NCBI GenBank assembly: GCA_903824045.1
Contig: CAIJVD010000006.1
Span: forward strand, 1 to 64,000
Direction: 5' to 3'
Source of the DNA: an uncultured Chlorobiaceae bacterium
Lineage (GTDB): Bacteria > Bacteroidota > Chlorobiia > Chlorobiales > Chlorobiaceae
Length of the DNA stretch: 64,000 bases
Shown here: in pieces, positions 1-64,000 of the stretch
Numbering within the stretch: the stretch's first letter is position 1
Layout of the letters: every line of letters begins with the position of its first letter
Position numbers and translations under genes: made by a program
Notes under the pieces: model-generated
The model's input: only the letters and a program-made list of their open reading frames with translations
Told to the model about the DNA's origin: nothing
Databases searched by the model: none

Positions 1-2
1 AC

Positions 3-92
3 AATACGACCAGGCGGCACAAGTCTCTCAAAGGAGAGGTTCCCGCCACTGTCTATTACTCGCAGATGGTCCAGGCCCCGGAGGCAGCATGA
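3..92 (+). CDS. 3' end of an unidentified gene (partial)
   Basis: An open frame runs in from the left edge and stops at TGA 90-92. It encodes about 29 residues ending TVYYSQMVQAPEAA. The composition looks protein-like, and the other two forward frames read as Arg/Pro-rich noise. Too little remains to assign a family. The roughly 100 bp between this stop and the next start would hold the next gene's promoter. Confidence 0.35.
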   Translation, partial: NTTRRHKSLKGEVPATVYYSQMVQAPEAA

Positions 93-196
93 GCAAACTT
101 ATTTTCTCTCGATAGCTGCCCTATAGATGGGGAGTACTTCAAAGGTACAGCCGAAATAAGGCCTCAAGAACACTGTTATCAGGAGAGAGAGTTGCA

Positions 197-976
197 ATGG
201 GAACGGTAATGCCGGCTGTTTTTTTAGGGCATGGGAACCCGATGAATGCGATTGATTCGAACATCTACACCGAAGGGTGGCGAGTGTTCGGTCGTAGCAT
301 CCCTCGCCCTAAGGCAATTCTTGCCATATCAGCCCACTGGTACGTGCCTGAAACGGCGGTATCTTCAACCCGCTCTCCTGAGACCATTCACGACTTTTAC
401 GGCTTTCCCAGGGAGCTGTATGACTTTACCTGGCCGGCACCGGGCAGCCCGAAAACGGCCGAAAGGGTCAGGGAGCTGCTTCAGCCTCTCGATCTCCGTA
501 TTGACGGCCAAAGGGGGCTCGATCACGGGGTGTGGTCGGTGCTCTGCCATCTCTTTGCCGATGCCGATATTCCGGTCGTTCAGCTCAGCATTGACGAAAC
601 CAAAGAGCCTGAATTTCACTACGAGACTGGCCGGCTTCTGCAGCCGCTGCGTGACGAGGGTGTTCTGATTGTCGGAAGCGGCAACATTGTGCACAACCTT
701 CGAGCCTACAGCTGGAGCGAAGCCCCTGTTCCGCCGCTGGACTGGGCGCTCAGGTTTGAGGAGGGAGTCCGGACAGCCATTCTTGAAGGGCGGGGGAGGG
801 AGCTTGTGCGTTACAGGATGATGGGCGAGGAGGGGCGTCTTGCGGTTCCTTCGCCCGACCACTTTCTTCCGCTCCTCTACATTCTTGGCCTGCAGAGTGA
901 GGGGGATGCGGTTACTTTTCCGGTTGAGGGGATTGAGGGCGGGGCCCTCTCCATGCTTTCGGTTCGCGTGGGCTGA
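197..976 (+). CDS. ygiD: 4,5-DOPA-extradiol-dioxygenase-like protein (LigB superfamily, YgiD type)
   Basis: This 259-residue protein matches the class III extradiol ring-cleavage dioxygenases in their single-domain YgiD/DODA form. These are non-haem metal enzymes that open catechol-type rings; the bacterial physiological substrate is usually unknown. Histidines that fit the metal/active site are H12 in GHGNPM, H47 in ISAHWYV, H166 in NIVHNLR and H222 in PDHFLPLL. The length is normal for the family. The ATG at 197 has a good Shine-Dalgarno sequence (aggagagaga, 181-190); an internal ATG at 209 has none. It stands upstream of an FMN reductase gene on the same strand with a 52-bp gap, so co-transcription is possible. 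The fold assignment is firm; the substrate is not known. Confidence 0.85.
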   Translation: MGTVMPAVFLGHGNPMNAIDSNIYTEGWRVFGRSIPRPKAILAISAHWYVPETAVSSTRSPETIHDFYGFPRELYDFTWPAPGSPKTAERVRELLQPLDLRIDGQRGLDHGVWSVLCHLFADADIPVVQLSIDETKEPEFHYETGRLLQPLRDEGVLIVGSGNIVHNLRAYSWSEAPVPPLDWALRFEEGVRTAILEGRGRELVRYRMMGEEGRLAVPSPDHFLPLLYILGLQSEGDAVTFPVEGIEGGALSMLSVRVG

Positions 977-1028
977 GTGGGCAGCGCTCTTCAGGTGAAT
1001 ACGCGGATAATCTTATTGCCATTGTACC

Positions 1029-1580
1029 ATGAACAACTATCGAATTGCGCTCATCGTCGGCAGCATCCGCAAGGATTCGCTGAACCGCCGCTTGGCCAGG
1101 GCTCTTATCCTGCTTGCCCCGGAGGGCTTCTCATTCACCGAGGTGCAGATTGCCGATCTTCCGCTCTACACCGAGGATGATGATCTCAGCCCGGCTGAAT
1201 CTGTCGTGCGGCTGAAAGGGGAGATCAAGGGTGCTGACGCGCTGATCTTTGTTACGCCTGAATACAATCGTTCGATTCCCGGCGTGCTCAAGAACGCCAT
1301 CGACCACGCTTCGCGTCCCTATGGCCAGAGTGTCTGGGCCGGGAAGCCAGCAGGTATCCTTGGTATTTCACCCGGCGCGGCGGGTACGGCTCTGGCCCAG
1401 CAGCATCTGCGCAACATCCTTGCCTTTCTTGATGTGCCGACGCTTGCTCAGCCCGAAGCCTTCATTCAGGCGCGGGAGGGGTTGTTCAGCGCGGACGGCG
1501 GCATCGGCGAAGGGAGCCGTCCTTTCTTGCAGAGCTGGATGGACCGCTATGCGGAGTGGGTAAGGGTGCACGCCCGATGA
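1029..1580 (+). CDS. NADPH-dependent FMN reductase (ChrR/YieF family)
   Basis: This 183-residue flavodoxin-fold reductase is of the NADPH-dependent FMN reductase / chromate-quinone reductase group. The phosphate-binding loop [13 protein letters not shown] lies at residues 11-23. The flavin-contact segment [17 protein letters not shown] lies near residues 77-95, and a GAAGTAL glycine-rich turn follows at about 117. The family uses NAD(P)H to reduce FMN, quinones or metal oxyanions in the cytoplasm and often protects against redox stress. That fits the thiol peroxidase gene next door, although the two genes are 91 bp apart. The substrate cannot be read from sequence. Confidence 0.88.
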
Positions 1581-1671
1581 TCTTTCTCTTTCCTCTTTGC
1601 CGGATTGGTTTAACTTATTGTATTACTCACGCTCTTTCATCGTATCAATCATAACCGATAACGCTCTTCCC

Positions 1672-2172
1672 ATGGCACAAATTACACTAAAAGGCAACGC
1701 AATCGAGACCGTTGGAACGCTTCCTCTAAAAGGTTCCGAGGCACCATTTTTCTGTCTTGTGAAAACCGATCTCTCCGAAGCGGGTCCGGCCGATTTTGCC
1801 GGCAAGCGTCTTGTCCTGAATATTTTCCCGAGCCTTGATACGCCGGTCTGTGCGGCTTCTGTGAGGCGCTTCAACCAGGATGCGGCCTCGTTTGAGAACA
1901 CCGTCGTGCTCTGCATTTCGGCAGATCTTCCTTTTGCCCACAAGCGGTTCTGTGAAGTCGAGGGGCTGAACAATGTTGTGCCGCTTTCGGTCTTCCGTTC
2001 TACAGAGTTTGGTCGCGATTACGGCGTTACCATTACGTCCGGCCCTCTCAAGGGACTCCTGTCGCGCGCCATCGTCATTGTCGATGCTGACGGTCTGGTA
2101 AGCTACGCCCAGCAGGTGCCGGAGATCGTCGATGAGCCCGATTATGCCGCAGCAATAGCCTCACTGGCATAG
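1672..2172 (+). CDS. tpx: Thiol peroxidase Tpx
   Basis: This is an atypical 2-Cys peroxiredoxin of the Tpx group, which reduces lipid and hydrogen peroxides using thioredoxin. The peroxidatic cysteine is C60 in the hallmark SLDTPVC motif. The resolving cysteine is C94 in FCEVEGLN. At 166 residues it is the normal Tpx length. The frame stays open upstream to 1597, but Tpx proteins begin at MAQITLKGN, so ATG 1672 is chosen. A strong intrinsic terminator follows the stop by about 35 bp. The gene probably serves oxygen and peroxide defence in a strict anaerobe. Confidence 0.95.
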
Positions 2173-2208
2173 TTCCGATATTCACGGCTCCATTGGGGCC
2201 GAGTTCTG

Positions 2209-2235
2209 AAGCCGGCGTCGCTGCCGGCTTTTTTT
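2209..2235 (+). terminator. Rho-independent terminator after tpx
   Basis: An 8-bp perfect stem (aagccggc / gccggctt) with a 6-nt loop runs directly into a T tract. It ends the tpx transcript before riboflavin synthase. Confidence 0.85.
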
Positions 2236-2317
2236 ATGCTGGAGAGGGTTATATATTGAAGAACAGGCGATGATTGCTTTCGACGCCGCTGGTTTGCTGA
2301 ACGAGAACTGCCATGCC

Positions 2318-2974
2318 ATGTTTACCGGAATTATCAAGGATGTTGGCCGGGTTACCGGTATCACAAGGCGTAACGGAGGGTTGCGGCTGAGGGTGCTCTA
2401 CCGGAGTGCCGAGGAGTTCAGCGCTCTCTCGATTGACGAGAGCGTCAGTATCAACGGGGTCTGCCAGACGGTTGTGGCCCTTGGTGAGGACTTTTTCGAG
2501 GTGGACAGTGTCGAAGAGACCCTCAAAAAGACAACCCTTGGCGAGCTGCATGCCGGCTCTCCGGTGAATCTTGAACGGGCGCTTCGCCCTCTTGACCGTA
2601 TGGGTGGGCATTTCGTTCTGGGCCATGTCGATTGTGCTGCTTCGGTGCGTGAGATAAGGGAGCTCGGCTCAAGCCGTGAACTCTGGATCAGCTATCCCGA
2701 AGCCTTTCGGCCCTATATTGTTCCTGCCGGCTCGATAACCATTGACGGCATCAGCCTGACGGTTGCGCAGCTCGACGGGCAGCTCCTTGCCGTGGCAATC
2801 ATTCCCTATACTTTTGCACATACCACCCTCAATTTTCTCAAGGCGGGAAGCCGGGTGAACCTCGAGTTCGACATTCTTGGGAAATATGTTGCCCGCCAGA
2901 TGGGGCTTGGCTCCCGCTCCGACGGGGGAGCTGCAAAAATGGACGAAGCGTGGCTTCAGGAACATGGGTTTTAG
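2318..2974 (+). CDS. ribE: Riboflavin synthase, alpha subunit
   Basis: This enzyme dismutates two 6,7-dimethyl-8-ribityllumazines into riboflavin plus the pyrimidinedione precursor, the last step of riboflavin synthesis. The 218-residue protein begins with the near-invariant MFTGII and consists of two tandem lumazine-binding barrels. Each barrel carries an FTG / GHV-type ligand segment (HFVLGHVDC in the first-to-second transition, FDILGKYV at the end of the second). An in-frame ATG at 2270 would add 16 residues not found in the family, so 2318 is preferred. The stop TAG abuts the ATG of rarA, so the two genes are translationally adjacent. No FMN riboswitch was seen upstream. Confidence 0.95.
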   Translation: MFTGIIKDVGRVTGITRRNGGLRLRVLYRSAEEFSALSIDESVSINGVCQTVVALGEDFFEVDSVEETLKKTTLGELHAGSPVNLERALRPLDRMGGHFVLGHVDCAASVREIRELGSSRELWISYPEAFRPYIVPAGSITIDGISLTVAQLDGQLLAVAIIPYTFAHTTLNFLKAGSRVNLEFDILGKYVARQMGLGSRSDGGAAKMDEAWLQEHGF

Positions 2975-4318
2975 ATGAGTGACTCCGACTACATGCAGCC
3001 CGACCTCTTCCGGGTTCCCGACGCCGGGGATGCGGGGAGGGCTTTCCAGCCACTGGCCGAGCGCGTCAGGCCCCGCACGCTTGACGATATGGCAGGTCAG
3101 GAGCATCTGGTCGGCCCGACGGGCCCGCTCCGCCGCTTTCTTGTTTCGGGGCAGCTGCCATCAATGATATTCTGGGGCCCTCCGGGTTCCGGCAAGACAA
3201 CGCTTGCGGAGATCTGCGCTTGCTCGCTCAGCTACCGCTTCGAACAGCTTTCGGCGATCGATTCCGGCGTGAAGGATGTGCGCAAGGCGCTCGAGAGTGC
3301 CCGCAAGTCACGAAATGCCGGCGTGCGGACCATCCTTTTCATCGACGAGATTCATCGCTTCAACAAGGGACAGCAGGATACGCTGCTCCATGCCATCGAG
3401 CAGGGGCTGATCATCCTGATAGGCGCGACCACCGAAAACCCCTCCTTTGAGGTGAATGCGGCGCTTTTGAGCAGAATGCAGGTCTATATCCTCAAGCCTC
3501 TGGCGCCAGAGGAGATAGAACGGGTGATTCGCCGGGCACTCGCCCAGGACCGCCAGTTCAGCCATCTGTCGGTAGAGATTCCCGATATTGATTTTCTTCT
3601 GCAGTTTGCCGCAGGGGATGCGCGCAAGGCGTTGAACGCGGTTGAAACCGCACTCTCCCTCTTGCCCGACGAGACGCCCAATCCGGTGCTTCACAGGGAG
3701 CTGCTCGAGCGTGCGTTGCAGCATCGCGCACCGATATACGACAAGGGCGGGGAGAACCACTACGATATTATCTCCGCCTTCATCAAGTCCATGCGTGGCT
3801 CCGATCCCGATGCGGCGCTCTTCTGGCTTGCACGGATGCTTGAAGGGGGAGAAGACCCCAAGTTCATCGCCCGGAGGATGGTCATTTTCGCCAGTGAGGA
3901 TGTCGGCAATGCCGATCCTTACGGCCTTACGCTCGCCATCTCGGTCTTTCATGCAGTCGAAACAATCGGCCTTCCGGAAGCAAGGATCAACCTGGCCCAA
4001 GGGGTCACCTATCTTGCTTCAGCACCGAAGTCGAACGCCAGCTATCAGGGGATCAACGAGGCGCTTGCCGAAGTCCGCGAACTGCCGGAACTTCCCGTGC
4101 CCCTCCATCTGCGCAATGCGCCCACCAAACTTCTGAAAGCTGAAGGGTATGGCGAGGGCTATCGCTACCCGCACAGTTATCCGGAACACTTTGTTCGTCA
4201 GCGCTATTTTCCCGAGGGAGTTGAGCCGAAATCATACTACCGTCCTGGAGAGGAGGGACGGGAGAAGTATATCAAGGAGCGGCTCGACCGGCTCTGGAAC
4301 GACCGTGGCCGCAGTTGA
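2975..4318 (+). CDS. rarA: Replication-associated recombination protein RarA (MgsA)
   Basis: This AAA+ ATPase of the clamp-loader clade acts at stalled replication forks with SSB and RecA. The N-terminal segment carries the usual [14 protein letters not shown] box. Walker A is GPPGSGKT at 68-75, Walker B is FIDEIHRFN near 120, and a sensor-1 ATTENPSF follows near 150. The C-terminal half holds the MgsA tetramerisation domain ([28 protein letters not shown]). The length of 447 matches the family. Its ATG follows the ribE stop with no gap, so it is probably expressed from the ribE promoter. Confidence 0.95.
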
Positions 4319-4418
4319 CCTTTCTGAAACGGGACGCTCTTTGTATATTGCGCCGTTACCGCTCATTATGGAGGAGTGGGGCGGAAGCGGTTTTTTTTCA
4401 TCAAGACAGAATCAGGTT

Positions 4419-5804
4419 ATGAACAGGTTGCGCGCAACTCTTTTTCTTTTGCTGTCGATTATCCTTTTTACGGCACCCCAATTCCTGCTCGCCGCCCCTG
4501 CCCAGTCCGCCACAGGGCTGACGCTTGAGGATGCGGTGCGAATCGGACTGGAAAAAAGCCGCACGCTTGAAATTGCCCGCCTCGACCGCGATATGGCCGG
4601 CCAGAAGATCCGCGAATCATGGTCGGCGGTACTGCCCCAGATTTCGACGGGGTTCAACTATACCCGTTCATTGAAGCCCTCTGTGCTGTTTTTTCCTCTT
4701 GATGCCCTGAAAGGCGGTAGCAGCAGCGCGTTCAGTCCGATTGAGATCAGTGCCGACAACACCGCAAATGCCACCCTCAACGTCAGCCAGCCGCTGTTCA
4801 ACGGTTCGGCAATAGCGGGAATCCGGGCGGCAGGCATTGTGCGCCGGATGAGCGAGGAGGCCTACCGGAATGCAGAGTCAGCCACGGTTGCTGATATCAA
4901 GATGGCCTACTTCGATGCCCTTATCTCCAGGGACCAGCTCAAGCTGATCGAGCAGAGCGTGGCGCGCTGGGAGCAGTCGCGAAAGGATACGAGATCGATG
5001 TTCCGCCAGGGGGTGGTCGCAGATATTGATACCCTCAAGGCATTCCTCTCGGTCGAGAATCTCAGGCCCGATCTCATACAGGCGGAAAACCGGGTGGGCA
5101 TTACCATGACAAGGCTCAAAAATGTGATGGGTCTCTCCCCGGACAGCTCAGTCGTGCTTTCGGGCAAACTCGAGCTTGCCAAGGGAGCATATCCCTCCGA
5201 AATCGCCGAGGCATATCGTGAAGCCCTCGAGATGCGGCCGGATTTTCGCCAGCTCGATCTTCAGGTTCAGGCGCAAGGCGAGAAGGTCTCTGCCGCTCGC
5301 GCGGAGCATCTTCCCGTGGTGAGCGCCTTCGGCCAGCTCGAGTCACAGACCGCATTCAACGACGGTGTGAAGCCCTCGGCATCACGCTGGCCGGTCTCTT
5401 CATCCGTCGGCCTGCAGGTGAGCCTCCCCATTTTCACAGGGTTCAGGACAAGCTCGAAGGTTGAGCAGGCAAAGATTGAGCAGCTGCAGACGCGCACACG
5501 ACTTGAGGATCTCAGGGCTAATATCAGGGCTGAAATAGAGGTGCGCATGGCAAACTTCACGGAGTCGCAGAAGAGAATCGAGGTGCAGACAAAAACCATA
5601 AGCGTCGCAGAGCGGAGCTACAGGATCTCCCAGCTCCGTTTCAAGGAGGGGATAGGTTCACGCCTAGAACTGACCGATGCAGAGCTCCAGCTCAACAAGG
5701 CCAAAACCAACTACCTGCAGGCAGTCTACGACTATCTGGTCTCCAGCGTCAATCTTGATCGCGCGCTCGGTCGCACCAGGGGAGCTGCCGCCGAAAAGGG
5801 GTGA
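4419..5804 (+). CDS. TolC-family outer membrane efflux protein
   Basis: This 461-residue protein starts with a hydrophobic signal peptide (about residues 1-27, ending near LLAAPAQSA). Two outer-membrane-efflux-protein repeats of long helices and short strands follow, the TolC trimer architecture of a periplasm-spanning tunnel. Typical repeat segments are LTLEDAVRIGLEKSRTLEIA near the N-terminus and the LEDLRANIRAEIEVRMANF helix in the second half. ATG 4419 is chosen because it begins the signal peptide. The longer open frame to 4149 overlaps rarA and encodes no recognisable sequence. No inner-membrane pump or adaptor gene is adjacent, so its partner and substrate are unknown. Confidence 0.88.
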   Translation: MNRLRATLFLLLSIILFTAPQFLLAAPAQSATGLTLEDAVRIGLEKSRTLEIARLDRDMAGQKIRESWSAVLPQISTGFNYTRSLKPSVLFFPLDALKGGSSSAFSPIEISADNTANATLNVSQPLFNGSAIAGIRAAGIVRRMSEEAYRNAESATVADIKMAYFDALISRDQLKLIEQSVARWEQSRKDTRSMFRQGVVADIDTLKAFLSVENLRPDLIQAENRVGITMTRLKNVMGLSPDSSVVLSGKLELAKGAYPSEIAEAYREALEMRPDFRQLDLQVQAQGEKVSAARAEHLPVVSAFGQLESQTAFNDGVKPSASRWPVSSSVGLQVSLPIFTGFRTSSKVEQAKIEQLQTRTRLEDLRANIRAEIEVRMANFTESQKRIEVQTKTISVAERSYRISQLRFKEGIGSRLELTDAELQLNKAKTNYLQAVYDYLVSSVNLDRALGRTRGAAAEKG

Positions 5805-5880
5805 CGGCGGGCCTGCTTTTTCCGGGGGAGATGACAATACCGGTAAAATCATAATTTAAAATGGGTAAGAATACCAACAG

Positions 5881-7173
5881 TTGAAGACCCAGCACACAAT
5901 AATACATGGCGACAGCCGCGAGATGAATCTTGTTGGCGACAAGTCGGTTCACCTTGTCATCACTTCGCCGCCATACTGGCAGCTCAAGGACTATGGCACC
6001 GATACACAGATCGGCTTTCATGAGAGCTACGAGAGCTACATTAACAATCTGAATCTTGTCTGGAAGGAGTGTGAGCGGGTACTCTATCCGGGTTGCCGCC
6101 TCTGTATCAACATCGGAGATCAGTTTGCCCGTTCGGTCTATTACGGCAGGTACAAGGTTATTCCGATCCGGACGGAGATTATCAAGTTCTGTGAGACTAT
6201 CGGTCTGGATTACATGGGTGCAGTAATCTGGCAGAAGGTCACAACGACCAATACTACCGGCGGAGCTTCAATCATGGGGAGTTTTCCTTACCCGCGTAAC
6301 GGCATTCTCAAACTTGACTATGAGTTTATCCTGATTTTTAAGAAATCGGGTGATGCACCCAAGCCGACCAAGGAGCAGAAAGAGCGTTCAGCAATGACTA
6401 CAGAGGAGTGGAACACCTATTTTTCAGGCCACTGGAATTTTGCCGGAGCAAAACAAGACGGTCACATTGCCATGTTTCCTGAAGAGCTTCCTCATCGTCT
6501 CATTAAAATGTTTGCATTTCAGAATGATACTGTGCTTGACCCGTTTATGGGAAGCGGTACTACGGCTCTCGCTGCGAAAAATCTTGACAGAAATTCCATC
6601 GGGTATGAAATAAACCCCGAGTTTATCGAGATCGCCAAAACAAAGCTCAACATTAACCAGCAGGATTTTGCAGGGACAGTATATGAGTTTCTGAATGACA
6701 CGGTCAAGGGTGACTTTGCCTCAGCGATTGAACAACTGCCTTACCGGTTTTCAGACCCTCACAAGCTCGATAAAAAACTTGATCCAAGAAAACTCACTTT
6801 TGGTTCGCGAATTGATAAAGCTGGTACCGCTCAGCGGGAAGAGCTGTTTACGGTAAGGGAGATTCTCAGCCCCGAGAAGGTGAGATTATCCAACGGGTTG
6901 ACGGTAAAACTGATTGGTATCAAGCCGGAGCCTTTTATGCACGACAGGGCTGTCAGCTATCTGGTTGAGAAAATTCAGGGAAAGCGGATATTCATGAAGT
7001 ATGACCGGATGAAATATGATAACGAGAATAACCTTCTCTGCTATCTCTATCTCGAAAACAAGACCTTCGTCAATGCTCATCTGATCAAAAGCAGGCTGGT
7101 CGGTATTGACAGCAGCTATGATTACAAGCAGAAGGAGAAATTTCTAACTCTGTCAGAACAACTCAATGGCTAA
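5881..7173 (+). CDS. Beta-class DNA methyltransferase (probable N4-cytosine, CTAG-type) with a SNase-like C-terminal domain
   Basis: This 430-residue modification enzyme has motif order IV-then-I (beta class). The catalytic TSPPYW lies at about 28-33 and the AdoMet-binding DPFMGSGTT at 220-228. SPPY is typical of N4-cytosine enzymes but also occurs in N6-adenine ones. The neighbouring MjaI-like nuclease suggests the CTAG specificity of MjaI (inference). Residues about 316-425 resemble a staphylococcal-nuclease fold (VKLIGI, then GKRIFMKYD, LLCYLYL and FVNAHLIKSRL). The residues aligned with SNase Arg35, Asp40 and Arg87 appear to be Lys, Lys and Asn, so nuclease activity is unlikely. The start is TTG 5881; a stop at 5866 rules out upstream starts, and the first ATG would lose the HGD box. 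The stop overlaps the nuclease start by 8 bp. Confidence 0.85.
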   Translation: MKTQHTIIHGDSREMNLVGDKSVHLVITSPPYWQLKDYGTDTQIGFHESYESYINNLNLVWKECERVLYPGCRLCINIGDQFARSVYYGRYKVIPIRTEIIKFCETIGLDYMGAVIWQKVTTTNTTGGASIMGSFPYPRNGILKLDYEFILIFKKSGDAPKPTKEQKERSAMTTEEWNTYFSGHWNFAGAKQDGHIAMFPEELPHRLIKMFAFQNDTVLDPFMGSGTTALAAKNLDRNSIGYEINPEFIEIAKTKLNINQQDFAGTVYEFLNDTVKGDFASAIEQLPYRFSDPHKLDKKLDPRKLTFGSRIDKAGTAQREELFTVREILSPEKVRLSNGLTVKLIGIKPEPFMHDRAVSYLVEKIQGKRIFMKYDRMKYDNENNLLCYLYLENKTFVNAHLIKSRLVGIDSSYDYKQKEKFLTLSEQLNG

Positions 7174-7804
7174 AGAGTGGATACTTAACAGCGCCATGAA
7201 CCGCTTTCAGCTTAATTTCAAGCGAAACGTCGGACCAACTTCCGAGTCAATCAGAGCATGTGCGCCTAAAACAGTCGAGGAGTGGCGGGCGTATTACTAT
7301 GCTTATGTCAAATCCGAAGCGCATATCGTGGAGCTTGGGAAAAAACTCTACGTCAAGATAACCGAGGTGATTGCAGCTGAGGTTGAAGCGGTGTCAGAAG
7401 AGGATTGCATTGCCTATATGAAGCAGCTGGTTATTGACTGAACGTTTGATGGCTATATGACCGAAATCAAGACGGTGTATGGTCAGCTCGAGCGTCTGCT
7501 CGAAGTTGCGATAGAGCCAGCATCTGATGAGTGGGACAGATTGTTTAATGTTGACTTCTATATAAAGGTGAGGGAGAAGTTTATCGGCCTCCAAATCAAG
7601 CCAATCTCATTCGGGGGTGGAACGGTCCAGTTGCCGGAAATATTCAAGGAAAAGGCAATTCAGTCAGAGACGCATCGGCGATTCACCGAGAAGTTTGGCG
7701 GAAAGGTGTTTTACATCTATTCGTATAAAAGCGGAGAGAAAAAGGAAATTTATAATAAGGAAGTTATCGATGAAATCACTGCAGAGATCAGAACTCTCGG
7801 ATGA
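7166..7804 (+). pseudogene. MjaI-family restriction endonuclease gene interrupted by an in-frame TGA
   Basis: The first part (7166-7441, 91 codons) reads MAKEWILNSAMNRFQL, then VGPTSESIRACAPKTVEEW, then LYVKITEVIAAEVEAVSEED. This matches the N-terminal half of MjaI-type (CTAG-cutting) endonucleases. TGA at 7439-7441 ends it. The same frame continues without gap as TFDGYMTEIKTVYGQLERLL and later DEWDRLFNVDFYIKV, EKFIGLQIKP and KVFYIYSYKSG, to TAA 7804. That is the C-terminal catalytic half. Both parts are in the same frame, so one codon change (most simply CGA to TGA) explains the split. Reading through would give about 212 residues. A separate start at ATG 7457 exists for the downstream half. 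Nuclease activity is probably lost unless the stop is suppressed or the halves associate. Confidence 0.75.
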
Positions 7805-7966
7805 AGGTAACTGTTGATTGGAAAATCCGTCAGTTATTAGTAATCGCACGGACTTGTCGGTAGGGGGTCTCGGCTTGGTGTGAGATTTTCCTTTGTGTTC
7901 GAAATGAGAGGGATAGGCTTGAGGTGAGGGAGCTTGGTTCGAAATGAGAAGAAGGGTTGACGGTTA

Positions 7967-8905
7967 TTATGTTTTTCCCGCCCAATAGACCAGGCTTGAG
8001 GCTTTTGCCGGTTCAGCCGCTCCTTTGAGGGCGAATGCTGCGGCTTTCAAGAGGGATTTTACCACTGACAGAACACCGAGCGGCAGGCCCTCTCTGTGGG
8101 CGCGGAGTCGTTCGCTGTGGAGAGTGTTGTAGAGCGTATCGGGGAGGTAGGGGGTTCTTCTCTGGATTCTGAGGCCATGCATTTCGAGCAGCTTTTCAAG
8201 TGTGTCGGGCGTGAAGTGGTAGAGGTGGCGCGGAGCGTCCCAGGCAATCCAGTTTTCGCCGTAGTGCAGCGCATCGAAGCTCGCGGGGTTCGGGAGTGCA
8301 ATGACCAGCTCGCCATCCCTTTTCAGCCACCGGGCCGCAAACGCAAGCGTTTCATGCAGGTCGTGGATATGTTCGAGTGCGTGCCACATCACAATACGGT
8401 CGAACGGGCCGCGCGCTGTATCGGCATCGGCGACACTCCGCCAGACGTTCACACCGCACCGCTTCTTCGCGAATGCCGCAGCCTCCTCATCGGGCTCAAT
8501 TCCGGCAAGATGAGCCGCAGGGATACGTTTTTTCTGGTGGAGCCAGGTGAGAAGGTCGCCAGTTGAACATCCTATTTCAAGAATCGACAGCTTCCTTGAA
8601 GGCTTTGGCGAACCTTTCAGGACAAGCGATGCCCTGTATCCGAGAAGGAGTCTCCTTGCGGCCAGATAGGACCTCTCTCTGGCTGTTGCGCCCTTTCCGC
8701 TTTGCAGGTAGGGGTCATAGGCGCCGCTATGGTAGTGTGCCGGAGCTTCGGATTGTTCAGGTCTGGGATTGAGCATGAGAAGCCCGGAAGAGGCGGAGCG
8801 GAGGAGCTCCCAATGCAGCTCGCCCGAAGAGTCGAAACGGTCGGGAAGGCGCAGAACGTGCAGAAATTTGGTAGAGTCGGTTATGGGGCAGGGAGCGGTT
8901 TCCAT
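7967..8905 (-). CDS. Class I SAM-dependent methyltransferase (UbiG/Methyltransf_23-like)
   Basis: This 312-residue protein has a Rossmann methyltransferase core. Motif I is ILEIGCSTGD at 108-117, the acidic post-I strand is LAGIEPDEEA, and the motif IV-like segment FDRIVMWHALEHIHD is followed by GELVIALPNP. The WDAPRHLYHFT box is typical of methyltransferases in surface-polysaccharide and lipid-modification loci. The substrate cannot be told from sequence. It lies 10 bp downstream of the HIT gene on the same strand, so the pair is likely one transcript. The 3' end faces the restriction-modification genes across about 160 bp. Confidence 0.8.
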   Translation of the reverse strand: METAPCPITDSTKFLHVLRLPDRFDSSGELHWELLRSASSGLLMLNPRPEQSEAPAHYHSGAYDPYLQSGKGATARERSYLAARRLLLGYRASLVLKGSPKPSRKLSILEIGCSTGDLLTWLHQKKRIPAAHLAGIEPDEEAAAFAKKRCGVNVWRSVADADTARGPFDRIVMWHALEHIHDLHETLAFAARWLKRDGELVIALPNPASFDALHYGENWIAWDAPRHLYHFTPDTLEKLLEMHGLRIQRRTPYLPDTLYNTLHSERLRAHREGLPLGVLSVVKSLLKAAAFALKGAAEPAKASSLVYWAGKT

Positions 8906-8915
8906 CGGGGAGGGG

Positions 8916-9434
8916 CTACTCTGCCTCTTTTCCGGTGAGCTGGGCGAAAGCCTTTTTCAGATTGGCGTAGGTGGAGCGCATGTCGTTGCTGAGCACTTTG
9001 GCGTCGGCAAGTACCGGCATGAAGTTGGTGTCGCCCTCCCAGCGGGGGACGATATGGAAGTGGATGTGGGTGTCGACGCTTCCGCCGGCAACCTTGCCGA
9101 GGTTTGCTCCGATGTTAATGCCCTGGGGTTTCAGGGTGAGCTCCAGCGCCTTGATGGAGAGGTCTGTCAGCTCCATGATCTCGAGCTTGGTCTCGCTGTC
9201 GAGGTCGGAAAAATCCGGAGTCTGCTGGTAGGGAATCACCATGAGGTGCCCGCAGTTGTAGGGGTAGAGATTCATGATGATGAAGCATTTCTTTGCCCGG
9301 TACAGGACAAAACGCTTCTCGTCTTCCTCGGGAGGAATATCGGCAAAGACTGACTTGCCGCCCTTTCCGGCCGGCTTGTCATCCTTGAAGGACTGCATGT
9401 AGACTTCACGCCAGGGTGAGTACATTCTATCCAT
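8916..9434 (-). CDS. HIT-family (histidine triad) nucleotide hydrolase/transferase
   Basis: A 172-residue histidine-triad protein. The triad HIHFHIV is at about 123-129, with H127 the expected nucleophile. Upstream is the CFIIMNLYPYNCGHLMVIPY stretch of the Ap4A phosphorylase / HIT-like branch. Such proteins cleave dinucleoside polyphosphates or AMP conjugates in the cytoplasm. Translation from the ATG at 9434 gives the normal length. The open frame extends to 9515 but runs into tRNA-Leu, so the upstream start is rejected. Probably transcribed together with the methyltransferase that follows. Confidence 0.88.
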   Translation of the reverse strand: MDRMYSPWREVYMQSFKDDKPAGKGGKSVFADIPPEEDEKRFVLYRAKKCFIIMNLYPYNCGHLMVIPYQQTPDFSDLDSETKLEIMELTDLSIKALELTLKPQGINIGANLGKVAGGSVDTHIHFHIVPRWEGDTNFMPVLADAKVLSNDMRSTYANLKKAFAQLTGKEAE

Positions 9435-9474
9435 AATGCAGATGCTGCTCCAAAAAGATTGCTTGTTTACTCTG

Positions 9475-9558
9475 TACCAAAGGTGGGACTCGAACCCACA
9501 CGAGTTTGCACTCACTGGATTTTGAGTCCAGCGCGTCTACCAGTTCCGCCACTTTGGC
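9475..9558 (-). tRNA. tRNA-Leu (anticodon CAA)
   Basis: 84 nt on the minus strand. The acceptor stem gccaaag pairs with ctttggt (one G-U at the end), followed by discriminator A. The 7-nt anticodon loop ctcaaaa has anticodon CAA at 34-36. A long variable arm, the ggttcgagtcc T-arm and the D-loop tggtaga mark a class II leucine tRNA. CCA is not encoded. Confidence 0.93.
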
Positions 9559-9573
9559 CTGCTTTTCAATGCG

Positions 9574-9655
9574 TGCGAGAGAAGGGACTCGAACCCTTAC
9601 GCCTCACGGCACTAGTTCCTAAGACTAGCGTGTATACCAATTTCACCACTCTCGC
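9574..9655 (-). tRNA. tRNA-Leu (anticodon UAG)
   Basis: 82 nt on the minus strand. The acceptor stem gcgagag / ctctcgc is perfectly paired, with discriminator A. The anticodon stem ctagt/actag closes the loop cttagga with anticodon TAG. A long variable arm confirms leucine. CCA is not encoded. It lies 15 bp upstream of the other tRNA-Leu, so the two isoacceptors are probably one transcript. Confidence 0.93.
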
Positions 9656-9668
9656 AGTATGGAGTACG

Positions 9669-9674
9669 AATATA
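9669..9674 (-). promoter_or_regulatory. Candidate -10 box of the tRNA-Leu pair
   Basis: On the minus strand a TATATT box lies 13 bp before the first tRNA base, in an AT-rich tract (9675-9710). The -35 side is only weakly matched, so this is a candidate. Confidence 0.35.
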
Positions 9675-9771
9675 CGCGGTTTTTTTTATTTTAATAAAAA
9701 CTATCTTTGAGGGCAGTTGCAAGGCATTAAGCCCTAAAAATATTCACTCCCGCACATTCGACAGCGCGCCT

Positions 9772-10365
9772 ATGAAGTTTGATATACAACGGCTTGCAAA
9801 CGTTATTTCATGGGTTGTCAGTCCAGTTGTCGTGGCGCCCGCTGCCTATGCGGCGATCGTGCTTCTCGGTTGCAGCGGTGATGCCAAACGGTTCGCCTAT
9901 CTCTTTGTTCTCTTCTTTTCGAGCACGATAGCCCCTATGCTCCTGATCTACGGCCTGAAAAAGATCGGGAAGGTCTCGGACTACAATATCACCTTTCGCG
10001 AGCAGCGCTTTCTTCCCCTTCTGGTGCTTGTCGCGGTCAATGTTCTCGGCTATGAGTTCATGCAGCAGCTTCAAGCCCCGCGCCTGATGTCGGGAATCCT
10101 GCTTTTCAATGCTGTCAACACCATCTTTATCCTTCTTATCACGCTCCAGTGGAAGATCAGCATCCATCTTTTTACCTTTGCCTCATCAGCGGCTCTCCTT
10201 TTCATGCAGTTCGGCCGTGACGCCTTGTGGATGCTTTTTGTCCTGCCGCTGCTCATGTGGTCTCGAATCTTTCTTAAGGCGCATAACTTCATGCAGACCT
10301 TTGTCGGCAGCCTTGTCGGCTTTTCGGTGATGTTTGCTGAGCTGACATGGTGGACGGCTTTGTGA
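9772..10365 (+). CDS. PAP2-like integral membrane protein
   Basis: This 197-residue protein has about five or six hydrophobic segments. The C-terminal RIFLKAHNFMQTFVGSLVGF resembles the last motif of PAP2-superfamily phosphatases, with a His followed by G-S-x-x-G. The front PAP2 motif (KxxxxxxRP) is not clear, so it could be a non-catalytic relative. The family hydrolyses lipid pyrophosphates or phosphatidate at the membrane. Its 3' end overlaps the next gene by 19 bp, showing tight linkage to the ferrochelatase-like protein. Confidence 0.6.
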   Translation: MKFDIQRLANVISWVVSPVVVAPAAYAAIVLLGCSGDAKRFAYLFVLFFSSTIAPMLLIYGLKKIGKVSDYNITFREQRFLPLLVLVAVNVLGYEFMQQLQAPRLMSGILLFNAVNTIFILLITLQWKISIHLFTFASSAALLFMQFGRDALWMLFVLPLLMWSRIFLKAHNFMQTFVGSLVGFSVMFAELTWWTAL

Positions 10366-11411
10366 GAAAAAAGAGGTATGCAGTTGTCGTAACGACTTAC
10401 GGTGAGGTCGACAAGGTCACGGTCAGGAGCCTGTGGCCGAGCTCGCGCAGAATCCTGAAGGTTGTTACCAGCCAGATCAGCCGGATTCCCGATCTCCTGA
10501 TCTATTTTATTGCCGACTACCGTTCGACCAAGCACTATGTGAACTGGAAGCTCAGTCGCTACAACTCCTCCCTTATCTCCATAAACCGTGCACAGACAAG
10601 CATGCTTCGAAAGTGCATTGAGGCCGCCGAGAGTCCGCTGCTCTCAAGCGTTGAGGTGGAGGTGTTTGATACCTACTATTTTGTTCCGCCCTATCTCGAT
10701 GATACCATTCTGCGGCTTCGTTCAAGCTACGATGGCATTCTTGTTGTGCCGATGTTTCCGGTCGAATCTGCCTTTTCATGCGGAATCGCCTGTCGCATGG
10801 TCCTCGAGTCCTGCGACGACAGCGCCTTTGGTCTTGTCAGGGTGATGAGCAAGCTCTGGAAGGACGAGCAGCTTCATCGTCTCTATGTCGACTATCTTTT
10901 CAGTCAGCTCTCCGATTCCGTGCGCTCGAGAACGGGATCGAAGATCGGCCTTGTGCTGGTTATTCACGGTACTCTGGTCAAGGATCGAAACGGCAACCCG
11001 CCGACGGTCTTTACCGGCCTCGAAGAGACCTGCGCGTTTTTTGAGGTAATGAAGCAGCGTATCATGGCCGCGCCGGGCAACATTTTTACCGATGTGCGCC
11101 AGGGTTGCATGAACCACTCCCGTGGGGGAGAGTGGACCTCCGATACCATAGAAAAGGCGTTCGAGGAGTTCAAGCGGGAGGGGTGTGAGGCCGTTGTCAT
11201 GTTCCCCTACGGCTTTTTCGCCGACAACAGCGAGACCGAGCATGATGCCTGCGGAAGGCTTGTGCGGGAGGGATTTCCGGTCTTTCAGTATGTTCGCTGC
11301 ATCAACAATGATCAGGCATTCGGCAAGTGGCTCACCGAAAAGGTTCTTCATGAGCTACAGCTTCTTCTGAACCTGCAGACAGCTTTTGAACTTCCTGAAC
11401 CGAAATCATGA
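10347..11411 (+). CDS. hemH: Ferrochelatase-like (class II chelatase fold) protein
   Basis: 354 residues with the layout of ferrochelatase: an N-terminal half containing YDGILVVPMFPVESAFSCG, a VIHGT strand with H207 at the expected metal-binding position, and FPYGFFADNSETEHD near 288-300 with glutamates at 296 and 298. Ferrochelatase inserts Fe2+ into protoporphyrin IX. The sequence is divergent and the usual SxHGxP motif is only HGT, so a related chelatase role is possible. Haem is needed here for cytochromes, including HupC. It begins inside the PAP2-like gene, and its stop overlaps the start of the TPR gene (ATGA). Confidence 0.65.
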   Translation: MVDGFVRKKRYAVVVTTYGEVDKVTVRSLWPSSRRILKVVTSQISRIPDLLIYFIADYRSTKHYVNWKLSRYNSSLISINRAQTSMLRKCIEAAESPLLSSVEVEVFDTYYFVPPYLDDTILRLRSSYDGILVVPMFPVESAFSCGIACRMVLESCDDSAFGLVRVMSKLWKDEQLHRLYVDYLFSQLSDSVRSRTGSKIGLVLVIHGTLVKDRNGNPPTVFTGLEETCAFFEVMKQRIMAAPGNIFTDVRQGCMNHSRGGEWTSDTIEKAFEEFKREGCEAVVMFPYGFFADNSETEHDACGRLVREGFPVFQYVRCINNDQAFGKWLTEKVLHELQLLLNLQTAFELPEPKS

Positions 11412-12028
11412 ACCCGAGAGATTCCGCACAGCTTGAGGCGAAGCTCCGAGAGGAGCCCGATAACCCGGAAGCGCAGTATGAGCTGGCGCTTGCTTATCTT
11501 GATCTTCAGCGTAACAATGAGGCCCTGCAGCTTCTCGATCGCTCTATCGGGTTGAGGCGGCGCGACCCGTCAGCCTATTACGCGAGGGCGGTCGCCAATC
11601 TTTCGATGAGCAATTTCAGGAAGGCCGGGTGTGATCTGTTGAGAACCATTGCACTCGATCGCAGCCGGCTGGAGGCTTACAAGCATCTCGGCTTTGTGCA
11701 GCTGACGCTCGGCAAGGAGGATGCTGCCCTGAAGACCCTCCAGAGGGCGCTTGAGATCGATCCTGGATATGCCGACGCCTACTGCATCCTCGGCGATGCC
11801 TATATGGACCTGAGCGAGCATGACAAGGCCAGGGAGGCCTTTGAAAAAGCCCTCGAAATTGAGCCGGACGGCCCGGAGCCCCACTGCAAGATGGCCATGT
11901 ACTATGTTGCCAGGGGGGATATGAAAGGACTGAAAACGGAGTATGAACTGCTGAAAACGCTGGATGCCGATATGGCCCGCCAGATTGGAACACTTTTTTT
12001 TGATGAAGACCATGAAACTATTTCCTGA
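11408..12028 (+). CDS. Tetratricopeptide-repeat protein
   Basis: 206 residues made almost entirely of TPR units of 34 residues, with the usual spaced W/L-G-Y-A-F-A-P pattern (for example EAYKHLGFVQLTLGKEDAAL, then ADAYCILGDAYMDLSEHDKA). Four complete repeats and two poorer ones can be counted. There is no signal peptide or membrane segment, so it is probably a cytoplasmic scaffold. Its start overlaps the stop of the ferrochelatase-like gene by 4 bp, so the two are translationally coupled. The partner is unknown. Confidence 0.85.
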   Translation: MNPRDSAQLEAKLREEPDNPEAQYELALAYLDLQRNNEALQLLDRSIGLRRRDPSAYYARAVANLSMSNFRKAGCDLLRTIALDRSRLEAYKHLGFVQLTLGKEDAALKTLQRALEIDPGYADAYCILGDAYMDLSEHDKAREAFEKALEIEPDGPEPHCKMAMYYVARGDMKGLKTEYELLKTLDADMARQIGTLFFDEDHETIS

Positions 12029-12263
12029 CAAAGAGAGTCGAAAGCGGTTTATGAAGACCGGTCTTCCCGTCATGCTCGGCATTGTATGGAGTCCGATAAT
12101 CTGGATGACCATCTCCTCCGCCCTCGGCAACCCTCTCTTTTCTCTCTTTGGCTCATGGGCCGCGGTTCAACTTGTCGTCCTTGCCTGCGTCGTCCCGGCG
12201 GTTTATGTACTCTTAAGGCTTTTCGTGCGTATTGGCGATAAATTTCATGATATACGACACTGA
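12003..12263 (+). CDS. Small two-helix membrane protein, function unknown
   Basis: 86 residues with two hydrophobic helices (MLGIVWSPIIWMTISSAL and AAVQLVVLACVVPAVYVLL) flanked by basic residues at both ends. It starts inside the 3' end of the TPR gene in another frame (ATG 12003, or 12012). It is the last gene of that string before the complex I promoter region. I do not recognise a family. Confidence 0.55.
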   Translation: MKTMKLFPDKESRKRFMKTGLPVMLGIVWSPIIWMTISSALGNPLFSLFGSWAAVQLVVLACVVPAVYVLLRLFVRIGDKFHDIRH

Positions 12264-12390
12264 CGCCTGACAATGTTATGGATGTTATGCAACAATTGTT
12301 AACTTTCCCCTTCTTGAAAGTAATTTTCCGGAATCGGGTATGGATCGGCTGAAAACCGGTTTTTTCTCTGGCTCAAAAAGAAATATTTTT

Positions 12391-12398
12391 TATATTTG
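12391..12398 (+). promoter_or_regulatory. Candidate promoter element upstream of complex I operon
   Basis: The 200-bp gap before nuoA holds no gene. It contains a weak hairpin-plus-T run (about 12343-12366) that may end the previous transcript. It also holds TATATTTG, matching the TAnnTTTG form known in the related Bacteroidetes, 76 bp before nuoA. No convincing upstream box was found. Confidence 0.3.
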
Positions 12399-12473
12399 CG
12401 CTCCGGAATAGATGTTACTTGCCGGATCTCCCATATCTTTCAATCAGTTCGGGGCTAATTCAAATTGTTTTCC

Positions 12474-12905
12474 ATGGATCAGACGCTGAGTGATTTTGGT
12501 AACGTTTTCGCTTTTCTTCTCCTTGGTGTAGTCTTCGTTGCCGGTGGTTTTCTTACTGCTCGCCTGCTTCGTCCCCAGCGGCCGAACCCTGCCAAAAACT
12601 CGACCTACGAGTGCGGTGAGGAGGCTGTAGGCAGCGCATGGGTCAGGTTCAATATCAGGTTCTATGTCGTCGCTCTGATTTTTATCATTTTCGACGTTGA
12701 GGTTGTTTTCCTTTTCCCCTGGGCTACAGTATTCAAGCAGCTTGGTGAGTTTGCCCTTGTTGAGGCGCTCGTGTTTGCCGGCATTCTTGTGCTCGGTCTC
12801 GTTTATGCATGGGTCAAGGGCGATCTTGACTGGGTCAGGCCTACTCCGAATATTCCGAAAATGCCTGAAATGCCTGTGGCAAAGAGCGGCTCAATCGCGG
12901 ATTAA
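12474..12905 (+). CDS. nuoA: NADH-quinone oxidoreductase subunit A
   Basis: First gene of an 11-gene complex I operon. 143 residues with three transmembrane helices and the family's [23 protein letters not shown] loop (Cys and acidic residues at the quinone-cavity TMH1-2 loop) and the [13 protein letters not shown] helix. It forms part of the membrane arm near the quinone site. ATG 12474 is preferred to a TTG 9 bp upstream. In green sulfur bacteria this complex probably oxidises ferredoxin or another carrier rather than NADH, because NuoEFG are missing. Confidence 0.95.
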
Positions 12906-12933
12906 ATACTATTCACCATATTTTTAGAAGGCT

Positions 12934-13497
12934 ATGGGTTTACTTGATGCGGGGATAACAAAGCATAACGTGCTGGTGACTTCGGTCGACAACGTTCTCA
13001 ACTGGGCACGTCTGTCGTCGATCTGGCCTATGGGCTTCGGTCTTGCTTGTTGTGCTATCGAGATGATGGCCACCAACGCCTCCAACTACGACCTCGAACG
13101 TTTCGGTATTTTCCCTCGCTCCTCCCCCCGTCAGTCTGACCTCATGATCGTTGCCGGCACCGTCACCATGAAAATGGCTGAACGTGTTGTCCGCCTCTAC
13201 GAACAGATGCCAGAGCCCCGTTATGTCCTTTCTATGGGAAGCTGCTCCAACTGCGGCGGTCCTTACTGGGAGCATGGTTACCACGTGCTGAAGGGTGTCG
13301 ATCGCGTTATTCCGGTTGATGTCTATGTGCCGGGCTGCCCGCCGAGGCCTGAGGCGCTTATCGGTGGTCTTATGAAGATTCAGGAGCTTATCCGCATGGA
13401 GCAGATCGGCATTTCAAGAGCTGACGCGCTGAAGAAGCTGGCTGAAAAAAGTGTTGATCCGAGGATCATTATCGAGCAGGAACGCAAGGCGGTCTGA
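12934..13497 (+). CDS. nuoB: NADH-quinone oxidoreductase subunit B
   Basis: The 187-residue PSST subunit carries the terminal [4Fe-4S] cluster N2 that hands electrons to quinone. Ligands C39 and C40 (LACCAIEMM), C104 (MGSCSNC) and C135 (PGCPPRPEA) are all present. Standard length. It lies 28 bp after nuoA. Confidence 0.97.
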
Positions 13498-13526
13498 GCA
13501 TAACCAACTAAAGCCCCTCAATTCAG

Positions 13527-14045
13527 ATGGAAGAAGGAAAGGTTTATTCGCAGTCGGTAGCAGAGAGCGCTGCGGCATATGCGATTATAAAGGAGAAGTT
13601 CGGCGATGCCATTTCGGCGTTTGACGCTAACGAGACAATGCCTTTTTTTGAGGTGCTCGATGTTGCGCGCTGGCAGGAGATCGCTCTTTTTCTTCGCGAT
13701 AACGGGAAGCTGAAGTTCAACTACATGGCCTGTCTTTCAGGTGTTGACTACCCGGCAGAAGAAAAGCTCGGCATTGTCTGCAACCTTGAGTCTCTTGGTG
13801 AACTTGGTCACCGGCTGGCTGTCAAGCTGAAGTGCGCGCGCAACGGAGGATCCATTCCGACGGTCTCGTGCGTCTGGCATACGGCCAACTGGCACGAGCG
13901 TGAGGCTTACGACATGTTTGGCATGCTCTTTACCGGCCATCCCGACATGAGAAGGATCCTCTGCCCCGAAGACTGGGAAGGGTTCCCGCTCCGCAAGGAT
14001 TATAAGGTTCAGGAGACCTATCACGGAATCAAGGTGCCCTATTAA
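13527..14045 (+). CDS. nuoC: NADH-quinone oxidoreductase subunit C
   Basis: The 172-residue peripheral-arm subunit has the signature VWHTANWHEREAYDMFGM, followed by the RRILCPEDWEGFPLRKDY box that ends the 30-kDa subunit family. It is not fused to NuoD, unlike in E. coli. It lies between nuoB and nuoD with about 30-bp gaps. Confidence 0.96.
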   Translation: MEEGKVYSQSVAESAAAYAIIKEKFGDAISAFDANETMPFFEVLDVARWQEIALFLRDNGKLKFNYMACLSGVDYPAEEKLGIVCNLESLGELGHRLAVKLKCARNGGSIPTVSCVWHTANWHEREAYDMFGMLFTGHPDMRRILCPEDWEGFPLRKDYKVQETYHGIKVPY

Positions 14046-14075
14046 CTGGCATTAAATAGTAAAAGCAGCTCAAGT

Positions 14076-15278
14076 ATGCAGGAATTAGATACAGCCGGAC
14101 TGGGATCAGTCAGGGTTACCCGGAAGAGTGACAACGTTGTTGTGCTTGAAAAGGACCTTGCCACCGAGCAGATGGTTCTGGCCATGGGTCCTCAGCATCC
14201 CTCGACTCACGGCGTTCTTAAGCTCGAGTGTCTTACCGATGGAGAGGTTGTTACCGAAGCGGTGCCCTACCTCGGTTACTTGCACCGGTGCTTTGAAAAG
14301 TATTGCGAGAATGTAGATTATCCTGCAATCGTCCCCTATACCGACAGGATGGACTATCTGTCGGGCATGAACAGCGAGATGGCTTTTTCGGTTGCCGTTG
14401 AAAAACTGCTCGATATCGAAATTCCCCGTCGCGTTGAGTTCATCAGAGTTATCGTAGCCGAGCTGAACAGGATTGCCTCTCACCTTGTGGCCATCGGTAC
14501 CTACGGTATCGATCTTGGCGCTTTCACCCCCTTTCTTTTCTGCTTCCGCGATCGCGAGCACATTCTCAGCCTTCTGGAGTGGGCATCCGGCGCACGAATG
14601 CTCTATAACTATATCTGGATCGGCGGTCTGGCCAACGATGTTCCTGCCGATTTCAACAAGCGGGTCAGGGAGTTTGTTGCCTACTTCAGGCCACAGGCCA
14701 AGGAGCTCTACAGGCTGCTCACCGAAAACGAGATCTTCGTCAAGCGCACCAAGGGTATCGGCATCATGCCGGCGGATGTTGCCATCAACTATGGCTGGTC
14801 GGGCCCGATGCTTCGCGGTTCAGGTGTCAAGTGGGACCTGCGCAGAAACGATCCCTACTCCGTCTACCCTGAACTTGAGTTCAATGTTGCCGTGCCTGAC
14901 GGCAAGTTCTCCGATATCGGCGACTGCCTCTCACGCCACATTGTCCGTGCTCTTGAGATCGATGAGAGCCTCAAGATCATCGAGCAGTGCATCGACAAGA
15001 TGCCTGGAGCAGAAGGGTTCGATCCGAAATCAGCCATTCCGAAACGCATACGTCCGAAAGAGGGCGAGGTTTACGGTCGCGCAGAGAATCCAAGAGGAGA
15101 GCTCGGCTTCTACATCCAGAGCGACGGCAAGTCAACCAAGCCGCTTCGCTGCAAGGCCCGTTCTTCCTGCTTTGTCAATCTTTCAGCGATGAAGGATCTC
15201 TCAAAAGGCCAGCTTATCCCTGATCTGGTTGCCATTATCGGCAGCATCGACATCGTTCTCGGGGAGGTTGACAGATGA
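14076..15278 (+). CDS. nuoD: NADH-quinone oxidoreductase subunit D
   Basis: The 400-residue 49-kDa subunit is structurally related to the [NiFe]-hydrogenase large subunit and forms the quinone pocket with NuoB and NuoH. The [11 protein letters not shown] motif near residue 36 holds the quinone-binding His. YLHRCFEK and [17 protein letters not shown] follow, and the C-terminus has the usual VLGEVDR. The stop overlaps nuoH by 4 bp (ATGA), so the two are translationally coupled. Confidence 0.97.
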
Positions 15279-16393
15279 CTTCAACAGCATTATCGCAATT
15301 TAGCATGCCTTTTCTTATGGGTAACACGCTCAATGTCTGGTCGCAAGCCATTGCCTCCTTCCAGCCGATGGGTCTGCCTCTCGGTCTGGTGATTCTTGCT
15401 GCCATTCCTCTTGTCTTTATTGCACTCTACTCTCTGACCTACGGAGTTTACGGTGAAAGAAAGATCTCAGCCTTCATGCAGGATCGTCTTGGACCTATGG
15501 AGGTTGGCAAGTGGGGTATCCTTCAGACTCTCGCCGATATTCTTAAACTGATACAGAAAGAGGATATCGTTCCGACCAATGCCGACAAGTTTCTCTTTGT
15601 CATCGGCCCTGGAGTTCTTTTCGTCGGTTCATTCCTTGCCTATGCCGTGCTGCCTTTCAGCCCCGCATTCATTGGCGCCAACCTGAATGTCGGTCTTTTC
15701 TATGCCATCGGCATCGTTGCCCTTGAGGTTGTCGGCATTCTTGCTGCAGGCTGGGGTTCCAACAACAAGTGGTCGCTCTACGGAGCTGTCCGCAGCGTTG
15801 CTCAAATTGTCAGCTACGAGATTCCCGCAGCTATCGCGCTTCTCTGCGGAGCGATGATGGCCGGAACCCTCGACATGCAGAAGATCACCATGCTTCAGTC
15901 GGGATCGCTTGGCTTCGCACACTTCTATCTCTTCCAGTCTCCGATTGCCTGGCTTCCGTTCCTCATCTACTTTATCGCATCGCTTGCGGAGGTCAACCGT
16001 GCACCCTTCGACATCCCTGAGGCTGAGTCGGAACTTGTTGCGGGTTACTTTACCGAGTATTCCGGCATGAAGTTCGCCGTTATCTTCCTGGCAGAGTACG
16101 GCAGCATGTTCATGGTTTCGGCGATCATCTCCATCGTCTTTCTCGGCGGCTGGAACTCACCGCTGCCAAACATCGGATCTTTTGCCCTGAACGACCTGAC
16201 CAGCGGTCCCGCATGGGGCGCATTCTGGCTCATCATGAAAGGGTTCTTCTTCATCTTTGTTCAGATGTGGCTTCGCTGGACGCTTCCCCGCCTGAGGGTT
16301 GACCAGCTTATGTATCTCTGCTGGAAAGTCCTGACCCCGTTCGCCTTTGTGAGCTTTGTGCTGACGGCGATCTGGGAAATATATGTCCCCTGA
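15275..16393 (+). CDS. nuoH: NADH-quinone oxidoreductase subunit H
   Basis: A 372-residue, multi-helix (about eight or nine TM segments) membrane subunit that couples the quinone site to the proton channels. Conserved segments include [19 protein letters not shown], the [20 protein letters not shown] loop with its acidic residues, and [14 protein letters not shown] near the C-terminus. It overlaps nuoD by 4 bp. Confidence 0.97.
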
Positions 16394-16436
16394 GTGAGTT
16401 CAACAGTCAATGCAGGTAAGTAATGCCTAACAGAAT

Positions 16437-17060
16437 ATGAGCGAGTATTTCAGAAATATAAAAACCGGTGCAGTCACGATTGCCACCGGCATGGGAATCA
16501 CCCTGAAGCACTTCTTCAATGCGACCAAGCGCAAGGGAGATGCGGGCGTCGATGATGTCGACTACTTCCGCCAGGTTGACGGTCTCTGCACACTGCAGTA
16601 CCCCAGTGAGGTGATTCCGACCCCGAAGACAGGGCGTTACCGCCTCTATAATACTATTGATGACTGCATCGGCTGCGGCCAGTGCGCAAGAGCTTGTCCT
16701 ATAAGCTGTATCACCATCGATACCATCAGGGTGACTCCGGATGATTTCGAGGTTTGCGGCAAGACCACCGATGGACAGCAGAAAAAGTTCTGGGTTCCTG
16801 TTTTTGATATCGATACGGCCAAGTGCATGACATGCGGTCTGTGCACAAACGTCTGCCCGACCGAGTGCCTTGTACACTCACCGGTCGCTGACTTTTCACA
16901 GTTTGATCGCAACGGGCTGATCTATCATTTCGGAAACCTTACCAATATGGAGGCCGAGGCAAAGCGCCGCAAGGTTGCAGAGGCTGCGGCAAAGGCCCAG
17001 GCCGAGAAGGAAGCAAAGGCAGCTGAAGCCGCAAAGGCCGGAAATAACGGCGGAGAATAA
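16437..17060 (+). CDS. nuoI: NADH-quinone oxidoreductase subunit I (2 x [4Fe-4S] ferredoxin)
   Basis: A 207-residue subunit with two CxxCxxCxxxCP clusters, CIGCGQCARACP (77-88) and CMTCGLCTNVCP (130-141), that carry N6a and N6b. Residues after about 172 form an Ala/Lys/Glu-rich tail not needed by the fold. With no NuoEFG genes in the operon, this subunit is a plausible electron entry point for ferredoxin (inference). Confidence 0.95.
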   Translation: MSEYFRNIKTGAVTIATGMGITLKHFFNATKRKGDAGVDDVDYFRQVDGLCTLQYPSEVIPTPKTGRYRLYNTIDDCIGCGQCARACPISCITIDTIRVTPDDFEVCGKTTDGQQKKFWVPVFDIDTAKCMTCGLCTNVCPTECLVHSPVADFSQFDRNGLIYHFGNLTNMEAEAKRRKVAEAAAKAQAEKEAKAAEAAKAGNNGGE

Positions 17061-17087
17061 GCGAACCAATTAACGTGCGCCAACACC

Positions 17088-17609
17088 ATGAGTAACCTAA
17101 CCTATACGGTCATTTTCTATCTCTTCGCGGCTATCACGGTCTTTTCGGCCGGGTTCGTCGTCTTTTCCCGGAACGTGATCTATTCCGCATTCTCCCTGCT
17201 CTTCACCTTTTTTGGTGCTGCGGCGCTCTATGTATTTCTCAGTGCCGATTTCATTGCTGTTACCCAGGTCGTAGTCTATGTCGGCGGTATCCTTGTGCTG
17301 ATTCTCTTCGGTGTCATGTTCACCAACAGCATCATGCAGTCGAAGCCGAAGAGCGACATCATCAATATCGTTCCTGGAATTCTCCTGCTTGCGGCAATAA
17401 TAGGCGCGCTGCTCTTCACCTTTTACACCTCGCACAGCTGGATGCCATCCGAAACCACGCTTCAGGGCAGCATAGTCCAGCGCATCGGTTTCGAAACCAT
17501 GTCACGCTACGTGCTTCCGTTTGAAATGGCTTCCATTCTGCTGCTTGCAGCACTTATCGGCGCCGCATACCTGGCGCGTTTCGAAAAGCCCGGCAATAAC
17601 GAACATTAA
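17088..17609 (+). CDS. nuoJ: NADH-quinone oxidoreductase subunit J
   Basis: A 173-residue subunit with five hydrophobic helices. The DFIAVTQVVVYVGGILVLILFG helix (a pi-bulge region in known structures) and the C-terminal AALIGAAYLAR mark NuoJ. It lies 27 bp after nuoI. Confidence 0.95.
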   Translation: MSNLTYTVIFYLFAAITVFSAGFVVFSRNVIYSAFSLLFTFFGAAALYVFLSADFIAVTQVVVYVGGILVLILFGVMFTNSIMQSKPKSDIINIVPGILLLAAIIGALLFTFYTSHSWMPSETTLQGSIVQRIGFETMSRYVLPFEMASILLLAALIGAAYLARFEKPGNNEH

Positions 17610-17624
17610 GTTTAGGAATACAAT

Positions 17625-17942
17625 ATGGAACAGTTGACCACCATAGGGCTCAATCACTACCTGACCGTCTCGGCATTCCTGCTCGGTTTCGGTCTCTTTG
17701 CTGTCATGACCAGGAAGAACGCCATCGTCATCCTTATGGGTGTCGAGCTGATTCTGAACGCCGCCAACATCAATTTCCTTGCCTTCTCGAAGTTCAACGG
17801 CGGGATGCAGGGCGTCATGTTTGCGCTCTTCGTCATTGTTCTTGCCGCAGCCGAGGCTGCCATTGCCCTTGCAATCGTCATTAATGTCTTCAAGACCTTC
17901 AAGACCGTCGATGTGTCGAACATAGATTCCATGAAAGAGTAA
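17625..17942 (+). CDS. nuoK: NADH-quinone oxidoreductase subunit K
   Basis: A 105-residue, three-helix subunit. The GVELILNAANINFLAF helix contains the conserved membrane Glu and Asn, and the third helix (AAAEAAIALAIVINVFK) the second Glu. Typical size for the family. Confidence 0.96.
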   Translation: MEQLTTIGLNHYLTVSAFLLGFGLFAVMTRKNAIVILMGVELILNAANINFLAFSKFNGGMQGVMFALFVIVLAAAEAAIALAIVINVFKTFKTVDVSNIDSMKE

Positions 17943-17997
17943 CACGGTATTTCGGACTACTATCAGCTTTAATTTTTTCTTGTAAAACGAAAGGAAC

Positions 17998-20265
17998 ATG
18001 CACAGTTTAATTCAGTTATCAATAGTCGTACTGCTGCTGCCGCTGCTCTCATTTGTCATTCTGATATTCTTCAACCGCAGGCTGCCTCGTCGGGGCGATT
18101 TTGTGGGTGTGGGAATCCTCGGAACAGCGTTTGCCATTTCGGCCTATATTTTCTGGACGGTCATTGTGCAGACCTATGACCCTGCATTCCGCGTCGCATG
18201 GAACTTTACCTGGATCGACCTTGGCAATGTTCCCGGAGTTGGCCCCCTGCAGATCAAGATGGGCGTGGTGATTGACAATCTGACGGCGATCATGCTTGCC
18301 ATGGTCAACCTGATCAGCCTGCTTGTTCATCTCTACTCGACCGGCTACATGGCTGGCGACAAGAACTACGGGCGCTATTTTGCCTATCTCGGCATCTTCA
18401 CCTTCTCGATGCTCGGCATCGTTCTTTCAGACAACCTCTTCTCGATCTATATTTTCTGGGAGCTTGTCGGACTCTCCTCTTACCTGCTTATCGGCTTCTT
18501 CTTTGAAAAGGACAGTGCCGCCAATGCCCAGAAAAAGGCTTTTCTGGCCAACCGTGTCGGTGATATCGGCATGTGGCTTGGTATCCTGATTCTCTACTCC
18601 CAGTTCCACACCTTCGGCTTCAGCGAGATTTACGCAAACCTCGCAGCAGGGAAGTTCACCCTTTCCAACGCATGGCTGACCGCATCCGGCATCCTGCTCT
18701 TTATGGGCTGCGTCGGCAAGTCAGCCCAGTTTCCTCTGCACATCTGGCTGCCTGACGCCATGGAGGGCCCGACACCGGTTTCGGCCCTTATCCATGCGGC
18801 CACCATGGTTGCAGCAGGCGTCTACTTTGTCGCAAGGATCTTTGTTCTCCTGACGCCTGACGCGTTGCATGTTATCGCCTTTGTCGGTGCCTTCACAGCC
18901 TTCATGGCCGCAACCATTGCCATTACGCAGAACGATATCAAACGGGTGCTTGCCTACTCGACTGTCTCCCAGCTTGGCTACATGGTGCTCGGCCTCGGTG
19001 TCGGAGCCTACTCTGCTGCGCTCTTCCACCTCGTTACGCACGCTTTCTTCAAGGCCTGTCTCTTCCTCGGTTCTGGCGCCATCATTCACGCCATGCACCA
19101 CGAGCAGGACATGCGCTGGATGGGCGGTCTGCGAAAGCATATGCCATGGACATTCGCAACCTTCACCCTTGCAACGCTTGCCCTTGCCGGTCTGCCTCTC
19201 ACCAGCGGCTTTATGAGCAAAGACGCCATTCTTGCCGGTGCGCTTGGCTTCGCTACGGTTGAAGGCGGCGGCATCTACTACCTTATTCCGGTTCTCGGTT
19301 TCTTCTCGGCCATGCTTACCGCCTTCTACATGGGCCGCCAGATCTGGCTTGTCTTCTTCGGCGAGAGCCGCACCCACCTCAAGCCGGCCGATGATCATCA
19401 CGCTGATCATCATGCCCATGATAGCCACGCCGCGCATGGCGACGAGCATCATGAAGAGCATGGCGTTCATGAGGTCTCCTGGAACATGAGAGCACCGCTT
19501 GTCATCCTTGCAACACTTTCCGTATTCTTTGTCTACTCTCCCGATCCGCTTGACGGAGCCAAGGGCTGGTTCATGCACATGATTCAGACCCCTGCAACCG
19601 TTGTCGGCAGCGCAAGCCTCGAAAAACCTGCGGCGCTTGCAACCGCCCAGCAGCCTCTGCTTGCCGAAGCCGCTGTAGTTGGTGCCGGTCATGCTGAAAA
19701 GGATGTTCCTGAATCAGCCGCAGCTGAAAAAGGCGAGGAGAAGGGGGGACACACCTTCGCTGACCCCCGTCAGGCAGAAATCGCCCATGCAACACACGGC
19801 GCTCACTATACTGCCATCTACATTTCGAGTATCATGGTTGTGCTCGGTATCAGCATGGCACTGATCGTCTTTGTCTTCAAAATCATCGATCCCGATAAAA
19901 CCGCCGAAGCCATCAGGCCGCTCTACCTCTTCTCGCTCAACAAATGGTACTGGGACGAGATCTATGATGCGACCTTCATCAGGGGTTCTGTTATCCTCTC
20001 CAAAGTGCTTTCGTGGTTCGATACCAATATTGTCGACGGTCTTGTCAACGGAGTTGCCGTCACTGTCAGGAAATTCGCCTTTGCCAATGCAGGATTCGAC
20101 AAGTATGTGGTCGATGGCATGGTGAACTTTACAGCCTTCTCGGTCAACACGACGGGTGCTGTTCTCAGAAAACTGCAGACCGGAAAGGTTCAGACCTATG
20201 TCGTCATGCTTATTATCGCGGTCTTCGGTTATTTTGTCTACTACGTTACAAAACTGGTCTACTGA
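17998..20265 (+). CDS. nuoL: NADH-quinone oxidoreductase subunit L (with His-rich insertion)
   Basis: A 755-residue antiporter-like proton channel at the distal end of the membrane arm. The VGLSSYLLIGF, MEGPTPVSALIHAATMVAAGVY and FKACLFLGSGAIIHA segments are conserved, as are the lysines and histidines of the channel. The long amphipathic helix and terminal TM are present. It is longer than typical (about 610-660) because of an insertion: residues about 463-492 hold eleven histidines with acidic residues, and about 535-600 is an Ala/Glu-rich stretch. Both should lie in a loop before the lateral helix. The insert could bind metal or protons; its role is unknown. Confidence 0.95.
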   Translation: MHSLIQLSIVVLLLPLLSFVILIFFNRRLPRRGDFVGVGILGTAFAISAYIFWTVIVQTYDPAFRVAWNFTWIDLGNVPGVGPLQIKMGVVIDNLTAIMLAMVNLISLLVHLYSTGYMAGDKNYGRYFAYLGIFTFSMLGIVLSDNLFSIYIFWELVGLSSYLLIGFFFEKDSAANAQKKAFLANRVGDIGMWLGILILYSQFHTFGFSEIYANLAAGKFTLSNAWLTASGILLFMGCVGKSAQFPLHIWLPDAMEGPTPVSALIHAATMVAAGVYFVARIFVLLTPDALHVIAFVGAFTAFMAATIAITQNDIKRVLAYSTVSQLGYMVLGLGVGAYSAALFHLVTHAFFKACLFLGSGAIIHAMHHEQDMRWMGGLRKHMPWTFATFTLATLALAGLPLTSGFMSKDAILAGALGFATVEGGGIYYLIPVLGFFSAMLTAFYMGRQIWLVFFGESRTHLKPADDHHADHHAHDSHAAHGDEHHEEHGVHEVSWNMRAPLVILATLSVFFVYSPDPLDGAKGWFMHMIQTPATVVGSASLEKPAALATAQQPLLAEAAVVGAGHAEKDVPESAAAEKGEEKGGHTFADPRQAEIAHATHGAHYTAIYISSIMVVLGISMALIVFVFKIIDPDKTAEAIRPLYLFSLNKWYWDEIYDATFIRGSVILSKVLSWFDTNIVDGLVNGVAVTVRKFAFANAGFDKYVVDGMVNFTAFSVNTTGAVLRKLQTGKVQTYVVMLIIAVFGYFVYYVTKLVY

Positions 20266-20315
20266 CAGGGCTTAAAGGGATTTATTTTTAATCTGAAAAC
20301 TTACAGACACGGAAC

Positions 20316-21953
20316 ATGCTGAGTTTAATTGTTTTTCTGCCAATCATTGCCGGTCTGATTATTCTTGCCGTGCCTTCATCGCAAAAGCAGATAATCAGAA
20401 TAGTTTCATTGCTTGCGGCAATTGCCCAGGGAGTGCTTGCGGTTCTGCTCTGGCGCACCTACGACCCTTCAATGGCCGGAATTACGGCTGCTGCCGGGGG
20501 TAACCCGGTCGGCTCATTCCAGTTTGTCGAGAAGCTGCCGTGGATCAGTCTGAACCTCGGAGGGCTCGGATTGTTCAACATCGAGTACTTCCTCGGTGTC
20601 GACGGCATATCGATTACGATGGTGATTCTCACCGCGCTGATCTCTGCCATCGGTGTGCTTTCGAGCTGGACCATCCAGAAGCAGGTTAAAGGGTACTTCA
20701 TCCTTTACAACCTCCTTGCAACGGCAATGATGGGCTGCTTTGTCGCACTCGATTTCTTCCTCTTCTACGTCTTCTGGGAGCTCATGCTTCTTCCGATGTA
20801 CTTCCTTATCGGCATCTGGGGCGGACCAAACCGCGAATATGCGGCAATCAAGTTCTTCCTCTACACGCTCTTTGGTTCGGTATTCATGCTTCTTGTCATG
20901 ATTGGCCTCTACTTCAGCGTGCTCGATCCGATGACAGGCAACCACACATTCAGCCTTGTAGCCATGGCTGACCAGCACAACTTTATCAAGGACGCGATTC
21001 TCGGACCGAACAATGTCATGTGGCGCTATATCGCCTTCAGTGTTCTCTTTGTCGGCTTTGCCATCAAGGTTCCGATGTTCCCTTTCCATACCTGGCTGCC
21101 GGATGCTCACGTTGAAGCGCCAACCCCTATTTCGGTCATTCTTGCCGGCGTTCTTCTGAAGCTCGGCACCTACGGGATGCTTCGTATCAACTTCCCGCTC
21201 TTCCCTGAGGTCTTCCATGCAGGGATGTTTGTGATCGGCGTCTTCGGCGCGATCAATATCATCTACGGTGCATTCTGCGCTCTTGCACAGCAGGATCTCA
21301 AGAAGATGGTTGCCTACTCATCTATCAGCCACATGGGTTATGTGCTGCTCGGTCTTGCTGCCGGAAACAGCGAGGGGATGCTCGGCGCACTCTACCAGAT
21401 GTTCAACCACGGCACCATCACCGCCATGCTCTTCCTTTTGGTCGGTGTTATCTACGACCGTGCCCACACCCGCCAGATCGACAAGTTCGGCGGCCTCTCA
21501 TCCTATATGCCACGCTATGCAGCGGTTGTTACCATTGCATGGTTCGCTTCGCTCGGTCTGCCTGGCCTCTCGGGCTTTATCTCTGAAGCATTCGTCTTTG
21601 TCGGTGCTTTCAGCTCTGTGACAACCCGTTACATCGCCATGGTCTCTGTTCTTGGTATCGTCTTTGGTGCAGCATACCTTCTCTGGTCGCTGCAGAGGAT
21701 GTTCCTTGGAAAGAGGAAGGCTGATGCCGCCTACGACCTTGAGGTCGGCGCAGACGGTCACGAACACATCCATTTCCACGACTGGAAAGGAAAGCTCGAT
21801 CTTGACAGCCGTGAGCTTGTCATGCTTGTGCCTCTGGCAGTCATCACCATCTTCCTTGGTATCTACCCGATGCCGATTATGGGCATGCTGACGACGAGCA
21901 TTAATAAACTTGTTCAGGTGTTGACGCCGGTCGTACTGACCTCTATGAATTAA
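20316..21953 (+). CDS. nuoM: NADH-quinone oxidoreductase subunit M
   Basis: A 545-residue proton-translocating subunit with the LGVDGISITMVILTALISA start, WELMLLPMYFLIGIWGGPNR, the HTWLPDAHVEAPTPISVILA motif and KKMVAYSSISHMGYVLLG. It is somewhat longer than E. coli NuoM because of a polar segment near 465-500 (GADGHEHIHFHDW), which is again histidine-bearing. It lies 50 bp after nuoL. Confidence 0.97.
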   Translation: MLSLIVFLPIIAGLIILAVPSSQKQIIRIVSLLAAIAQGVLAVLLWRTYDPSMAGITAAAGGNPVGSFQFVEKLPWISLNLGGLGLFNIEYFLGVDGISITMVILTALISAIGVLSSWTIQKQVKGYFILYNLLATAMMGCFVALDFFLFYVFWELMLLPMYFLIGIWGGPNREYAAIKFFLYTLFGSVFMLLVMIGLYFSVLDPMTGNHTFSLVAMADQHNFIKDAILGPNNVMWRYIAFSVLFVGFAIKVPMFPFHTWLPDAHVEAPTPISVILAGVLLKLGTYGMLRINFPLFPEVFHAGMFVIGVFGAINIIYGAFCALAQQDLKKMVAYSSISHMGYVLLGLAAGNSEGMLGALYQMFNHGTITAMLFLLVGVIYDRAHTRQIDKFGGLSSYMPRYAAVVTIAWFASLGLPGLSGFISEAFVFVGAFSSVTTRYIAMVSVLGIVFGAAYLLWSLQRMFLGKRKADAAYDLEVGADGHEHIHFHDWKGKLDLDSRELVMLVPLAVITIFLGIYPMPIMGMLTTSINKLVQVLTPVVLTSMN

Positions 21954-21993
21954 CCCCGATTGAACTGAGGTAATAGAATAAACGAAGAGAATT

Positions 21994-23526
21994 ATGTTCG
22001 AGCTGCCATCAGGTGCTGAAATTCAAAGTATCATTGCAAGTCTGAAAGGAAACGTTGGATTCTTTCTGCCTGAAATCTATCTCTCTGTGCTTTTCATGGT
22101 CCTGATCCTCATCGATCTGGTCGTCAAAGGCAGGAAAAACAATCTGCTCTCCATTGCAACCCTTCTGGGTCTTGCGGGCAGCATCTTTTTTATCCACCAG
22201 CAGCACGCGCTGCCTGCGGGGGAGCTCTTTTTCGGGATGTATGTTCTTGACCCCTATGCTCTTTTCTTCAAGTACTTCTCTGTCGTCGGGGGTATGCTTG
22301 CTGTCATTATTACAATGGCCGACCGGCAGTTTGATCGTGAAGTCAAAAGCATCGGCGAGTACTATGCCCTGATTGTCTCAATGGTGATCGGCATGATCAT
22401 GATGGCCTCTTCGGCTGACCTGCTCATGATCTTCCTCTCCATGGAGCTGGTGAGTCTTACCGCCTACATTCTGACTGGCTATTTCAAACGCAACGCCCGT
22501 TCTTCTGAAGCTGCGCTGAAATATCTTGTCTACGGCGCCGTTTCATCAGGCCTCATGATTTACGGCTTCTCGCTTATTTACGGCCTGACTGCGCAGACCA
22601 ATCTCATCAAAATCAGCACAGAGCTTGCCGCACACGGTTATGATCCGCTTGTCGCTATGCTTGCAACACTTCTTATCCTTGCCGGCTTCGGCTACAAGAT
22701 CGGTGCAGTTCCTTTCCATTTCTGGAGCCCTGATGTTTACGAGGGCGCTCCAACACCGATCACTGCATACCTCTCTGTTGCCTCAAAAGCCGCCGGTTTC
22801 GCGCTCTTGACCCGGTTCTTCCTTATCTCTGTGCCTCACGGCCAGCCGAAGATTGAGGATATTCTAGGTATCGACTGGACGCTCTTGCTCACTGTTCTCT
22901 CCATCGCATCCATGATCTACGGAAACGTGGTGGCTATCTGGCAGAAGAATGTCAAAAGGCTGCTTGCCTACTCCTCGATCGCCCATGCAGGGTACCTTCT
23001 GCTTGGCATCATTGTGCGCGATCAGCTCGGCACACAGGCAACGCTTTTTTATCTGCTCTCCTACTTCCTGATGAACTTCGGCGCATTCTATGTCGTCATC
23101 CTCATCGCCAACAAGACCGGCAGCGAGAACCTTGATGACTACCGTGGACTTGGCAAAAGGATGCCGCTTGCTGGTGCCGCCTTGACCGTTTTCCTGATCT
23201 CTCTGGTCGGTCTTCCTCCGACGGTCGGCTTTATCGGCAAACTGATGATTTTCTCATCCCTGCTTGCCAAAGGCTCGCTCTACCTCGGCCTTGCGCTTGT
23301 CGGTATTCTTACCAGCGTTATTTCGCTCTACTACTACATGCTTATCCCTCTCAACATGTACCTTCGCGATGCCCAGCATCCGGCAGAGAAGGATTTCAAT
23401 CCCGGCATGATTGCACAGGTTCTTATGGCGGTGTTGATGTTTCTGACACTCTACTTCGGACTTTTCTTTACGCCGCTCTCCGATTTTGCCAGATACTCAT
23501 CAGCACTCTTTGGCCTTACATGGTAA
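21994..23526 (+). CDS. nuoN: NADH-quinone oxidoreductase subunit N
   Basis: A 510-residue last gene of the complex I operon, the third antiporter-like channel. Marker segments are SMELVSLTAYILTGYF, the FHFWSPDVYEGAPTPITAYL motif and KRLLAYSSIAHAGYLLLG. A strong terminator lies 23 bp after the stop, so transcription of the 11-gene unit ends here with no nuoEFG. Confidence 0.97.
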   Translation: MFELPSGAEIQSIIASLKGNVGFFLPEIYLSVLFMVLILIDLVVKGRKNNLLSIATLLGLAGSIFFIHQQHALPAGELFFGMYVLDPYALFFKYFSVVGGMLAVIITMADRQFDREVKSIGEYYALIVSMVIGMIMMASSADLLMIFLSMELVSLTAYILTGYFKRNARSSEAALKYLVYGAVSSGLMIYGFSLIYGLTAQTNLIKISTELAAHGYDPLVAMLATLLILAGFGYKIGAVPFHFWSPDVYEGAPTPITAYLSVASKAAGFALLTRFFLISVPHGQPKIEDILGIDWTLLLTVLSIASMIYGNVVAIWQKNVKRLLAYSSIAHAGYLLLGIIVRDQLGTQATLFYLLSYFLMNFGAFYVVILIANKTGSENLDDYRGLGKRMPLAGAALTVFLISLVGLPPTVGFIGKLMIFSSLLAKGSLYLGLALVGILTSVISLYYYMLIPLNMYLRDAQHPAEKDFNPGMIAQVLMAVLMFLTLYFGLFFTPLSDFARYSSALFGLTW

Positions 23527-23548
23527 CTGTGTCCGCCATACTGCTTTC

Positions 23549-23586
23549 AAACCCCGCTTTTCCTTATGGAGAACCGGGGTTTTTTT
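23549..23586 (+). terminator. Rho-independent terminator of the complex I operon
   Basis: An 8-bp stem (aaaccccg / cggggttt) with an 18-nt loop is followed by a T run. It separates nuoN from the hydrogenase operon. Confidence 0.85.
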
Positions 23587-23677
23587 ATGGTATTTCTAAA
23601 AGCAAATGTTAGTTTTGAAGAGGGTCTCCATAGCGCAACAAGCTCTCTCTGTGGATAACCATCTTCTTTCCTGTTTC

Positions 23678-23706
23678 TTGTACAGTTTGACCACTTTCCT
23701 GATAAT
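23678..23706 (+). promoter_or_regulatory. Candidate sigma-70-type promoter of hupSLC
   Basis: TTGTAC (23678-23683), a 17-bp spacer and GATAAT (23701-23706) lie 26 bp before the hupS start. A consensus-like ribosome site (ggaggt, 23722-23727) sits between them. The spacing is ideal and both boxes are near consensus. Confidence 0.5.
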
Positions 23707-23732
23707 CTGATTCTTTCAAAACGGAGGTAGTA

Positions 23733-24818
23733 ATGCAAAGCAACCAGACCTTTGCCGATGTCTTCAAGGCCAGAGGAGTGAGCCGGAGGGACTTCCTCAA
23801 GTTCTGCTCTCTCACCTCGGTCTATCTCGGCCTCTCTCCATCAATGGTTCCAAGTATCGTTGAAGCCATGGACAAGAAACCGAGAACTCCGGTTATCTGG
23901 ATTCACGGCCTTGAGTGTACCTGCTGTTCCGAATCTTTCATTCGCTCCTCCCATCCTACGATCGAAAACCTCCTCTTCAACATGATCTCCCTTGACTACG
24001 ATGACGTGCTCAGCGCTGCTGCCGGCCATCAGCTCGAGGATGTGCGCAAGAAGATCATGAAGGAGTACAAGGGCAAATACATTCTTGCTGTCGAGGGGAA
24101 CGCCTCAACAAAGGACGACGGGGTCTACTGCATGGTTGGCGGTGACTCCTTCCTCAATATTCTCAAGGAGACCGCTGCTGACGCAGCTGCGGTTGTTGCC
24201 TGGGGTGCCTGCGCTTCATTCGGTTGCGTGCAGAACGCTGAGCCGAATCCTACCGGTGCCGCCCCGATTCACGAGATCATCAAGGACAAGCCGATCATCA
24301 ATGTTCCAGGCTGCCCTCCGATTTCCGAGGTCATGACCGGTGTCATCACCCATTTTCATACCTTTGGAACCCTTCCCGAGCTTGACCGGTTCGGTCGCCC
24401 GAAGGCGTTCTACAATACGAGGATTCACGACAAGTGCTACCGCCGGGCGTTCTTCGACGCAGGCATGTTTGTCAGAAGCTTTGATGACGAAGCTACTCGC
24501 AAGGGCTGGTGCCTTTACAAGATGGGCTGCAAGGGGCCGACCACCTATAACTCCTGCTCCAAGATCCAGTGGAACGGAGGCACAAGCTTCCCGATCGGTT
24601 CCGGCCATCCTTGTATCGGCTGTTCCGAGCCGAACTTCTGGGACAGAGGGCCGTTCTACAAGAGGCTTGCTGAAGTGCCGTTCCTCGGCAGCGACAGCAA
24701 TGCGGACAAGATCGGCATGGTGGCCGTTGGTGCTGCCGCAGCCGGCGCCGCAGCTCATGCCGCGGTAACCGCCGCCAAAAAGGTAAAACCAGGCAGTGAA
24801 AATAACGACAAAGCTTAA
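23733..24818 (+). CDS. hupS: Uptake [NiFe]-hydrogenase small subunit (precursor)
   Basis: The 361-residue group 1 hydrogenase small subunit carries the electron-relay Fe-S clusters. A twin-arginine signal SRRDFLKF at 17-24 exports the folded heterodimer. After it come the ECTCCSES proximal-cluster cysteines, [17 protein letters not shown] and the distal CxxC ligands ([33 protein letters not shown]). The C-terminal Ala-rich hydrophobic stretch (about 328-345) may anchor it to the membrane. It has a near-perfect ribosome binding site. First gene of hupSLC. Confidence 0.96.
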
Positions 24819-24831
24819 TCAGGAGTAGCTC

Positions 24832-26550
24832 ATGGCCAAAAGAATAGTTGTTGATCCGATTCCCCGCATTGAGGGGCATCTGAGAATAGAGGCAAAGCTG
24901 AACGACAGCAATGTGATTGAGGACGCTTACAGCAGCGGCACGATGTGGCGCGGTATTGAGGTGATTCTCCGCGGTCGTGACCCACGTGACGCATGGGCAT
25001 TCACCGAGCGCATCTGCGGCGTCTGCACGACGGTGCACGCTCTTGCCTCCGTTCGCTGTGTTGAGGATGCTCTCGGCATTGAAATTCCCACCAATGCCCG
25101 CATTATCCGTAACCTTATGAACGCCACGCAGGTCACCCAGGACCATCTGGTGCACTTCTACCATCTTCATGCTCTCGACTGGGTCGATGTGGTCAGCGCC
25201 CTGAAGGCCGACCCCAAGCAGGCATCAGCAATCGCGCAGAGCATCTCCCCCTGGCCGAAATCATCGGTTGGCTACTTCAAGGATCTGCAGCAGCGTCTTG
25301 TCGGCTTCGTCGAAAGCGGACAGCTCGGCATCTTTGCCAACGGTTACTGGGGTCATCCCGGTTACAAGCTCCCGGCTGAGGTCAACCTCATCGCGGTTGC
25401 CCACTACCTCGAAGCGCTCGATTTCCAGAAGGAGATTGTCAAGATCCACACCATCTTCGGTGGCAAGAATCCCCATCCGAACTACCTCGTTGGCGGCATG
25501 GCCTGTGCCATCGATCCCAACAGTGATACGGCGATCAACATCGAACGCCTCTCGATGATCAAGAAGATCATTGATGATACCAACACCTTTATCGATCAGG
25601 TCTATATCCCTGACCTTATTGCCATTGCAGGATACTACAAGGGTTGGCTGCACGGCGGCGGCCTCGGCAACTACATGAGCTACGGTGATTTCCCCGAGAC
25701 CACGCTTGCCGATTTCAAGACGCTCAAGTGGCCGAGAGGAGCCATACTCAACAAGGATCTCAGCAGGGTCATCGACGTTGATCCGAGGGATCCCTCGCAG
25801 GTTACCGAAGAGGTCAGCCACAGCTGGTACACCTACTCGAAGGGAGATGGCAAGGGGCTTCACCCGTGGGAAGGGGAGACCAAGCCCGCCTATACGGGGC
25901 CAAAGCCTCCGTTCCAGCATCTCGACACCGACAAGAAGTACAGCTGGCTCAAGACTCCTCGCTGGAAGAACAATCCGATGGAGGTTGGCCCGCTTGCCCG
26001 TGTGCTTGTCGCATACGCCAAGGGTGATCCCATGATCAAGGATACCGTTGGTCTTGTGCTTTCAAAGCTTCAGGTCGGTCCCGAAGCACTCTTTTCGACC
26101 CTTGGCCGTACCGCGGCCCGCGGCATCGAGTGCAAGCAGACCGCAGGCTTCATGACGCACTACTACGACCAGCTTATCGCCAACATCAAGACCGGTGACC
26201 TGCGCACCTTCAACAGCGACCGCTGGGAGCCCGGCACCTGGCCCAAGGATTGCAAGGGATTCGGCTATACCGAAGCGCCGCGAGGCTCGCTTGGACACTG
26301 GATCCATATCGCCGACGAAAAGATCAAGGAGTACCAGATTGTCGTCCCCTCCACCTGGAATGCATCACCAAGGGATGGCAAGGGCCAGTCAGGGGCATAT
26401 GAGGCAGCACTCAAGGGTACGCCTGTGGTCAATCCGGACCAGCCCCTCGAGATTCTCAGGACAGTGCACTCGTTTGATCCGTGCCTTGCCTGTGCCTCTC
26501 ACCTCTACGACATGAACGGCAACGAGATCACAACGGTCAAAATCGTCTAA
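24832..26550 (+). CDS. hupL: Uptake [NiFe]-hydrogenase large subunit
   Basis: The 572-residue catalytic subunit oxidises H2 at a Ni-Fe(CN)2CO centre. The nickel ligands are in the N-terminal motif RICGVC (60-65) and the C-terminal DPCLACASH (549-557). A 15-residue tail (LYDMNGNE, then TTVKIV) follows the last His; in this family it is removed by a protease such as HupD once Ni is in place. All four cysteines are intact. It lies 13 bp after hupS, whose Tat signal carries it across the membrane. Confidence 0.97.
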   Translation: MAKRIVVDPIPRIEGHLRIEAKLNDSNVIEDAYSSGTMWRGIEVILRGRDPRDAWAFTERICGVCTTVHALASVRCVEDALGIEIPTNARIIRNLMNATQVTQDHLVHFYHLHALDWVDVVSALKADPKQASAIAQSISPWPKSSVGYFKDLQQRLVGFVESGQLGIFANGYWGHPGYKLPAEVNLIAVAHYLEALDFQKEIVKIHTIFGGKNPHPNYLVGGMACAIDPNSDTAINIERLSMIKKIIDDTNTFIDQVYIPDLIAIAGYYKGWLHGGGLGNYMSYGDFPETTLADFKTLKWPRGAILNKDLSRVIDVDPRDPSQVTEEVSHSWYTYSKGDGKGLHPWEGETKPAYTGPKPPFQHLDTDKKYSWLKTPRWKNNPMEVGPLARVLVAYAKGDPMIKDTVGLVLSKLQVGPEALFSTLGRTAARGIECKQTAGFMTHYYDQLIANIKTGDLRTFNSDRWEPGTWPKDCKGFGYTEAPRGSLGHWIHIADEKIKEYQIVVPSTWNASPRDGKGQSGAYEAALKGTPVVNPDQPLEILRTVHSFDPCLACASHLYDMNGNEITTVKIV

Positions 26551-26561
26551 AAGGAGTTGTC

Positions 26562-27245
26562 ATGGGGAGAATAATTGAGGAGATCTATGTATGGAGGCTG
26601 CCTGTCAGACTCTATCACTGGATAAATGCCTTGTGCACAGTGGCGCTTCTTGTCACCGGTCTCTATATTGCAGCACCGCTCTTCAGTCCGCCTCTGGGTG
26701 AGGCTGCGTTGCACAAGGGGATGGCCTGGTGGCGGTACGTTCACTTTGCCGTAGCATTTATCTTTATCGCCAACTTCCTCTTCAGGATGTACTGGGCGCT
26801 ATTTGGTAACGACAAGTATGCCCGCTTTGGCGGATTCAGGCCCTGGTCCCCCTCCTGGTGGGGCAAGCCCTTCCGCGAGCAGATGGAGTCCTATCTCTTT
26901 CTGCGTCAGGACGAGCCGAACTATGTCGGTCATAACCCGGTGGCAGCGCTGGCCCACTTTATTTTTATTTTCTGCGGATCAAGCTTCATGATCCTTTCGG
27001 GGCTGGCGATGTATGGCGAGAATAACCCGAGCGGCTTCAATGGTCATCTTTTCGGCTGGATGATACCCATGTTCGGCGGGAGCTACACCCTGCATTTCGT
27101 GCACCACCTGATGGCATGGATCTTTCCGTTCTACTTCATCATGCACATCTATGCCGTTCTGCGCCATGACGTGGTTGACCGGACAAGCGTTACCTCTTCT
27201 ATCATAACCGGCTTCAAGCACAAGGTCGAGGAAGAGCCGGTTTGA
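26562..27245 (+). CDS. hupC: Ni/Fe-hydrogenase b-type cytochrome subunit
   Basis: The 227-residue membrane dihaem cytochrome b passes hydrogenase electrons to the quinone pool. It starts IEEIYVWRLPVRLYHWINAL with a haem-ligand His in the first helix. Four TM helices follow, with further histidines in VHFAVAFIFI and LHFVHHLMAWIFPFYFIMHIY. The ATG at 26562 is preceded by aaggag; the open frame further upstream lies inside hupL and is rejected. A terminator follows. Confidence 0.95.
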   Translation: MGRIIEEIYVWRLPVRLYHWINALCTVALLVTGLYIAAPLFSPPLGEAALHKGMAWWRYVHFAVAFIFIANFLFRMYWALFGNDKYARFGGFRPWSPSWWGKPFREQMESYLFLRQDEPNYVGHNPVAALAHFIFIFCGSSFMILSGLAMYGENNPSGFNGHLFGWMIPMFGGSYTLHFVHHLMAWIFPFYFIMHIYAVLRHDVVDRTSVTSSIITGFKHKVEEEPV

Positions 27246-27283
27246 GCAGTGGGAGTTTTTTGTTTTATTCCTGACAGACAGAG

Positions 27284-27323
27284 CCCGGTGCAGAGTGAGC
27301 GATCTCTTGCACCGGGTTTTTTT
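27284..27323 (+). terminator. Rho-independent terminator after hupC
   Basis: A 9-bp perfect GC-rich stem (cccggtgca / tgcaccggg) and a 15-nt loop are followed by seven Ts. It lies between hupC and hupD, so hupD may be made by read-through or from its own promoter. Confidence 0.85.
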
Positions 27324-27346
27324 CTGATCATTTAACGTTTATAGCA

Positions 27347-27823
27347 GTGAAGTACAAGCGCATCAATGTTCTCGGCCTCGGCAATATGCTCCATACCGAC
27401 GAGGGGTTCGGTGTTGCCGCCCTCAACAGTTTCAGCGAGTCATCCAATTATCCTGACAGAGTCAACTGTATTGACGGAGGCACCCAGGGAATTTATCTGC
27501 TCGACTACATCGAGTCATGCGACGCCCTTATCGTTTTCGACGCGCTCATTCCTCTTGACTATGAAAGAAAGGTCTACGTCTATCGCAACGAAGAGCTGCC
27601 GGACTTCATCCACCGGAAAATGTCGTCGCACCAGATGGGTTTCAGCGAGCTGATCGGTGTCGCCAAACTGCACGGCAGAGTGCCGCAGGAGCTTGTCATG
27701 ATAGGTGCTCCGCCGCAGGATCTTCAGCTCGGCATTGGCTTAAGCCCGGAACTCGAACAGCTCGTTCCCGAAGCGGTAAAGGCCGCCAAAGCTCTTGTAG
27801 ACGCATGGCTCGTCGCAGAATAA
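27347..27823 (+). CDS. hupD: Hydrogenase maturation protease (HupD/HyaD/HybD family)
   Basis: A 158-residue endopeptidase that clips the C-terminal tail of the hydrogenase large subunit after nickel insertion. Conserved elements are VLGLGNMLHTDEGFGV with an acidic Ni-probing residue near 17, the central acidic VFDALIPLDYE (aspartate near 65), and SSHQMGF with a metal-binding His near 94. It starts at GTG 27347, the only start that gives the family's N-terminus. It lies downstream of hupSLC, so its substrate is almost certainly HupL. No hyp genes are in the window. Confidence 0.93.
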   Translation: MKYKRINVLGLGNMLHTDEGFGVAALNSFSESSNYPDRVNCIDGGTQGIYLLDYIESCDALIVFDALIPLDYERKVYVYRNEELPDFIHRKMSSHQMGFSELIGVAKLHGRVPQELVMIGAPPQDLQLGIGLSPELEQLVPEAVKAAKALVDAWLVAE

Positions 27824-27831
27824 CCCCCGAT

Positions 27832-27873
27832 CTGAGATCCCTCATCCCGACAAAGTCGTGTGAGGGATCTCAG
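27832..27873. terminator. Hairpin between convergent hupD and folE
   Basis: A 12-bp perfect inverted repeat (ctgagatccctc / gagggatctcag) with an 18-nt loop lies between the two facing genes. There is no T run on either side, so it is a possible bidirectional stop or RNA 3' end, not a classic terminator. Confidence 0.5.
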
Positions 27874-27888
27874 CACTCAGCACTCGTC

Positions 27889-28575
27889 TTACGGTTTGAT
27901 CAGCCTTAAAAACTCGTTTCTCGTCGACTGAGAGGTAATGAACTGCCCCGACATGGCTGAAGTGGTCGTTACGGAGTTGAGCTTCTCGACGCCGCGCATC
28001 ACCATGCACATGTGGCGTGCTTCGATGACGACGCCAACCCCTTTCGGGTTCAGTACCTGCTGAATGGCATCGCGGATCTGCTGGGTGAGGCGCTCCTGCA
28101 CCTGCAGGCGCCGTGCAAAAACCTCTGCCACACGCGCGAGTTTAGAGAGCCCCACAATTTTGCCGTCCGGAATGTAGGCGATGTGCGCCTTGCCGAAAAA
28201 GGGGAGCATGTGGTGCTCGCACATTGAAAAGATGTCGATATCCTTTACCAGCACCATTTCGTCGTACGATTCGGTAAAGACCGCATTTTTCAGCATCTCC
28301 TCGGGGTCCTGGCTGTAGCCCCTCGTCAAAAAGCGGAGAGAGCGGGCGACCCTTTCCGGGGTTTTCAGCAGCCCTTCACGCTCGGCGTCCTCTCCGAGCC
28401 CCTGCAGAAGGGAGGAGACGGCACCGGTAAGCACACTCATCGTGGCGGGGTCGGTCTCCGGCATCTTCATCAGGCAGTCATCATCGTCGCAGCAGCTTGC
28501 GCGACCGGAAGGAAGATTATTATTCCCCGAGATAGCGGACGGCGTTTTTTCCTGTTTCATAGAGTTTAACTTCAT
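27889..28575 (-). CDS. folE: GTP cyclohydrolase I
   Basis: Makes 7,8-dihydroneopterin triphosphate from GTP, the entry step for folate and biopterin. 228 residues. The zinc ligands C119 and H122 (MCEHHMLPF) and C190 (RHMCMVMRG) are present, and the catalytic region [12 protein letters not shown] is intact. An extra N-terminal segment has a CC-DDDD-C cluster (28-34). The start at 28575 overlaps the upstream PTPS gene by 56 bp; ATG 28560 is an alternative. The pairing with a PTPS gene points to biopterin synthesis as well as folate. Confidence 0.95.
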
Positions 28576-28969
28576 GGAGAGAGATCTCTCTGTTGGTAAT
28601 GCTTGTGAGTCGTTCTTCGAGTATGTCCCAAATCAGCACGGCGAGCACTTCTGTCGTAGGCACGCAATCCTGCAGCTCCGGAACATCATGGTTGAGATGA
28701 CGGTGGTCGAACCGGTTGACAATCTCCTCTTCGAGTATGGCCTTCAGCTCCTTCAGGTCAAAGAGAAATCCGGTTTTTTGCTCAACAATCCCCGCTAGAG
28801 TGATTTCGAGCAGATAGTTATGTCCGTGGCCATGTTTATTTGCGCACTTCCCGTAAATTTTGCAGTTTTCATTCTCCGTGAGGAGCGGGTTGAAAAGCCT
28901 GTGAGCCGCGTTGAACTCTATCGTTCTTGAAACGTAGACTTTTCTCGGCTTTTTTAGCAGATCATTCAT
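28520..28969 (-). CDS. 6-pyruvoyl-tetrahydropterin synthase / QueD family protein
   Basis: A 149-residue T-fold enzyme. The zinc histidines H23 (FNAAHRLF), H48 and H50 (HGHGHNY) are present, and a catalytic cysteine sits at C42 in [14 protein letters not shown]. That spacing and sequence look more like PTPS of biopterin synthesis (GKCxNxxGHGHNY) than like E. coli QueD. Green sulfur bacteria are known to make biopterin glycosides (limipterin, tepidopterin), so a biopterin role is likely. A 6-carboxytetrahydropterin synthase role in queuosine synthesis cannot be excluded. Its product would use FolE's product, and the two genes overlap. Confidence 0.85.
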
Positions 28970-29143
28970 GGGGCGGTATAGTGTCAGTTCTTCCTGTCGT
29001 GTACCGTGCCGTAATGTACTCTTTTCGACTGATTTTATTCTTGTGCGGCCACTGCTTCAAGTAACCAGTACCCCCGGCAATAAGTTTCAACTGCATGGCC
29101 GGGAGATCATCAAATTTTTCAACAAGATAGACCTTGCCCCACT

Positions 29144-29557
29144 ATGCACGCCACAGTAACCTTTCACGAAAAGATGCCCCTTGTCGGCACCAACCGCAGC
29201 GGTCACAAAACCCTTTTTGACATGTCCAAAGAGGTTTCGCCAACCGCATTGGCCGCCACCCCTCTCGACGCAGTGTTGCAAGCGCTCGGCGGTTGCTCGA
29301 TGATGGATATCCTCTCCATCATCCGGAAAATGAGAAAAGAACCGATCTCACTTACGGTCGATCTTGAAGCTGAAAGGGCCGAAGAGCACCCGAAGGTCTT
29401 CACCGCAATCCACATCAACTACCGCCTCGCCTCCCCTGACGCCACCCTCGCCGACCTCGAAAAAGCAGCCGGCCTCTCCATGGAGAAGTACTGCAGCGTT
29501 GCCGCCATGCTCCGCGCTTCCGGCTGCAAAATCACCTGGGCCACCGAACTCAGCTGA
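29144..29557 (+). CDS. OsmC-family peroxiredoxin-like protein
   Basis: A 137-residue protein with the OsmC/Ohr fold. The two reactive cysteines fit C51 (LGGCSMMDIL) and C117 (MEKYCSVAAML). Members reduce organic or hydrogen peroxides with thiol cofactors. The length and the TPLDAVLQALGGC start of the central helix match the YhfA-like subgroup. It is transcribed divergently from the pterin genes across about 170 bp. Confidence 0.88.
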   Translation: MHATVTFHEKMPLVGTNRSGHKTLFDMSKEVSPTALAATPLDAVLQALGGCSMMDILSIIRKMRKEPISLTVDLEAERAEEHPKVFTAIHINYRLASPDATLADLEKAAGLSMEKYCSVAAMLRASGCKITWATELS

Positions 29558-29561
29558 TCGA

Positions 29562-29645
29562 GATTTAGGGGACGTTCACAACTAATTAAACTTATCGGTA
29601 CTCGATTTAGGGGACGTTCACAACTAATTAAACTTATCGGTACTC
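29562..29645. repeat. Perfect 42-bp tandem duplication
   Basis: Two head-to-tail identical copies (29562-29603 and 29604-29645) start gatttaggggacgttcac and end cttatcggtactc. They lie 4 bp after the osmC stop. The rest of the 29558-29943 gap holds no intact gene. On the minus strand, short broken reading frames (one with ITRDNMHGYFNCES, about 29691-29765) might be a decayed REP-type (Y1) transposase, a family often followed by a GAACGTCCCC-type end. That link is from memory and weak. Confidence 0.75.
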
Positions 29646-29943
29646 TGACTGCTATTTGTAAAGAAGTGTTGCGCCATAAACCAGCTGTCACCGATCATCG
29701 AACAGAGGTATTGATTCCTTGCTTTCGCAATTGAAGTAACCATGCATGTTGTCTCTGGTAATAATAGATGCCAGGATTGATGCAAAGCGATACATGAAAA
29801 GCGGAGGCGTGAACTCTGTTTGAGATTATGGACTCTGTCTGGCAAAGAAGGCCAGGTTGAGATGGGCGTGAACGTTCGGGTGGTGAGCTTTGCGCTACAG
29901 GGTCGATGAGCGCGAGGGCTCAGTCAATCATACCGTATGTCGA

Positions 29944-30495
29944 CTATTTCAAGGCTATGATTTTTTCGATGACAGTCTGGTGAAGGTTTGAATGATTCGC
30001 GCTCTCTTCCGGTATTGTGAAATGCTTTGCGACGACTTCGAGCATGCGGCGGTCGAGGTGCTGGGCGATGTCGAGCATGCGGGGGAGGTTTGCCTTGAGC
30101 TCGCTTTCGATGAACCTTTCGGCGAGGTGCTTTTTCATGTTCTCCAGAATCCGGGCCATGAGTTCAGCGTCAAGACACTTTGATACCTCGGTGAAATACT
30201 CTTTAGGCAGGTCGTTTGCGTATCCGGTTGCCTGTTCCACTCCCAGTTTGATGCAAACCCCGGCGGCAATCTGCGGCTTAATGTGCTCCACCATAAGCGG
30301 AATAACCACAAAGTTCGGGATGTAGCGGACGATCATGCTGATTGCCGTGTAGAGCTCGTCGAGCCCTTCGGTTTTACTGCCGACAAGGGTTTGTGCCCAG
30401 GAGATGATCTGCTGCTGCTGGATGGAGGATAGTTGGGTGAGGACATCGGGCACAGGAGTGTTGGTCCAGGCCAGCGATTGTTCCAGTTCAGTCAT
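29944..30495 (-). CDS. Conserved-looking helical protein, function unknown
   Basis: 183 residues, nearly all predicted helix, with no signal peptide or clear membrane span. A mildly hydrophobic segment (MIVRYIPNFVVIPLMVEHI) lies in the middle. The C-terminal half reads like a helical bundle (RILENMKKHLAERFIESELK, then LPRMLDIAQHLDRRMLEVVAKHF). It is a single gene between the repeat region and a divergently read ABC-F gene. Codon use resembles the flanks. I do not recognise a family. Confidence 0.7.
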   Translation of the reverse strand: MTELEQSLAWTNTPVPDVLTQLSSIQQQQIISWAQTLVGSKTEGLDELYTAISMIVRYIPNFVVIPLMVEHIKPQIAAGVCIKLGVEQATGYANDLPKEYFTEVSKCLDAELMARILENMKKHLAERFIESELKANLPRMLDIAQHLDRRMLEVVAKHFTIPEESANHSNLHQTVIEKIIALK

Positions 30496-30701
30496 GGGTT
30501 ACGGTGATTACTCTGAATAGTCATTTGCTCTGCATATCTGACAGTTTATCAAAAAAACAGCAAAGAGAAAACCGGAACGTGAAAACGCCCTTCACCGAGC
30601 CGGGGCGGGGCCCAATGGGTGAAGTGCTGTAATGAAGTGCGCAATAGCTATATTCAAGCATTTTCAGGGCAAAAAGCAATAAAATGGAGTGGTGAGAGGT
30701 T

Positions 30702-32594
30702 ATGATATTATTGACGGTTGAAGGGCTGCAGAAGAAGTATGGTTTGAAGCATCTGTTCGAGAATGTCTCGTTCGGCATAGATGATCGTGACAAGATTGGC
30801 ATTATCGGCGCGAACGGCAGCGGCAAGAGCACGCTGCTGAAAATTCTCGCCGGGGTCGAAACGCCTGACAAGGGAAAACTGATGGTGGCGAACCAGAAGC
30901 GGATTGCCTATCTCCCCCAGGATGCGCCATACAATCCGGAGGATACCGTTCTTGAGGCGATTCTGAAGTCGAGCGACAAGGCGATGGATCTCATCTACCA
31001 ATATGAGGTTGTGTGCAATGAGCTTGAGCATAACCACGAGGACAGCACCGCACTTATCGAGAAGATGAGCCGGCTTGCTCACGAAATCGACGTCTGCGGC
31101 GCCTGGGAGCTTGAGTCGAACGCCAAAACGGTGCTCGGCAAACTTGGTCTCTACGATCTTGAGGCGAAGATGGGCACCCTTTCAGGCGGCCAGCGCAAGC
31201 GGGTATCCCTTGCTCACGCACTTGTTGTGCCAAGTGACGGCCTTATTCTCGATGAGCCGACCAACCATCTCGATGCAGATAGCGTCGAGTGGCTGGAGCA
31301 GTATATCCGGCGCTACCAGGGCGCAGTGATTCTCATCACCCATGACCGTTATTTTCTCGACCGGGTTGCGAACCGCATGATAGAGCTCGACGGCAGAACG
31401 GCGGTTACCTACACGGGCGGCTACTCAAGCTATCTGCAGCAGAAGGCGGAGCAGGAAGAGCAGGCGATACGTGACGACCGGAAGCGCCAGGCGCTTGTGC
31501 GCCAGGAGCTTGACTGGATGCGGGGCGGTTGCAAGGCCCGTACGACCAAGCAGAAAGCTCGTATGCAGCGGGCCGAGACCCTCGTTTACGCTCCGAAAAA
31601 GGAGAAGGAGCTGAAGCTTGAGATAGGCTTCGGTGCAGGTCGGCTTGGCGACAAGATCATTGAGTTTCACAAGGTATCGAAATCATACGGTGAAAAGGTG
31701 CTGCTCAAGGAGTTCGAGTATCAGGTGCAGAAGGGCGACCGGATCGGCATCATCGGCCCGAACGGCTCGGGAAAAACCACTCTTTTCGATATGATCACTG
31801 GCCGTATCAAGCCGGATAGCGGTCATATCGATATCGGCAAGACCGTCAATATCGGTTACTACGACCAGCAGAGCAGGGGACTTGACGACTCCAAGCGTGT
31901 TATCGAGTTCATTCAGGAGGAGGCCGAGCAGATAAAGACGAAAGATGGGACAGTGCTTTCGGCTTCGAAAATGCTCGAGCGTTTTCTGTTTGCCCCATCG
32001 GTGCAGTACAGCTATATCGGCACTCTTTCCGGCGGCGAGCGGCGGCGGCTCTACCTGCTCCGACAGCTTATCACCTCGCCCAATGTGCTCCTGCTTGACG
32101 AGCCAACCAACGATCTCGATATTCCAACGCTCCGGGTGCTTGAGGACTACCTCGACTCATATGGCGGCTGCCTGATTGTGGTCAGCCACGACCGCTACTT
32201 TCTTGATCGAACGGTCGAGTATATTTTTGCCTTCGAGGAGGGAGGGGTTATTCGTCGCTATCCAGGTAACTACACCCTCTACCTTGAACTGAAAGCATCC
32301 GAAGGTTCGAAAAGTGACAAAAAGCCAGCCAAAAAAGAGGTAGAGGCGCCAAAGCCTGCCGCCCCCTCTCTTCCTAAAGTCGCATCTCTTTCGGTCAAGG
32401 AGAAGCGCGAACTTGAGCAGCTTGAGCAATCGATTCAGAAGGCTGAAGGGCGCCAGTCGGAGATTGCCGGACTTCTTGCCTCTGCCGGTGCGGATTTTGA
32501 TCGCCAGCAGAAGCTTGGTGCGGAGCTCAAGCAGTTGCAGGTAGTGCTTGAAAAGGATATTGCCCGCTGGAGCGAGCTTGCCGAAAAGGCCTGA
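30702..32594 (+). CDS. uup: ABC-F family ATPase (Uup-like)
   Basis: A 630-residue soluble protein with two ABC domains. The first has GANGSGKST near 38 and LSGGQRKR near 159. The second has GPNGSGKTT near 350, LSGGERRR and LDEPTNDLDIPTL. No membrane domain. The interdomain linker (about 245-310) is the P-site tRNA-interacting region of ABC-F translation factors. A Lys/Pro/Ala-rich segment and a coiled coil (about 565-628) at the end are the Uup-type C-terminal domain. Such proteins act on stalled ribosomes or DNA integrity. The 206-bp upstream gap holds a GC-rich hairpin (30590-30624) and nothing else obvious. Confidence 0.92.
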   Translation: MILLTVEGLQKKYGLKHLFENVSFGIDDRDKIGIIGANGSGKSTLLKILAGVETPDKGKLMVANQKRIAYLPQDAPYNPEDTVLEAILKSSDKAMDLIYQYEVVCNELEHNHEDSTALIEKMSRLAHEIDVCGAWELESNAKTVLGKLGLYDLEAKMGTLSGGQRKRVSLAHALVVPSDGLILDEPTNHLDADSVEWLEQYIRRYQGAVILITHDRYFLDRVANRMIELDGRTAVTYTGGYSSYLQQKAEQEEQAIRDDRKRQALVRQELDWMRGGCKARTTKQKARMQRAETLVYAPKKEKELKLEIGFGAGRLGDKIIEFHKVSKSYGEKVLLKEFEYQVQKGDRIGIIGPNGSGKTTLFDMITGRIKPDSGHIDIGKTVNIGYYDQQSRGLDDSKRVIEFIQEEAEQIKTKDGTVLSASKMLERFLFAPSVQYSYIGTLSGGERRRLYLLRQLITSPNVLLLDEPTNDLDIPTLRVLEDYLDSYGGCLIVVSHDRYFLDRTVEYIFAFEEGGVIRRYPGNYTLYLELKASEGSKSDKKPAKKEVEAPKPAAPSLPKVASLSVKEKRELEQLEQSIQKAEGRQSEIAGLLASAGADFDRQQKLGAELKQLQVVLEKDIARWSELAEKA

Positions 32595-32624
32595 GCGAGA
32601 GGGCTGAAACAAAGAGCAACCGAG

Positions 32625-33338
32625 ATGACAGCAGCCGACATCCGTGCGATACTTGAAGCGTCGGGCAGTGCAGATGCCGCACTTTTCGCCCTGCGTTTTT
32701 TCAAGACGGGCCCTGGCCAGTATGGGGAGGGCGACAGGTTCAGGGGAATTCGCGTGCCTGTGCTCAGAAAACTTGCGACCTCCCTCGACGGGGTTCCTAT
32801 GCAGGAGCTTCTTCTTCTGCTCGCCTCGGAGTTTCATGAAGACCGCCTGCTGGCCCTGCTCATGATGATGCGCCGCTACGCGCGTGGTGACGAGCAAGTG
32901 AGGGCAGAGATCTACCGGATCTACCTGGCCCATACCCGTTATATCAATAACTGGGATCTGGTTGATGTTACAGCAGAGCATATCATAGGCCGTCATCTGC
33001 GGCACCGCGAGCGTACCCCGCTCTACACCTTTGTCGTATCGGAAAGCCTCTGGGAGCGGAGGATTGCCATTGTTTCGACCTTTCATTTTATCCGCAATAG
33101 TGAGTTCGATGATACGCTGCTTCTTGCCGGGATGCTGATTTGTGACTCTGAAGAGCTGATTCACAAGGCGACAGGCTGGATGCTCAGGGAGGTTGGCAAG
33201 CGTGATAGCGGTGCGCTTGAGGCCTTTCTTCTGAAGCACTGCTGCGCTATGCCGAGAGTCATGCTTCGCTACGCCATCGAGCGGTTCCCCGAAGAGCAGC
33301 GGCAATACTACCTGAAACTGCCAACAGAAAGGAAGTGA
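32625..33338 (+). CDS. DNA alkylation repair protein (AlkD-like HEAT-repeat glycosylase)
   Basis: A 237-residue protein built of HEAT-like helical repeats. It has the AlkD signatures GIRVPVLRKLA, YINNWDLVDVTAEHIIG (conserved Trp/Asp that cradle the lesion) and ESLWERRIAIVSTF. AlkD excises bulky or cationic N3- and N7-alkylpurines without base flipping. It begins 30 bp after the ABC-F gene on the same strand, so it is likely co-transcribed. The stop is the last coding base before the gas-vesicle region. Confidence 0.9.
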   Translation: MTAADIRAILEASGSADAALFALRFFKTGPGQYGEGDRFRGIRVPVLRKLATSLDGVPMQELLLLLASEFHEDRLLALLMMMRRYARGDEQVRAEIYRIYLAHTRYINNWDLVDVTAEHIIGRHLRHRERTPLYTFVVSESLWERRIAIVSTFHFIRNSEFDDTLLLAGMLICDSEELIHKATGWMLREVGKRDSGALEAFLLKHCCAMPRVMLRYAIERFPEEQRQYYLKLPTERK

Positions 33339-33561
33339 CCATCTCAGCGCGCTTCACTCACCCCTTCGTTCAATAATTCCATCCATCCAATAGTGCGCAC
33401 CAGGCCGCACACCCGTGCGGTATCGCGCGCCCTAACGGCAGCGTTTGCAAGGTCCCCTCCGATAGTAAGCGGATAAGCGCTACGCGTAATTATTTCTAAC
33501 TGGCTCTACAATTGGCAGTTCAGGGTTCTTCTGAAAATTCACCACCAGCTTGGGGATGAGT
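33339..33561 (+). promoter_or_regulatory. Upstream region of gvpA with candidate activator palindromes
   Basis: No gene is seen here. It holds a perfect 8-bp palindrome gtgcgcac (33393-33400) and a 6-bp-arm dyad ccgcac-accc-gtgcgg (33405-33420). Both lie about 145-170 bp upstream of the sigma-54 -24 element and share GTGC/GCAC halves. Two more dyads (aactg...cagtt 33498-33520; ttcag...ctgaa 33519-33535) lie closer. The distance suits binding sites of an NtrC-type activator. Confidence 0.4.
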
Positions 33562-33578
33562 TGGCACATTATGTGCAT
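33562..33578 (+). promoter_or_regulatory. Sigma-54 (RpoN) -24/-12 promoter of gvpA
   Basis: TTGGCACATTATGTGCA matches the consensus TTGGCACr-N4-TTGCW except for one base. GG (33564-33565) and GC (33576-33577) have exactly 10 bp between them, as required. Transcription would start near 33589, about 60 bp before gvpA. The core is also a 13-bp near-palindrome (GCACATTATGTGC). A gene for a sigma-54 activator closes the same cluster. Confidence 0.75.
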
Positions 33579-33650
33579 TTACATGTGGCGAGGTAAACCG
33601 TCCCTCCTTCCAAAGCACGGCACTTAATGACTTAAAAACTGGAGACCATC

Positions 33651-33857
33651 ATGGCAGTTGAAAAAACAATCGGCTCATCAAGCCTCGTAGAGGTTATTGA
33701 CCGTATCCTTGACAAGGGTGTTGTTGTTGATGCATGGGTAAGGGTATCGCTGGTAGGTATCGAGCTTCTTGCTATCGAAGCAAGGGTAGTCGTTGCCTCT
33801 GTCGAGACATACCTCAAGTATGCAGAAGCAATCGGCCTGACTGCTAAAGCTGCATAA
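33651..33857 (+). CDS. gvpA: Gas vesicle major structural protein GvpA
   Basis: The 68-residue shell protein self-assembles into the ribs of the gas vesicle wall. It has the highly conserved core [20 protein letters not shown], then [20 protein letters not shown] and [14 protein letters not shown] (helix-strand-strand-helix). Codon use is GC-richer than in most later gvp genes, as expected for very high expression. The start has ggag 9 bp upstream. A small hairpin with a bulge (33897-33916, no T run) follows and may reduce read-through into the next genes. Confidence 0.98.
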
Positions 33858-34016
33858 ACAGCGCAGGCAGTTTATTGATTGTTCTTGCTAAAACATCCTC
33901 CTGGCAGATGCCGAGGTAGCATGATTTACCAAGAACTCAATATATGCATGTAACAGAGTCTGGAGCAGAAGAAAAAAAAAGAAGGTGTTGCGGGAAATAA
34001 ATAACATTCACTTGAT

Positions 34017-34631
34017 ATGAGTGCGGAAGAAATAAGAGAGACATCAACTGATAACTATGCAGTTGATGCAAGCCGAATAGCAAAAGTACAAAAGGCATTT
34101 GAGAGTTCAGAAAATATACATGAGTCGTGTTATTGTTTGATAAAAAATGTTGAAGAATCCCTTGAATCACTGAAAGGGTGTCGTAACGAGATAAGTTCAA
34201 GGCTTTGCGAGACACTTGCAAAGAATGAATCCATGCGAAAAAAAGATTTCAATATAATCATGGATGATATATATGGAATTCTTGCTGAAAAAGAGAAAAA
34301 TGCATGGAGTGATTTTATAGAATATGTAGAAGATCAAAAAGAGTTTACAGGATCAATGAAGAATATTATTCTGAATATTCAGGATTATATGCAAAAGGAA
34401 GATTCGGGGAAAAGTGATCTCTTGAAAAGGGAGTTGATGCAAGTTGCTGCACTTCAGGAAGAACGGAAAAATAGTGTCACAAAAAAACTGACTGATTTCC
34501 AAAATATGCATAGAAGAGTAATGAAGTATCTGGAGTCACTGCTTACTCTGGGGCACGACATTAAAATCAAAGATATACGGTTTGCAAAAACAATGATAGA
34601 TTTCAGAAGCACAGTAAACGTTACAATCTAA
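34017..34631 (+). CDS. Helical/coiled-coil protein of the gas-vesicle cluster, function unknown
   Basis: 204 residues, highly charged and almost all helical, with long heptad-like stretches (about 30-150) and no membrane segment or signal. I do not recognise a family. It lies 159 bp after gvpA and 17 bp before the large repeat coiled-coil protein, so the two are probably one transcript. Its AT-rich codon use matches the gvp genes, not the flanks. It might be a minor shell-associated or assembly protein (inference from position only). Confidence 0.75.
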   Translation: MSAEEIRETSTDNYAVDASRIAKVQKAFESSENIHESCYCLIKNVEESLESLKGCRNEISSRLCETLAKNESMRKKDFNIIMDDIYGILAEKEKNAWSDFIEYVEDQKEFTGSMKNIILNIQDYMQKEDSGKSDLLKRELMQVAALQEERKNSVTKKLTDFQNMHRRVMKYLESLLTLGHDIKIKDIRFAKTMIDFRSTVNVTI

Positions 34632-34648
34632 CAATAACGGAGAAGAAA

Positions 34649-35818
34649 ATGGGTTTAGCAAATGGAATGAAAGGACTCAGTGAAGAGATACTTGAGTCTT
34701 TCAGAGCGAGGATTATGGATAATGATGCTCTTGTTTCCTCAGTTCAGCAAAAAATGGGTGAACATCGGGAAAGTCAGAAACAGACAGCAGAGATTCTCAG
34801 GGCAAACGCCGCATCCTTACGGGTTAACCTTGACCATAATGAAAAAGCCAGAGTTGCAAATTTTGACAAGTTGATGGACGGAATCAAGAAAGATATTAAG
34901 GGAATTGAAAAAGAGGTAAAAAGCTCAAAAAACTCAACAAATAATTTGTTGAAAGAGTTTTCGGAAGCAAGAAACAAGCTCAGTAATGAACTGGACGCCT
35001 TTCTTTCTCATGAAAACAAGCAGCGCATTGAGAATGAAAAAACAAGAATGGCAGAGTATGAGCTGTTTATTACTAAAATAAGTGACGAGGTGAGCAGCAT
35101 TTTTAGCTATACCAATGAAATGCTCAATACGTTTAGTGATGATCATAAAGAGATGTCATTGGAATTACAAAAAGATCTTGCAAATAACAAGAGCGAGCGA
35201 TTGGAGTATACTCAAGGATTACTAAAGAATATACAAGAGCGTATAGCTGAGATAAGCAGGGAGAATAATGATGCGGCAAGCCAGCTGAAACAGGATCTGA
35301 AGAACGGAGAGACTGACAGGATCAAGCAGTATAATGAACTGTTTGACAGGATCAGCAGTGAGGTGTCGGAACTCAGAAAATCTACCGCCAGCATGCTTGA
35401 TGGATACGCTCGGGATCGATCAAAAGGCGGAGAGGCCTGGAGTGAAATGCAGAAAGAGATAGCCGCCCATAAAAACGGAAATACTCCCGTGGTTACTCAT
35501 TCTGTCGTAAAGGCAGTTGCGCCAGCTGCGCCTAAGATGGAGATCGCGCCCCAGGTCATTGTCGATATTCCTCCGGTTGAGGAGGTCGTTTCTGAAGTCT
35601 TTAATAAAATTGTAGAGAGTGTTGATGATAGTTCATTGGAAGAAAAAATCCTGGACTATATCAAAACCCATACCTATGGCGTCAAGGTCTCCGAAATGGA
35701 GCTCCCCCTAAGAGAGACAAGGATGAAAATAGGTTTTGCCGCTAAATGTCTTCTGGATGCAGGCAAGGTATCGAAAGTCGACAACCTTTACTATCCAGCA
35801 AAAAAAGGGTTCAACTAA
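34649..35818 (+). CDS. GvpC-like repeat coiled-coil protein with C-terminal winged-helix-like domain
   Basis: 389 residues in three parts. Residues about 1-280 are long amphipathic helices with imperfect repeats built on R/K-x-x-x-Y/F-x-x-L/F-x-x-x-I-x-x-E-V-x-x-I/L (for example EYELFITKISDEVSSI and QYNELFDRISSEVSEL), resembling outer-surface GvpC proteins. Residues 280-320 are an Ala/Pro/Val linker. Residues about 325-389 (EEKILDYIKTHTYGVKVSEM; RMKIGFAAKCLLDAGKVSKV) look like a winged helix ending in a short strand. GvpC stiffens the vesicle wall; that role here is inferred from repeats and position. A strong terminator follows. Confidence 0.75.
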   Translation: MGLANGMKGLSEEILESFRARIMDNDALVSSVQQKMGEHRESQKQTAEILRANAASLRVNLDHNEKARVANFDKLMDGIKKDIKGIEKEVKSSKNSTNNLLKEFSEARNKLSNELDAFLSHENKQRIENEKTRMAEYELFITKISDEVSSIFSYTNEMLNTFSDDHKEMSLELQKDLANNKSERLEYTQGLLKNIQERIAEISRENNDAASQLKQDLKNGETDRIKQYNELFDRISSEVSELRKSTASMLDGYARDRSKGGEAWSEMQKEIAAHKNGNTPVVTHSVVKAVAPAAPKMEIAPQVIVDIPPVEEVVSEVFNKIVESVDDSSLEEKILDYIKTHTYGVKVSEMELPLRETRMKIGFAAKCLLDAGKVSKVDNLYYPAKKGFN

Positions 35819-35830
35819 CAGCTAAGGTTC

Positions 35831-35881
35831 AAGCCAGACAGGATCATTAACAACAATGATGATCCTGTCTGGCTTTATTTC
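35831..35881 (+). terminator. Strong rho-independent terminator inside the gvp cluster
   Basis: A 17-bp perfect stem (aagccagacaggatcat with its complement at 35859-35875) and an 11-nt loop, then tatttcttttt. It ends the gvpA-to-GvpC-like unit and means gvpN onward needs its own promoter or read-through. Confidence 0.85.
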
Positions 35882-35960
35882 TTTTTCTACCGTCAAGAAC
35901 GATGCAATTGCAACAATTAATTTTTCGCCACCTATGCGAAGTCAAGGTTATCAGAAAGAG

Positions 35961-36860
35961 ATGAGTACCGTACTTGAGCCAAAGCCAATGTCGAACTTTG
36001 TCGAGACGGACTATATAAGAGACATTACGAACCGCGGTCTTGCCTATATGCAGGCTGGATTCCCGGTCCATTTTCGTGGCCCGTCGGGAACAGGCAAGAC
36101 CACTGTTGCATTGCACCTCGCCAGCAAGATAGGGCGTCCTGTCGTTATTATTCATGGGGATTCTGAATACAAAACATCGGATCTGATCGGCAGCGAGCAG
36201 GGGTATAAGTACAGGCGTCTTGATGACAACTTTATTCACTCTGTCCACAAATACGAAGAAGATATGACGAAGCAGTGGGTCAACAATCGATTGACCATTG
36301 CCATAAAAAAAGGGTTCACCCTCGTCTATGACGAGTTTACCCGCTCACGCCCTGAGGCCAACAATATTCTGCTTCCTATTCTTCAGGAAAAAATGCTCAG
36401 CACCTCTTCGTCAAATGAAGAGGAGTACTATATGAAAGTTCATCCTGAGTTCAGGGCGATCTTTACCTCAAATCCCGAGGAGTATGCAGGCGTCAACCGG
36501 ACTCAGGATGCTTTGCGTGACCGTATGGTTACCATGGATCTTGATTATTTCGACTATGAAACCGAGCTGAAGATTACGCATTCAAAATCAGGCATGTCGC
36601 TTAAAGACTCTGAAAAGATTGTAAAAATTGTCAGGGGTCTGCGTGAATCAGGTAAAACAGAGTTTGATCCCACTATCAGAGGCTCAATCATGATTGCCAG
36701 GACACTGAATGTCCTTAACCAGAAACCGGATAAGGCGAACGAGTATTTCGTCAAAGTCTGTCAGGATATTCTGGCTTCTGAAACAAGTCGGGTCGGATCC
36801 AAAACAAATCAGGATAAGGTGCGCGTGATTGTTAATGAGCTGATCAATGAACATGCCTGA
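35961..36860 (+). CDS. gvpN: Gas vesicle AAA+ ATPase GvpN
   Basis: A 299-residue MoxR-type AAA+ ATPase needed for normal vesicle enlargement. The family's FVETDYIRDITNRGLAYMQA precedes Walker A GPSGTGKT (40-47). LVYDEFTRSRPEANNILLP follows with the Walker B acid pair near 125, then FTSNPEEYAGVNRTQDALRDR. Open frame exists upstream to 35856, but those ATGs lie in the terminator stem and encode no GvpN sequence, so MSTVLEPK (35961) is preferred. The ribosome site is weak. First gene of the second gvp transcription unit. Confidence 0.95.
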   Translation: MSTVLEPKPMSNFVETDYIRDITNRGLAYMQAGFPVHFRGPSGTGKTTVALHLASKIGRPVVIIHGDSEYKTSDLIGSEQGYKYRRLDDNFIHSVHKYEEDMTKQWVNNRLTIAIKKGFTLVYDEFTRSRPEANNILLPILQEKMLSTSSSNEEEYYMKVHPEFRAIFTSNPEEYAGVNRTQDALRDRMVTMDLDYFDYETELKITHSKSGMSLKDSEKIVKIVRGLRESGKTEFDPTIRGSIMIARTLNVLNQKPDKANEYFVKVCQDILASETSRVGSKTNQDKVRVIVNELINEHA

Positions 36861-36884
36861 AACAAATATCTAATTTTAAATCCT

Positions 36885-37199
36885 ATGCATCTTTATAAGG
36901 ATAAAAAAGGGCTCAACTGCATCAAGACAATTCAGACCGTCTCAAAGTCTTCTGCGAGGGAGAGTGATGGTTCAGGATTTGTCAAGCTCTATATGCTTGA
37001 AAAGGAAAAGAACAGGCTAATGGCTGAAGAGACAAAAATCCTCAACAGAATGGAAGTGATCAAGGACAGACTGAGAGTAATAAGCGATATTTATGCGAAC
37101 AGTAGAGGGCTCCTTGAGAGTAACGAAAGTAGTGGTGATAAATTCAGGAGTTTCAATGATAAAAGCAATGGATTTTCAACCATTCAAATAGAGTATTAA
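36885..37199 (+). CDS. Small coiled-coil protein, GvpV-like
   Basis: 104 residues. The centre GFVKLYMLEKEKNRLMAEET followed by IKDRLRVI is a charged helix resembling the core of cyanobacterial GvpV (a Y-x-x-L/M-x-x-x-E/K-K-x-R-L pattern). The N-terminus is basic and the C-terminus polar and disordered-looking. GvpV is a small accessory protein of unknown action. It sits between gvpN and gvpJ with 24- and 10-bp gaps. The match is from pattern memory and needs a profile search. Confidence 0.55.
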   Translation: MHLYKDKKGLNCIKTIQTVSKSSARESDGSGFVKLYMLEKEKNRLMAEETKILNRMEVIKDRLRVISDIYANSRGLLESNESSGDKFRSFNDKSNGFSTIQIEY

Positions 37200-37209
37200 T
37201 AATAATACC

Positions 37210-37512
37210 ATGCCTGATTTAAAACATGCGGTGAACGCTACGGGTCTCGCTGATATTCTTGAGCGAGTTCTTGATAAAGGAATTGTTATTGCCGGGGATA
37301 TTAAAATTCAGATTGCTGATATTGACTTATTGACAATTAAAATCAGGCTGCTTGTGGCTTCTGTAGATAAAGCGATGGAAATGGGTATCAACTGGTGGCA
37401 GGAGGATCCGTATTTATCGATTAAAGCAAAGGAGAGTGAGCAACAAATCATCCATGAGGATTTGCAGGGCAGGATTGAAAGGCTTGAGGCGATGAACCAG
37501 TTGTCAAAATGA
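37210..37512 (+). CDS. gvpJ: Gas vesicle protein GvpJ (GvpA paralogue)
   Basis: The 100-residue minor structural protein is related to GvpA. The core LADILERVLDKGIVIAGDIK, then IQIADIDLLTIKIRLLVASV matches the GvpA fold. A C-terminal extension of about 40 residues (helical, EDLQGRIERLEAMNQL) is the feature of GvpJ/GvpM members. These paralogues are thought to start or cap the vesicle cone. It is followed 6 bp later by the Hsp20-like gene. Confidence 0.92.
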   Translation: MPDLKHAVNATGLADILERVLDKGIVIAGDIKIQIADIDLLTIKIRLLVASVDKAMEMGINWWQEDPYLSIKAKESEQQIIHEDLQGRIERLEAMNQLSK

Positions 37513-37518
37513 TACAGC

Positions 37519-38025
37519 ATGAAAGAAGATACTCACAATGAATTGGGATCGGATCTTTTCGGTTTGGGAGGCCTGTTTAAAGGGATTGAAAAAATCGTCG
37601 ATCTTGCAAAACAGTTGGAGGAGAAGGGTGGGCTGAATTCTGAAGCAGAGCTGAATTTGGATCACATAAGAAAAGGAATGAAAGGGGTTTATGGTTTTAC
37701 CGTCAAGTCAGCTATCGGCGGGACCCCAAAGGTCGAGACCTTTGGAAATATCACTAAAACCCCGAGTGGTCCAAAGGTTAATGACGAACGTGAACCCATT
37801 ACAGACCTTTTCGATGAAGATGATGCGGTAATCATTATAGCCGAAATGCCGGGTGTAGAGGAGGGTGATGTGACGGTGGAGATATGCCACGACATTCTTG
37901 ATATATCCGCCCGAAGTTCGAACAAGTATTATCACAAAGAGATATTGCTTCCGATTCCGTCAGATTCAGGGCATATGCAGAAGAAATATATTAATGGAAT
38001 CCTTGAAATACGAATAAGTAAATAA
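37519..38025 (+). CDS. Hsp20/alpha-crystallin protein (GvpH-like)
   Basis: 168 residues. The C-terminal half (about 93-168) is an alpha-crystallin domain: DLFDEDDAVIIIAEMPGVEE, DVTVEICHDILDIS, and a C-terminal YINGILEIRISK with the A/N-G-x-L motif. The N-terminal half has a Gly-rich FGLGGLFKGIEKIVDLAKQL segment shared with GvpH of haloarchaea. GvpH binds GvpA and prevents aggregation, so a holdase role in vesicle assembly is the likely function. It lies directly upstream of an ArsA/Get3-like ATPase. Confidence 0.85.
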   Translation: MKEDTHNELGSDLFGLGGLFKGIEKIVDLAKQLEEKGGLNSEAELNLDHIRKGMKGVYGFTVKSAIGGTPKVETFGNITKTPSGPKVNDEREPITDLFDEDDAVIIIAEMPGVEEGDVTVEICHDILDISARSSNKYYHKEILLPIPSDSGHMQKKYINGILEIRISK

Positions 38026-38033
38026 TTATTCAA

Positions 38034-38990
38034 ATGCCGCTTACTGGTTTGGAAAACAGTGAACTGAAGATGATTATTTTCGGCGGAAAAGGCGGTGTTG
38101 GGAAAACGAGTTGTGCAATTGCCAGTGCCATCGGTCTTGCAGAGAGGTACAAAACACTGGTGATTTCGACTGATCCAGCCCACTCAATATCTGACAGTCT
38201 GGATCAGCATATTGGTTTCAAAGTTCATCAGGTTGATACTGTTCCGAACTTGTTTGCTCTTGAAATATCTGCAGACAAAGCCTTTCAGGAGTTCAAAAAA
38301 GAGCATGAACGCGAGCTTATAAAACTGTTTGATACTTCAACAACTCTTGATGATGATGATATCCAGGAGATGATGAATCTTTCAATTCCCGGAATTGATG
38401 AAGTGATGAGTTTCAAGACAATAATTGATCTCATTGAGAAGAATGAATATGAGAAATATGTTGTAGATACCGCCCCAACAGGTCATGCGTTGAGACTCCT
38501 TTCATCTCCCGGTCTGCTTGATGGCTGGATAAAAATGGCAGCAAAGATGCGGTGGAAGTATCGCTACATGATAGAGTCATTTTCCGGTAATTACAATGAG
38601 GATGAGGCCGATGTGATGCTGCTTAATCTGAAAAAAACAGTCACAAGAATCTCCTCATTGCTCAGCAACGGTACAAAATGTGAATTTATCCCGGTCTGTA
38701 TTCCAGAAGATATGGCAATACAGGAGACTGCGAGACTTCTGAAGGAGTTGGGCAAGTACAGGATAGCCTCCCGACAGCTCATTCTCAACAATGTCATGGA
38801 GTCGGATGAGGCGGGATTCTGCCATCAGAGAAGAGTTGCCCAAATGAAGTATATCGCCCAGGCCGGGCAGTTGTTCAAGGGTATGCAGATTGTCACCGTT
38901 CCGGTTTTCCCCGAAGAGATTAAAGGGTTGGAGGCGTTGAAAAAATTGCGAGATGTATTATTTGGAGATAGAACCACTGCTCCTGTATAA
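38034..38990 (+). CDS. ArsA/Get3-like ATPase in the gvp cluster
   Basis: A 318-residue single-domain member of the deviant Walker A (SIMIBI) family. The P-loop is GKGGVGKT at 18-25, with STDPAHS (switch I) and VVDTAPTGHALRLL (switch II), then a helical region and VCIPEDMAIQETARL. No adjacent arsenic gene exists. The Get3 CxxC zinc pair is not seen. Get3/ArsA homologues chaperone hydrophobic membrane proteins; in this setting it might handle the very hydrophobic GvpA (inference). Its gene is packed 8 bp after Hsp20 and 2 bp before the CDC48-like gene. Confidence 0.85.
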   Translation: MPLTGLENSELKMIIFGGKGGVGKTSCAIASAIGLAERYKTLVISTDPAHSISDSLDQHIGFKVHQVDTVPNLFALEISADKAFQEFKKEHERELIKLFDTSTTLDDDDIQEMMNLSIPGIDEVMSFKTIIDLIEKNEYEKYVVDTAPTGHALRLLSSPGLLDGWIKMAAKMRWKYRYMIESFSGNYNEDEADVMLLNLKKTVTRISSLLSNGTKCEFIPVCIPEDMAIQETARLLKELGKYRIASRQLILNNVMESDEAGFCHQRRVAQMKYIAQAGQLFKGMQIVTVPVFPEEIKGLEALKKLRDVLFGDRTTAPV

Positions 38991-38992
38991 CG

Positions 38993-41134
38993 ATGAATAG
39001 CGATGAGCTGATACTGAAAGTCAAGGAAGCACTTGTAAAGGATGCAGGGCGTGCCATAGCCAGGGTTGATCCTCAGGACATGATACGTTGCGGCTTGGAG
39101 TCCGGCGATATAGTCCTGATTGATGCAAAGCGCTCCACACCAGTCAAAATCCTGCCCTCCTATCCTGATGACAGAAACAAGGGGATCATACAGGTTGATG
39201 GGATCATCAGGGAAAATGCCGGCGTGAGTATTGACGAAAAAGTTTCAGTCAAAAAAACCAGCTTCAGGATTGCGTCGAGGATCAGGCTCAAGGCCCTGAG
39301 CAAAACAAGTGCGCTTTCAAAAGCCGATAATGCCAAATACATCGGTTCCCTGATAAACGGACTGCCCGCTTCAAAGGGCGATAAAATCAAGGCGACCCTT
39401 TTCGGTTCAGGCTCCATATACTATACGATCACCTCCACTGCCCCTGATGGAGTCGTCCTCATTACGCCCGATACTCTTGTGCAGCTTGAACAAGCCGGAA
39501 AGACGGACGCCGCAGCCGAGAAGGTCAGTTATGAGGATATTGGAGGGCTTGTCAATCAGCTCCAGCGCATACGTGAAATGATCGAGCTTCCGCTCCGCTA
39601 TCCTGAAATATTTGAGCGTCTTGGTGTTGAGCCTCCCAAAGGGGTGTTTCTTTACGGCCCCCCCGGTACAGGCAAAACACTCATCGTCAGAGCAGTTGCG
39701 CAAGAGACCGATGCCTATTTCATCAATATTTCCGGCCCGGAAATTATGGGCAAGTATTATGGTGAAAGTGAAGCACGACTCCGCAATATCTTCGCTGAAG
39801 CTCAGGCCCATGCCCCATCGATCATCTTTATCGATGAAATTGACTCCATTGCACCAAAAAGGGAGGATATGGGTGGTGAAAAGCAGGTCGAAAAAAGGGT
39901 CGTCGCACAGCTTCTCTCATTGATGGATGGTCTGGAGTCACGAGGCAAAGTCATTGTCATTGGCGCCACCAATATTCCTAATTCAATAGATCCTGCACTG
40001 CGCCGGCCGGGCAGGTTCGATCGCGAAATAGCGATCTCTATACCCGATAAACACGGGCGTCTCGAAATCCTTCATATCCATACCAGGGGCATCCCGCTCT
40101 CTGAGGATGTGAACCTGCAGAGAATTTCCGAAATAACGCATGGCTTTGTGGGCGCGGATCTGGAAGCGCTGGCACGTGAAGCGGCGATGACGGCCTTGAG
40201 GAAAATACTTCCGGTCATCAACTATGAATTAGCCGAAATACCCTATGACCTTTTGATGCAGCTGGAAGTGACAATGGACAATTTCCTCGATGCAATGAAA
40301 GAGGTTGAGCCGTCAGCCATCCGGGAGGTATTTGTTGAGGTTCCCGATGTCAAATGGGAGGATGTCGGCGGGCTTGATGAAATAAAGAGTGCGCTGAAGG
40401 AGAGTGTTGAGTGGCCGGTCAAGTACTCCGAACTTTTTAAAACTACCAATACAAAGCCGCCAAAGGGAATCATTCTTCATGGCAGGCCGGGAACGGGCAA
40501 GACATATCTGGCAAAAGCGCTGGCGAGTGAAAGCGGATTGAACTTTATATCGGTCAAGGGCCCGCAACTGCTAAGCCGGTTTATCGGCGAATCGGAAAAA
40601 AGCGTCAGGGAGCTGTTCAGAATGGCGAAGCAGGCTGCGCCATCAATATTGTTTCTTGACGAAATCGACAGTCTTGCACCTGCAAGAAACAGCGGGAGCT
40701 CTGATTTAGGGGTTATTGAAAGAGTCATAAGCCAGTTTTTGACAGAGATGGATGGCATCGAGGAGTTAAAAGGCGTGACTGTTCTTGCTGCAACGAACAG
40801 AATTGACATGATAGACCAGGCATTGCTACGCTCAGGGAGATTTGACTTGATGTTTGAAGTGCCACTGCCTGACAGAGCGACTCGGGAGAGAATATTTGAA
40901 ATTCATACAAAACAGATGACACTCGGTAAGAGTGTTAATCTCATAAGCTTGTCAGAGAAGAGCGATCATATGACAGGAGCAGACATTGGGTTTATATGTC
41001 AACAAGCAAAGATGTGTGCACTTAGAGAAATTATTGGAAAGAGTGAGGCTGATAATAGAGATAAGGTGATCATTGATGAGGAACATTTTGATCGCGCAAT
41101 ACAAGTGCTCACAGCACAAAATAAAATACATTGA
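38993..41134 (+). CDS. CDC48/VAT-type double AAA+ ATPase in the gvp cluster
   Basis: 713 residues. An N-terminal double-psi-barrel-like domain (1-170) precedes two AAA modules. D1 Walker A is GPPGTGKT (222-229) and Walker [10 protein letters not shown]2 Walker A is GRPGTGKT (497-504), with R replacing the usual second P, and Walker B ILFLDEID. Arginine-finger segments ([16 protein letters not shown]) are present. It ends NKIH, so the HbYX proteasome-docking motif is missing. The family unfolds proteins or extracts them from complexes. Inside a gvp operon it may remodel vesicle or chaperone complexes (inference). GvpF/L follows 4 bp later. Confidence 0.9.
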
Positions 41135-41138
41135 GATA

Positions 41139-42167
41139 ATGAGTGCACTGGGAATTTATATATATGGGTTTGTATCTAATGCCAGAATTGATGCGTTAAA
41201 AGATATATTAATGCAGTCCGGGGTATATGCAATAGAGTACAAGAAAATATCAGCACTTGTGTCAGATACAAGAGAGAGTGGTATTGAGGGTTTGGAGAAA
41301 GAGTCTCTTGGAAAACTCCTGATAGATCATCAGCTCAAAATTGAAAAGATTAATGCGGCAGGGTGTGACAAAATTGTGCCAATGAAGTTTGGTACAATTG
41401 TCAGTTCAGGAAATGACATATACAGGATTTTGGAAGGGGGGTATGATGTAATTAGTAGTACCATCGATGCAATAAAGGCACTGCATGAAATGGATGTTGT
41501 TGCAAGGTGGAGTGATTTCGGAAATTTTATCAATAAAATTGCCAGCAATGCAGAAATTGTATCACTAAAAAATGTGATGGCACATCAAGACGCGTGTGAA
41601 GAAGTTGACATGGTAAGTATAGGGAGAGCAATAAAAAAGAAAGTTGATGAGAAGAACAGCAAAGCCAGAAAGGATATCCTGAAAGCTCTCATTCCAATTT
41701 GTAAAGACTATAAAAAGCAAGAAACGTTAAATGACGAAATGGTTATTAATGCGGCTTTTCTTATAGAGAGTAGTGAGAAAGAACGATTTATAGATGCAGT
41801 TGAGCAAACAGATTTAAAATATGCAGATGAGCTTGGATTCAAAATTGTTGGCCCATTGCCATGCTACAGCTTTTACACAATAGAGTGCAAGGCGATAGAA
41901 AAATCTGATGTAGAGAGTGCAATGCGGTGTCTGGAAATCGAGGTATTAAAAAGCGAGTCGGATATCAAAAAAGCCTATAGGGCAATGGCTTCAGTATCAC
42001 ATCCAGACAGCAGCCCAGAAAAAGCTAATGCTGATTCATCAAGATTTATTGAAATTCATAATTCGTACAAGCTATTAATGGATTACAGCAGTGCAACTAA
42101 AAAGTATGGATTGGAAATGAATGCTCTTGGTGCCGATCCGGTGTATGTGATTAAAATAAAGGAGTAA
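41139..42167 (+). CDS. gvpF/L: GvpF/L-family protein fused to a C-terminal J-domain
   Basis: 342 residues. Residues 1-265 are a GvpF/GvpL protein (MSALGIYIYGFVSN, KIVPMKFGTIVS, MVINAAFLIE, FKIVGPLPCYSFYTIE). Residues about 268-320 form a J-domain: ESDIKKAYRAMASVSHPDSS, with HPD at 288-290, then FIEIHNSYKLLMDY. HPD is the motif that stimulates Hsp70 ATPase. GvpF/L proteins bind GvpA and accessory proteins in a pre-assembly complex, so the fusion may deliver DnaK to that complex (inference). ATG 41139 is chosen from homology; the open frame to 41073 overlaps the CDC48-like gene. Confidence 0.88.
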   Translation: MSALGIYIYGFVSNARIDALKDILMQSGVYAIEYKKISALVSDTRESGIEGLEKESLGKLLIDHQLKIEKINAAGCDKIVPMKFGTIVSSGNDIYRILEGGYDVISSTIDAIKALHEMDVVARWSDFGNFINKIASNAEIVSLKNVMAHQDACEEVDMVSIGRAIKKKVDEKNSKARKDILKALIPICKDYKKQETLNDEMVINAAFLIESSEKERFIDAVEQTDLKYADELGFKIVGPLPCYSFYTIECKAIEKSDVESAMRCLEIEVLKSESDIKKAYRAMASVSHPDSSPEKANADSSRFIEIHNSYKLLMDYSSATKKYGLEMNALGADPVYVIKIKE

Positions 42168-42168
42168 C

Positions 42169-42948
42169 ATGTCAAGAGATGGTAAATATATATATTGTAT
42201 AATAGCAACAAGAAACGAATGCAACTTTGGAGAGATAGGGGTAGGAGGAAAAGGAAATATCGTCAACTCAATTGGATTTGAAGGACTCAGTATGGTGGTT
42301 AGCGATCACCGCTTGAATAGTATTGAAGTTAATTCAGAAAATATTCTTGCTCATCAAAAAGTAATTGAAGTGGTGATGAGCGAGTATAACAGTGTGATTC
42401 CCGTTCGATTTGGAACTGTTGCGGCCACTCCAGATGAAATAAGAAATCTTCTTGACAGACGGTATGCTGAGTTATCAGAGCTGATTCTCAGGTTCGAAAA
42501 TAAAGTTGAATATAATGTCAAAGGGATATGGAAAGATATGAACTTTATTTATAAGGAGATAGACGATAAGAATCTATTATTGCATCAATTAAGGGAAGAT
42601 ATTGAACGAAGTACAGATACAACTATACGAGAGAGTAAAATTTTGGATGCCTCCGGCTTAATCGATGAAAACCTCAAGGCTATGCGAGTTAGTGCGCAAG
42701 AAGAGCTTGAGAGTTTATTGCGAAAAACAACAGTAGGATGTAAATCAAACGCAATCTCTGCTGACGCAATGTTTATGAATACAGCTTTTTTATTAAATCA
42801 AGGTCGAGAAAAAGAGTTTGAAAATATACTGACATCATATGCTGAATTATATCCGGAAAAATTTGACTTTATTATTGCGGGACCTTTGCCGACGTTTAGT
42901 TTTATAGATTTGCACATTCTGCCTGAAAAATGGGAACGCAATGACTGA
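42169..42948 (+). CDS. gvpF/L: GvpF/L-family protein (second copy)
   Basis: 259 residues of the two-domain GvpF/L type: N-terminal KYIYCIIATRNECNFGEIGV, central VIPVRFGTVAATPDEIRNLL, and a C-terminal FMNTAFLLNQGREKEF followed by FDFIIAGPLPTFSFIDL. It begins 1 bp after the preceding gene's stop. Very AT-rich. Whether it is GvpF or GvpL in the haloarchaeal sense cannot be told. Confidence 0.92.
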   Translation: MSRDGKYIYCIIATRNECNFGEIGVGGKGNIVNSIGFEGLSMVVSDHRLNSIEVNSENILAHQKVIEVVMSEYNSVIPVRFGTVAATPDEIRNLLDRRYAELSELILRFENKVEYNVKGIWKDMNFIYKEIDDKNLLLHQLREDIERSTDTTIRESKILDASGLIDENLKAMRVSAQEELESLLRKTTVGCKSNAISADAMFMNTAFLLNQGREKEFENILTSYAELYPEKFDFIIAGPLPTFSFIDLHILPEKWERND

Positions 42949-42966
42949 AAAAATAGTTAATAACCT

Positions 42967-43746
42967 ATGAAGAGTGATATGGATCCAGGTTTTGGGCGAT
43001 ATATTTATGGTATTATTAGAAATTCCGAGCCCGTCAATTTTGGTCAATTCGGTATAGGTAGTAATTCTGATCATGTCTATACTGTAATCTTCAAGAATAT
43101 ATCTGCAGTTGTAAGTTCATCACCAATAGTTCGGTATGAAGCAAGAAGAGTGAATATGATTGCTCATCAAAAAGTACTGGAAGAAGTTATGAAGCAATTT
43201 AGTGTGCTTCCAGTGAGATTCTCTACAATATCTCCACATGATAATGATGAAGCAATTATAAATATTCTTAAGGATGATTATCAGCGTTTTGATAATCTTC
43301 TCATTAAAATGAATAAAAAGAAAGAGATGGGTCTTAAAGTGATGGCATCTGAACAGCCTGTATATGAAAGCATCATACAAAAGCATGATAATATTCGGAG
43401 ACTAAGAGACAAGCTTGTGGACAAACCATTTGACAAGACCCACAAGGAACGAATCAAAATTGGGGAGATGGTTTTTTCGGCACTTAAGGATGAAATTGAA
43501 ATTTACAAGGATTATATACTTGGAAAACTCAGCCCAATAGCAGAAGATGTTAAGGTGAATGACAATTACGGTAATTTCATGGTATTAAATGCTGCATTTC
43601 TTATTAATGAGGAAAAAGAACCGCTCTTTGATAATGAGGTCAATCAAATTGATCAGAAATATGAGGGGCTTATGACAATAAAGTATGTTGGAACTCTCCC
43701 GCCATATAATTTTGTCAATTTGTCAATCAAAACATTGGGAGTATAG
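42967..43746 (+). CDS. gvpF/L: GvpF/L-family protein (third copy)
   Basis: 259 residues, same layout: RYIYGIIRNSEPVNFGQFGI, SVLPVRFSTISPH, MVLNAAFLINEEKE and MTIKYVGTLPPYNFVNLSI. It resembles the second copy most closely (both open with a KYIY/RYIY and NFG pattern), suggesting a tandem duplication. The stop overlaps the region used as gvpG leader. Confidence 0.92.
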   Translation: MKSDMDPGFGRYIYGIIRNSEPVNFGQFGIGSNSDHVYTVIFKNISAVVSSSPIVRYEARRVNMIAHQKVLEEVMKQFSVLPVRFSTISPHDNDEAIINILKDDYQRFDNLLIKMNKKKEMGLKVMASEQPVYESIIQKHDNIRRLRDKLVDKPFDKTHKERIKIGEMVFSALKDEIEIYKDYILGKLSPIAEDVKVNDNYGNFMVLNAAFLINEEKEPLFDNEVNQIDQKYEGLMTIKYVGTLPPYNFVNLSIKTLGV

Positions 43747-43769
43747 CCATCTTTATTCTTGACGACATA

Positions 43770-43985
43770 TTGTTTGCTCCTGTAAACGGACTTATTTTTA
43801 TCGCTAATAAAATTAACGATGTCGTTGAAAAGGAAACATCCGATGAGGGCGCAATAAAAGAACAGTTGATGATGCTTCAGCTTCAGTTTGAAATGGACGA
43901 AATTGATGAAGATCAGTACGACAAACAAGAGGATAACTTGTTAAGGCGCTTAGAGGAAATAAGAAAGAGTAAAGCCGGAAATTAA
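43770..43985 (+). CDS. gvpG: Gas vesicle protein GvpG
   Basis: The conserved body reads LFAPVNGLIFIANKINDVVE, then DEGAIKEQLMMLQLQFEMDEIDEDQYDKQEDNLLRRL, which is standard GvpG (small, helical, accessory). Listed from TTG 43770 (71 residues). The family usually has an LDD just before LFAPV, and here ILDDI is encoded in frame at 43755-43769 with no ATG, GTG or TTG before it. The frame upstream begins ATC TTT ATT. GGGAG at 43737-43741 sits 7 bp before that ATC (43749). The true start may be this rare ATC or the ATT at 43755. Confidence 0.9.
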   Translation: MFAPVNGLIFIANKINDVVEKETSDEGAIKEQLMMLQLQFEMDEIDEDQYDKQEDNLLRRLEEIRKSKAGN

Positions 43986-44005
43986 TATTTAAATACTCGG
44001 GGGAA

Positions 44006-44278
44006 ATGATGAGCAAAATTACTGATGTTCGACATGCGGTTATCAGTTTTTTAAAAGAAAATATACATATCAATGATGTTACTGTAATTAAGATTGAAAA
44101 TGAAGGTGATAGATGGAGATCTGTAGCTGAAGTTTATGAGGATGATTCCTTTCTCAAATCAATGAACCTCCCTCCAAAAAAAACAAGACTGTTTTATACT
44201 GTAACTGTTGATTCTGAATTAGAGGTTATCTCTTTTCAAAGGACATCAAGTTATGACGATTCTGAAAATGAAGAATAA
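44006..44278 (+). CDS. gvpO: Gas vesicle protein GvpO
   Basis: 90 residues matching the GvpO family: an N-terminal helix, then VTVIKIENEGDRWRSVAEVY and KTRLFYTVTVDSELEVISFQ (an alpha+beta fold). A gggggaa ribosome site lies just before the start; ATG 44006 or 44009 could serve. GvpO is essential in haloarchaea and may act in expression or assembly. It overlaps the following GvpF/L gene by 26 bp. Confidence 0.88.
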   Translation: MMSKITDVRHAVISFLKENIHINDVTVIKIENEGDRWRSVAEVYEDDSFLKSMNLPPKKTRLFYTVTVDSELEVISFQRTSSYDDSENEE

Positions 44279-45101
44279 TAATGCGGATTCCGATTTGCCC
44301 GTACCAGCAGATAACTTGATGTACCTCTATTGCATAACTGCGGGAGCTCCTCTGCCTGAAAGTTATAAAGACGTCTATAAGATAAAAGTCATTGAGGTTA
44401 ACGGCTTATATGTTATCTATAAAGAGGTAGGGGCTGACGAATATTCCACCGATAATATCCAGCTCAAGATCAAGGATGCAGTTTGGCTTGATTTTAACGT
44501 AAGAGATCATCTATCGATCCTGACCTCACTTATGAACGTTACCACAGTCATTCCGTTCAATTTCGGTACTGTCTATCGAACCAAGGAACGGATGCTTCAG
44601 TTTATTGCTGATCATGAAGGTGATATCAGACATAATCTCTTATTTTTTGAAGGCAAAGAAGAGTGGAGCGTTAAGCTCTATTTTGAAAGGAAGACAATAG
44701 TAGATAATATCAACGATATCAGTGATGCTATTCGTAAGCTTGATGATCAGATCAAAATCAGTTTTCCTGGAAAAGCTTATATGCTTAAAAAGAAAAAAGA
44801 GGAGATTATTCAGAATGAGATTTATGATTTCTATATAAAGTGTTCCGCAAGAATATCCGATATTCTATGTTTCTCTTGTATTGATACCAAATTGCTGACT
44901 ATTCAACAAGATGAACGTGCTGACAACACAGAAGACATGATTCTAAACGGTTCATATCTCCTGTTGAAGGAAAATATTGCTGAATTCCATGCTTCTGTTG
45001 ACAAAATTCTTGATGACTACCAGTCAACAGGAGTAACTGTTGCAGTTACTGGTCCCTGGCCGCCATATTCCTTTATTAAAATGCGCTCTACGAATGAATG
45101 A
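44253..45101 (+). CDS. gvpF/L: GvpF/L-family protein (fourth copy)
   Basis: 282 residues: MYLYCITAGAPLPESYKDVY, TVIPFNFGTVYRTKERMLQF, ILNGSYLLLKENIAEF and VTGPWPPYSFIKM. The GPWPPYSF ending marks the GvpL-type branch (shared with the fifth copy), unlike the GPLP-type copies. A charged helix (about 155-185) fills the middle. Its stop overlaps the small GvpA-family gene by 8 bp. Confidence 0.92.
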   Translation: MTILKMKNNNADSDLPVPADNLMYLYCITAGAPLPESYKDVYKIKVIEVNGLYVIYKEVGADEYSTDNIQLKIKDAVWLDFNVRDHLSILTSLMNVTTVIPFNFGTVYRTKERMLQFIADHEGDIRHNLLFFEGKEEWSVKLYFERKTIVDNINDISDAIRKLDDQIKISFPGKAYMLKKKKEEIIQNEIYDFYIKCSARISDILCFSCIDTKLLTIQQDERADNTEDMILNGSYLLLKENIAEFHASVDKILDDYQSTGVTVAVTGPWPPYSFIKMRSTNE

Positions 45102-45285
45102 CGATGTATATGGACTAAGCAAAGAGGTTACAGTTCTCGATATTCTTGATCGGGTATTGACGAAAGGTGTTGTCATTACCGGCGATATAGTTATTTCGGT
45201 GGCCGATATAGATCTTATTTATGTTGGGTTAAGAGTACTCTTGAGTTCTGTAGAGACTATGAATAAAATTAAGACTCAAATCTGA
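45094..45285 (+). CDS. Small GvpA-family protein (GvpM/GvpS type)
   Basis: 63 residues with the GvpA core: EVTVLDILDRVLTKGVVITG, then VADIDLIYVGLRVLLSSVET. It is shorter than GvpJ and lacks its C-terminal tail. The start ATG 45094 overlaps the preceding stop; the extra upstream open frame lies inside the GvpF/L gene. Such paralogues are minor wall or nucleation components. Confidence 0.9.
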   Translation: MNDDVYGLSKEVTVLDILDRVLTKGVVITGDIVISVADIDLIYVGLRVLLSSVETMNKIKTQI

Positions 45286-45301
45286 TTTTTAGAACATATT
45301 G

Positions 45302-46060
45302 ATGAATATGTCACTAATAATATTTGGAATAGCAAAAAACTCCTTATCTCACGCTCAATCATCTCTGTTGATTGAGACTCTCTATAAAGAATCCGGCATC
45401 TCTCTTGACCTCTTCAGGTATAAAGAGATCGTATTTATCTTTGCTGACTATCATGAAGCCAATTACTCGATGTCAAGAGATGATCTCTTGAGATATGCGC
45501 ACGTTATTGAACATCTGGCGAAATCTATATCGCTTCTGCCGATGCGTTATAAATCGCTTGCTAATTCTACCGACCAGTTATCTGAACATGCAGAAAAAGG
45601 CTATCACCAAATTTTGACTAATCTGGAATTGATAGATCATAAAGAGGAGTTTGCTGTCAGGGTGCTAAGGTCCCCAAGTGCAGCAGATAACGAGGACGGA
45701 ACGCATATCGGTACGGACGAGCATCAACTCCAGGATGCGCTTTCTGGTGACAGCCCGAGCAGGATCTATCTCAGAACGAAGTATGCTGCCTTTAAGGCTG
45801 AAGAGCTGCGGGCGGTATATAGTGAAAATGTCAAAAGAAAATTTATAGAAGATCTCGCTCCGATATCGCTTTTCTATGAGTTTAAGAAGAGGTTATCCCC
45901 ATCAACGGTTATGGACGCAGTCGTTCTGGTCGACAAAGATAAGCGGAAGGCCTTGAGTGACTTGATTGCCGGAATGCAGAAGTTTTATCCCCAGCATAAT
46001 ATACTGATGACGGGCCCGTGGCCTCCCTACAGTTTCGCCAATATTGATATACAGTTATAA
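45302..46060 (+). CDS. gvpF/L: GvpF/L-family protein (fifth copy)
   Basis: About 252 residues: SLIIFGIAKNSLSHAQSSLL, ISLLPMRYKSLANSTDQLSE, VMDAVVLVDKDKRKAL and MTGPWPPYSFANIDI. It is the most divergent of the five but shares the GPWPPYSF end with the fourth. ATG 45302 or 45308 could be the start. The stop and gvpK start overlap (TAATG). Confidence 0.88.
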   Translation: MNMSLIIFGIAKNSLSHAQSSLLIETLYKESGISLDLFRYKEIVFIFADYHEANYSMSRDDLLRYAHVIEHLAKSISLLPMRYKSLANSTDQLSEHAEKGYHQILTNLELIDHKEEFAVRVLRSPSAADNEDGTHIGTDEHQLQDALSGDSPSRIYLRTKYAAFKAEELRAVYSENVKRKFIEDLAPISLFYEFKKRLSPSTVMDAVVLVDKDKRKALSDLIAGMQKFYPQHNILMTGPWPPYSFANIDIQL

Positions 46061-46404
46061 TGATCGAAGATAAACTGATTTTCTGTTCAGGTTCAGAGGC
46101 TGAAATGCTGGATGAACTAAGCAAATTCTCTTCGCAACCTTCGTCACATATTAACGCCACCCCGGGAAATACTGATTCCGGAATTGCACGCCTCGTCCTG
46201 ACACTTATAGAGTTAATCAGAAAGCTTGTTGAAAAGCAAGCAATGCACAGAATTGATGGCAACTCATTGACAGAAGAGCAGATAGAAAACCTTGGGGAGA
46301 CACTTATGAAGCTTGAAATGAAGATGGATGAACTGAAAAAACACTTCAATCTCACCGACAAGGATCTGAATCTTAATCTTGGTATTCTGGGTGACTTGCT
46401 ATAA
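46060..46404 (+). CDS. gvpK: Gas vesicle protein GvpK
   Basis: 114 residues. The GvpK core GIARLVLTLIELIRKLVEKQ, AMHRIDGNSLTEEQIENLGE, TLMKLEMKMDELKKHF and LNLNLGILGDLL is complete. GvpK is required for vesicle formation, with an unknown molecular role. Last gene of the forward gvp unit; only 10 bp separate it from the convergent regulator gene, with no terminator between. Confidence 0.93.
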   Translation: MIEDKLIFCSGSEAEMLDELSKFSSQPSSHINATPGNTDSGIARLVLTLIELIRKLVEKQAMHRIDGNSLTEEQIENLGETLMKLEMKMDELKKHFNLTDKDLNLNLGILGDLL

Positions 46405-46414
46405 GGGGTTGAGA

Positions 46415-47812
46415 TTATAACGTGTCGGCATCTGTCTTTCTGATCTCGATGTTGTACTTTTTCATTTTTCTGATCAACGCATGGCGACTTATTCCTAACT
46501 GCACTGCAGTTTTTGCTTGACAGTAGTCATTCTCATCCAGTGCTTTTCTTATAATATCCGCTACCGATGAATTGAGTTGATCATGATGCTGGCTCGTCAA
46601 TTCCTTTTGCTTATGGGTTGGCAAAGGAAAATCACACAGTTCCAGAGAGTCCCCACTTGATAATATTATTGCCCGTTCGGCCAGGTTCCGCAACTCCCGG
46701 ATGTTCCCCGGGAAACTGTAGTTCTCAAGCTCCTCAAAAACCTCTTTAGCAATGATTTTTATAGGCTTGTTGATTCTTGTTGAAAATTCATCAACAAAGT
46801 CAAGCAGCAGTGGCCCGATATCCTCTTTACGCTCTCTTAGGGGAGGAATGTTAATATGAAGCGTATTAAGCCTGTGCAGAAGGTCAAGCCTGAATCGCTT
46901 CTCATCAACCATCTTCTGTAAATCATAGTTAGTTGCCGCTATAAGTCTGAAGTTTGTTTTGATTGTTTTGGTGTCACCAACCCTTAAGATGACCCGTTCT
47001 TCTATTGCCCGCAGAAGCTTTGACTGCAGAGTTAACGGCATGTCTGCTATTTCATCCAGGAAGAGTGTCCCTTCATTACAAGTCTCAAATAAACCCTTTT
47101 TATCAGATATTGCACCTGTGAATGCTCCTTTCTTATGCCCGAAAAATTCACTCTCTATTAACGATTCCGTAAAGGCACTGCAATTTATTGCTCCAAAGTA
47201 ATTTTCTTTGTTTTTGCTCATGTGATGAATCAGTCGAGCAAAAACCTCTTTTCCTGTTCCGCTTTCTCCTGTTATCAGGACATTAATATCAGGATACTCT
47301 GAAGCTTTTTTTGCGAGCTCATATATTTCTATGATTTTCTTGCTTTTGCCAATGCAGTGCCGGCCCATCCTCGACTCTATATCTACAGAAATCAGCGAAA
47401 ACTTTTCTTCAGCAGCAGCAACTCTTCGCTGCATATCAAGATGTTTCTGAGTGCGCTCAATAGCAATCTTGATATCTATATACCGCATCGGTTTTCTTAA
47501 GTAATCAAATGCGCCCAGTCTTATCGATTCAATAACCGTATCCATGTCTCCATGTGCTGAAACCATTATTACTTCAATATTCTGATATTTTGATTTAATA
47601 TATTTTAACACATCAAGACCATTTGCGCCTACCAGTCGCACATCAAGAATGACGAGATCAATCTCGTGTTTCTTGAGTATCTCATATCCTGAGGCAACAC
47701 TATTCGCACAGTGCGAAATGAATCCGGCATTTTGCAGATAGTCTCCGATTTCGTTTGTAAAATCTAATTCGTCATCAAGGACAAGGATATTTATCAATTT
47801 ACTGTTATTCAT
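46415..47812 (-). CDS. Sigma-54-dependent response regulator (NtrC family)
   Basis: 465 residues. A receiver domain (phosphoacceptor D57 in LVILDVRL, with acidic LDDE near 13 and Lys near 108) is followed by a central AAA+ domain with Walker A GESGTGKE (182-189), GAFTGA loop (229-234, the sigma-54 contact) and LDEIADMP. A Fis-type HTH ends it (AKTAVQLGISRHALIRKMKK). It therefore should activate RpoN promoters such as that of gvpA. Start MNNSKLIN overlaps the kinase stop by 4 bp (ATGA), giving a kinase-regulator operon. Its target at gvpA is inferred. Confidence 0.93.
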   Translation of the reverse strand: MNNSKLINILVLDDELDFTNEIGDYLQNAGFISHCANSVASGYEILKKHEIDLVILDVRLVGANGLDVLKYIKSKYQNIEVIMVSAHGDMDTVIESIRLGAFDYLRKPMRYIDIKIAIERTQKHLDMQRRVAAAEEKFSLISVDIESRMGRHCIGKSKKIIEIYELAKKASEYPDINVLITGESGTGKEVFARLIHHMSKNKENYFGAINCSAFTESLIESEFFGHKKGAFTGAISDKKGLFETCNEGTLFLDEIADMPLTLQSKLLRAIEERVILRVGDTKTIKTNFRLIAATNYDLQKMVDEKRFRLDLLHRLNTLHINIPPLRERKEDIGPLLLDFVDEFSTRINKPIKIIAKEVFEELENYSFPGNIRELRNLAERAIILSSGDSLELCDFPLPTHKQKELTSQHHDQLNSSVADIIRKALDENDYCQAKTAVQLGISRHALIRKMKKYNIEIRKTDADTL

Positions 47813-50800
47813 CGTATGGATTTGCTCGGATTTGGAAAGGAGATTGTTGCACATGTGCCAGTCATAAGAGAGCTCTTGAACTTTATATCTCCCTGCATTT
47901 CTTTTATTATTCCGTAACTGATTGAAAGACCAAGCCCGCTTCCTTTGCCAGACTCTTTCGTAGTGAAAAATGGATGCATGATATACTCAATATTCTCATT
48001 ACTGATGCCTATTCCATTGTCTTCAATAGTGATTGTAACTGTATCGTTTTCATGAAACGACCTGATTTTAATTGTCATAGTAAAATCACTGTTTGTTTTT
48101 AGTTTCTTTTCTTCAAGCGCATCAATTGAATTATTAATCAAATTAAGAATGACCTGTTCAAACTTATAGGTGTTCCCAATAACTGATATTCTGTCTTGTT
48201 CAGGCTTGAAGTCTATAGTTATTAATCGTTTCTTGCATTGGGCGGTTATCATTAGGAAAGCATTTCTTATGCTTTTATTAATGTTGATAACAGAGGAGAT
48301 GTAGTTGTTGTCTTTGCTTGAAAATGAGCGGATATTATCTATTATTGTTTGAACTCTCAAGATATTTTCAAATATCTTTTCGGATTTAATCTTGATATTA
48401 TCCCTATCAATCTTGTTTTCGGAATCAATAAGTAGTTTTTCAACAATTAGTCCGATATTATTTATTGGCTGAAATATTTCATGGGCTATACCGGAAGCCA
48501 TTTCACCAAGACTGATGAGCCTTTTTGCATGGAACAGTTCGCTTTCAATAATCTTCCGCTCTGAAATATCTCGAATGATCATCATATAGGAAGAGGGCGC
48601 CCCGTTATGATCTTGAATAAGTGCAACACTTATTTCTGCTGAGAATATTGAATTATTGTTTCTCTTTATTAGCAGGATCTCTCTGTTTTGAGTCAGCCCT
48701 TCTCTCAGAGCTACTTCGTAAATATCATTCAGAATTTTAATATTATCCTGATATACAATGGTTGAGAATGATGTTCCGATTACATCACTTTCGCATTTAG
48801 CTCCGAATAGTTCAAGCCCTATATCTGAAACATTGCTGATAATTCCGTCAAGACTGGTTGTTATTATGCTGTCTGGTGATGCTGATATCAGTGTTTGATA
48901 TTGTTTGTACAGCCTTATTCTTGCCTCTTCAGATTCACTGTATTCCAAGGAATCTGTTATTAGAACGGCAATGGATTCAATTATTTCCGATTCACCAAAT
49001 ACAGGATATACTGATAGTTCATACACATTATTGGTGTAATGATTTTTGTTTTCTGCTATATCCTGTGTTCTGTCTCCAAAATGGCACGGCTCCCCTGTAT
49101 AGAAGACCAATTCAAAGTTTGTTTTTCGGTTGAGTTTCAGGTCTTTATTAAATAAATCATGAAAATCGTGCCCCTTCAGATTCCTTGCATCATCCCCGTA
49201 CTTCTCTGTAAAAAACTTGTTCGCTTCAATAATTGTTCCGTCTATCCCGATAGCGCACAGTGGTTCCCGGGAAGAATTCAAGAGTAGTCCAAGGTTTCTT
49301 GTATTGAACTGATGGGTAATATTCTCCTTTTTATACCCGGAAATGTCTATACAGAAACCTGCATACCGGTTGTCATTACGGTCATGTATATTAACCGGGA
49401 AACCACTATTCATGATTTGCCTTTTTGTTCCATATGAGTCACAGGCATTACACTCTATACTAAATGCCACGTTATTGCTCATTGCATTGCGCATGACCTC
49501 TTCCGTCCGCTTGCGATCAGAGGGTGCAACGGCCTCTATCCATTGTTTAAAGCCGCATTCTGACAAATTTTTATCAAGCCCGTAGAGCATCTTCATCTCT
49601 TCGCTCCACTTCATCGTTCCATTTCGAGTGTTCCACTCCCAGCGTCCGGTTACAGCGGTATGTATTGGTGAAAGCACTGCCACAAAGTGTCCCTTTTGCT
49701 GGCTATAGGCTTTGATTCGGAATCTTTTTAATGGATTCAGGTATAATTCACACTGTTCTCCCTTGCCACTCATTGCAACTCTTCCCAGTGTGGTGATGAG
49801 TTCCTCATTTGTTTTTTCGATACCCGGCACAACCTCAGATATTCTCCAGCCCTCAAGATCTTCAAATCCGGTCATTATTTTGAACTGCCGATTGACCACT
49901 TCATAGACAAAGTCAACCGGGTGGCCGTTATCAAATATCATCCGGCAGTATGCAAATGCATATGAAGCATTGTAGAGCAGGTTTCTGTAACTGCTCCTGT
50001 TTTCAAGAATCTCTGTTTCAGAGGGGTTAAGTGCGGTTATGTTTACCGAGAAGATGAGCATTTGCATGACGAGCCCATCCCTGAAGGTCACCGGGTATAC
50101 CCTGTGGAGATAGAGCTGACCTTTCAGCTCCCCTTCAAAAGAGATGTGTTCTCCTGTTTGCAGAACCTGCTCTATTTTGTTTCTCGCTTTGTCGGAGATT
50201 TCGGGGGGCAGGAGGTTGTAGAGTACCGAGCCAAGCACCTCTTCCTGCTTATTGCCAAACCGGTCGATAAATGCTTCGTTAGCCGTAAGGATAATTCCCT
50301 GACGGTCAATCAAAAAGACCGGCTCCGAAAACTTGTCAAACAGAGTATGGATCGACTTGTCATATTCTGAATGCTCCTCTCCAGAGTGAAGGAGTTCAGT
50401 GCCACTGTATGCCGATGTTACCTTGAGCACGCGAAGCGGGACGGCGGAGAGAGATTCATAGCGTTTGCGATCTGTTATATCATGAATGATGCAATAGCGC
50501 AAAACTTTTGTCGAGATTCCGATATCGTTGCTGTAAATCTCAACATCGCGTACCGATCCATCGGCTCGCTTGTGGCGGACTGAAATGCGGTTTTGCGATG
50601 AGCATGACCCTCCATCCCTGTCAGGAGTTGCCTCGTCCGGACTGATCGCATTCATATCCTGAAGGCGCATTTGTCTCAGCTGATCTGACGGCCAGCCATA
50701 AAAGGCAGCAGCGGCCTCGTTTGCCTTTACAATCCGGCATGTATTGGGGTCAATAACGAGCATTGCGGCCGAATGGCGTTCAAAGAGCATCCTGAATCGA

Positions 50801-51633
50801 TCTTCGCTTTGGCGCAAAGCTTCTTCAGCCTGTATTCGGTCGGTTATGTCATGAAGCACGACATAATTCAGCAGTGTATTGGCTATCCTGAAATAGTTTG
50901 AGAATATCTCGACGTCACGAATTGAGGCGTCTGCTCTCCGGTGTCGAAAGGTAAATCGCTCTCCTCCTGACATCCGTGTTTTCTCTATCTCGTTCCTCGA
51001 GTCGCCGGGAGGGAGCGTATTGAGTTGCTGAATGCCCATCTGCTTCAGCTCTTCTGCAGACCACCCATAAAAGTCAGCAGCGGCTTTATTGGCATCGATG
51101 ATATTGCGAGTCTCAGGATCGATTATGAGCATGGCGGCAGAGTGACCCTCAAAAAACAGTCGGAACCGTTCTTCGCCTCGACGCCTCTCCTCTTCTGCCT
51201 GCCGGAGCAGCGTGACGTCATTGAAGAGTGCGATGAAGTGCTCTTTTTCAGGGCTGAACACCCAGATGTCAACGTGGCGTCGCACCCGGTCCAGCTGAAG
51301 CTTAAAGCGAGCGGAACCCCCGCTGCATGCTACGTTCCCGATTTTTTCAATCAGTTCCTGAAAAGCAGAACCCTCATCCTGAAATACCATAGAGGCAGTT
51401 GTGCCAACCAGATCTGTGAGGCCGGTCATCTTTTCATAGGCAGCATTGACCTCTATATGGGTAAAATCAACGGCGCATCCTTTTTCGAACTTCATACGCC
51501 CGTAAAGGTATGCATTGGGCATACACTCAATGAGGCGCTGGCGGCGATGCTCATCGGAACTAACCGGTACGAATGGCGTTCCGGATTTTATGTGATCAAT
51601 GTCGTTGCTGCTGCCGTACCGACTTTTTTTCAT
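47809..51633 (-). CDS. Soluble multi-PAS sensor histidine kinase
   Basis: 1274 residues with no transmembrane segment or signal peptide. About eight PAS/PAC modules can be delimited (near 29-140, 158-265, 282-385, 430-540, 552-660, 670-775, 785-905, 915-1030). Modules 1 and 5 resemble each other (Y-x-x-M-F-x-x-G-x-x-V-D-F-x), as do 2 and 3. The kinase core has H1051 (GIAHEIFQPINN), NLINNSIDAL, DNGIGI and GSGLGLSISYGII. HEIFQP replaces the more usual HEINQP. The signal is unknown; a cytosolic cue such as redox, light or oxygen is likely. It is cotranscribed with the sigma-54 activator. Confidence 0.9.
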   Translation of the reverse strand: MKKSRYGSSNDIDHIKSGTPFVPVSSDEHRRQRLIECMPNAYLYGRMKFEKGCAVDFTHIEVNAAYEKMTGLTDLVGTTASMVFQDEGSAFQELIEKIGNVACSGGSARFKLQLDRVRRHVDIWVFSPEKEHFIALFNDVTLLRQAEEERRRGEERFRLFFEGHSAAMLIIDPETRNIIDANKAAADFYGWSAEELKQMGIQQLNTLPPGDSRNEIEKTRMSGGERFTFRHRRADASIRDVEIFSNYFRIANTLLNYVVLHDITDRIQAEEALRQSEDRFRMLFERHSAAMLVIDPNTCRIVKANEAAAAFYGWPSDQLRQMRLQDMNAISPDEATPDRDGGSCSSQNRISVRHKRADGSVRDVEIYSNDIGISTKVLRYCIIHDITDRKRYESLSAVPLRVLKVTSAYSGTELLHSGEEHSEYDKSIHTLFDKFSEPVFLIDRQGIILTANEAFIDRFGNKQEEVLGSVLYNLLPPEISDKARNKIEQVLQTGEHISFEGELKGQLYLHRVYPVTFRDGLVMQMLIFSVNITALNPSETEILENRSSYRNLLYNASYAFAYCRMIFDNGHPVDFVYEVVNRQFKIMTGFEDLEGWRISEVVPGIEKTNEELITTLGRVAMSGKGEQCELYLNPLKRFRIKAYSQQKGHFVAVLSPIHTAVTGRWEWNTRNGTMKWSEEMKMLYGLDKNLSECGFKQWIEAVAPSDRKRTEEVMRNAMSNNVAFSIECNACDSYGTKRQIMNSGFPVNIHDRNDNRYAGFCIDISGYKKENITHQFNTRNLGLLLNSSREPLCAIGIDGTIIEANKFFTEKYGDDARNLKGHDFHDLFNKDLKLNRKTNFELVFYTGEPCHFGDRTQDIAENKNHYTNNVYELSVYPVFGESEIIESIAVLITDSLEYSESEEARIRLYKQYQTLISASPDSIITTSLDGIISNVSDIGLELFGAKCESDVIGTSFSTIVYQDNIKILNDIYEVALREGLTQNREILLIKRNNNSIFSAEISVALIQDHNGAPSSYMMIIRDISERKIIESELFHAKRLISLGEMASGIAHEIFQPINNIGLIVEKLLIDSENKIDRDNIKIKSEKIFENILRVQTIIDNIRSFSSKDNNYISSVININKSIRNAFLMITAQCKKRLITIDFKPEQDRISVIGNTYKFEQVILNLINNSIDALEEKKLKTNSDFTMTIKIRSFHENDTVTITIEDNGIGISNENIEYIMHPFFTTKESGKGSGLGLSISYGIIKEMQGDIKFKSSLMTGTCATISFPNPSKSIR

Positions 51634-52085
51634 GAGGGAGCATGGGGTTCCGGATTATGACGGCAGACGCATCTTTAGCTGATATATAAGCCATTTGTGG
51701 GAGGGGGGGGATCTATAAGATAGCGGCAAGCTTCTGCCGAACCTCTTGCTCCGGATGCGTCAGTGAATAGTACACTTATGTACTTTTGAAATATATGATA
51801 TCTTTCCGAATATATGACCAGCATATACGTCTTGGCGAGGAAATAGTTTTTTTTTTTGAGGAAATAATGCTGCAATAGTCGCGAAAATCGGGCTTTCTCG
51901 CTGTTTTTTACAACGAGATGCTATTGAGGAAGCCAAGCGTTCTCTGCTGTGAATGGTGACAGCATGTATGCCGGGGAGGGGGATGCGGGTCTCCGGACAA
52001 GGGAGGTTGAGGGGCAGGAGTCGCCGGCCCATGGAGGGTACCATGGGCTGGTGGAGCTTTTATTGCTGGAGGAGGGCGATCTGAT
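51634..52085. other. Gene-free gap between the kinase and the peptidase
   Basis: No gene is seen. It holds a 5-bp-arm dyad (cggca...tgccg, 51724-51739), a wide inverted repeat (gacgcatc 51666-51673 / gatgcgtc 51754-51761), a G tract near 51703-51710 and a T tract (about 51848-51858) in an AT-rich stretch. The kinase promoter should lie here. No -24/-12 element was found for it. Confidence 0.6.
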
Positions 52086-54290
52086 TCACTTCAGCCGGAA
52101 ATCCGGGTGACCGGTCTGCCACAGGGCGAAGCTGAGAACATCGGCAAGGGTTTCAAACTCTTTTGACTTGGAGTTCCCGATGCCGTGGCCGGCTTTGTCG
52201 TCGGCAAAGAAAAGGACCGGCTTTGTTGATGATGTGGCGAGCTGCAGGCGCGCGGCAAACTTGGCCGGTTGCCAGGCAATGACTCTCGGGTCGTTGAGTC
52301 CGGTGGTGATGAGCGCCGCAGGGTAGGCCTCTTGATCCCGGATGTTGAGATAGGGGTCCATGGCAATAAGGGCCATGCACTCCTCGCGGTTTTTGACGGT
52401 CCCGAATTCCGGGACGTTGACAGGGCCGTTGGGCGTCTCCTCTCCGCGCAGGGGGTTCAGTGCGCCGACCTGCGGGATGACGGCTGCAAAAAGGTCCGGA
52501 CGCGCTGTCATTGCTCTGCCGACAAGTATTCCGCCTGCGCTGGCGGCGTTGATGGCTATTCTTCCTTTTTCGGTATAGTGGTTGGCCGCCAGGTATTCAC
52601 TGCAGGCAATCAGGTCTTTCCAGCTGTTTGCCTTGGTCGTTTTCATCCCGCCCCTGTGCCATCTGTCGCCGAGTTCTCCGCCTCCTCTGACATGCGGGAA
52701 CGCAAGAACGCCTCCCCGGTCAGCCCATAACAGCAGGCCAGGACTGAAAAAGGGGGTGATAGATTTGCCGTAGGCGCCATATCCATACAGAAGTGCCGGG
52801 TTCCGGCCGTTTTTTTCAACTCCTTTTCGATAGATCACCGAGAGCGGCACCAAAACGCCGTCATGGGAGGGAATCATCAGCTCTTCGACTACGAGATTTT
52901 TGTACTCGGGATATTCAGCAGGGGAGGAGAGCGTCTCCTTGATAAAGCTCCGGCCGGATGCATCATAGCGATAGCGGCGGCTGTCGTTGCTCCAGCCGGC
53001 GATGATCGTCCAGAGATCCGGGTAGCGGAACCCTTTTGCTGTCATGTGGATCGTGCCAGCCCGAAAGGGGAGCGGAAGTTCCGAAACCTTGCCGCTGCTC
53101 CTCTCCTTGCGAAACATCCTTGCCTCGACGCCGTTGAGCGACTGCGTGTAGTAGAGCGCGTCGCTGGTCAGGCAGAAGGCCGTCAGCATCGCTTCCCGCT
53201 CTTCCGGAACGACAGTTTCGGCATGAACAATGTCCGGGTTTTTGAGAGAGGTCTTTATCACCTTGAAACGGGGTGCATTTTTTGCAGTGTAGAGGTAGAG
53301 GTCGGTGTCGGTGACTGCAAAATCATGGACGTCGTTTTCGGGTCGCAGGAGCGGCTTCCAGTTGATCTTCTTTGCCGTGAGCTCGGCAGTGGGGGCGCAG
53401 TAGAGGGTGAGGCGCGGATCGACATTCGACACGGTTGCAAACATAAAGCCGCTTTTGTTCTCGCAGGTAACGGCAGGGATATCCTCGCTCCGGATGTTGA
53501 GCTCGGGATTGGTGGCTCTGGAGAAGATTTCGCGGTCCAGAGAAGGGTCTGTGCCGACCATGTGGAGCAGGGTCGAGCTGTCATACTGCGGGTTTTGTCG
53601 GGGGTCTTTCACCTCCCGGAGTCGATTATAGAGAAATCCGCTGCCGTCGGGCAGCCATGAGGGTGAGGCAAACCTGCAACGGTCGATCTTTTCAGGAAGA
53701 AGCTTTTTTGAGGCAACCTCCATCACCAGAAGGATGTTATTTTCAGAGCCGTTTGCCGAGACGGAAATGGCTACTCTGGCCCCGTCGTCGGAAGGTGAAA
53801 TGGCACTGATGACATACTCAAGGTTGCTCTGCGAAAAATAGTGTCTGGCGTCGAAGAGAAGACTCTCTTTTCCCGCAAAGCCATCCCTGAAGAAGAGTCG
53901 GCCTGTTTCATCAGAGGGAGTCTGTTTCAGGTAGAAATAGCGGTCGTTGTCGGTGATGGAGAGGCTGTAGACTTTGGAGGAGCGGCGTCTGTCAAACTCC
54001 TGCATTTTTTGGACGAGCGCCTTGCGGCCCGAGATTCTCTCCAGAACGGAGCGGGAATACTCCGACTCCTCCCTGATCCACTCGCGGACCAGAGGATTGT
54101 CGAGATCCTCCATTGCGCGAAAGGGGTCTGATACGGTTTTTCCGTAGTACTCTTCAACAACGGGAGAACGGGCCGGAGCGGCCAGATAGTGTGAACGCAA
54201 AGGTTCTCCGGCCTGGGCCGAAAGGAGCGGGAGGAGAAGCAAAAAAGGGGTTAACAGAGAGCGCGAAAGTTGACGTCGCATGATGGTCAA
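52086..54290 (-). CDS. Secreted prolyl oligopeptidase family peptidase (S9A)
   Basis: 734 residues. A signal peptide (about 1-27, ending SAQAG) is followed by the seven-bladed propeller (about 60-470) and a C-terminal alpha/beta hydrolase domain. The catalytic triad fits S584 (NAASAGGILVG), D667 (GLNDPRV) and H702 (KAGHGIG). The signature LLYGYGAYG, FPHVRGGGELG and GDRWHRGGM precedes the Ser. It cuts short Pro-containing or basic-site peptides, probably in the periplasm. The serine sits in A-S-A-G-G, not the commoner G-x-S-x-G with N. The start at 54290 or 54281 is uncertain. Confidence 0.92.
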   Translation of the reverse strand: MTIMRRQLSRSLLTPFLLLLPLLSAQAGEPLRSHYLAAPARSPVVEEYYGKTVSDPFRAMEDLDNPLVREWIREESEYSRSVLERISGRKALVQKMQEFDRRRSSKVYSLSITDNDRYFYLKQTPSDETGRLFFRDGFAGKESLLFDARHYFSQSNLEYVISAISPSDDGARVAISVSANGSENNILLVMEVASKKLLPEKIDRCRFASPSWLPDGSGFLYNRLREVKDPRQNPQYDSSTLLHMVGTDPSLDREIFSRATNPELNIRSEDIPAVTCENKSGFMFATVSNVDPRLTLYCAPTAELTAKKINWKPLLRPENDVHDFAVTDTDLYLYTAKNAPRFKVIKTSLKNPDIVHAETVVPEEREAMLTAFCLTSDALYYTQSLNGVEARMFRKERSSGKVSELPLPFRAGTIHMTAKGFRYPDLWTIIAGWSNDSRRYRYDASGRSFIKETLSSPAEYPEYKNLVVEELMIPSHDGVLVPLSVIYRKGVEKNGRNPALLYGYGAYGKSITPFFSPGLLLWADRGGVLAFPHVRGGGELGDRWHRGGMKTTKANSWKDLIACSEYLAANHYTEKGRIAINAASAGGILVGRAMTARPDLFAAVIPQVGALNPLRGEETPNGPVNVPEFGTVKNREECMALIAMDPYLNIRDQEAYPAALITTGLNDPRVIAWQPAKFAARLQLATSSTKPVLFFADDKAGHGIGNSKSKEFETLADVLSFALWQTGHPDFRLK

Positions 54291-54374
54291 TAGAGGATAT
54301 GGTTGTTTTTCTGGCTCCGGCCTGAAACAGAATAGCGTTCCTCGCGAAATAATGCAAGCCGTTCTCCTGGCCCC

Positions 54375-55424
54375 TTATGGCAGGCTAAGTGACGTGACGA
54401 TGCGGATTTTTTCAAGAGCAGCGGCCATGTCATCCGGGAGCGGTGCGGTGAAGGAGAGCGGCTCACGACTCATCGGCTGGTGAAATGAGAGGGTCTCGGC
54501 ATGCAGCGCCTGGCGCGGCAGCAGTTCAAGAAGATTTTTGACGAAATCGTCGCTTCGCGAGAAGGGAAGAGTGCGAATGCTCGCTCCTCCGTAGGTCGCG
54601 TCGCCAAGAATCTGATGGCCGAGGTGCTGCAGGTGAACTCTGATCTGATGGGTTCGCCCGGTGTGAAGGGTGAGCGAGACAAGTGAAAACCACTGAAGGT
54701 TCTCTGTAACCGAATAGTCCGTGATTGCGGTTTTTCCATCTTTCCCTTCGAACGGGAAGTTGGCCATGACCTTCCGGTCTTTTCTCGATCGGCCGATATT
54801 GGTTCTGATGGTGCCGGCCGGCGGATCGGGCACCCCCCAGACGATGGCCTTGTAGATTTTTACGACCTGCCTGTCTGCGAACTGCCGGGCAAGGCGGTGA
54901 AGTGCCACAGGGTTTTTGGCAACGATGATGAGTCCGGAGGTATTCTTGTCGAGCCGGTGGACGATGCCGGGGCGGAGTGCCGATTTGTCAAGCTCATCGG
55001 CATTCCGGCCGATATGGTGCAGAATGGCGTTAGCCAATGTGCCGGTCCAGTTGCCGAAGGCGGGATGCACAACCATCCCGGGCTTTTTGTTGATGACCAT
55101 CAGGTCCTCATCCTCATAGACGATGTCGATGGGGATGTCTTCAGGGGCAAGCTCCGGAGCCGGGGGACGCAGAAAGGTGATCTGGATGAGGTCGCAGGAT
55201 TTAACGCGGTAGTTCGACTTGACGCATCTTTCGTTGACCAGCACGCGCCCCTCCTCTATCGCCTCCTGCACCTTGTTGCGGGTGGCGTTTTCTATCTGCC
55301 GGGTCAGGTACTGGTCTATGCGCATCGCACACTGTACCTTGCTGACCTGCAGGGTGAGTTTTTTCGGCTCAAGAGGAAGATCCTCAGGCTCCGGGGATTC
55401 GTTTTTTTGCAGCTGATTTTGCAT
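54375..55424 (-). CDS. rluD: RluD-family 23S rRNA pseudouridine synthase
   Basis: 349 residues. An N-terminal S4 domain (about 32-90) is followed by the RluA/RluD catalytic domain. The catalytic Asp is D159 in GIVHRLDKNTSG; GRTHQIRVHL and GDATYGG are conserved. It makes pseudouridine in helix 69 of 23S rRNA in related bacteria. The start MQNQLQKN is chosen because the longer frame overlaps the start of the divergent lpd gene; the two genes share about 55 bp between starts. Confidence 0.92.
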   Translation of the reverse strand: MQNQLQKNESPEPEDLPLEPKKLTLQVSKVQCAMRIDQYLTRQIENATRNKVQEAIEEGRVLVNERCVKSNYRVKSCDLIQITFLRPPAPELAPEDIPIDIVYEDEDLMVINKKPGMVVHPAFGNWTGTLANAILHHIGRNADELDKSALRPGIVHRLDKNTSGLIIVAKNPVALHRLARQFADRQVVKIYKAIVWGVPDPPAGTIRTNIGRSRKDRKVMANFPFEGKDGKTAITDYSVTENLQWFSLVSLTLHTGRTHQIRVHLQHLGHQILGDATYGGASIRTLPFSRSDDFVKNLLELLPRQALHAETLSFHQPMSREPLSFTAPLPDDMAAALEKIRIVTSLSLP

Positions 55425-55478
55425 TTTGCGGAACTTGAACGGTATCGTGGAGTATAACAAAACCAGATCACATCTTCT

Positions 55479-56891
55479 ATGCATTCCATTCAGCAGCCAC
55501 TTTCAACGGCTCCTTCGGCCGATCTTGCCGTTATCGGTTCCGGCCCCGGAGGCTATGAAGCCGCGCTTCTCGGAGCAAAGGCCGGCATGAAGGTTGTCCT
55601 GATCGAAAAAGGGGCGCTTGGCGGCGTCTGCGTGAACTGGGGATGTATTCCTACCAAGGCACTTCTGAGGAGCGGCGAGCTGTTTGATATGTCGAGAAAG
55701 GCTGATGCTTTCGGCCTCAAGCTGCAGGGGTTCCAGATCGATCTGGCCGAGGCGGTAAAGCGCAGCCGCACCGTTGTGCAGAAAACCTCCAAAGGGATCG
55801 GCTTTATGCTTCGCCGCGCGGGTGTTGAGGTTATTCAGGGCGAGGCGGTATTTCGTACTCCCCATGAACTGGAGATTTTCCGTGACGGTGCGGCTGCCGC
55901 TACGCTGACGGCTGCCAATATTATTATTGCTTCGGGTTCCTGCCCAAGGCAGCTTCCGGGTCTGGAGCCGGACGGAACGTATATCATCACCAGCCGGGAT
56001 GCGCTCGCTCTCAAGGAGCTTCCCCGTTCCATGATCGTTGTCGGAGGCGGTGCTATTGGCGTCGAGCTGGCCTGGTTCTACCGGATGGCCGGAAGCGAGG
56101 TGACGCTGGTTGAGCTGATAAACCGTCTTCTGCCGCTTGAAGACGAGGAGATTTCCGAAGGGCTTAAGCGCTCTTTTCAGAAAGCGGGTATCACCGTTGC
56201 CACAAATTCGAAGTTGCAGGATGTTGCCGTAAGAGAGGGCCAGGTGACGGCACTGCTTGTTCAGGAGGGCGCGGCGCCTCAGCCGGTTACAGCCGCCTGT
56301 GTGCTGGTTGCCGTCGGAGTCGGCGGCAACGCAGGGGGGCTTGGTCTTGAGCATGCCGGCGTTGAGGTCGCCCGGGGATTTATCGTGACGGATGAAGCGT
56401 GCAGAACCTCCGCACACCATATTTTTGCTATCGGAGATGTTCGCGGCGGAATGCTGCTTGCCCACAAGGCATCTCTGGAAGCCTCCATTGCTGTAAAGGC
56501 CATTGGCGGAAACAAGAGCGAGCCGCTCGACGAGAGCATGATTCCGAGGTGCGTCTACGCCGAGCCATCGGTCGCCAGCATAGGCCTCAGCGAAGAGCAG
56601 GCTCTCGCAAAAGGGTATGAGGTACGGGTCGGCCGTTCCATGTTTGCCGCTTCCGGCAAGGCAAATGCCTATGGCAATCTTGAGGGGTTTGTGAAACTGG
56701 TTTTCAATGCCGAGGACGGGACGCTGCTTGGCGCTCATGTGCTGGGGCACGGATCGGTCGAGCTGATAGGGGAGCTGACGCTGGCCCGCCGGCTCGGGGT
56801 TACTGCCGAACAGCTGGCCGGTACGGTACACGCTCATCCGACCCTTTCGGAAACCGTGAAGGAAGCTGCCGAAAATGCACTGCACGGTTGA
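55479..56891 (+). CDS. lpdA: Dihydrolipoyl dehydrogenase
   Basis: 470 residues of the FAD-disulfide oxidoreductase (E3) family. The FAD loop GSGPGGYEAAL is at 20-30, the redox-active pair C51 and C56 (GGVCVNWGCIPTKA), the NAD(P)-binding VVGGGAIGVELAW near 187, and the C-terminal HAHPTLSE with catalytic His 453 and Glu. It reoxidises lipoyl arms of 2-oxoacid dehydrogenases or a glycine-cleavage H protein. No E1/E2 or gcv genes are adjacent; it stands alone before bchI. Confidence 0.94.
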   Translation: MHSIQQPLSTAPSADLAVIGSGPGGYEAALLGAKAGMKVVLIEKGALGGVCVNWGCIPTKALLRSGELFDMSRKADAFGLKLQGFQIDLAEAVKRSRTVVQKTSKGIGFMLRRAGVEVIQGEAVFRTPHELEIFRDGAAAATLTAANIIIASGSCPRQLPGLEPDGTYIITSRDALALKELPRSMIVVGGGAIGVELAWFYRMAGSEVTLVELINRLLPLEDEEISEGLKRSFQKAGITVATNSKLQDVAVREGQVTALLVQEGAAPQPVTAACVLVAVGVGGNAGGLGLEHAGVEVARGFIVTDEACRTSAHHIFAIGDVRGGMLLAHKASLEASIAVKAIGGNKSEPLDESMIPRCVYAEPSVASIGLSEEQALAKGYEVRVGRSMFAASGKANAYGNLEGFVKLVFNAEDGTLLGAHVLGHGSVELIGELTLARRLGVTAEQLAGTVHAHPTLSETVKEAAENALHG

Positions 56892-57060
56892 TGGCAATCA
56901 AAATCAGGATCCGCCAGCGCCTGTTTATAAAACCATTTTCGATTGTCTTTTTAAAAGCATAAATTCAGAGTCTATTATTAATAATCTTTAAAACAGTAAG
57001 CCTTTTCCGTTGAACAAGTTCATGCTTCAAGGGCTGAAGGTGACAACTAAACGATCAATT

Positions 57061-58257
57061 ATGACTCAGACTGAACAAGCCGGAAAAAAACCTGCTGCGA
57101 AAAAACCTGTCGCAAAGAAAACTGTTGCGGCAAAGGCCAAGGCGGCTCCAACGGTGACTGCGGCCCCTGCTCCTGCGCCGAAGCCAGCCGGAAAGCCTGC
57201 CGGAAAAAAGAAGTCCGGCCTGGCGTTTCCTTTTACCGCTATTGTCGGCCAGGAGGAAATGAAGCTCAGTCTGATCCTCAATATTATTGATCCGCGTATT
57301 GGCGGCGTGCTCGTTATGGGTCACCGCGGTACCGGAAAAAGTACCACCGTTCGTGCACTTGCCGAAGTGCTTCCGCTGATTGACAGAGTCCAGGGTGATA
57401 CCTACAACCGCACGGTTGAGGAGTTTGTCGAAGGCGAAGAGCTCAAGAAAGGACAGAAGGCGCTTGATCCCGCCAGCCTCAAGATCGAGAAGATCCCTGT
57501 GCCGGTTGTTGACCTGCCGCTTGGCGCCACAGAAGACCGTGTTTGCGGAACCATCGATATCGAGCAGGCGCTCACCAGCGGTGTCAAGGCTTTCGAGCCG
57601 GGCCTTCTTGCCCAGGCAAACCGCGGATTCCTCTACATCGACGAGGTCAACCTTCTCGATGACCACCTTGTTGACGTTCTGCTCGACGTTGCCGCCAGCG
57701 GCAAGAACGTTGTCGAGCGCGAAGGTATCAGCATTCGCCACCCAGCCCGTTTCGTGCTTGTCGGTTCCGGAAACCCTGAAGAAGGCGAACTTCGCCCTCA
57801 GCTTCTCGACCGTTTCGGTCTCCATGCCCGTATCATCACCATTCTCGATGTTGCCAAGAGGGTCGATATTGTCAAACGCCGCCGTGAGTTCGATGAGGAC
57901 CCGGATGCATTTATGAAGAAGTACAACCGCGAGCAGCTGAAGCTTCAGAAAAAGATTCAGACTGCCAAGGATCTGCTTCCACAGGTAACCATGGACGACA
58001 CTGTCCTGACCGATATCGCCAGGCTCTGCATGAACCTTGGCATCGACGGCCACCGCGGTGAACTCACCATTACCCGTACCGCCCACGCTCACGCAGCCTT
58101 CCTCGGTCAGACGGTCGTGACCATGAAGCATGTCAAGGATATCGCCGGACTCTGCCTGCGCCACCGCCTGCGCAAGGATCCGCTCGAAACCCTCGACGCT
58201 GGTGAGAAAATTGATCGCGAACTTGCAAAAGTACTTGGAGAAGCGGAAGCAGTATAA
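57061..58257 (+). CDS. bchI: Magnesium chelatase ATPase subunit I
   Basis: 398 residues. An Ala/Lys/Pro-rich tail of about 52 residues precedes the AAA+ core: Walker A GHRGTGKST (87-95), FLYIDEVNLLDDHL near 195, and GSGNPEEGELRPQLLDRFG. With BchD it hydrolyses ATP to let BchH insert Mg2+ into protoporphyrin IX, the first committed step to bacteriochlorophyll. ATG 57061 begins the basic tail; TTG 57010 and ATG 57022 also open the frame and cannot be ruled out. Its TAA overlaps the bchD ATG. Confidence 0.95.
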   Translation: MTQTEQAGKKPAAKKPVAKKTVAAKAKAAPTVTAAPAPAPKPAGKPAGKKKSGLAFPFTAIVGQEEMKLSLILNIIDPRIGGVLVMGHRGTGKSTTVRALAEVLPLIDRVQGDTYNRTVEEFVEGEELKKGQKALDPASLKIEKIPVPVVDLPLGATEDRVCGTIDIEQALTSGVKAFEPGLLAQANRGFLYIDEVNLLDDHLVDVLLDVAASGKNVVEREGISIRHPARFVLVGSGNPEEGELRPQLLDRFGLHARIITILDVAKRVDIVKRRREFDEDPDAFMKKYNREQLKLQKKIQTAKDLLPQVTMDDTVLTDIARLCMNLGIDGHRGELTITRTAHAHAAFLGQTVVTMKHVKDIAGLCLRHRLRKDPLETLDAGEKIDRELAKVLGEAEAV

Positions 58258-60113
58258 TGATAGCATTTACCGATATTGTAGGGATGGATCTGGCCAAGCA
58301 GGCGCTCATGCTGCTGGCCGTTGATTCTGAACTTGGCGGTGTTGTCATTCCCTCGGCCGTAGGGTCCGGAAAATCGACACTGGCAAGGGCATTTGCAGAT
58401 ATTCTTCCTGAAGGCACACCCTTCGTGGAGCTCCCTCTGAACGTTACCGAAGATCGCCTGATTGGCGGCGTCGACCTTGAGGCAACCCTTGCCTCCGGAG
58501 TGCGCGTCGTGCAGCACGGCGTGCTTTCGAAGGCCCACGGCGGCGTGCTCTACGTCGACTCGCTCAGCCTTCTCGACAGCTCGGCGGTATCGCACATCAT
58601 GGACGCCATCTCGCGCGGCGAGGTCCTTGTCGAACGCGAGGGACTCAGCGAAGTGCACCCGGCTAAATTCATGCTGGTGGGCACCTACGACCCGACCGAC
58701 GGCGAAGTCCGCATGGGACTGCTCGACAGGATAGGTATCATTGTGCCTTTTACCGCCAATAACGATTACAGGGCGCGAAAGAAGATTGTCAGCACCGTTC
58801 TTGGAGAACGCGATCCGGAAGATACCCGTGATGAGCTGAAGATGCTCTCCGGCATTATCCAGGCTGCCAAAGAGCAGCTGCATCATGTCTCCATCACCAA
58901 AGAGCAGATGCAGGCGCTGGTCCAGACTGCCCTCAGTCTCGGTGTGGAAGGAAACCGCGCCGATATCTTTACCGTCCGTGCCGCTCTTGCCAGTGCAGCG
59001 CTTGCCCAGCGAACCGACGTCGAGGAAGAGGACATGAAGCTTGCCATCAAGCTCGTGCTCATTCCCCGCGCCACCCGTATGCCCGAACGCGAGCAGGAGG
59101 CCGAAGATCTCCCTCCGCAGGAGGAGCCACCGCCGGATGAAGAGCCGGAAGCCGAGGATGAGGAGGCACCAGCCGACACTCCCGATGCCGATGCCGAAGA
59201 GGAGCAGGAGGAGAAGCCAGACATGCTCGAGGAGCTCATGATGGACGCCATTGAAACCGAGCTTCCCGACAACATTCTCAATATTTCGCTCGCCTCGAAG
59301 AAGAAAGCCAAATCCGGCAGCCGCGGCGAAGCGCTCAACAACAAGCGAGGCCGCTTTGTCAGGGCTCAGCCCGGCGAGATGCGCAGCGGAAAGGTTGCGC
59401 TCATTCCGACGCTTATCTCTGCAGCTCCCTGGCAGGAGACCCGAAAGAACGATAAGAAGATGGCAGGTCGGCCAAAAACCGCCCTCATCATCACCAAGGA
59501 TGACGTGAAGATCAAGCGCTTCCGTGACAAGTCGGGCACGCTCTTTATCTTTATGGTTGATGCATCCGGCTCCATGGCCCTCAACCGCATGCGCCAGGCC
59601 AAGGGCGCTGTGGCAAGCCTTCTGCAGAACGCCTATGTCCATCGTGACCAGGTCGCGCTTATCTCGTTCCGCGGAAAACAGGCCCAGGTTCTTCTGCCGC
59701 CTTCACAGAGCGTCGATCGTGCGAAGCGCGAACTTGACGTCCTGCCGACCGGCGGAGGCACGCCACTGGCTTCTGCGCTCTTTTTGGGCTGGGAGACCGC
59801 CAAGCAGGCCCGCACCAAAGGGATCACGCAGATCATGTTTGTGATGATCACCGACGGACGCGGCAACATGGGACTTCAGGCGGCCTATGATCCTAACGCA
59901 GAAAAGGCATCCAAAGAGCAGATTGAGCAGGAGGTCGAATCGCTCTCGCTCTCCATACAGGCCGATGGCATTGCCGCCATTGTGATTGATACGCAGATGA
60001 ACTACCTCTCAAGAGGCGAAGCACCAAAGCTGGCGCAGAAACTCGGCGGGCGATATTTCTATCTGCCGAACGCAAAGGCTGACCAGATTGTTGAAGCTGC
60101 ACTGAGCTTCTGA
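58257..60113 (+). CDS. bchD: Magnesium chelatase subunit D
   Basis: 618 residues. An N-terminal AAA+ domain related to BchI has a degenerate P-loop (SAVGSGKST near 36), followed by a Pro/Glu-rich acidic linker (about 277-325) and a C-terminal integrin I (VWA) domain with the MIDAS motif DASGSM at 435-440. BchD bridges BchI rings to BchH. It begins at the base overlapping bchI's stop, so the two are translationally coupled. A 10-bp hairpin follows. Confidence 0.96.
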   Translation: MIAFTDIVGMDLAKQALMLLAVDSELGGVVIPSAVGSGKSTLARAFADILPEGTPFVELPLNVTEDRLIGGVDLEATLASGVRVVQHGVLSKAHGGVLYVDSLSLLDSSAVSHIMDAISRGEVLVEREGLSEVHPAKFMLVGTYDPTDGEVRMGLLDRIGIIVPFTANNDYRARKKIVSTVLGERDPEDTRDELKMLSGIIQAAKEQLHHVSITKEQMQALVQTALSLGVEGNRADIFTVRAALASAALAQRTDVEEEDMKLAIKLVLIPRATRMPEREQEAEDLPPQEEPPPDEEPEAEDEEAPADTPDADAEEEQEEKPDMLEELMMDAIETELPDNILNISLASKKKAKSGSRGEALNNKRGRFVRAQPGEMRSGKVALIPTLISAAPWQETRKNDKKMAGRPKTALIITKDDVKIKRFRDKSGTLFIFMVDASGSMALNRMRQAKGAVASLLQNAYVHRDQVALISFRGKQAQVLLPPSQSVDRAKRELDVLPTGGGTPLASALFLGWETAKQARTKGITQIMFVMITDGRGNMGLQAAYDPNAEKASKEQIEQEVESLSLSIQADGIAAIVIDTQMNYLSRGEAPKLAQKLGGRYFYLPNAKADQIVEAALSF

Positions 60114-60123
60114 TTTCAGAAGA

Positions 60124-60149
60124 GACTCCCGATCTCACTATCGGGAGTC
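60124..60149 (+). terminator. Hairpin after bchD
   Basis: A 10-bp perfect stem (gactcccgat / atcgggagtc) with a 6-nt loop is followed by a weak U-poor tail (actctttc). It may attenuate transcription into bchH or stabilise the bchID mRNA. Confidence 0.55.
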
Positions 60150-60241
60150 ACTCTTTCAGGAATTATTAACTGTCTTCAATCATTAGTTGTACACGTAATT
60201 ACACCATACCAGCTAATGCCCATCATTATCCCTCCAGAAAT

Positions 60242-63200
60242 ATGTCTAATCGTCGTAAAATCGCAGCTATTGTAGGCCTTGAGCAGTACAATGCAGGACT
60301 TTGGAAAAAGATCAAGGGGCTTCTTGAAAAAGAGGCTGAACTGACGCAGTGGAGTGATGTCGATCTTGAAAAACAGAACCCCGATGCCGCCACAGCCATT
60401 CGGGAGGCTGACTGCGTCTTCATGAGCATGATCAACTTCAAGGAGCAGATCGACTGGTTCAAGGAGCAGCTCAGTCTGGGAACCAACGAAAAGACCATCT
60501 TCATCTTCGAGTCGATGCCCGAAGCGATGTCGCTGACCAAGGTTGGCAGCTACTCGGTCGGCGACGGCAAGTCCGGCATGCCCGACATGGTCAAGAATGT
60601 TGCCAAAATGCTGGTAAAGGGCCGCGATGAGGACGCCCTCTACGGCTACATGAAGCTGATGAAGATCATGCGCACCATTCTGCCTCTTGTGCCGAACAAG
60701 GCCAAGGACTTCAAGAACTGGCTCATGGTCTACTCATACTGGCTACAGCCGTTGCCGGAGAATATTGCCAACATGTTCCGCCTGATCCTTCGCGAATACT
60801 TCGACGAGAAAGTCACTGTGGCCCCGATTGTCGACGTGCCGAACATGGGAATCTACCATCCGGACGCTCCGGCATACTTCAAGGATGTCAAGAGCTACAA
60901 GCAGTGGCAGAAAAAAAGAGGGGTGAACCTCGACAAGGGCCAGAGCGTCGGTCTTCTTTTCTTCCGCAAGCATCTTCTGCAGGAAAAAACCTATATCGAC
61001 AACACCATCCGCGTGCTTGAGAAAAACGGACTCAATCTCTACCCCTCCTTCGTGATGGGTGTTGAGGGTCACGTGCTGGTTCGCGACTGGCTTGTCAAAG
61101 AGAAAATCGACCTGTTGATCAACATGATGGGCTTTGGCCTTGTCGGTGGTCCAGCCGGCTCGACCAAGCCTGGAACCGCTGCCGAAGCGCGCAGCGAGAT
61201 CATGGAAAAGCTTGACGCCCCCTACATTGTGGCGCAGCCGCTTCTGACACAGGGCTTCGAGTCATGGAATGAGCTTGGCGTTTCGCCGATGCAGATGACC
61301 TTTACCTACTCTATTCCCGAGATGGACGGCGCGATCAGCCCCATCATTCTCGGTGCACTGCAGGACGGAAAAATCGAAACCGTACCGGAGCGTATCGACC
61401 GGCTTGCGCTGCTTGCAAAGCAGTGGCTCCGCCTTCGTGCCGCCGCCAATCGCGACAAGAAACTTGCCTTTGTCGTCTACGACTATCCTCCAGGACTCGG
61501 CAAGAAAGCCAGTGCGGCTCTGCTTGACGTGCCAAGGACCCTTCTGGCCATTCTGCAGCGTCTGAAAAAAGAGGGTTACAATGTCGGTCAGCTCCCTGAA
61601 TCCCCGGAAGCGCTTTTCAATGCCATTGACAAGGCGACTGACCACCAGATCCAGCAGAACAAGCCGGACGCCATCAAGGTGAGTTATGACCAGTTCAAGG
61701 AGCTTACCACGCCGAGGGAGCGCGAGCGCATTGAGGATCGCTGGCAGAAATTCCCCGGCGAGATTGTGCCGATGGGTGAGAACGACGTTTTCATCGGCGG
61801 CATAAAGTTCGGCAATATCTTTATTGGCGTCCAGCCCCGCATGGGTGTCTGTGGTGACCCGATGAAGCTGCTGTTCGACAAGTCGAACACCCCCCATCAC
61901 CAGTATATCGCCTTCTACCGCTGGATCAGCCGCGAGTTCCAGGCCCACGCCCTCGTCCATGTCGGCATGCACGGATCGGTCGAGTGGATGCCGGGTCTCC
62001 AGACAGGCCTTACCGGCGACTGCTGGCCGGATGCGCTGCTTGGCGAGGTGCCGCACTTCTACATCTATCCGATCAACAACCCGAGCGAATCCACCATCGC
62101 AAAGCGTCGCGGTCTGGCCACCATGGTCTCCCATGTCGTGCCGCCGCTTTCGCGTGCCGGTCTCTACAAGGAGCTTCCTGCCCTGAAGGATCTCCTTTCC
62201 GACTTCCGCGAGAGCAACCTTGGTGCGACCCATGAGGCATCAGGAGACGCATCAGGCATCGAGGAGGCCATCATGCAGAAAGCCGAACTCCTCAACCTCA
62301 CCGATGACTGTCCCCGCAAAGAGGGTGAGCCGTTCACTGAATTTGTCAGCCGTCTCTACATCTACATCACCGAGCTTGAGAACCGCCTTATCTCCAACTC
62401 GCTCCATGTGTTCGGCGAGGCCAGCCCGCTCGAGGCCCAGATCATTACCGTTACCGAGACCTTGAAGAATCGCGGAGAGGGTGGCTTGACACTGCCCTCC
62501 CTGATTATGGCGAACTCAGGCAAGAACGGCCATTACAAGAGTTATGAGGAGCTTGCCCTGCTCTCGAGAAAGGGTGAAGAGGAGGCTATCCGCCTGCGCG
62601 AATGGCTCGAACAGTCCTGCAGGGATTTCGTCCAGCAGTCGCTTTTCGACAGGAAGAACCCGCTCGCGGTCTTTGCTTCCATTACCGGTGGCGCCCGCCT
62701 TACCGGTGACCCCCAGGCCTTTATCGAACAGATCACCGGAGAGGGATTCCAGCTGCTTGCCGCACTTCGCGACAACACCGGAGAGATGGAGTCGCTCATG
62801 AAGGTGCTTGACGGCCGCTACATCGCCTCAGGACCGGGCGGTGACCTTGTGCGCGACGGCGTCAATGTGCTCCCTTCCGGCAGAAACATCCACTCCATCG
62901 ATCCATGGAGGATTCCTTCCGAGCTTGCCTTCAAGCGTGGCACACTCATTGCTGAGAGCATTCTCAAGAAGCATCTTGAAGAGAATGACGGCCACTATCC
63001 TGAAACCATTGCACAGGTGCTCTGGGGTCTGGATACCATCAAAACCAAGGGTGAAGCGGTTGCCGTCTGCATCAGGCTGCTTGGCGCCGAGCCCGCCTAC
63101 GACGCCTTCGGCAAGATCAGCCACTACGGACTTGTCCCTCTGGAGAAGCTCAAGAGACCGCGTATTGACGTGCTTCTGCAGCTCAGTCCGATTTTCCGCG

Positions 63201-64000
63201 ACGCCTTCGGCCTGCTCATGGATCAGCTCGACAAGCTGGTCAAGGATGCCGCCAAGGCCGACGAGCCGATTGACTTGAACTATGTCAAAAAACATGTCGA
63301 CGAAGCGGTTGCAACCGGCATGGATTTCGAAACCGCCACATCAAGGCAGTTCACGCAGGCACCTGGCGCTTACGGCACCTATGTCGACGACATGATCGAG
63401 GATTCCGCCTGGGAAAACGAAGGTGATCTCGATGATCTCTTCATCCGCCGCAACAGCAGTGCCTACGGCGGCAACAGAAAAGGCGAGAAGCAGACCGAGA
63501 TCCTGCAGCAGATGCTCGGCTCGGTTGACCGTGTCGTTCACCAGGTCGACTCCACCGAGTTCGGCATCTCCGACATCGACCACTACTTCTCATCCTCCGG
63601 ATCGCTCCAGCTTGCCGCAAGGCGCCGCAACACGCGAGCCGGCGGTGAAGTCAAGCTGAACTATGTCGAGTCCTTCACCTCCGACATCAAGGTTGACGAT
63701 GCCGACAAGTCGCTCCGTATCGAGTATCGCTCGAAGCTCCTCAACCCGAAGTGGTTCGAAGGGATGCTCAAGCACGGCCACAGCGGCGCGGGCGAAATCA
63801 GCAACCGCGTTACCTACATGCTTGGCTGGGATGCCGTCACCAAGAGCGTTGATGACTGGGTCTACAAAAAGACCGCCGAGACCTATGCGCTTGATCCGAA
63901 TATGCGCGAGCGCCTCGCTACCCTCAACCCGCAGGCAATCAAGAACATTGTGGGCAGAATGCTGGAAGCTCACGGCAGGGGAATGTGGAAGGCCGACCAG
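60242..64000 (+). CDS. bchH: Magnesium chelatase subunit H (BchH family; C-terminus beyond window)
   Basis: The frame is open for 1253 codons from ATG 60242 to the right edge. It matches the CobN/BchH protein that binds protoporphyrin IX and carries Mg2+ insertion. Seen are MSNRRKIAAIVGLEQYNAG at the start, LINMMGFGLVGGPAGS, the central VHVGMHGSVEWMPGLQTGLT and NNPSESTIAKRRG. The family is about 1270 residues, so only the last few dozen at most are missing. Green sulfur bacteria have three paralogues (bchH, bchS, bchT). In C. tepidum, from memory, bchT is the one next to bchID, so this copy may be the bchT orthologue. It lies 128 bp after bchD. Confidence 0.95.
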   Translation, partial: MSNRRKIAAIVGLEQYNAGLWKKIKGLLEKEAELTQWSDVDLEKQNPDAATAIREADCVFMSMINFKEQIDWFKEQLSLGTNEKTIFIFESMPEAMSLTKVGSYSVGDGKSGMPDMVKNVAKMLVKGRDEDALYGYMKLMKIMRTILPLVPNKAKDFKNWLMVYSYWLQPLPENIANMFRLILREYFDEKVTVAPIVDVPNMGIYHPDAPAYFKDVKSYKQWQKKRGVNLDKGQSVGLLFFRKHLLQEKTYIDNTIRVLEKNGLNLYPSFVMGVEGHVLVRDWLVKEKIDLLINMMGFGLVGGPAGSTKPGTAAEARSEIMEKLDAPYIVAQPLLTQGFESWNELGVSPMQMTFTYSIPEMDGAISPIILGALQDGKIETVPERIDRLALLAKQWLRLRAAANRDKKLAFVVYDYPPGLGKKASAALLDVPRTLLAILQRLKKEGYNVGQLPESPEALFNAIDKATDHQIQQNKPDAIKVSYDQFKELTTPRERERIEDRWQKFPGEIVPMGENDVFIGGIKFGNIFIGVQPRMGVCGDPMKLLFDKSNTPHHQYIAFYRWISREFQAHALVHVGMHGSVEWMPGLQTGLTGDCWPDALLGEVPHFYIYPINNPSESTIAKRRGLATMVSHVVPPLSRAGLYKELPALKDLLSDFRESNLGATHEASGDASGIEEAIMQKAELLNLTDDCPRKEGEPFTEFVSRLYIYITELENRLISNSLHVFGEASPLEAQIITVTETLKNRGEGGLTLPSLIMANSGKNGHYKSYEELALLSRKGEEEAIRLREWLEQSCRDFVQQSLFDRKNPLAVFASITGGARLTGDPQAFIEQITGEGFQLLAALRDNTGEMESLMKVLDGRYIASGPGGDLVRDGVNVLPSGRNIHSIDPWRIPSELAFKRGTLIAESILKKHLEENDGHYPETIAQVLWGLDTIKTKGEAVAVCIRLLGAEPAYDAFGKISHYGLVPLEKLKRPRIDVLLQLSPIFRDAFGLLMDQLDKLVKDAAKADEPIDLNYVKKHVDEAVATGMDFETATSRQFTQAPGAYGTYVDDMIEDSAWENEGDLDDLFIRRNSSAYGGNRKGEKQTEILQQMLGSVDRVVHQVDSTEFGISDIDHYFSSSGSLQLAARRRNTRAGGEVKLNYVESFTSDIKVDDADKSLRIEYRSKLLNPKWFEGMLKHGHSGAGEISNRVTYMLGWDAVTKSVDDWVYKKTAETYALDPNMRERLATLNPQAIKNIVGRMLEAHGRGMWKADQ

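Follow-up and report, generated by a model that had tools for sequence, protein, structure and literature searches.

The gas-vesicle locus and its flanking genes

The window, a stretch of 64,000 nucleotides from an uncultured Chlorobiaceae bacterium, contains a gas-vesicle gene cluster running from gvpA to gvpK (the latter identified by PF05121), preceded by a candidate promoter region and faced at its far end by genes for a response regulator and a histidine kinase (Table 1). The first of the five GvpL/GvpF proteins carries a DnaJ domain, and the second of the two coiled-coil ORFs occupies the place where gvpC might be.

Table 1. Features of the gas-vesicle locus, in positions of the window
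Feature	Position	Strand	Basis or remarks
Candidate enhancer (upstream activating sequence), palindrome CCGCACACCCGTGCGG	33405-33420	+	Phylogenetic footprint
Sigma-54 promoter TGGCACATTATGTGCA (well supported)	33562-33577	+	-24 GG, -12 GC; exact GG-N10-GC
Conserved start of gvpA leader	33587-33620	+	Cross-genome conservation
gvpA	33651-33857	+	PF00741; NF006874 above cut-off
Two ORFs, coiled-coil by eye	34017-34631, 34649-35818	+	Neither with a family above cut-off
gvpN	35856-36860	+	TIGR02640 above cut-off
Small ORF without family, PF00741 protein (GvpJ-like), Hsp20-like (below cut-off), ArsA-type ATPase, CDC48-type AAA+ ATPase	36885-41134	+	
Five GvpL/GvpF proteins, gvpG, GvpO-like (below cut-off), third PF00741 protein, gvpK	41142-46404	+	
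NtrC-type response regulator	46415-47812 (longest ORF from 47854)	-	Receiver, sigma-54 AAA+, lid, Fis-type HTH; GAFTGA
Soluble multi-PAS histidine kinase	47809-51633	-	Several PAS domains, HATPase; HisKA below cut-off

The initial annotation, made from the sequence alone, had described a GAFTGA-bearing NtrC-type regulator convergent to gvpK and a soluble multi-PAS kinase, and the domain content agrees with both descriptions. The regulator has the receiver, GAFTGA-bearing AAA+ and Fis-type HTH domains of the NtrC family of sigma-54 activators, and its stop codon lies 10 bases from that of gvpK; the kinase has PAS and HATPase domains, and its maximum 19-residue hydrophobicity mean is 1.2, so that no stretch suffices for a membrane helix. 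The two genes overlap, as had been claimed, probably by a 4-base ATGA at the kinase stop rather than by 46 bases, because homologues of the regulator align from about residue 12-21, which makes M15 (47812) its probable start.

The gvpA promoter and a distant palindrome

The claim of a sigma-54 site before gvpA with exact GG-N10-GC spacing likewise holds. The gvpA start codon lies 89 bases downstream of the start of the site, and the exact pattern TGGCACN6TGCW has 17 matches in the 2.09 Mb genome, from which we estimate a chance of about 0.1% that one would fall, correctly placed and stranded, within about 300 bases. The site is kept in 17 of 17 upstream regions, that of G000 among them, and additionally in G065 and G034; in G034 the contig stops short of gvpA, and the site there follows the same ABC-F and DNA-alkylation genes. 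Together with the single rpoN match in the genome, the spacing and its conservation in relatives are those of a sigma-54 promoter, and the assignment of 33562-33577 as the sigma-54 promoter of gvpA is well supported, with dependence on RpoN as its prediction.

The cluster had been delimited as 33562-51633, a span that leaves out a palindrome further upstream; neither this palindrome nor the promoter before pilus genes treated below had been noticed. The core of the palindrome, CGCACA-N3-GTGCGG (33406-33420), has its centre 150 bp before the -24 GG. Its exact 15-mer (CGCACAN3GTGCGG) is present at 18 of the 19 promoter-bearing loci, with one substitution in the remaining one (G033), and the distance from its centre to the -24 element is 147-153 bp in 16 of 17 genomes and 135 bp in G057. 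Of the 21 gas-vesicle genomes of the family with a readable region, 19 have both palindrome and -24/-12 site; the other two, G025 and G029, have neither (the scan of G025 left out one further PF00741-like copy, 60% identical to gvpA). Conservation per 16-base window, computed from 11 of the 17 sequences, reaches 0.76-0.92 in the islands versus 0.30-0.64 in the remaining intergenic sequence.

With at most one mismatch to CCGCACANNTGTGCGG, the palindrome is found at only two places in its own genome, before gvpA and before flp, and both have a -24/-12 site 141-143 bp further on. A composite pattern of palindrome and promoter, which misses G033 by one base, matches 25 places in 86 genomes (18 at gvpA, one at flp and six elsewhere); the reversed pattern matches none. 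The six matches elsewhere lie in G050, G056, G070 (contig C11), G079, G082 and G084, and four of them open with one shared sequence, probably coding. The exact 15-mer was also observed in seven genomes that lack the site at gvpA, and G000, G055 and G061 have it at a second place. Before the kinase gene no good palindrome that would indicate autoregulation is present, the best one matching 9 of 14 bases.

From the position of the -12 element, transcription of gvpA is predicted to start at about 33588, close to the beginning of the conserved leader. The leader alignment comprised 15 of the 18 readable leaders plus that of a lake bin (L138), with the near copies G055, G058 and G066 excluded. A leader pseudoknot (GAGG/CCTC and CCGTC/GACGG) was considered and rejected. 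Pairing is possible in 96.5% of cells, versus 41-61% when the helices are slid, and shuffles average 95.9%; both sides changed in one pair only, and the covariation score was reached by 31 of 500 shuffles. Single-sequence folds are no better than shuffles (z 1.38, -0.09 and 1.07), the second helix is by eye not retained in the flp leader, and Rfam gave a single match at chance level. As judged from these comparisons, the leader is a conserved sequence element only.

Distribution of the regulator and candidate further targets

An orthologue of the regulator is present in 17 of 86 genomes at 62-74% identity, the next matches reaching at most 40%. The orthologues form a single clade (support 100/100) in a tree that included three of the genome's five other activators, the remaining two having no match of sufficient length. 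This clade occurs in 16 of the 19 site-bearing genomes versus one of the 67 others searched (Fisher p=1.6e-13, shared ancestry ignored); the three site-bearing genomes without it (G055, G058, G061) are 80-85% complete.

The initial annotation had proposed a search of other gas-vacuolate Chlorobiaceae for the same promoter and adjacent operon. The promoter recurs as described above; the adjacency is variable. In seven genomes (G013, G034, G051, G052, G057, G065, G081) the regulator lies on a contig other than the gvp contigs, and in four of these (G034, G051, G065, G081) the gvpK flank is visible and without regulator. The kinase directly adjoins the regulator in only 8 of the 17 genomes, which makes its pairing less certain than that of the promoter. 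G031 has regulator and kinase, and gvpA, gvpN and the exact palindrome were not found in it. A contig scan of 60 loci yielded one close relative, the lake bin L138, the others being at most 46% identical; there kinase and regulator stand directly upstream of gvpA, with TGGCACACCCTTTGCC, and by eye no palindrome lies between regulator and gvpA.

The genome also contains, on contig C17, a near-copy of all three parts of the gvpA promoter, placed ahead of a Flp/Tad pilus operon. This locus encodes in one run Flp_Fap, RcpC, Secretin, TadE, Tad, AAA_31 and T2SSE proteins, the content of a Tad locus with Flp pilin, RcpC/CpaB, secretin, TadE and a TadG-like protein; we take the AAA_31 protein to be TadZ-like and the T2SSE protein to be the TadA-type ATPase. 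Palindrome, -24/-12 site and leader are preserved in the copy at almost the same distances, whereas the sequence between them differs, which argues for a function of the copy. Under the composite pattern the full three-part flp copy is confined to this genome. Ten other genomes have both regulator and Flp. In G038 and G070 a weaker palindrome stands 115 bp ahead of a half site of the TTGA type; in seven more no palindrome appears within up to 500 bases before flp (second Flp genes of G051 and G081 left out), and the tenth, G053, offered 182 readable bases.

When two mismatches to the palindrome are allowed, six further places appear in the genome (eight in all; the backward control gives four matches per strand), none with a convincing -24/-12 partner. 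At five of them no partner exceeds 8 of 12 consensus bases; the sixth, at window 4169-4184, has a partner with 9 of 12 at a distance of 110 bp, but this place is inside an ORF. A relaxed pattern, applied to 37 genomes, finds four places in G034, G038 and G070 and one in G045, which lacks the regulator; its backward control finds one (G038). Two of the four precede genes for related 79-residue proteins (48% identical, in G034 and G070), a suggestive hint that these may be further targets. A PAS protein neighbouring the G070 place was considered as HD-GYP and dismissed, Pfam giving PAS alone in the piece examined.

A candidate two-component switch

Our preferred reading, to which we give a probability of about 0.8, is that the regulator, once phosphorylated, occupies the palindrome and switches on sigma-54 transcription of the gas-vesicle genes and, in this genome, of the Tad pili. 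The soluble PAS kinase would sense an intracellular cue and phosphorylate the regulator, which would bind CGCACA-N3-GTGCGG about 150 bp upstream and loop to sigma-54 RNA polymerase at 33562-33577; its GAFTGA-bearing AAA+ domain would drive open-complex formation, with transcription from near 33588, and the same regulator should act on the operon on C17. Binding, looping and open-complex formation are here read from the anatomy of the locus and from how the NtrC-type family works. The initial proposal that the cluster has a switch of its own, here a sigma-54 one, is well supported by the co-occurrence of promoter, palindrome and regulator clade across genomes, even where the regulator lies away from the gvp genes.

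It is unlikely, although conceivable, that the promoter is sigma-54 dependent while another activator or a repressor binds the palindrome and the adjacent pair controls something else. The genome has six strong matches to sigma-54 activators (and four weak ones), only one of which was tracked across genomes, G031 retains the regulator without gas-vesicle genes, and kinase adjacency varies; however, it is this clade that goes with the site and is nearly absent elsewhere, whereas less similar activators match in 86 of 86 genomes, site or not. We consider it very improbable that a dimeric transcription factor recognises the site at 33562 as a palindrome of 13 bp (GCACATTATGTGC), with gvpA read from a sigma-70-type promoter. 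The copy in the window is indeed a perfect 13-base palindrome, but relatives retain the -24/-12 bases and not that symmetry, GG and GC stand at the same exact spacing in 19 of 19 loci having the upstream palindrome, and the far palindrome, at an almost constant distance of about 150 bp, fits a sigma-54 activator. More serious, though we do not favour it, is the possibility that the match before flp is real without co-regulation, being a functionless copy or one under another regulator or kinase: its confinement to this genome and the weaker or missing palindromes elsewhere speak for this, the preservation of all three islands between diverged spacers against it.

The initial annotation knew of no described gas-vesicle system with such an arrangement, which proved mistaken. 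In Serratia ATCC 39006 the gvpA1 start has been mapped by 5'-RACE behind a consensus -24/-12 site and is under control of the in-cluster NtrC-family protein GvrA (PMC4982088), and an rpoN mutant loses its vesicles (PMC11778176, citing Hill 2021). As in the Serratia GvrA/GvrB/GvrC system, an NtrC-family activator gene accompanies the gvp genes of the window, and gvpA has a -24/-12 site in front of it (PMC4982088, PMC11778176). In Serratia, however, gvrA-C are part of a second gvp operon and gvpA1 is repressed by quorum sensing, whereas our regulator and kinase stand apart as a convergent pair. On their gas-vesicle plasmids, Methylosinus sp. C49 (plasmid NZ_AP022334) and Methylocella tundrae (plasmid NZ_LR536451) also combine a sigma-54 activator, a PAS kinase and -24/-12 sites with gvpA (TGGCATGACCTTTGCC at -89 and TGGCTCCGTTCTTGCA at -96, each with 10 of 12 consensus bases), but in the order activator-gvpF-kinase-receiver-gvpA on one strand. 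No such separate receiver was seen beside our kinase among the ORFs examined in 33651-51633 (some small ORFs unscanned); the receiver is found within the activator itself. The methanotroph activators are about 32-36% identical to the regulator clade, no nearer than other NtrC proteins; these GvrA-like proteins, used in place of Serratia GvrA, joined the clade in 0% of 200 bootstrap trees, but the AU test does not reject a joint clade (p-AU 0.351; long branches own_C12, own_C17 and out_L141 removed). Among the five plasmid loci examined, for which annotation is incomplete, those of Octadecabacter and Spartinivicinus have no annotated activator and no site, and Thiodictyon gvpA has a -24/-12-like site at -207 with no annotated activator near.

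A two-component system adjacent to the flp/tad genes of Pectobacterium activates them (PMC3767616); unlike here, the cited sections give it no gas-vesicle link and do not describe its response regulator as sigma-54 dependent. In Rhodobacter and Cereibacter, gas-vesicle genes are under CtrA/Fnr control and belong to one regulon with motility and further functions (PMC7232146, PMC11999139); the regulators are of a different class, and no sigma-54 gvpA promoter is described in the parts cited. For green sulfur bacteria, the literature searched described no gas-vesicle regulator. Sigma-54 control of gvpA and an in-cluster activator were thus already known; new here are the palindrome accompanying the promoter, its link to an orthologous regulator clade, with binding as the prediction, and the near-copy before the Tad operon.

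With promoter, enhancer and regulator named by coordinates and compared over 86 genomes, depth adjustment in these bacteria becomes testable at the level of genes, and for work with acoustic reporters built on gas vesicles the regulator and promoter offer a compact pair that may be orthogonal. Only tentatively do we extend the reading to a single two-component sigma-54 switch peculiar to the gas-vacuolate members of the family, its regulator recruited to gas vesicles independently of proteobacterial GvrA; the switch would turn on both flotation and Flp/Tad adhesion (in G034 and G070 also the 79-residue protein), so that buoyant cells would be sticky and form floating aggregates. If the Tad link is true, floating would be tied to sticking or aggregating through one signal.

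The gvpA promoter and its upstream palindrome

The exact sigma-54 site that the initial annotation had placed before gvpA is indeed there, and a palindrome, CGCACA-N3-GTGCGG, stands about 150 bp further upstream. PF00741 is matched in 23 of the 86 family genomes, and the gvpA upstream region is readable in 21 (unreadable in G009 and G039). The recommended search of relatives found site and palindrome together in 19 of these 21 (17 gvpA upstream regions plus G034, whose contig stops short of gvpA, and G065), with one substitution in the palindrome of G033. The readable regions of G025 and G029 contain neither element; their gas-vesicle proteins are more distant (identity of the CDC48-type protein 70%, versus about 80% elsewhere), and their loci (L073, L075) represent a more distant cluster type that also lacks the regulator. 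Searched over all 86 genomes, the composite pattern of palindrome, 122-150 bases and -24/-12 site occurs in 25 places, namely at gvpA in 18 genomes, at flp in the window's own genome (G000) and at six others; it is absent genome-wide from G009 and G039, and the reversed pattern, the control, occurs nowhere in the 86.

Features of the gas-vesicle locus and of the second promoter
Feature	Position	Strand	Remark
Palindrome, candidate enhancer	33406-33420
-24/-12 site TGGCACATTATGTGCA	33562-33577		upstream of gvpA; exact arrangement (GG-N10-GC)
gvpA mRNA leader start	33587-33620		conserved; related stretch in flp leader
Gas-vesicle operon, gvpA to gvpK	33651-46404	+	profile matches above cut-off
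NtrC-type regulator	46415-47854, probable start 47812	opposite to gvpK	convergent to gvpK
PAS kinase, 1274 residues	47809-51633	as regulator	upstream of regulator
Near-copy of gvpA promoter	G000:C17:57592-57766 (L052, L228)		before Flp/Tad pilus operon

The stretch separating gvpA from its upstream neighbour has three conserved islands: one is the palindrome, one comprises the -24/-12 site and the beginning of the leader, and one is the ribosome-binding region. The leader start is possibly an RNA or DNA element; an RNA structure for it is not supported. The families above the profile cut-off in the operon are PF00741, TIGR02640, PF06386, PF05120 and PF05121. The operon also contains ArsA-type and CDC48-type ATPases (38034-41134) and a GvpL/GvpF protein carrying a DnaJ domain at its C-terminus (41142-42167). 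The available part of PMC2963123 describes a link of ArsA to gas vesicles, and a CDC48-type protein is annotated alongside the Methylosinus cluster.

The regulator and its kinase

The reported overlapping pair of regulator and kinase, convergent to gvpK, was confirmed; the genes probably overlap by ATGA, and the regulator ends 10 bases from the gvpK stop. Searches of the genome gave a single rpoN match and six strong matches to sigma-54 activators. Orthologues of the regulator occur in 17 of the 86 genomes at 62-74% identity, followed by a gap to 40% or less, and form a single clade (support 100/100) with L138, from a close relative outside the set. They are present in 16 of the 19 genomes with the gvpA site versus 1 of the 67 others (Fisher p=1.6e-13, shared ancestry not corrected for). 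The exception, G031, carries orthologous regulator and kinase (L232, G031:C189) though it has no gvpA, gvpN or palindrome; the pair may be a remnant, reflect an assembly gap, or serve another target.

The expectation of an adjacent operon in relatives holds in part: eight genomes have the regulator convergent to gvpK, and in G070 it lies beyond a kinase, but in seven it is on a different contig from the gvp genes, and in four of these the gvpK flank is visible and lacks it. Of the signs of a functional tie, this retention without linkage is the strongest. The kinase is directly beside the regulator in 8 of 17 genomes (G000, G013, G031, G033, G051, G057, G063, G081) and nearby, not directly adjacent, in two more (G070, G065). 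G066 and G074 have a related kinase past the ABC-F gene at the opposite end of the cluster. That the cluster carries its own regulatory switch, a sigma-54 switch of the gas-vesicle operon, is well supported by the co-occurrence of promoter, palindrome and regulator clade across genomes.

A second promoter before the Flp/Tad operon

With no more than one mismatch allowed, CCGCACANNTGTGCGG is matched at only two places in the whole genome, one before gvpA and the other at C17:57751-57766, where the palindrome is accompanied by TGGCACAGTATATGCA at the same distance as at gvpA. Genes for the Flp pilin, RcpC/CpaB, secretin, TadE, a TadG-like protein, AAA_31 (TadZ-like) and T2SSE (TadA-type) follow. 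Both promoters have palindrome, -24/-12 site and leader stretch in common; their spacers differ, and the leaders match at 23 of 34 positions, a similarity that none of 20,000 shuffles equalled. On the same strand, past the C17 palindrome, a CheB-CheR-PAS protein is encoded (L228:8154-11141).

Ten further genomes have both regulator and Flp. The pilus link appears at best specific to some lineages, because most of these show no palindrome, or a weaker one: none was seen before flp in seven, with up to 500 bases inspected in each, and in G038 and G070 a weaker one lies 115 bp upstream of a TTGA-type half site (182 bases were readable in G053). The palindrome also precedes related 79-residue proteins (48% identical) in L298:1501-2018 (G034) and L301:1057-1640 (G070), the latter gene adjoining a PAS protein and the end of a histidine kinase.

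Known systems and a proposed mechanism

The belief that the arrangement was undescribed proved wrong. In Serratia ATCC 39006, according to the available parts of two papers, gvpA1 has a sigma-54 site ahead of its 5'-RACE-mapped start and is dependent on GvrA, an NtrC-family protein encoded within the cluster, with GvrB and GvrC (PMC4982088), and loss of rpoN abolishes the vesicles (PMC11778176). The plasmids of Methylosinus sp. C49 (NZ_AP022334) and Methylocella tundrae (NZ_LR536451) carry a similar set with -24/-12 sites at gvpA; such a set was not found in three other plasmid gas-vesicle loci inspected. The window's regulator is no closer to the methanotroph activators than other NtrC proteins are; a joint clade was not recovered in the tree and not rejected by the test. 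Among the matches listed, from a search mostly outside the subscription literature, no paper treated a gas-vesicle regulator in green sulfur bacteria, or a single two-component system for gas vesicles and Tad pili. A 2025 sigma-54 regulon survey (PMC12316311), in its available text, names Chlorobiia once, for nitrogen fixation, with no occurrence of gvp, 'gas ves' or Tad.

What the comparison shows is which parts exist, that they are conserved and that they occur together; by analogy with the NtrC family the kinase would phosphorylate the regulator, which would bind the palindrome as enhancer and loop to sigma-54 polymerase, opening the promoter. The trigger might, as a guess, be a light or energy cue. 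Overmann et al. 1991 reportedly studied the gas vesicles of Pelodictyon phaeoclathratiforme. The new parts are the candidate enhancer, i.e. the palindrome, and the pilus promoter.

Follow-up and report, generated by a model that had tools for sequence, protein, structure and literature searches.

GvpF binds GvpA/GvpA2 and has been proposed as its chaperone, and GvpL binds GvpJ/GvpM (PMC11445434, PMC9501494). Gvp genes accompanied by hsp20 and an arsA homologue have been described in several phyla, Pelodictyon luteolum and Polaribacter included (Castillo and Saier 2010, PMC2963123). J-domains, for their part, need the HPD motif to stimulate the ATPase of Hsp70 (PMC7289447, PMC1906734). In class C J-domain proteins, HscB/Hsc20, DjlA and TopJ among them, the J-domain is joined to an unrelated module that binds the client and serves for targeting.

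In the 64,000-nucleotide stretch of DNA from an uncultured Chlorobiaceae bacterium analysed here (the window), a J-domain is joined to a GvpF/L domain inside a gas-vesicle cluster. We refer to the GvpF/L-J-domain fusion as FLJ, and to the FLJ protein encoded in the window as P0001. FLJ resembles the class C proteins named above in its HPD within the helix II/III loop, its basic helix II and its linkage to a targeting module, and differs from them in that this module is GvpF/L. With the GvpF/GvpL family (6l5d from Anabaena, 4qsg from Microcystis) it has in common the whole GvpF/L domain and the location in a gvp cluster, to which it adds ~85-90 residues, namely the J-domain and a conserved C-terminal strand. 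The cluster of the window also carries an ArsA homologue and Hsp20 among its gvp genes, as do those of Castillo and Saier; however, DnaJ and CDC48 are mentioned nowhere in that study (PMC2963123), and the ATPase of the window is single-domain and Get3-like. The presence of ArsA and Hsp20 in gvp clusters has been on record since 2010. No description of a GvpF/L-J fusion or co-chaperone was found in the full-text literature searched, which includes few subscription journals; the architecture may stand without comment in domain databases.

GvpF/L and a J-domain in one reading frame

The gene and its parts are as follows:

41139-42167, + strand: FLJ gene, GvpF/L domain and C-terminal J-domain, 342 aa (ORF read, Pfam)
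41151-41876, + strand: GvpF/L domain, residues 5-246 (Pfam PF06386, 4.9e-43; VIA-align Z 19.5 to the GvpF crystal structure 6l5d)
41901-42107, + strand: J-domain, residues 255-323, with predicted helices 255-264, 273-287 and 293-323 (Pfam DnaJ, 39.5 bits; AlphaFold2 model; 5nro_B, Z 8.0)
42000-42008, + strand: HPD motif, residues 288-290 (sequence, alignment)
42141-42158, + strand: conserved strand after the J-domain, residues 335-340 (strand in the AlphaFold2 model; dN/dS 0.06 for residues 334-342)

The preliminary description of this locus had claimed a complete GvpF/L domain joined in one frame to a J-domain with an intact HPD, and this is what we find. The frame runs without an internal stop from an ATG that lies 4 bases past the stop codon of the upstream CDC48-like gene; an alternative in-frame TTG exists at 41073, and Chlorobiaceae orthologues start at the equivalent of the ATG. 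The GvpL_GvpF match is near full-length (positions 1-244 of 245 in the Pfam model, 148.4 bits against a cut-off of 23.6), and that to DnaJ (PF00226, residues 264-317, E 6.2e-10) is significant, standing well above the curated cut-off of 27.8 bits and rising to 42.8 bits when the J region is searched by itself. Among solved structures, the top matches to the C-terminal 84 residues are DnaJ-family J-domains. The HPD falls within DIKKAYRAMASVSHPDSS, residues 275-292 of P0001. Beyond GvpL_GvpF and DnaJ, P0001 has no other Pfam match of weight; indeed, these are the only two Pfam domains in P0001 and its homologues, which therefore lack the class A/B Hsp40 layout of an N-terminal J-domain followed by a G/F region and a zinc finger and/or C-terminal substrate domains. 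As the J-domain is C-terminal, we assign FLJ to class C. The four other GvpF/L proteins of the cluster have neither the J-domain nor the C-terminal strand.

In an AlphaFold2 model built on a 35-sequence alignment (mean pLDDT 90.7), helices I, II and III fall at the residues listed, and the HPD lies in the II/III loop. The N-terminal part of the model (residues 3-255) superposes on Anabaena GvpF (6l5d_A) over 232 residues at 3.0 Å, and the C-terminal part on the J-domain of DnaJ as crystallised with DnaK (5nro_B) over 61 of 63 residues at 2.3 Å, so that the helix II-HPD-helix III hairpin expected from the preliminary description is present in the prediction. That description had placed the J-domain at residues ~268-320: its numbering of H288 is correct, and the modelled domain begins earlier, at ~255. 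A Z of 8 is modest for helices on its own, and it is with the HMM match and the position of the HPD added that the predicted J fold becomes convincing. Residues 114-246 also give ferredoxin-like structural matches (Z 6-8), which are probably due to a common arrangement.

By hand mapping onto the E. coli sequence, we take the P0001 counterparts of DnaJ Y25/K26/H33/D35/F47 to be Y280/R281/H288/D290/F303. These five DnaJ residues are reported to interact with R167, E217, L391 and L392 of DnaK (PMC13012618), and changes at Tyr25, Lys26, His33 and Phe47 to damage the function of E. coli DnaJ (PMC1906734). P0001 has both the basic helix II and the DnaK-contact residues; at position 281, only about one family member in two has a basic residue. 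It also has Ala at the position of DnaJ R27, SS after the HPD where E. coli DnaJ has R/K-N, and no helix IV QKRAA; R36 and helix IV are reported not to be essential in all Hsp40s (PMC1906734).

The gas-vesicle cluster around FLJ

The neighbours of FLJ in the window are:

33651-33857, + strand: GvpA shell protein, head of the cluster (Pfam PF00741, 3.6e-16)
35856-36860, + strand: GvpN-type MoxR/AAA_5 ATPase (Pfam AAA_5, 5.7e-20, and position in the cluster)
37210-37512, + strand: GvpA/J-type gas vesicle protein (Pfam PF00741, 5.8e-17)
37519-38025, + strand: Hsp20-like small heat-shock protein (NF041800, 129 bits, slightly below the cut-off of 140; 4rzk, 3.8e-13)
38034-38990, + strand: single-domain Get3/ArsA-type ATPase (TIGR00345, 252 bits; best solved relatives are ARSA1/Get3 chains)
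38993-41134, + strand: CDC48-family AAA+ ATPase, immediately upstream of FLJ (TIGR01243, 904 bits)
42169-42948, + strand: second GvpF/L paralogue, without J-domain (Pfam)
42967-43746, + strand: third GvpF/L paralogue, without J-domain (profile match)
43770-43985, + strand: GvpG (profile match)
44006-44278, + strand: GvpO-like protein (22.5 bits, slightly below the Pfam cut-off of 25)
44253-45101, + strand: fourth GvpF/L paralogue, without J-domain (profile match)
45040-45285, + strand: GvpA-type protein, true start probably within the ORF (profile match)
45299-46060, + strand: fifth GvpF/L paralogue, without J-domain (profile match)
46060-46404, + strand: GvpK (profile match)

This order is near-fixed across phyla: gvpA, two coiled-coil genes, gvpN, a small gene, a gvpA-like gene, hsp20, Get3/ArsA, CDC48 and FLJ, followed by two GvpF/L, gvpG, gvpO, GvpF/L, a gvpA-like gene, GvpF/L and gvpK. 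The two coiled-coil proteins (34017-34631 and 34649-35818 in the window) belong to no clear family, and nearly all FLJ clusters have them between gvpA and gvpN; the small coiled-coil protein after gvpN (36885-37199) has a weak match to the GrpE model, in the coiled-coil part only (20.4 of 184 bits).

At the head of the cluster, a sigma-54-type -24/-12 element, TGGCACATTATGTGCA, lies at 33562-33577 (-89 of gvpA), and ten related loci from Chlorobiota, Bacteroidota, Ignavibacteriota and Spirochaetota have similar elements at ~-74 to -97 of gvpA. At its other end, and convergent to it, are genes for an NtrC-family response regulator (46415-47854, - strand) and a multi-PAS histidine kinase (47809-51633, - strand). 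The regulator is retained at the cluster end in seven Chlorobiaceae loci, with 66-75% identity, and is likely the activator of the gvpA sigma-54 promoter.

Distribution and origin of the fusion

Across 98 genomes of the class, 86 of them Chlorobiaceae, the fusion is present in 17 (in one it is split by a contig break) and a truncated remnant in one more, with eight further genomes having GvpF/L matches without J at the threshold used. Among the 86 Chlorobiaceae, CDC48 was found in the same 16 genomes as the fusion and is absent from that with the truncated remnant. In another family of this order the gvp cluster is compact (GvpF/L, G, GvpF/L, A, K) and contains no J, Hsp20 or CDC48, the CDC48 gene sitting elsewhere in the genome; the fusion is therefore not a general need of gas-vesicle clusters. 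A motif scan for A/G, Y/F and then HPD at helix II spacing found no free-standing J-protein in six gvp clusters without the fusion.

Further afield, a scan of ~85,000 species genomes with short patterns from known members, blind to GvpF/L-J proteins that differ at those patterns, returned 40 loci, nearly all from metagenome bins, labelled Chlorobiota, Bacteroidota, Ignavibacteriota, Spirochaetota, Nitrospirota, Omnitrophota, Saganbacteria and Patescibacteria. For Patescibacteria the label may result from misbinning, since the sequences concerned fall among the Omnitrophota rows of the tree. Likewise, a Bacteroidia-binned contig (L089) and a Chlorobiaceae bin (L086) agree exactly in the C-terminal region of FLJ and in the scores of every neighbour gene that is complete on the contig; judged by these sequences, L089 is probably misbinned. 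A plasmid search added a cultured alphaproteobacterium of a genus known for gas vesicles, Octadecabacter arcticus 238, whose protein is annotated merely as a GvpL/GvpF family protein and combines GvpL_GvpF with a DnaJ match barely above the cut-off (28.0 bits) and the motif SHPD. Its cluster has FLJ and Hsp20 and neither CDC48 nor Get3, so these two are not obligatory partners of FLJ. In all, the fusion is maintained in the gas-vesicle clusters of about nine bacterial phyla.

In a tree built from 89 GvpF/L domains (20 loci plus the window), five paralogue classes separate, each set off by a single branch, with support of 100/100 for the J class. An extension of 84-101 residues is exclusive to this class, and the simplest reading of its presence on one clade is that the J-domain was joined once, the fusion then spreading with the cluster.

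Proposed role of FLJ and its alternatives

From its domain content, predicted fold, conserved HPD, single clade and gene neighbourhood, we consider it probable that FLJ serves gas-vesicle biogenesis as a dedicated class C J-domain co-chaperone, which would bring DnaK to GvpA-type clients. Its GvpF/L domain would bind shell or seed proteins of the GvpA family, or else their accessory complex, like the studied GvpF and GvpL, and its J-domain would dock DnaK-ATP via the basic helix II and the HPD and trigger ATP hydrolysis, loading the cell's single DnaK onto the hydrophobic client. GvpA-type proteins would thereby stay soluble, ready for nucleation and rib insertion. Alongside, Hsp20 could serve as a holdase, the Get3-type ATPase as a carrier of hydrophobic helices and CDC48 as an unfoldase.

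The genome encodes one full DnaK, which retains the partner motif VKRIINEPTAA and the linker VLLLDV, and one J-domain besides that of FLJ, belonging to the ordinary DnaJ. A second Hsp70 dedicated to the gvp cluster was considered, and rejected given the single full DnaK.

Perhaps these neighbours form a complete, dedicated relay, in which the shell protein is held by Hsp20 and passed by FLJ to DnaK, with the Get3-type ATPase delivering the hydrophobic helix to the vesicle as it grows and CDC48 removing what fails - a tentative proposal that we find somewhat doubtful. In the yeast GET pathway, which leads from Hsp70/J-protein to Sgt2 and on to Get3, J-proteins help to pass Hsp70-bound tail-anchored proteins towards Get3 (PMC8054193). 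The likeness, a functional analogy only, lies in a J-protein, an Hsp70 and a Get3-type ATPase for a hydrophobic helix client; on the other hand, no Sgt2-like gene was noticed in the FLJ cluster, and where the yeast pathway handles tail-anchored membrane proteins, the client proposed here is a shell protein of the gas vesicle. If true, the relay would be a bacterial, organelle-specific counterpart of that from Hsp70/J to Get3.

Or could FLJ instead tag vesicles that have collapsed or been misassembled, and join Hsp20, DnaK and CDC48 in extracting and recycling GvpA? Hsp20, Hsp70/J and an AAA+ machine are the usual composition of a disaggregation line, and in nearly all FLJ loci CDC48 lies immediately upstream of FLJ, an adjacency that suggests recycling. 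Yet the Octadecabacter FLJ persists without CDC48 in its cluster, and the GvpF/L proteins studied so far act in assembly (PMC11445434, PMC9501494), which is why we favour assembly as the purpose and regard such a disassembly or quality-control function as unlikely.

The DnaJ profile is matched independently by 34 of the 35 aligned homologues (E <= 0.001), which come from Chlorobiota, Bacteroidota, Ignavibacteriota, Spirochaetota, Nitrospirota, Omnitrophota and others, and the J-domain is thus more than a chance resemblance. Across the same alignment the HPD is kept at H in 34/35, P in 35/35 and D in 34/35 sequences, A279 is invariant, position 280 is Y or F, and F stands at 303 in 32/35. Among 13 Chlorobiaceae orthologues, the GvpF/L domain has a median dN/dS of 0.12, helix II with the HPD 0.14, helix III 0.16, the loop after the HPD 0.77 and the C-terminal tail 0.06; these values are rough, as synonymous sites often approach saturation. 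Helices II and III are under purifying selection. Nowhere is the extension more constrained than in its C-terminal strand (consensus PLYLVKIKK or NLILVKIKE).

A broken HPD is confined to two cases, both outside a complete cluster: in L088, where most gvp neighbours are missing, the motif is replaced by LPE and the DnaJ score is just 16.1 bits, and in L103/L124 a truncated FLJ has YPD. The motif seems to decay once the cluster is gone; two cases are a small number, though both point in the same direction. L103 and L124 are labelled Pelodictyon luteolum isolate CIII, and the truncated FLJ is all that remains of the gvp cluster in the stretch examined; a full cluster is reported for P. luteolum strain DSM 273 (PMC2963123).

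These patterns weigh against the idea that the J fold was kept as a docking or structural module, without Hsp70 action. The deviations of P0001 in helix II and the loop (R27 to Ala, RN to SS) would suit it, as would the LPE of the L088 branch, but that branch is the one that lacks most gvp neighbours, and in nearly all homologues the HPD, the very part required for ATPase stimulation (PMC7289447, PMC1906734), is preserved over large divergence while the adjacent loop evolves freely; we therefore think such a module quite improbable. A chance resemblance, or an artefact of frameshift or read-through joining two genes, can be dismissed, as homologues from about nine phyla share a single frame of the same length and, almost without exception, match DnaJ on their own, and no point in its support was found.

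FLJ bears on how the very hydrophobic GvpA and its kin avoid aggregating before the gas-vesicle wall is assembled. An Hsp70 switch built into a GvpF/L protein suggests DnaK as its partner, on which H288Q offers a single-residue handle, and would extend the J-domain proteins to a new kind of client. It may also aid the design of gas-vesicle reporters with better expression in foreign hosts. That the fusion has been kept in gvp clusters of about nine phyla suggests that Hsp70, in the form of DnaK, is used there on the water-repellent proteins of the vesicle.
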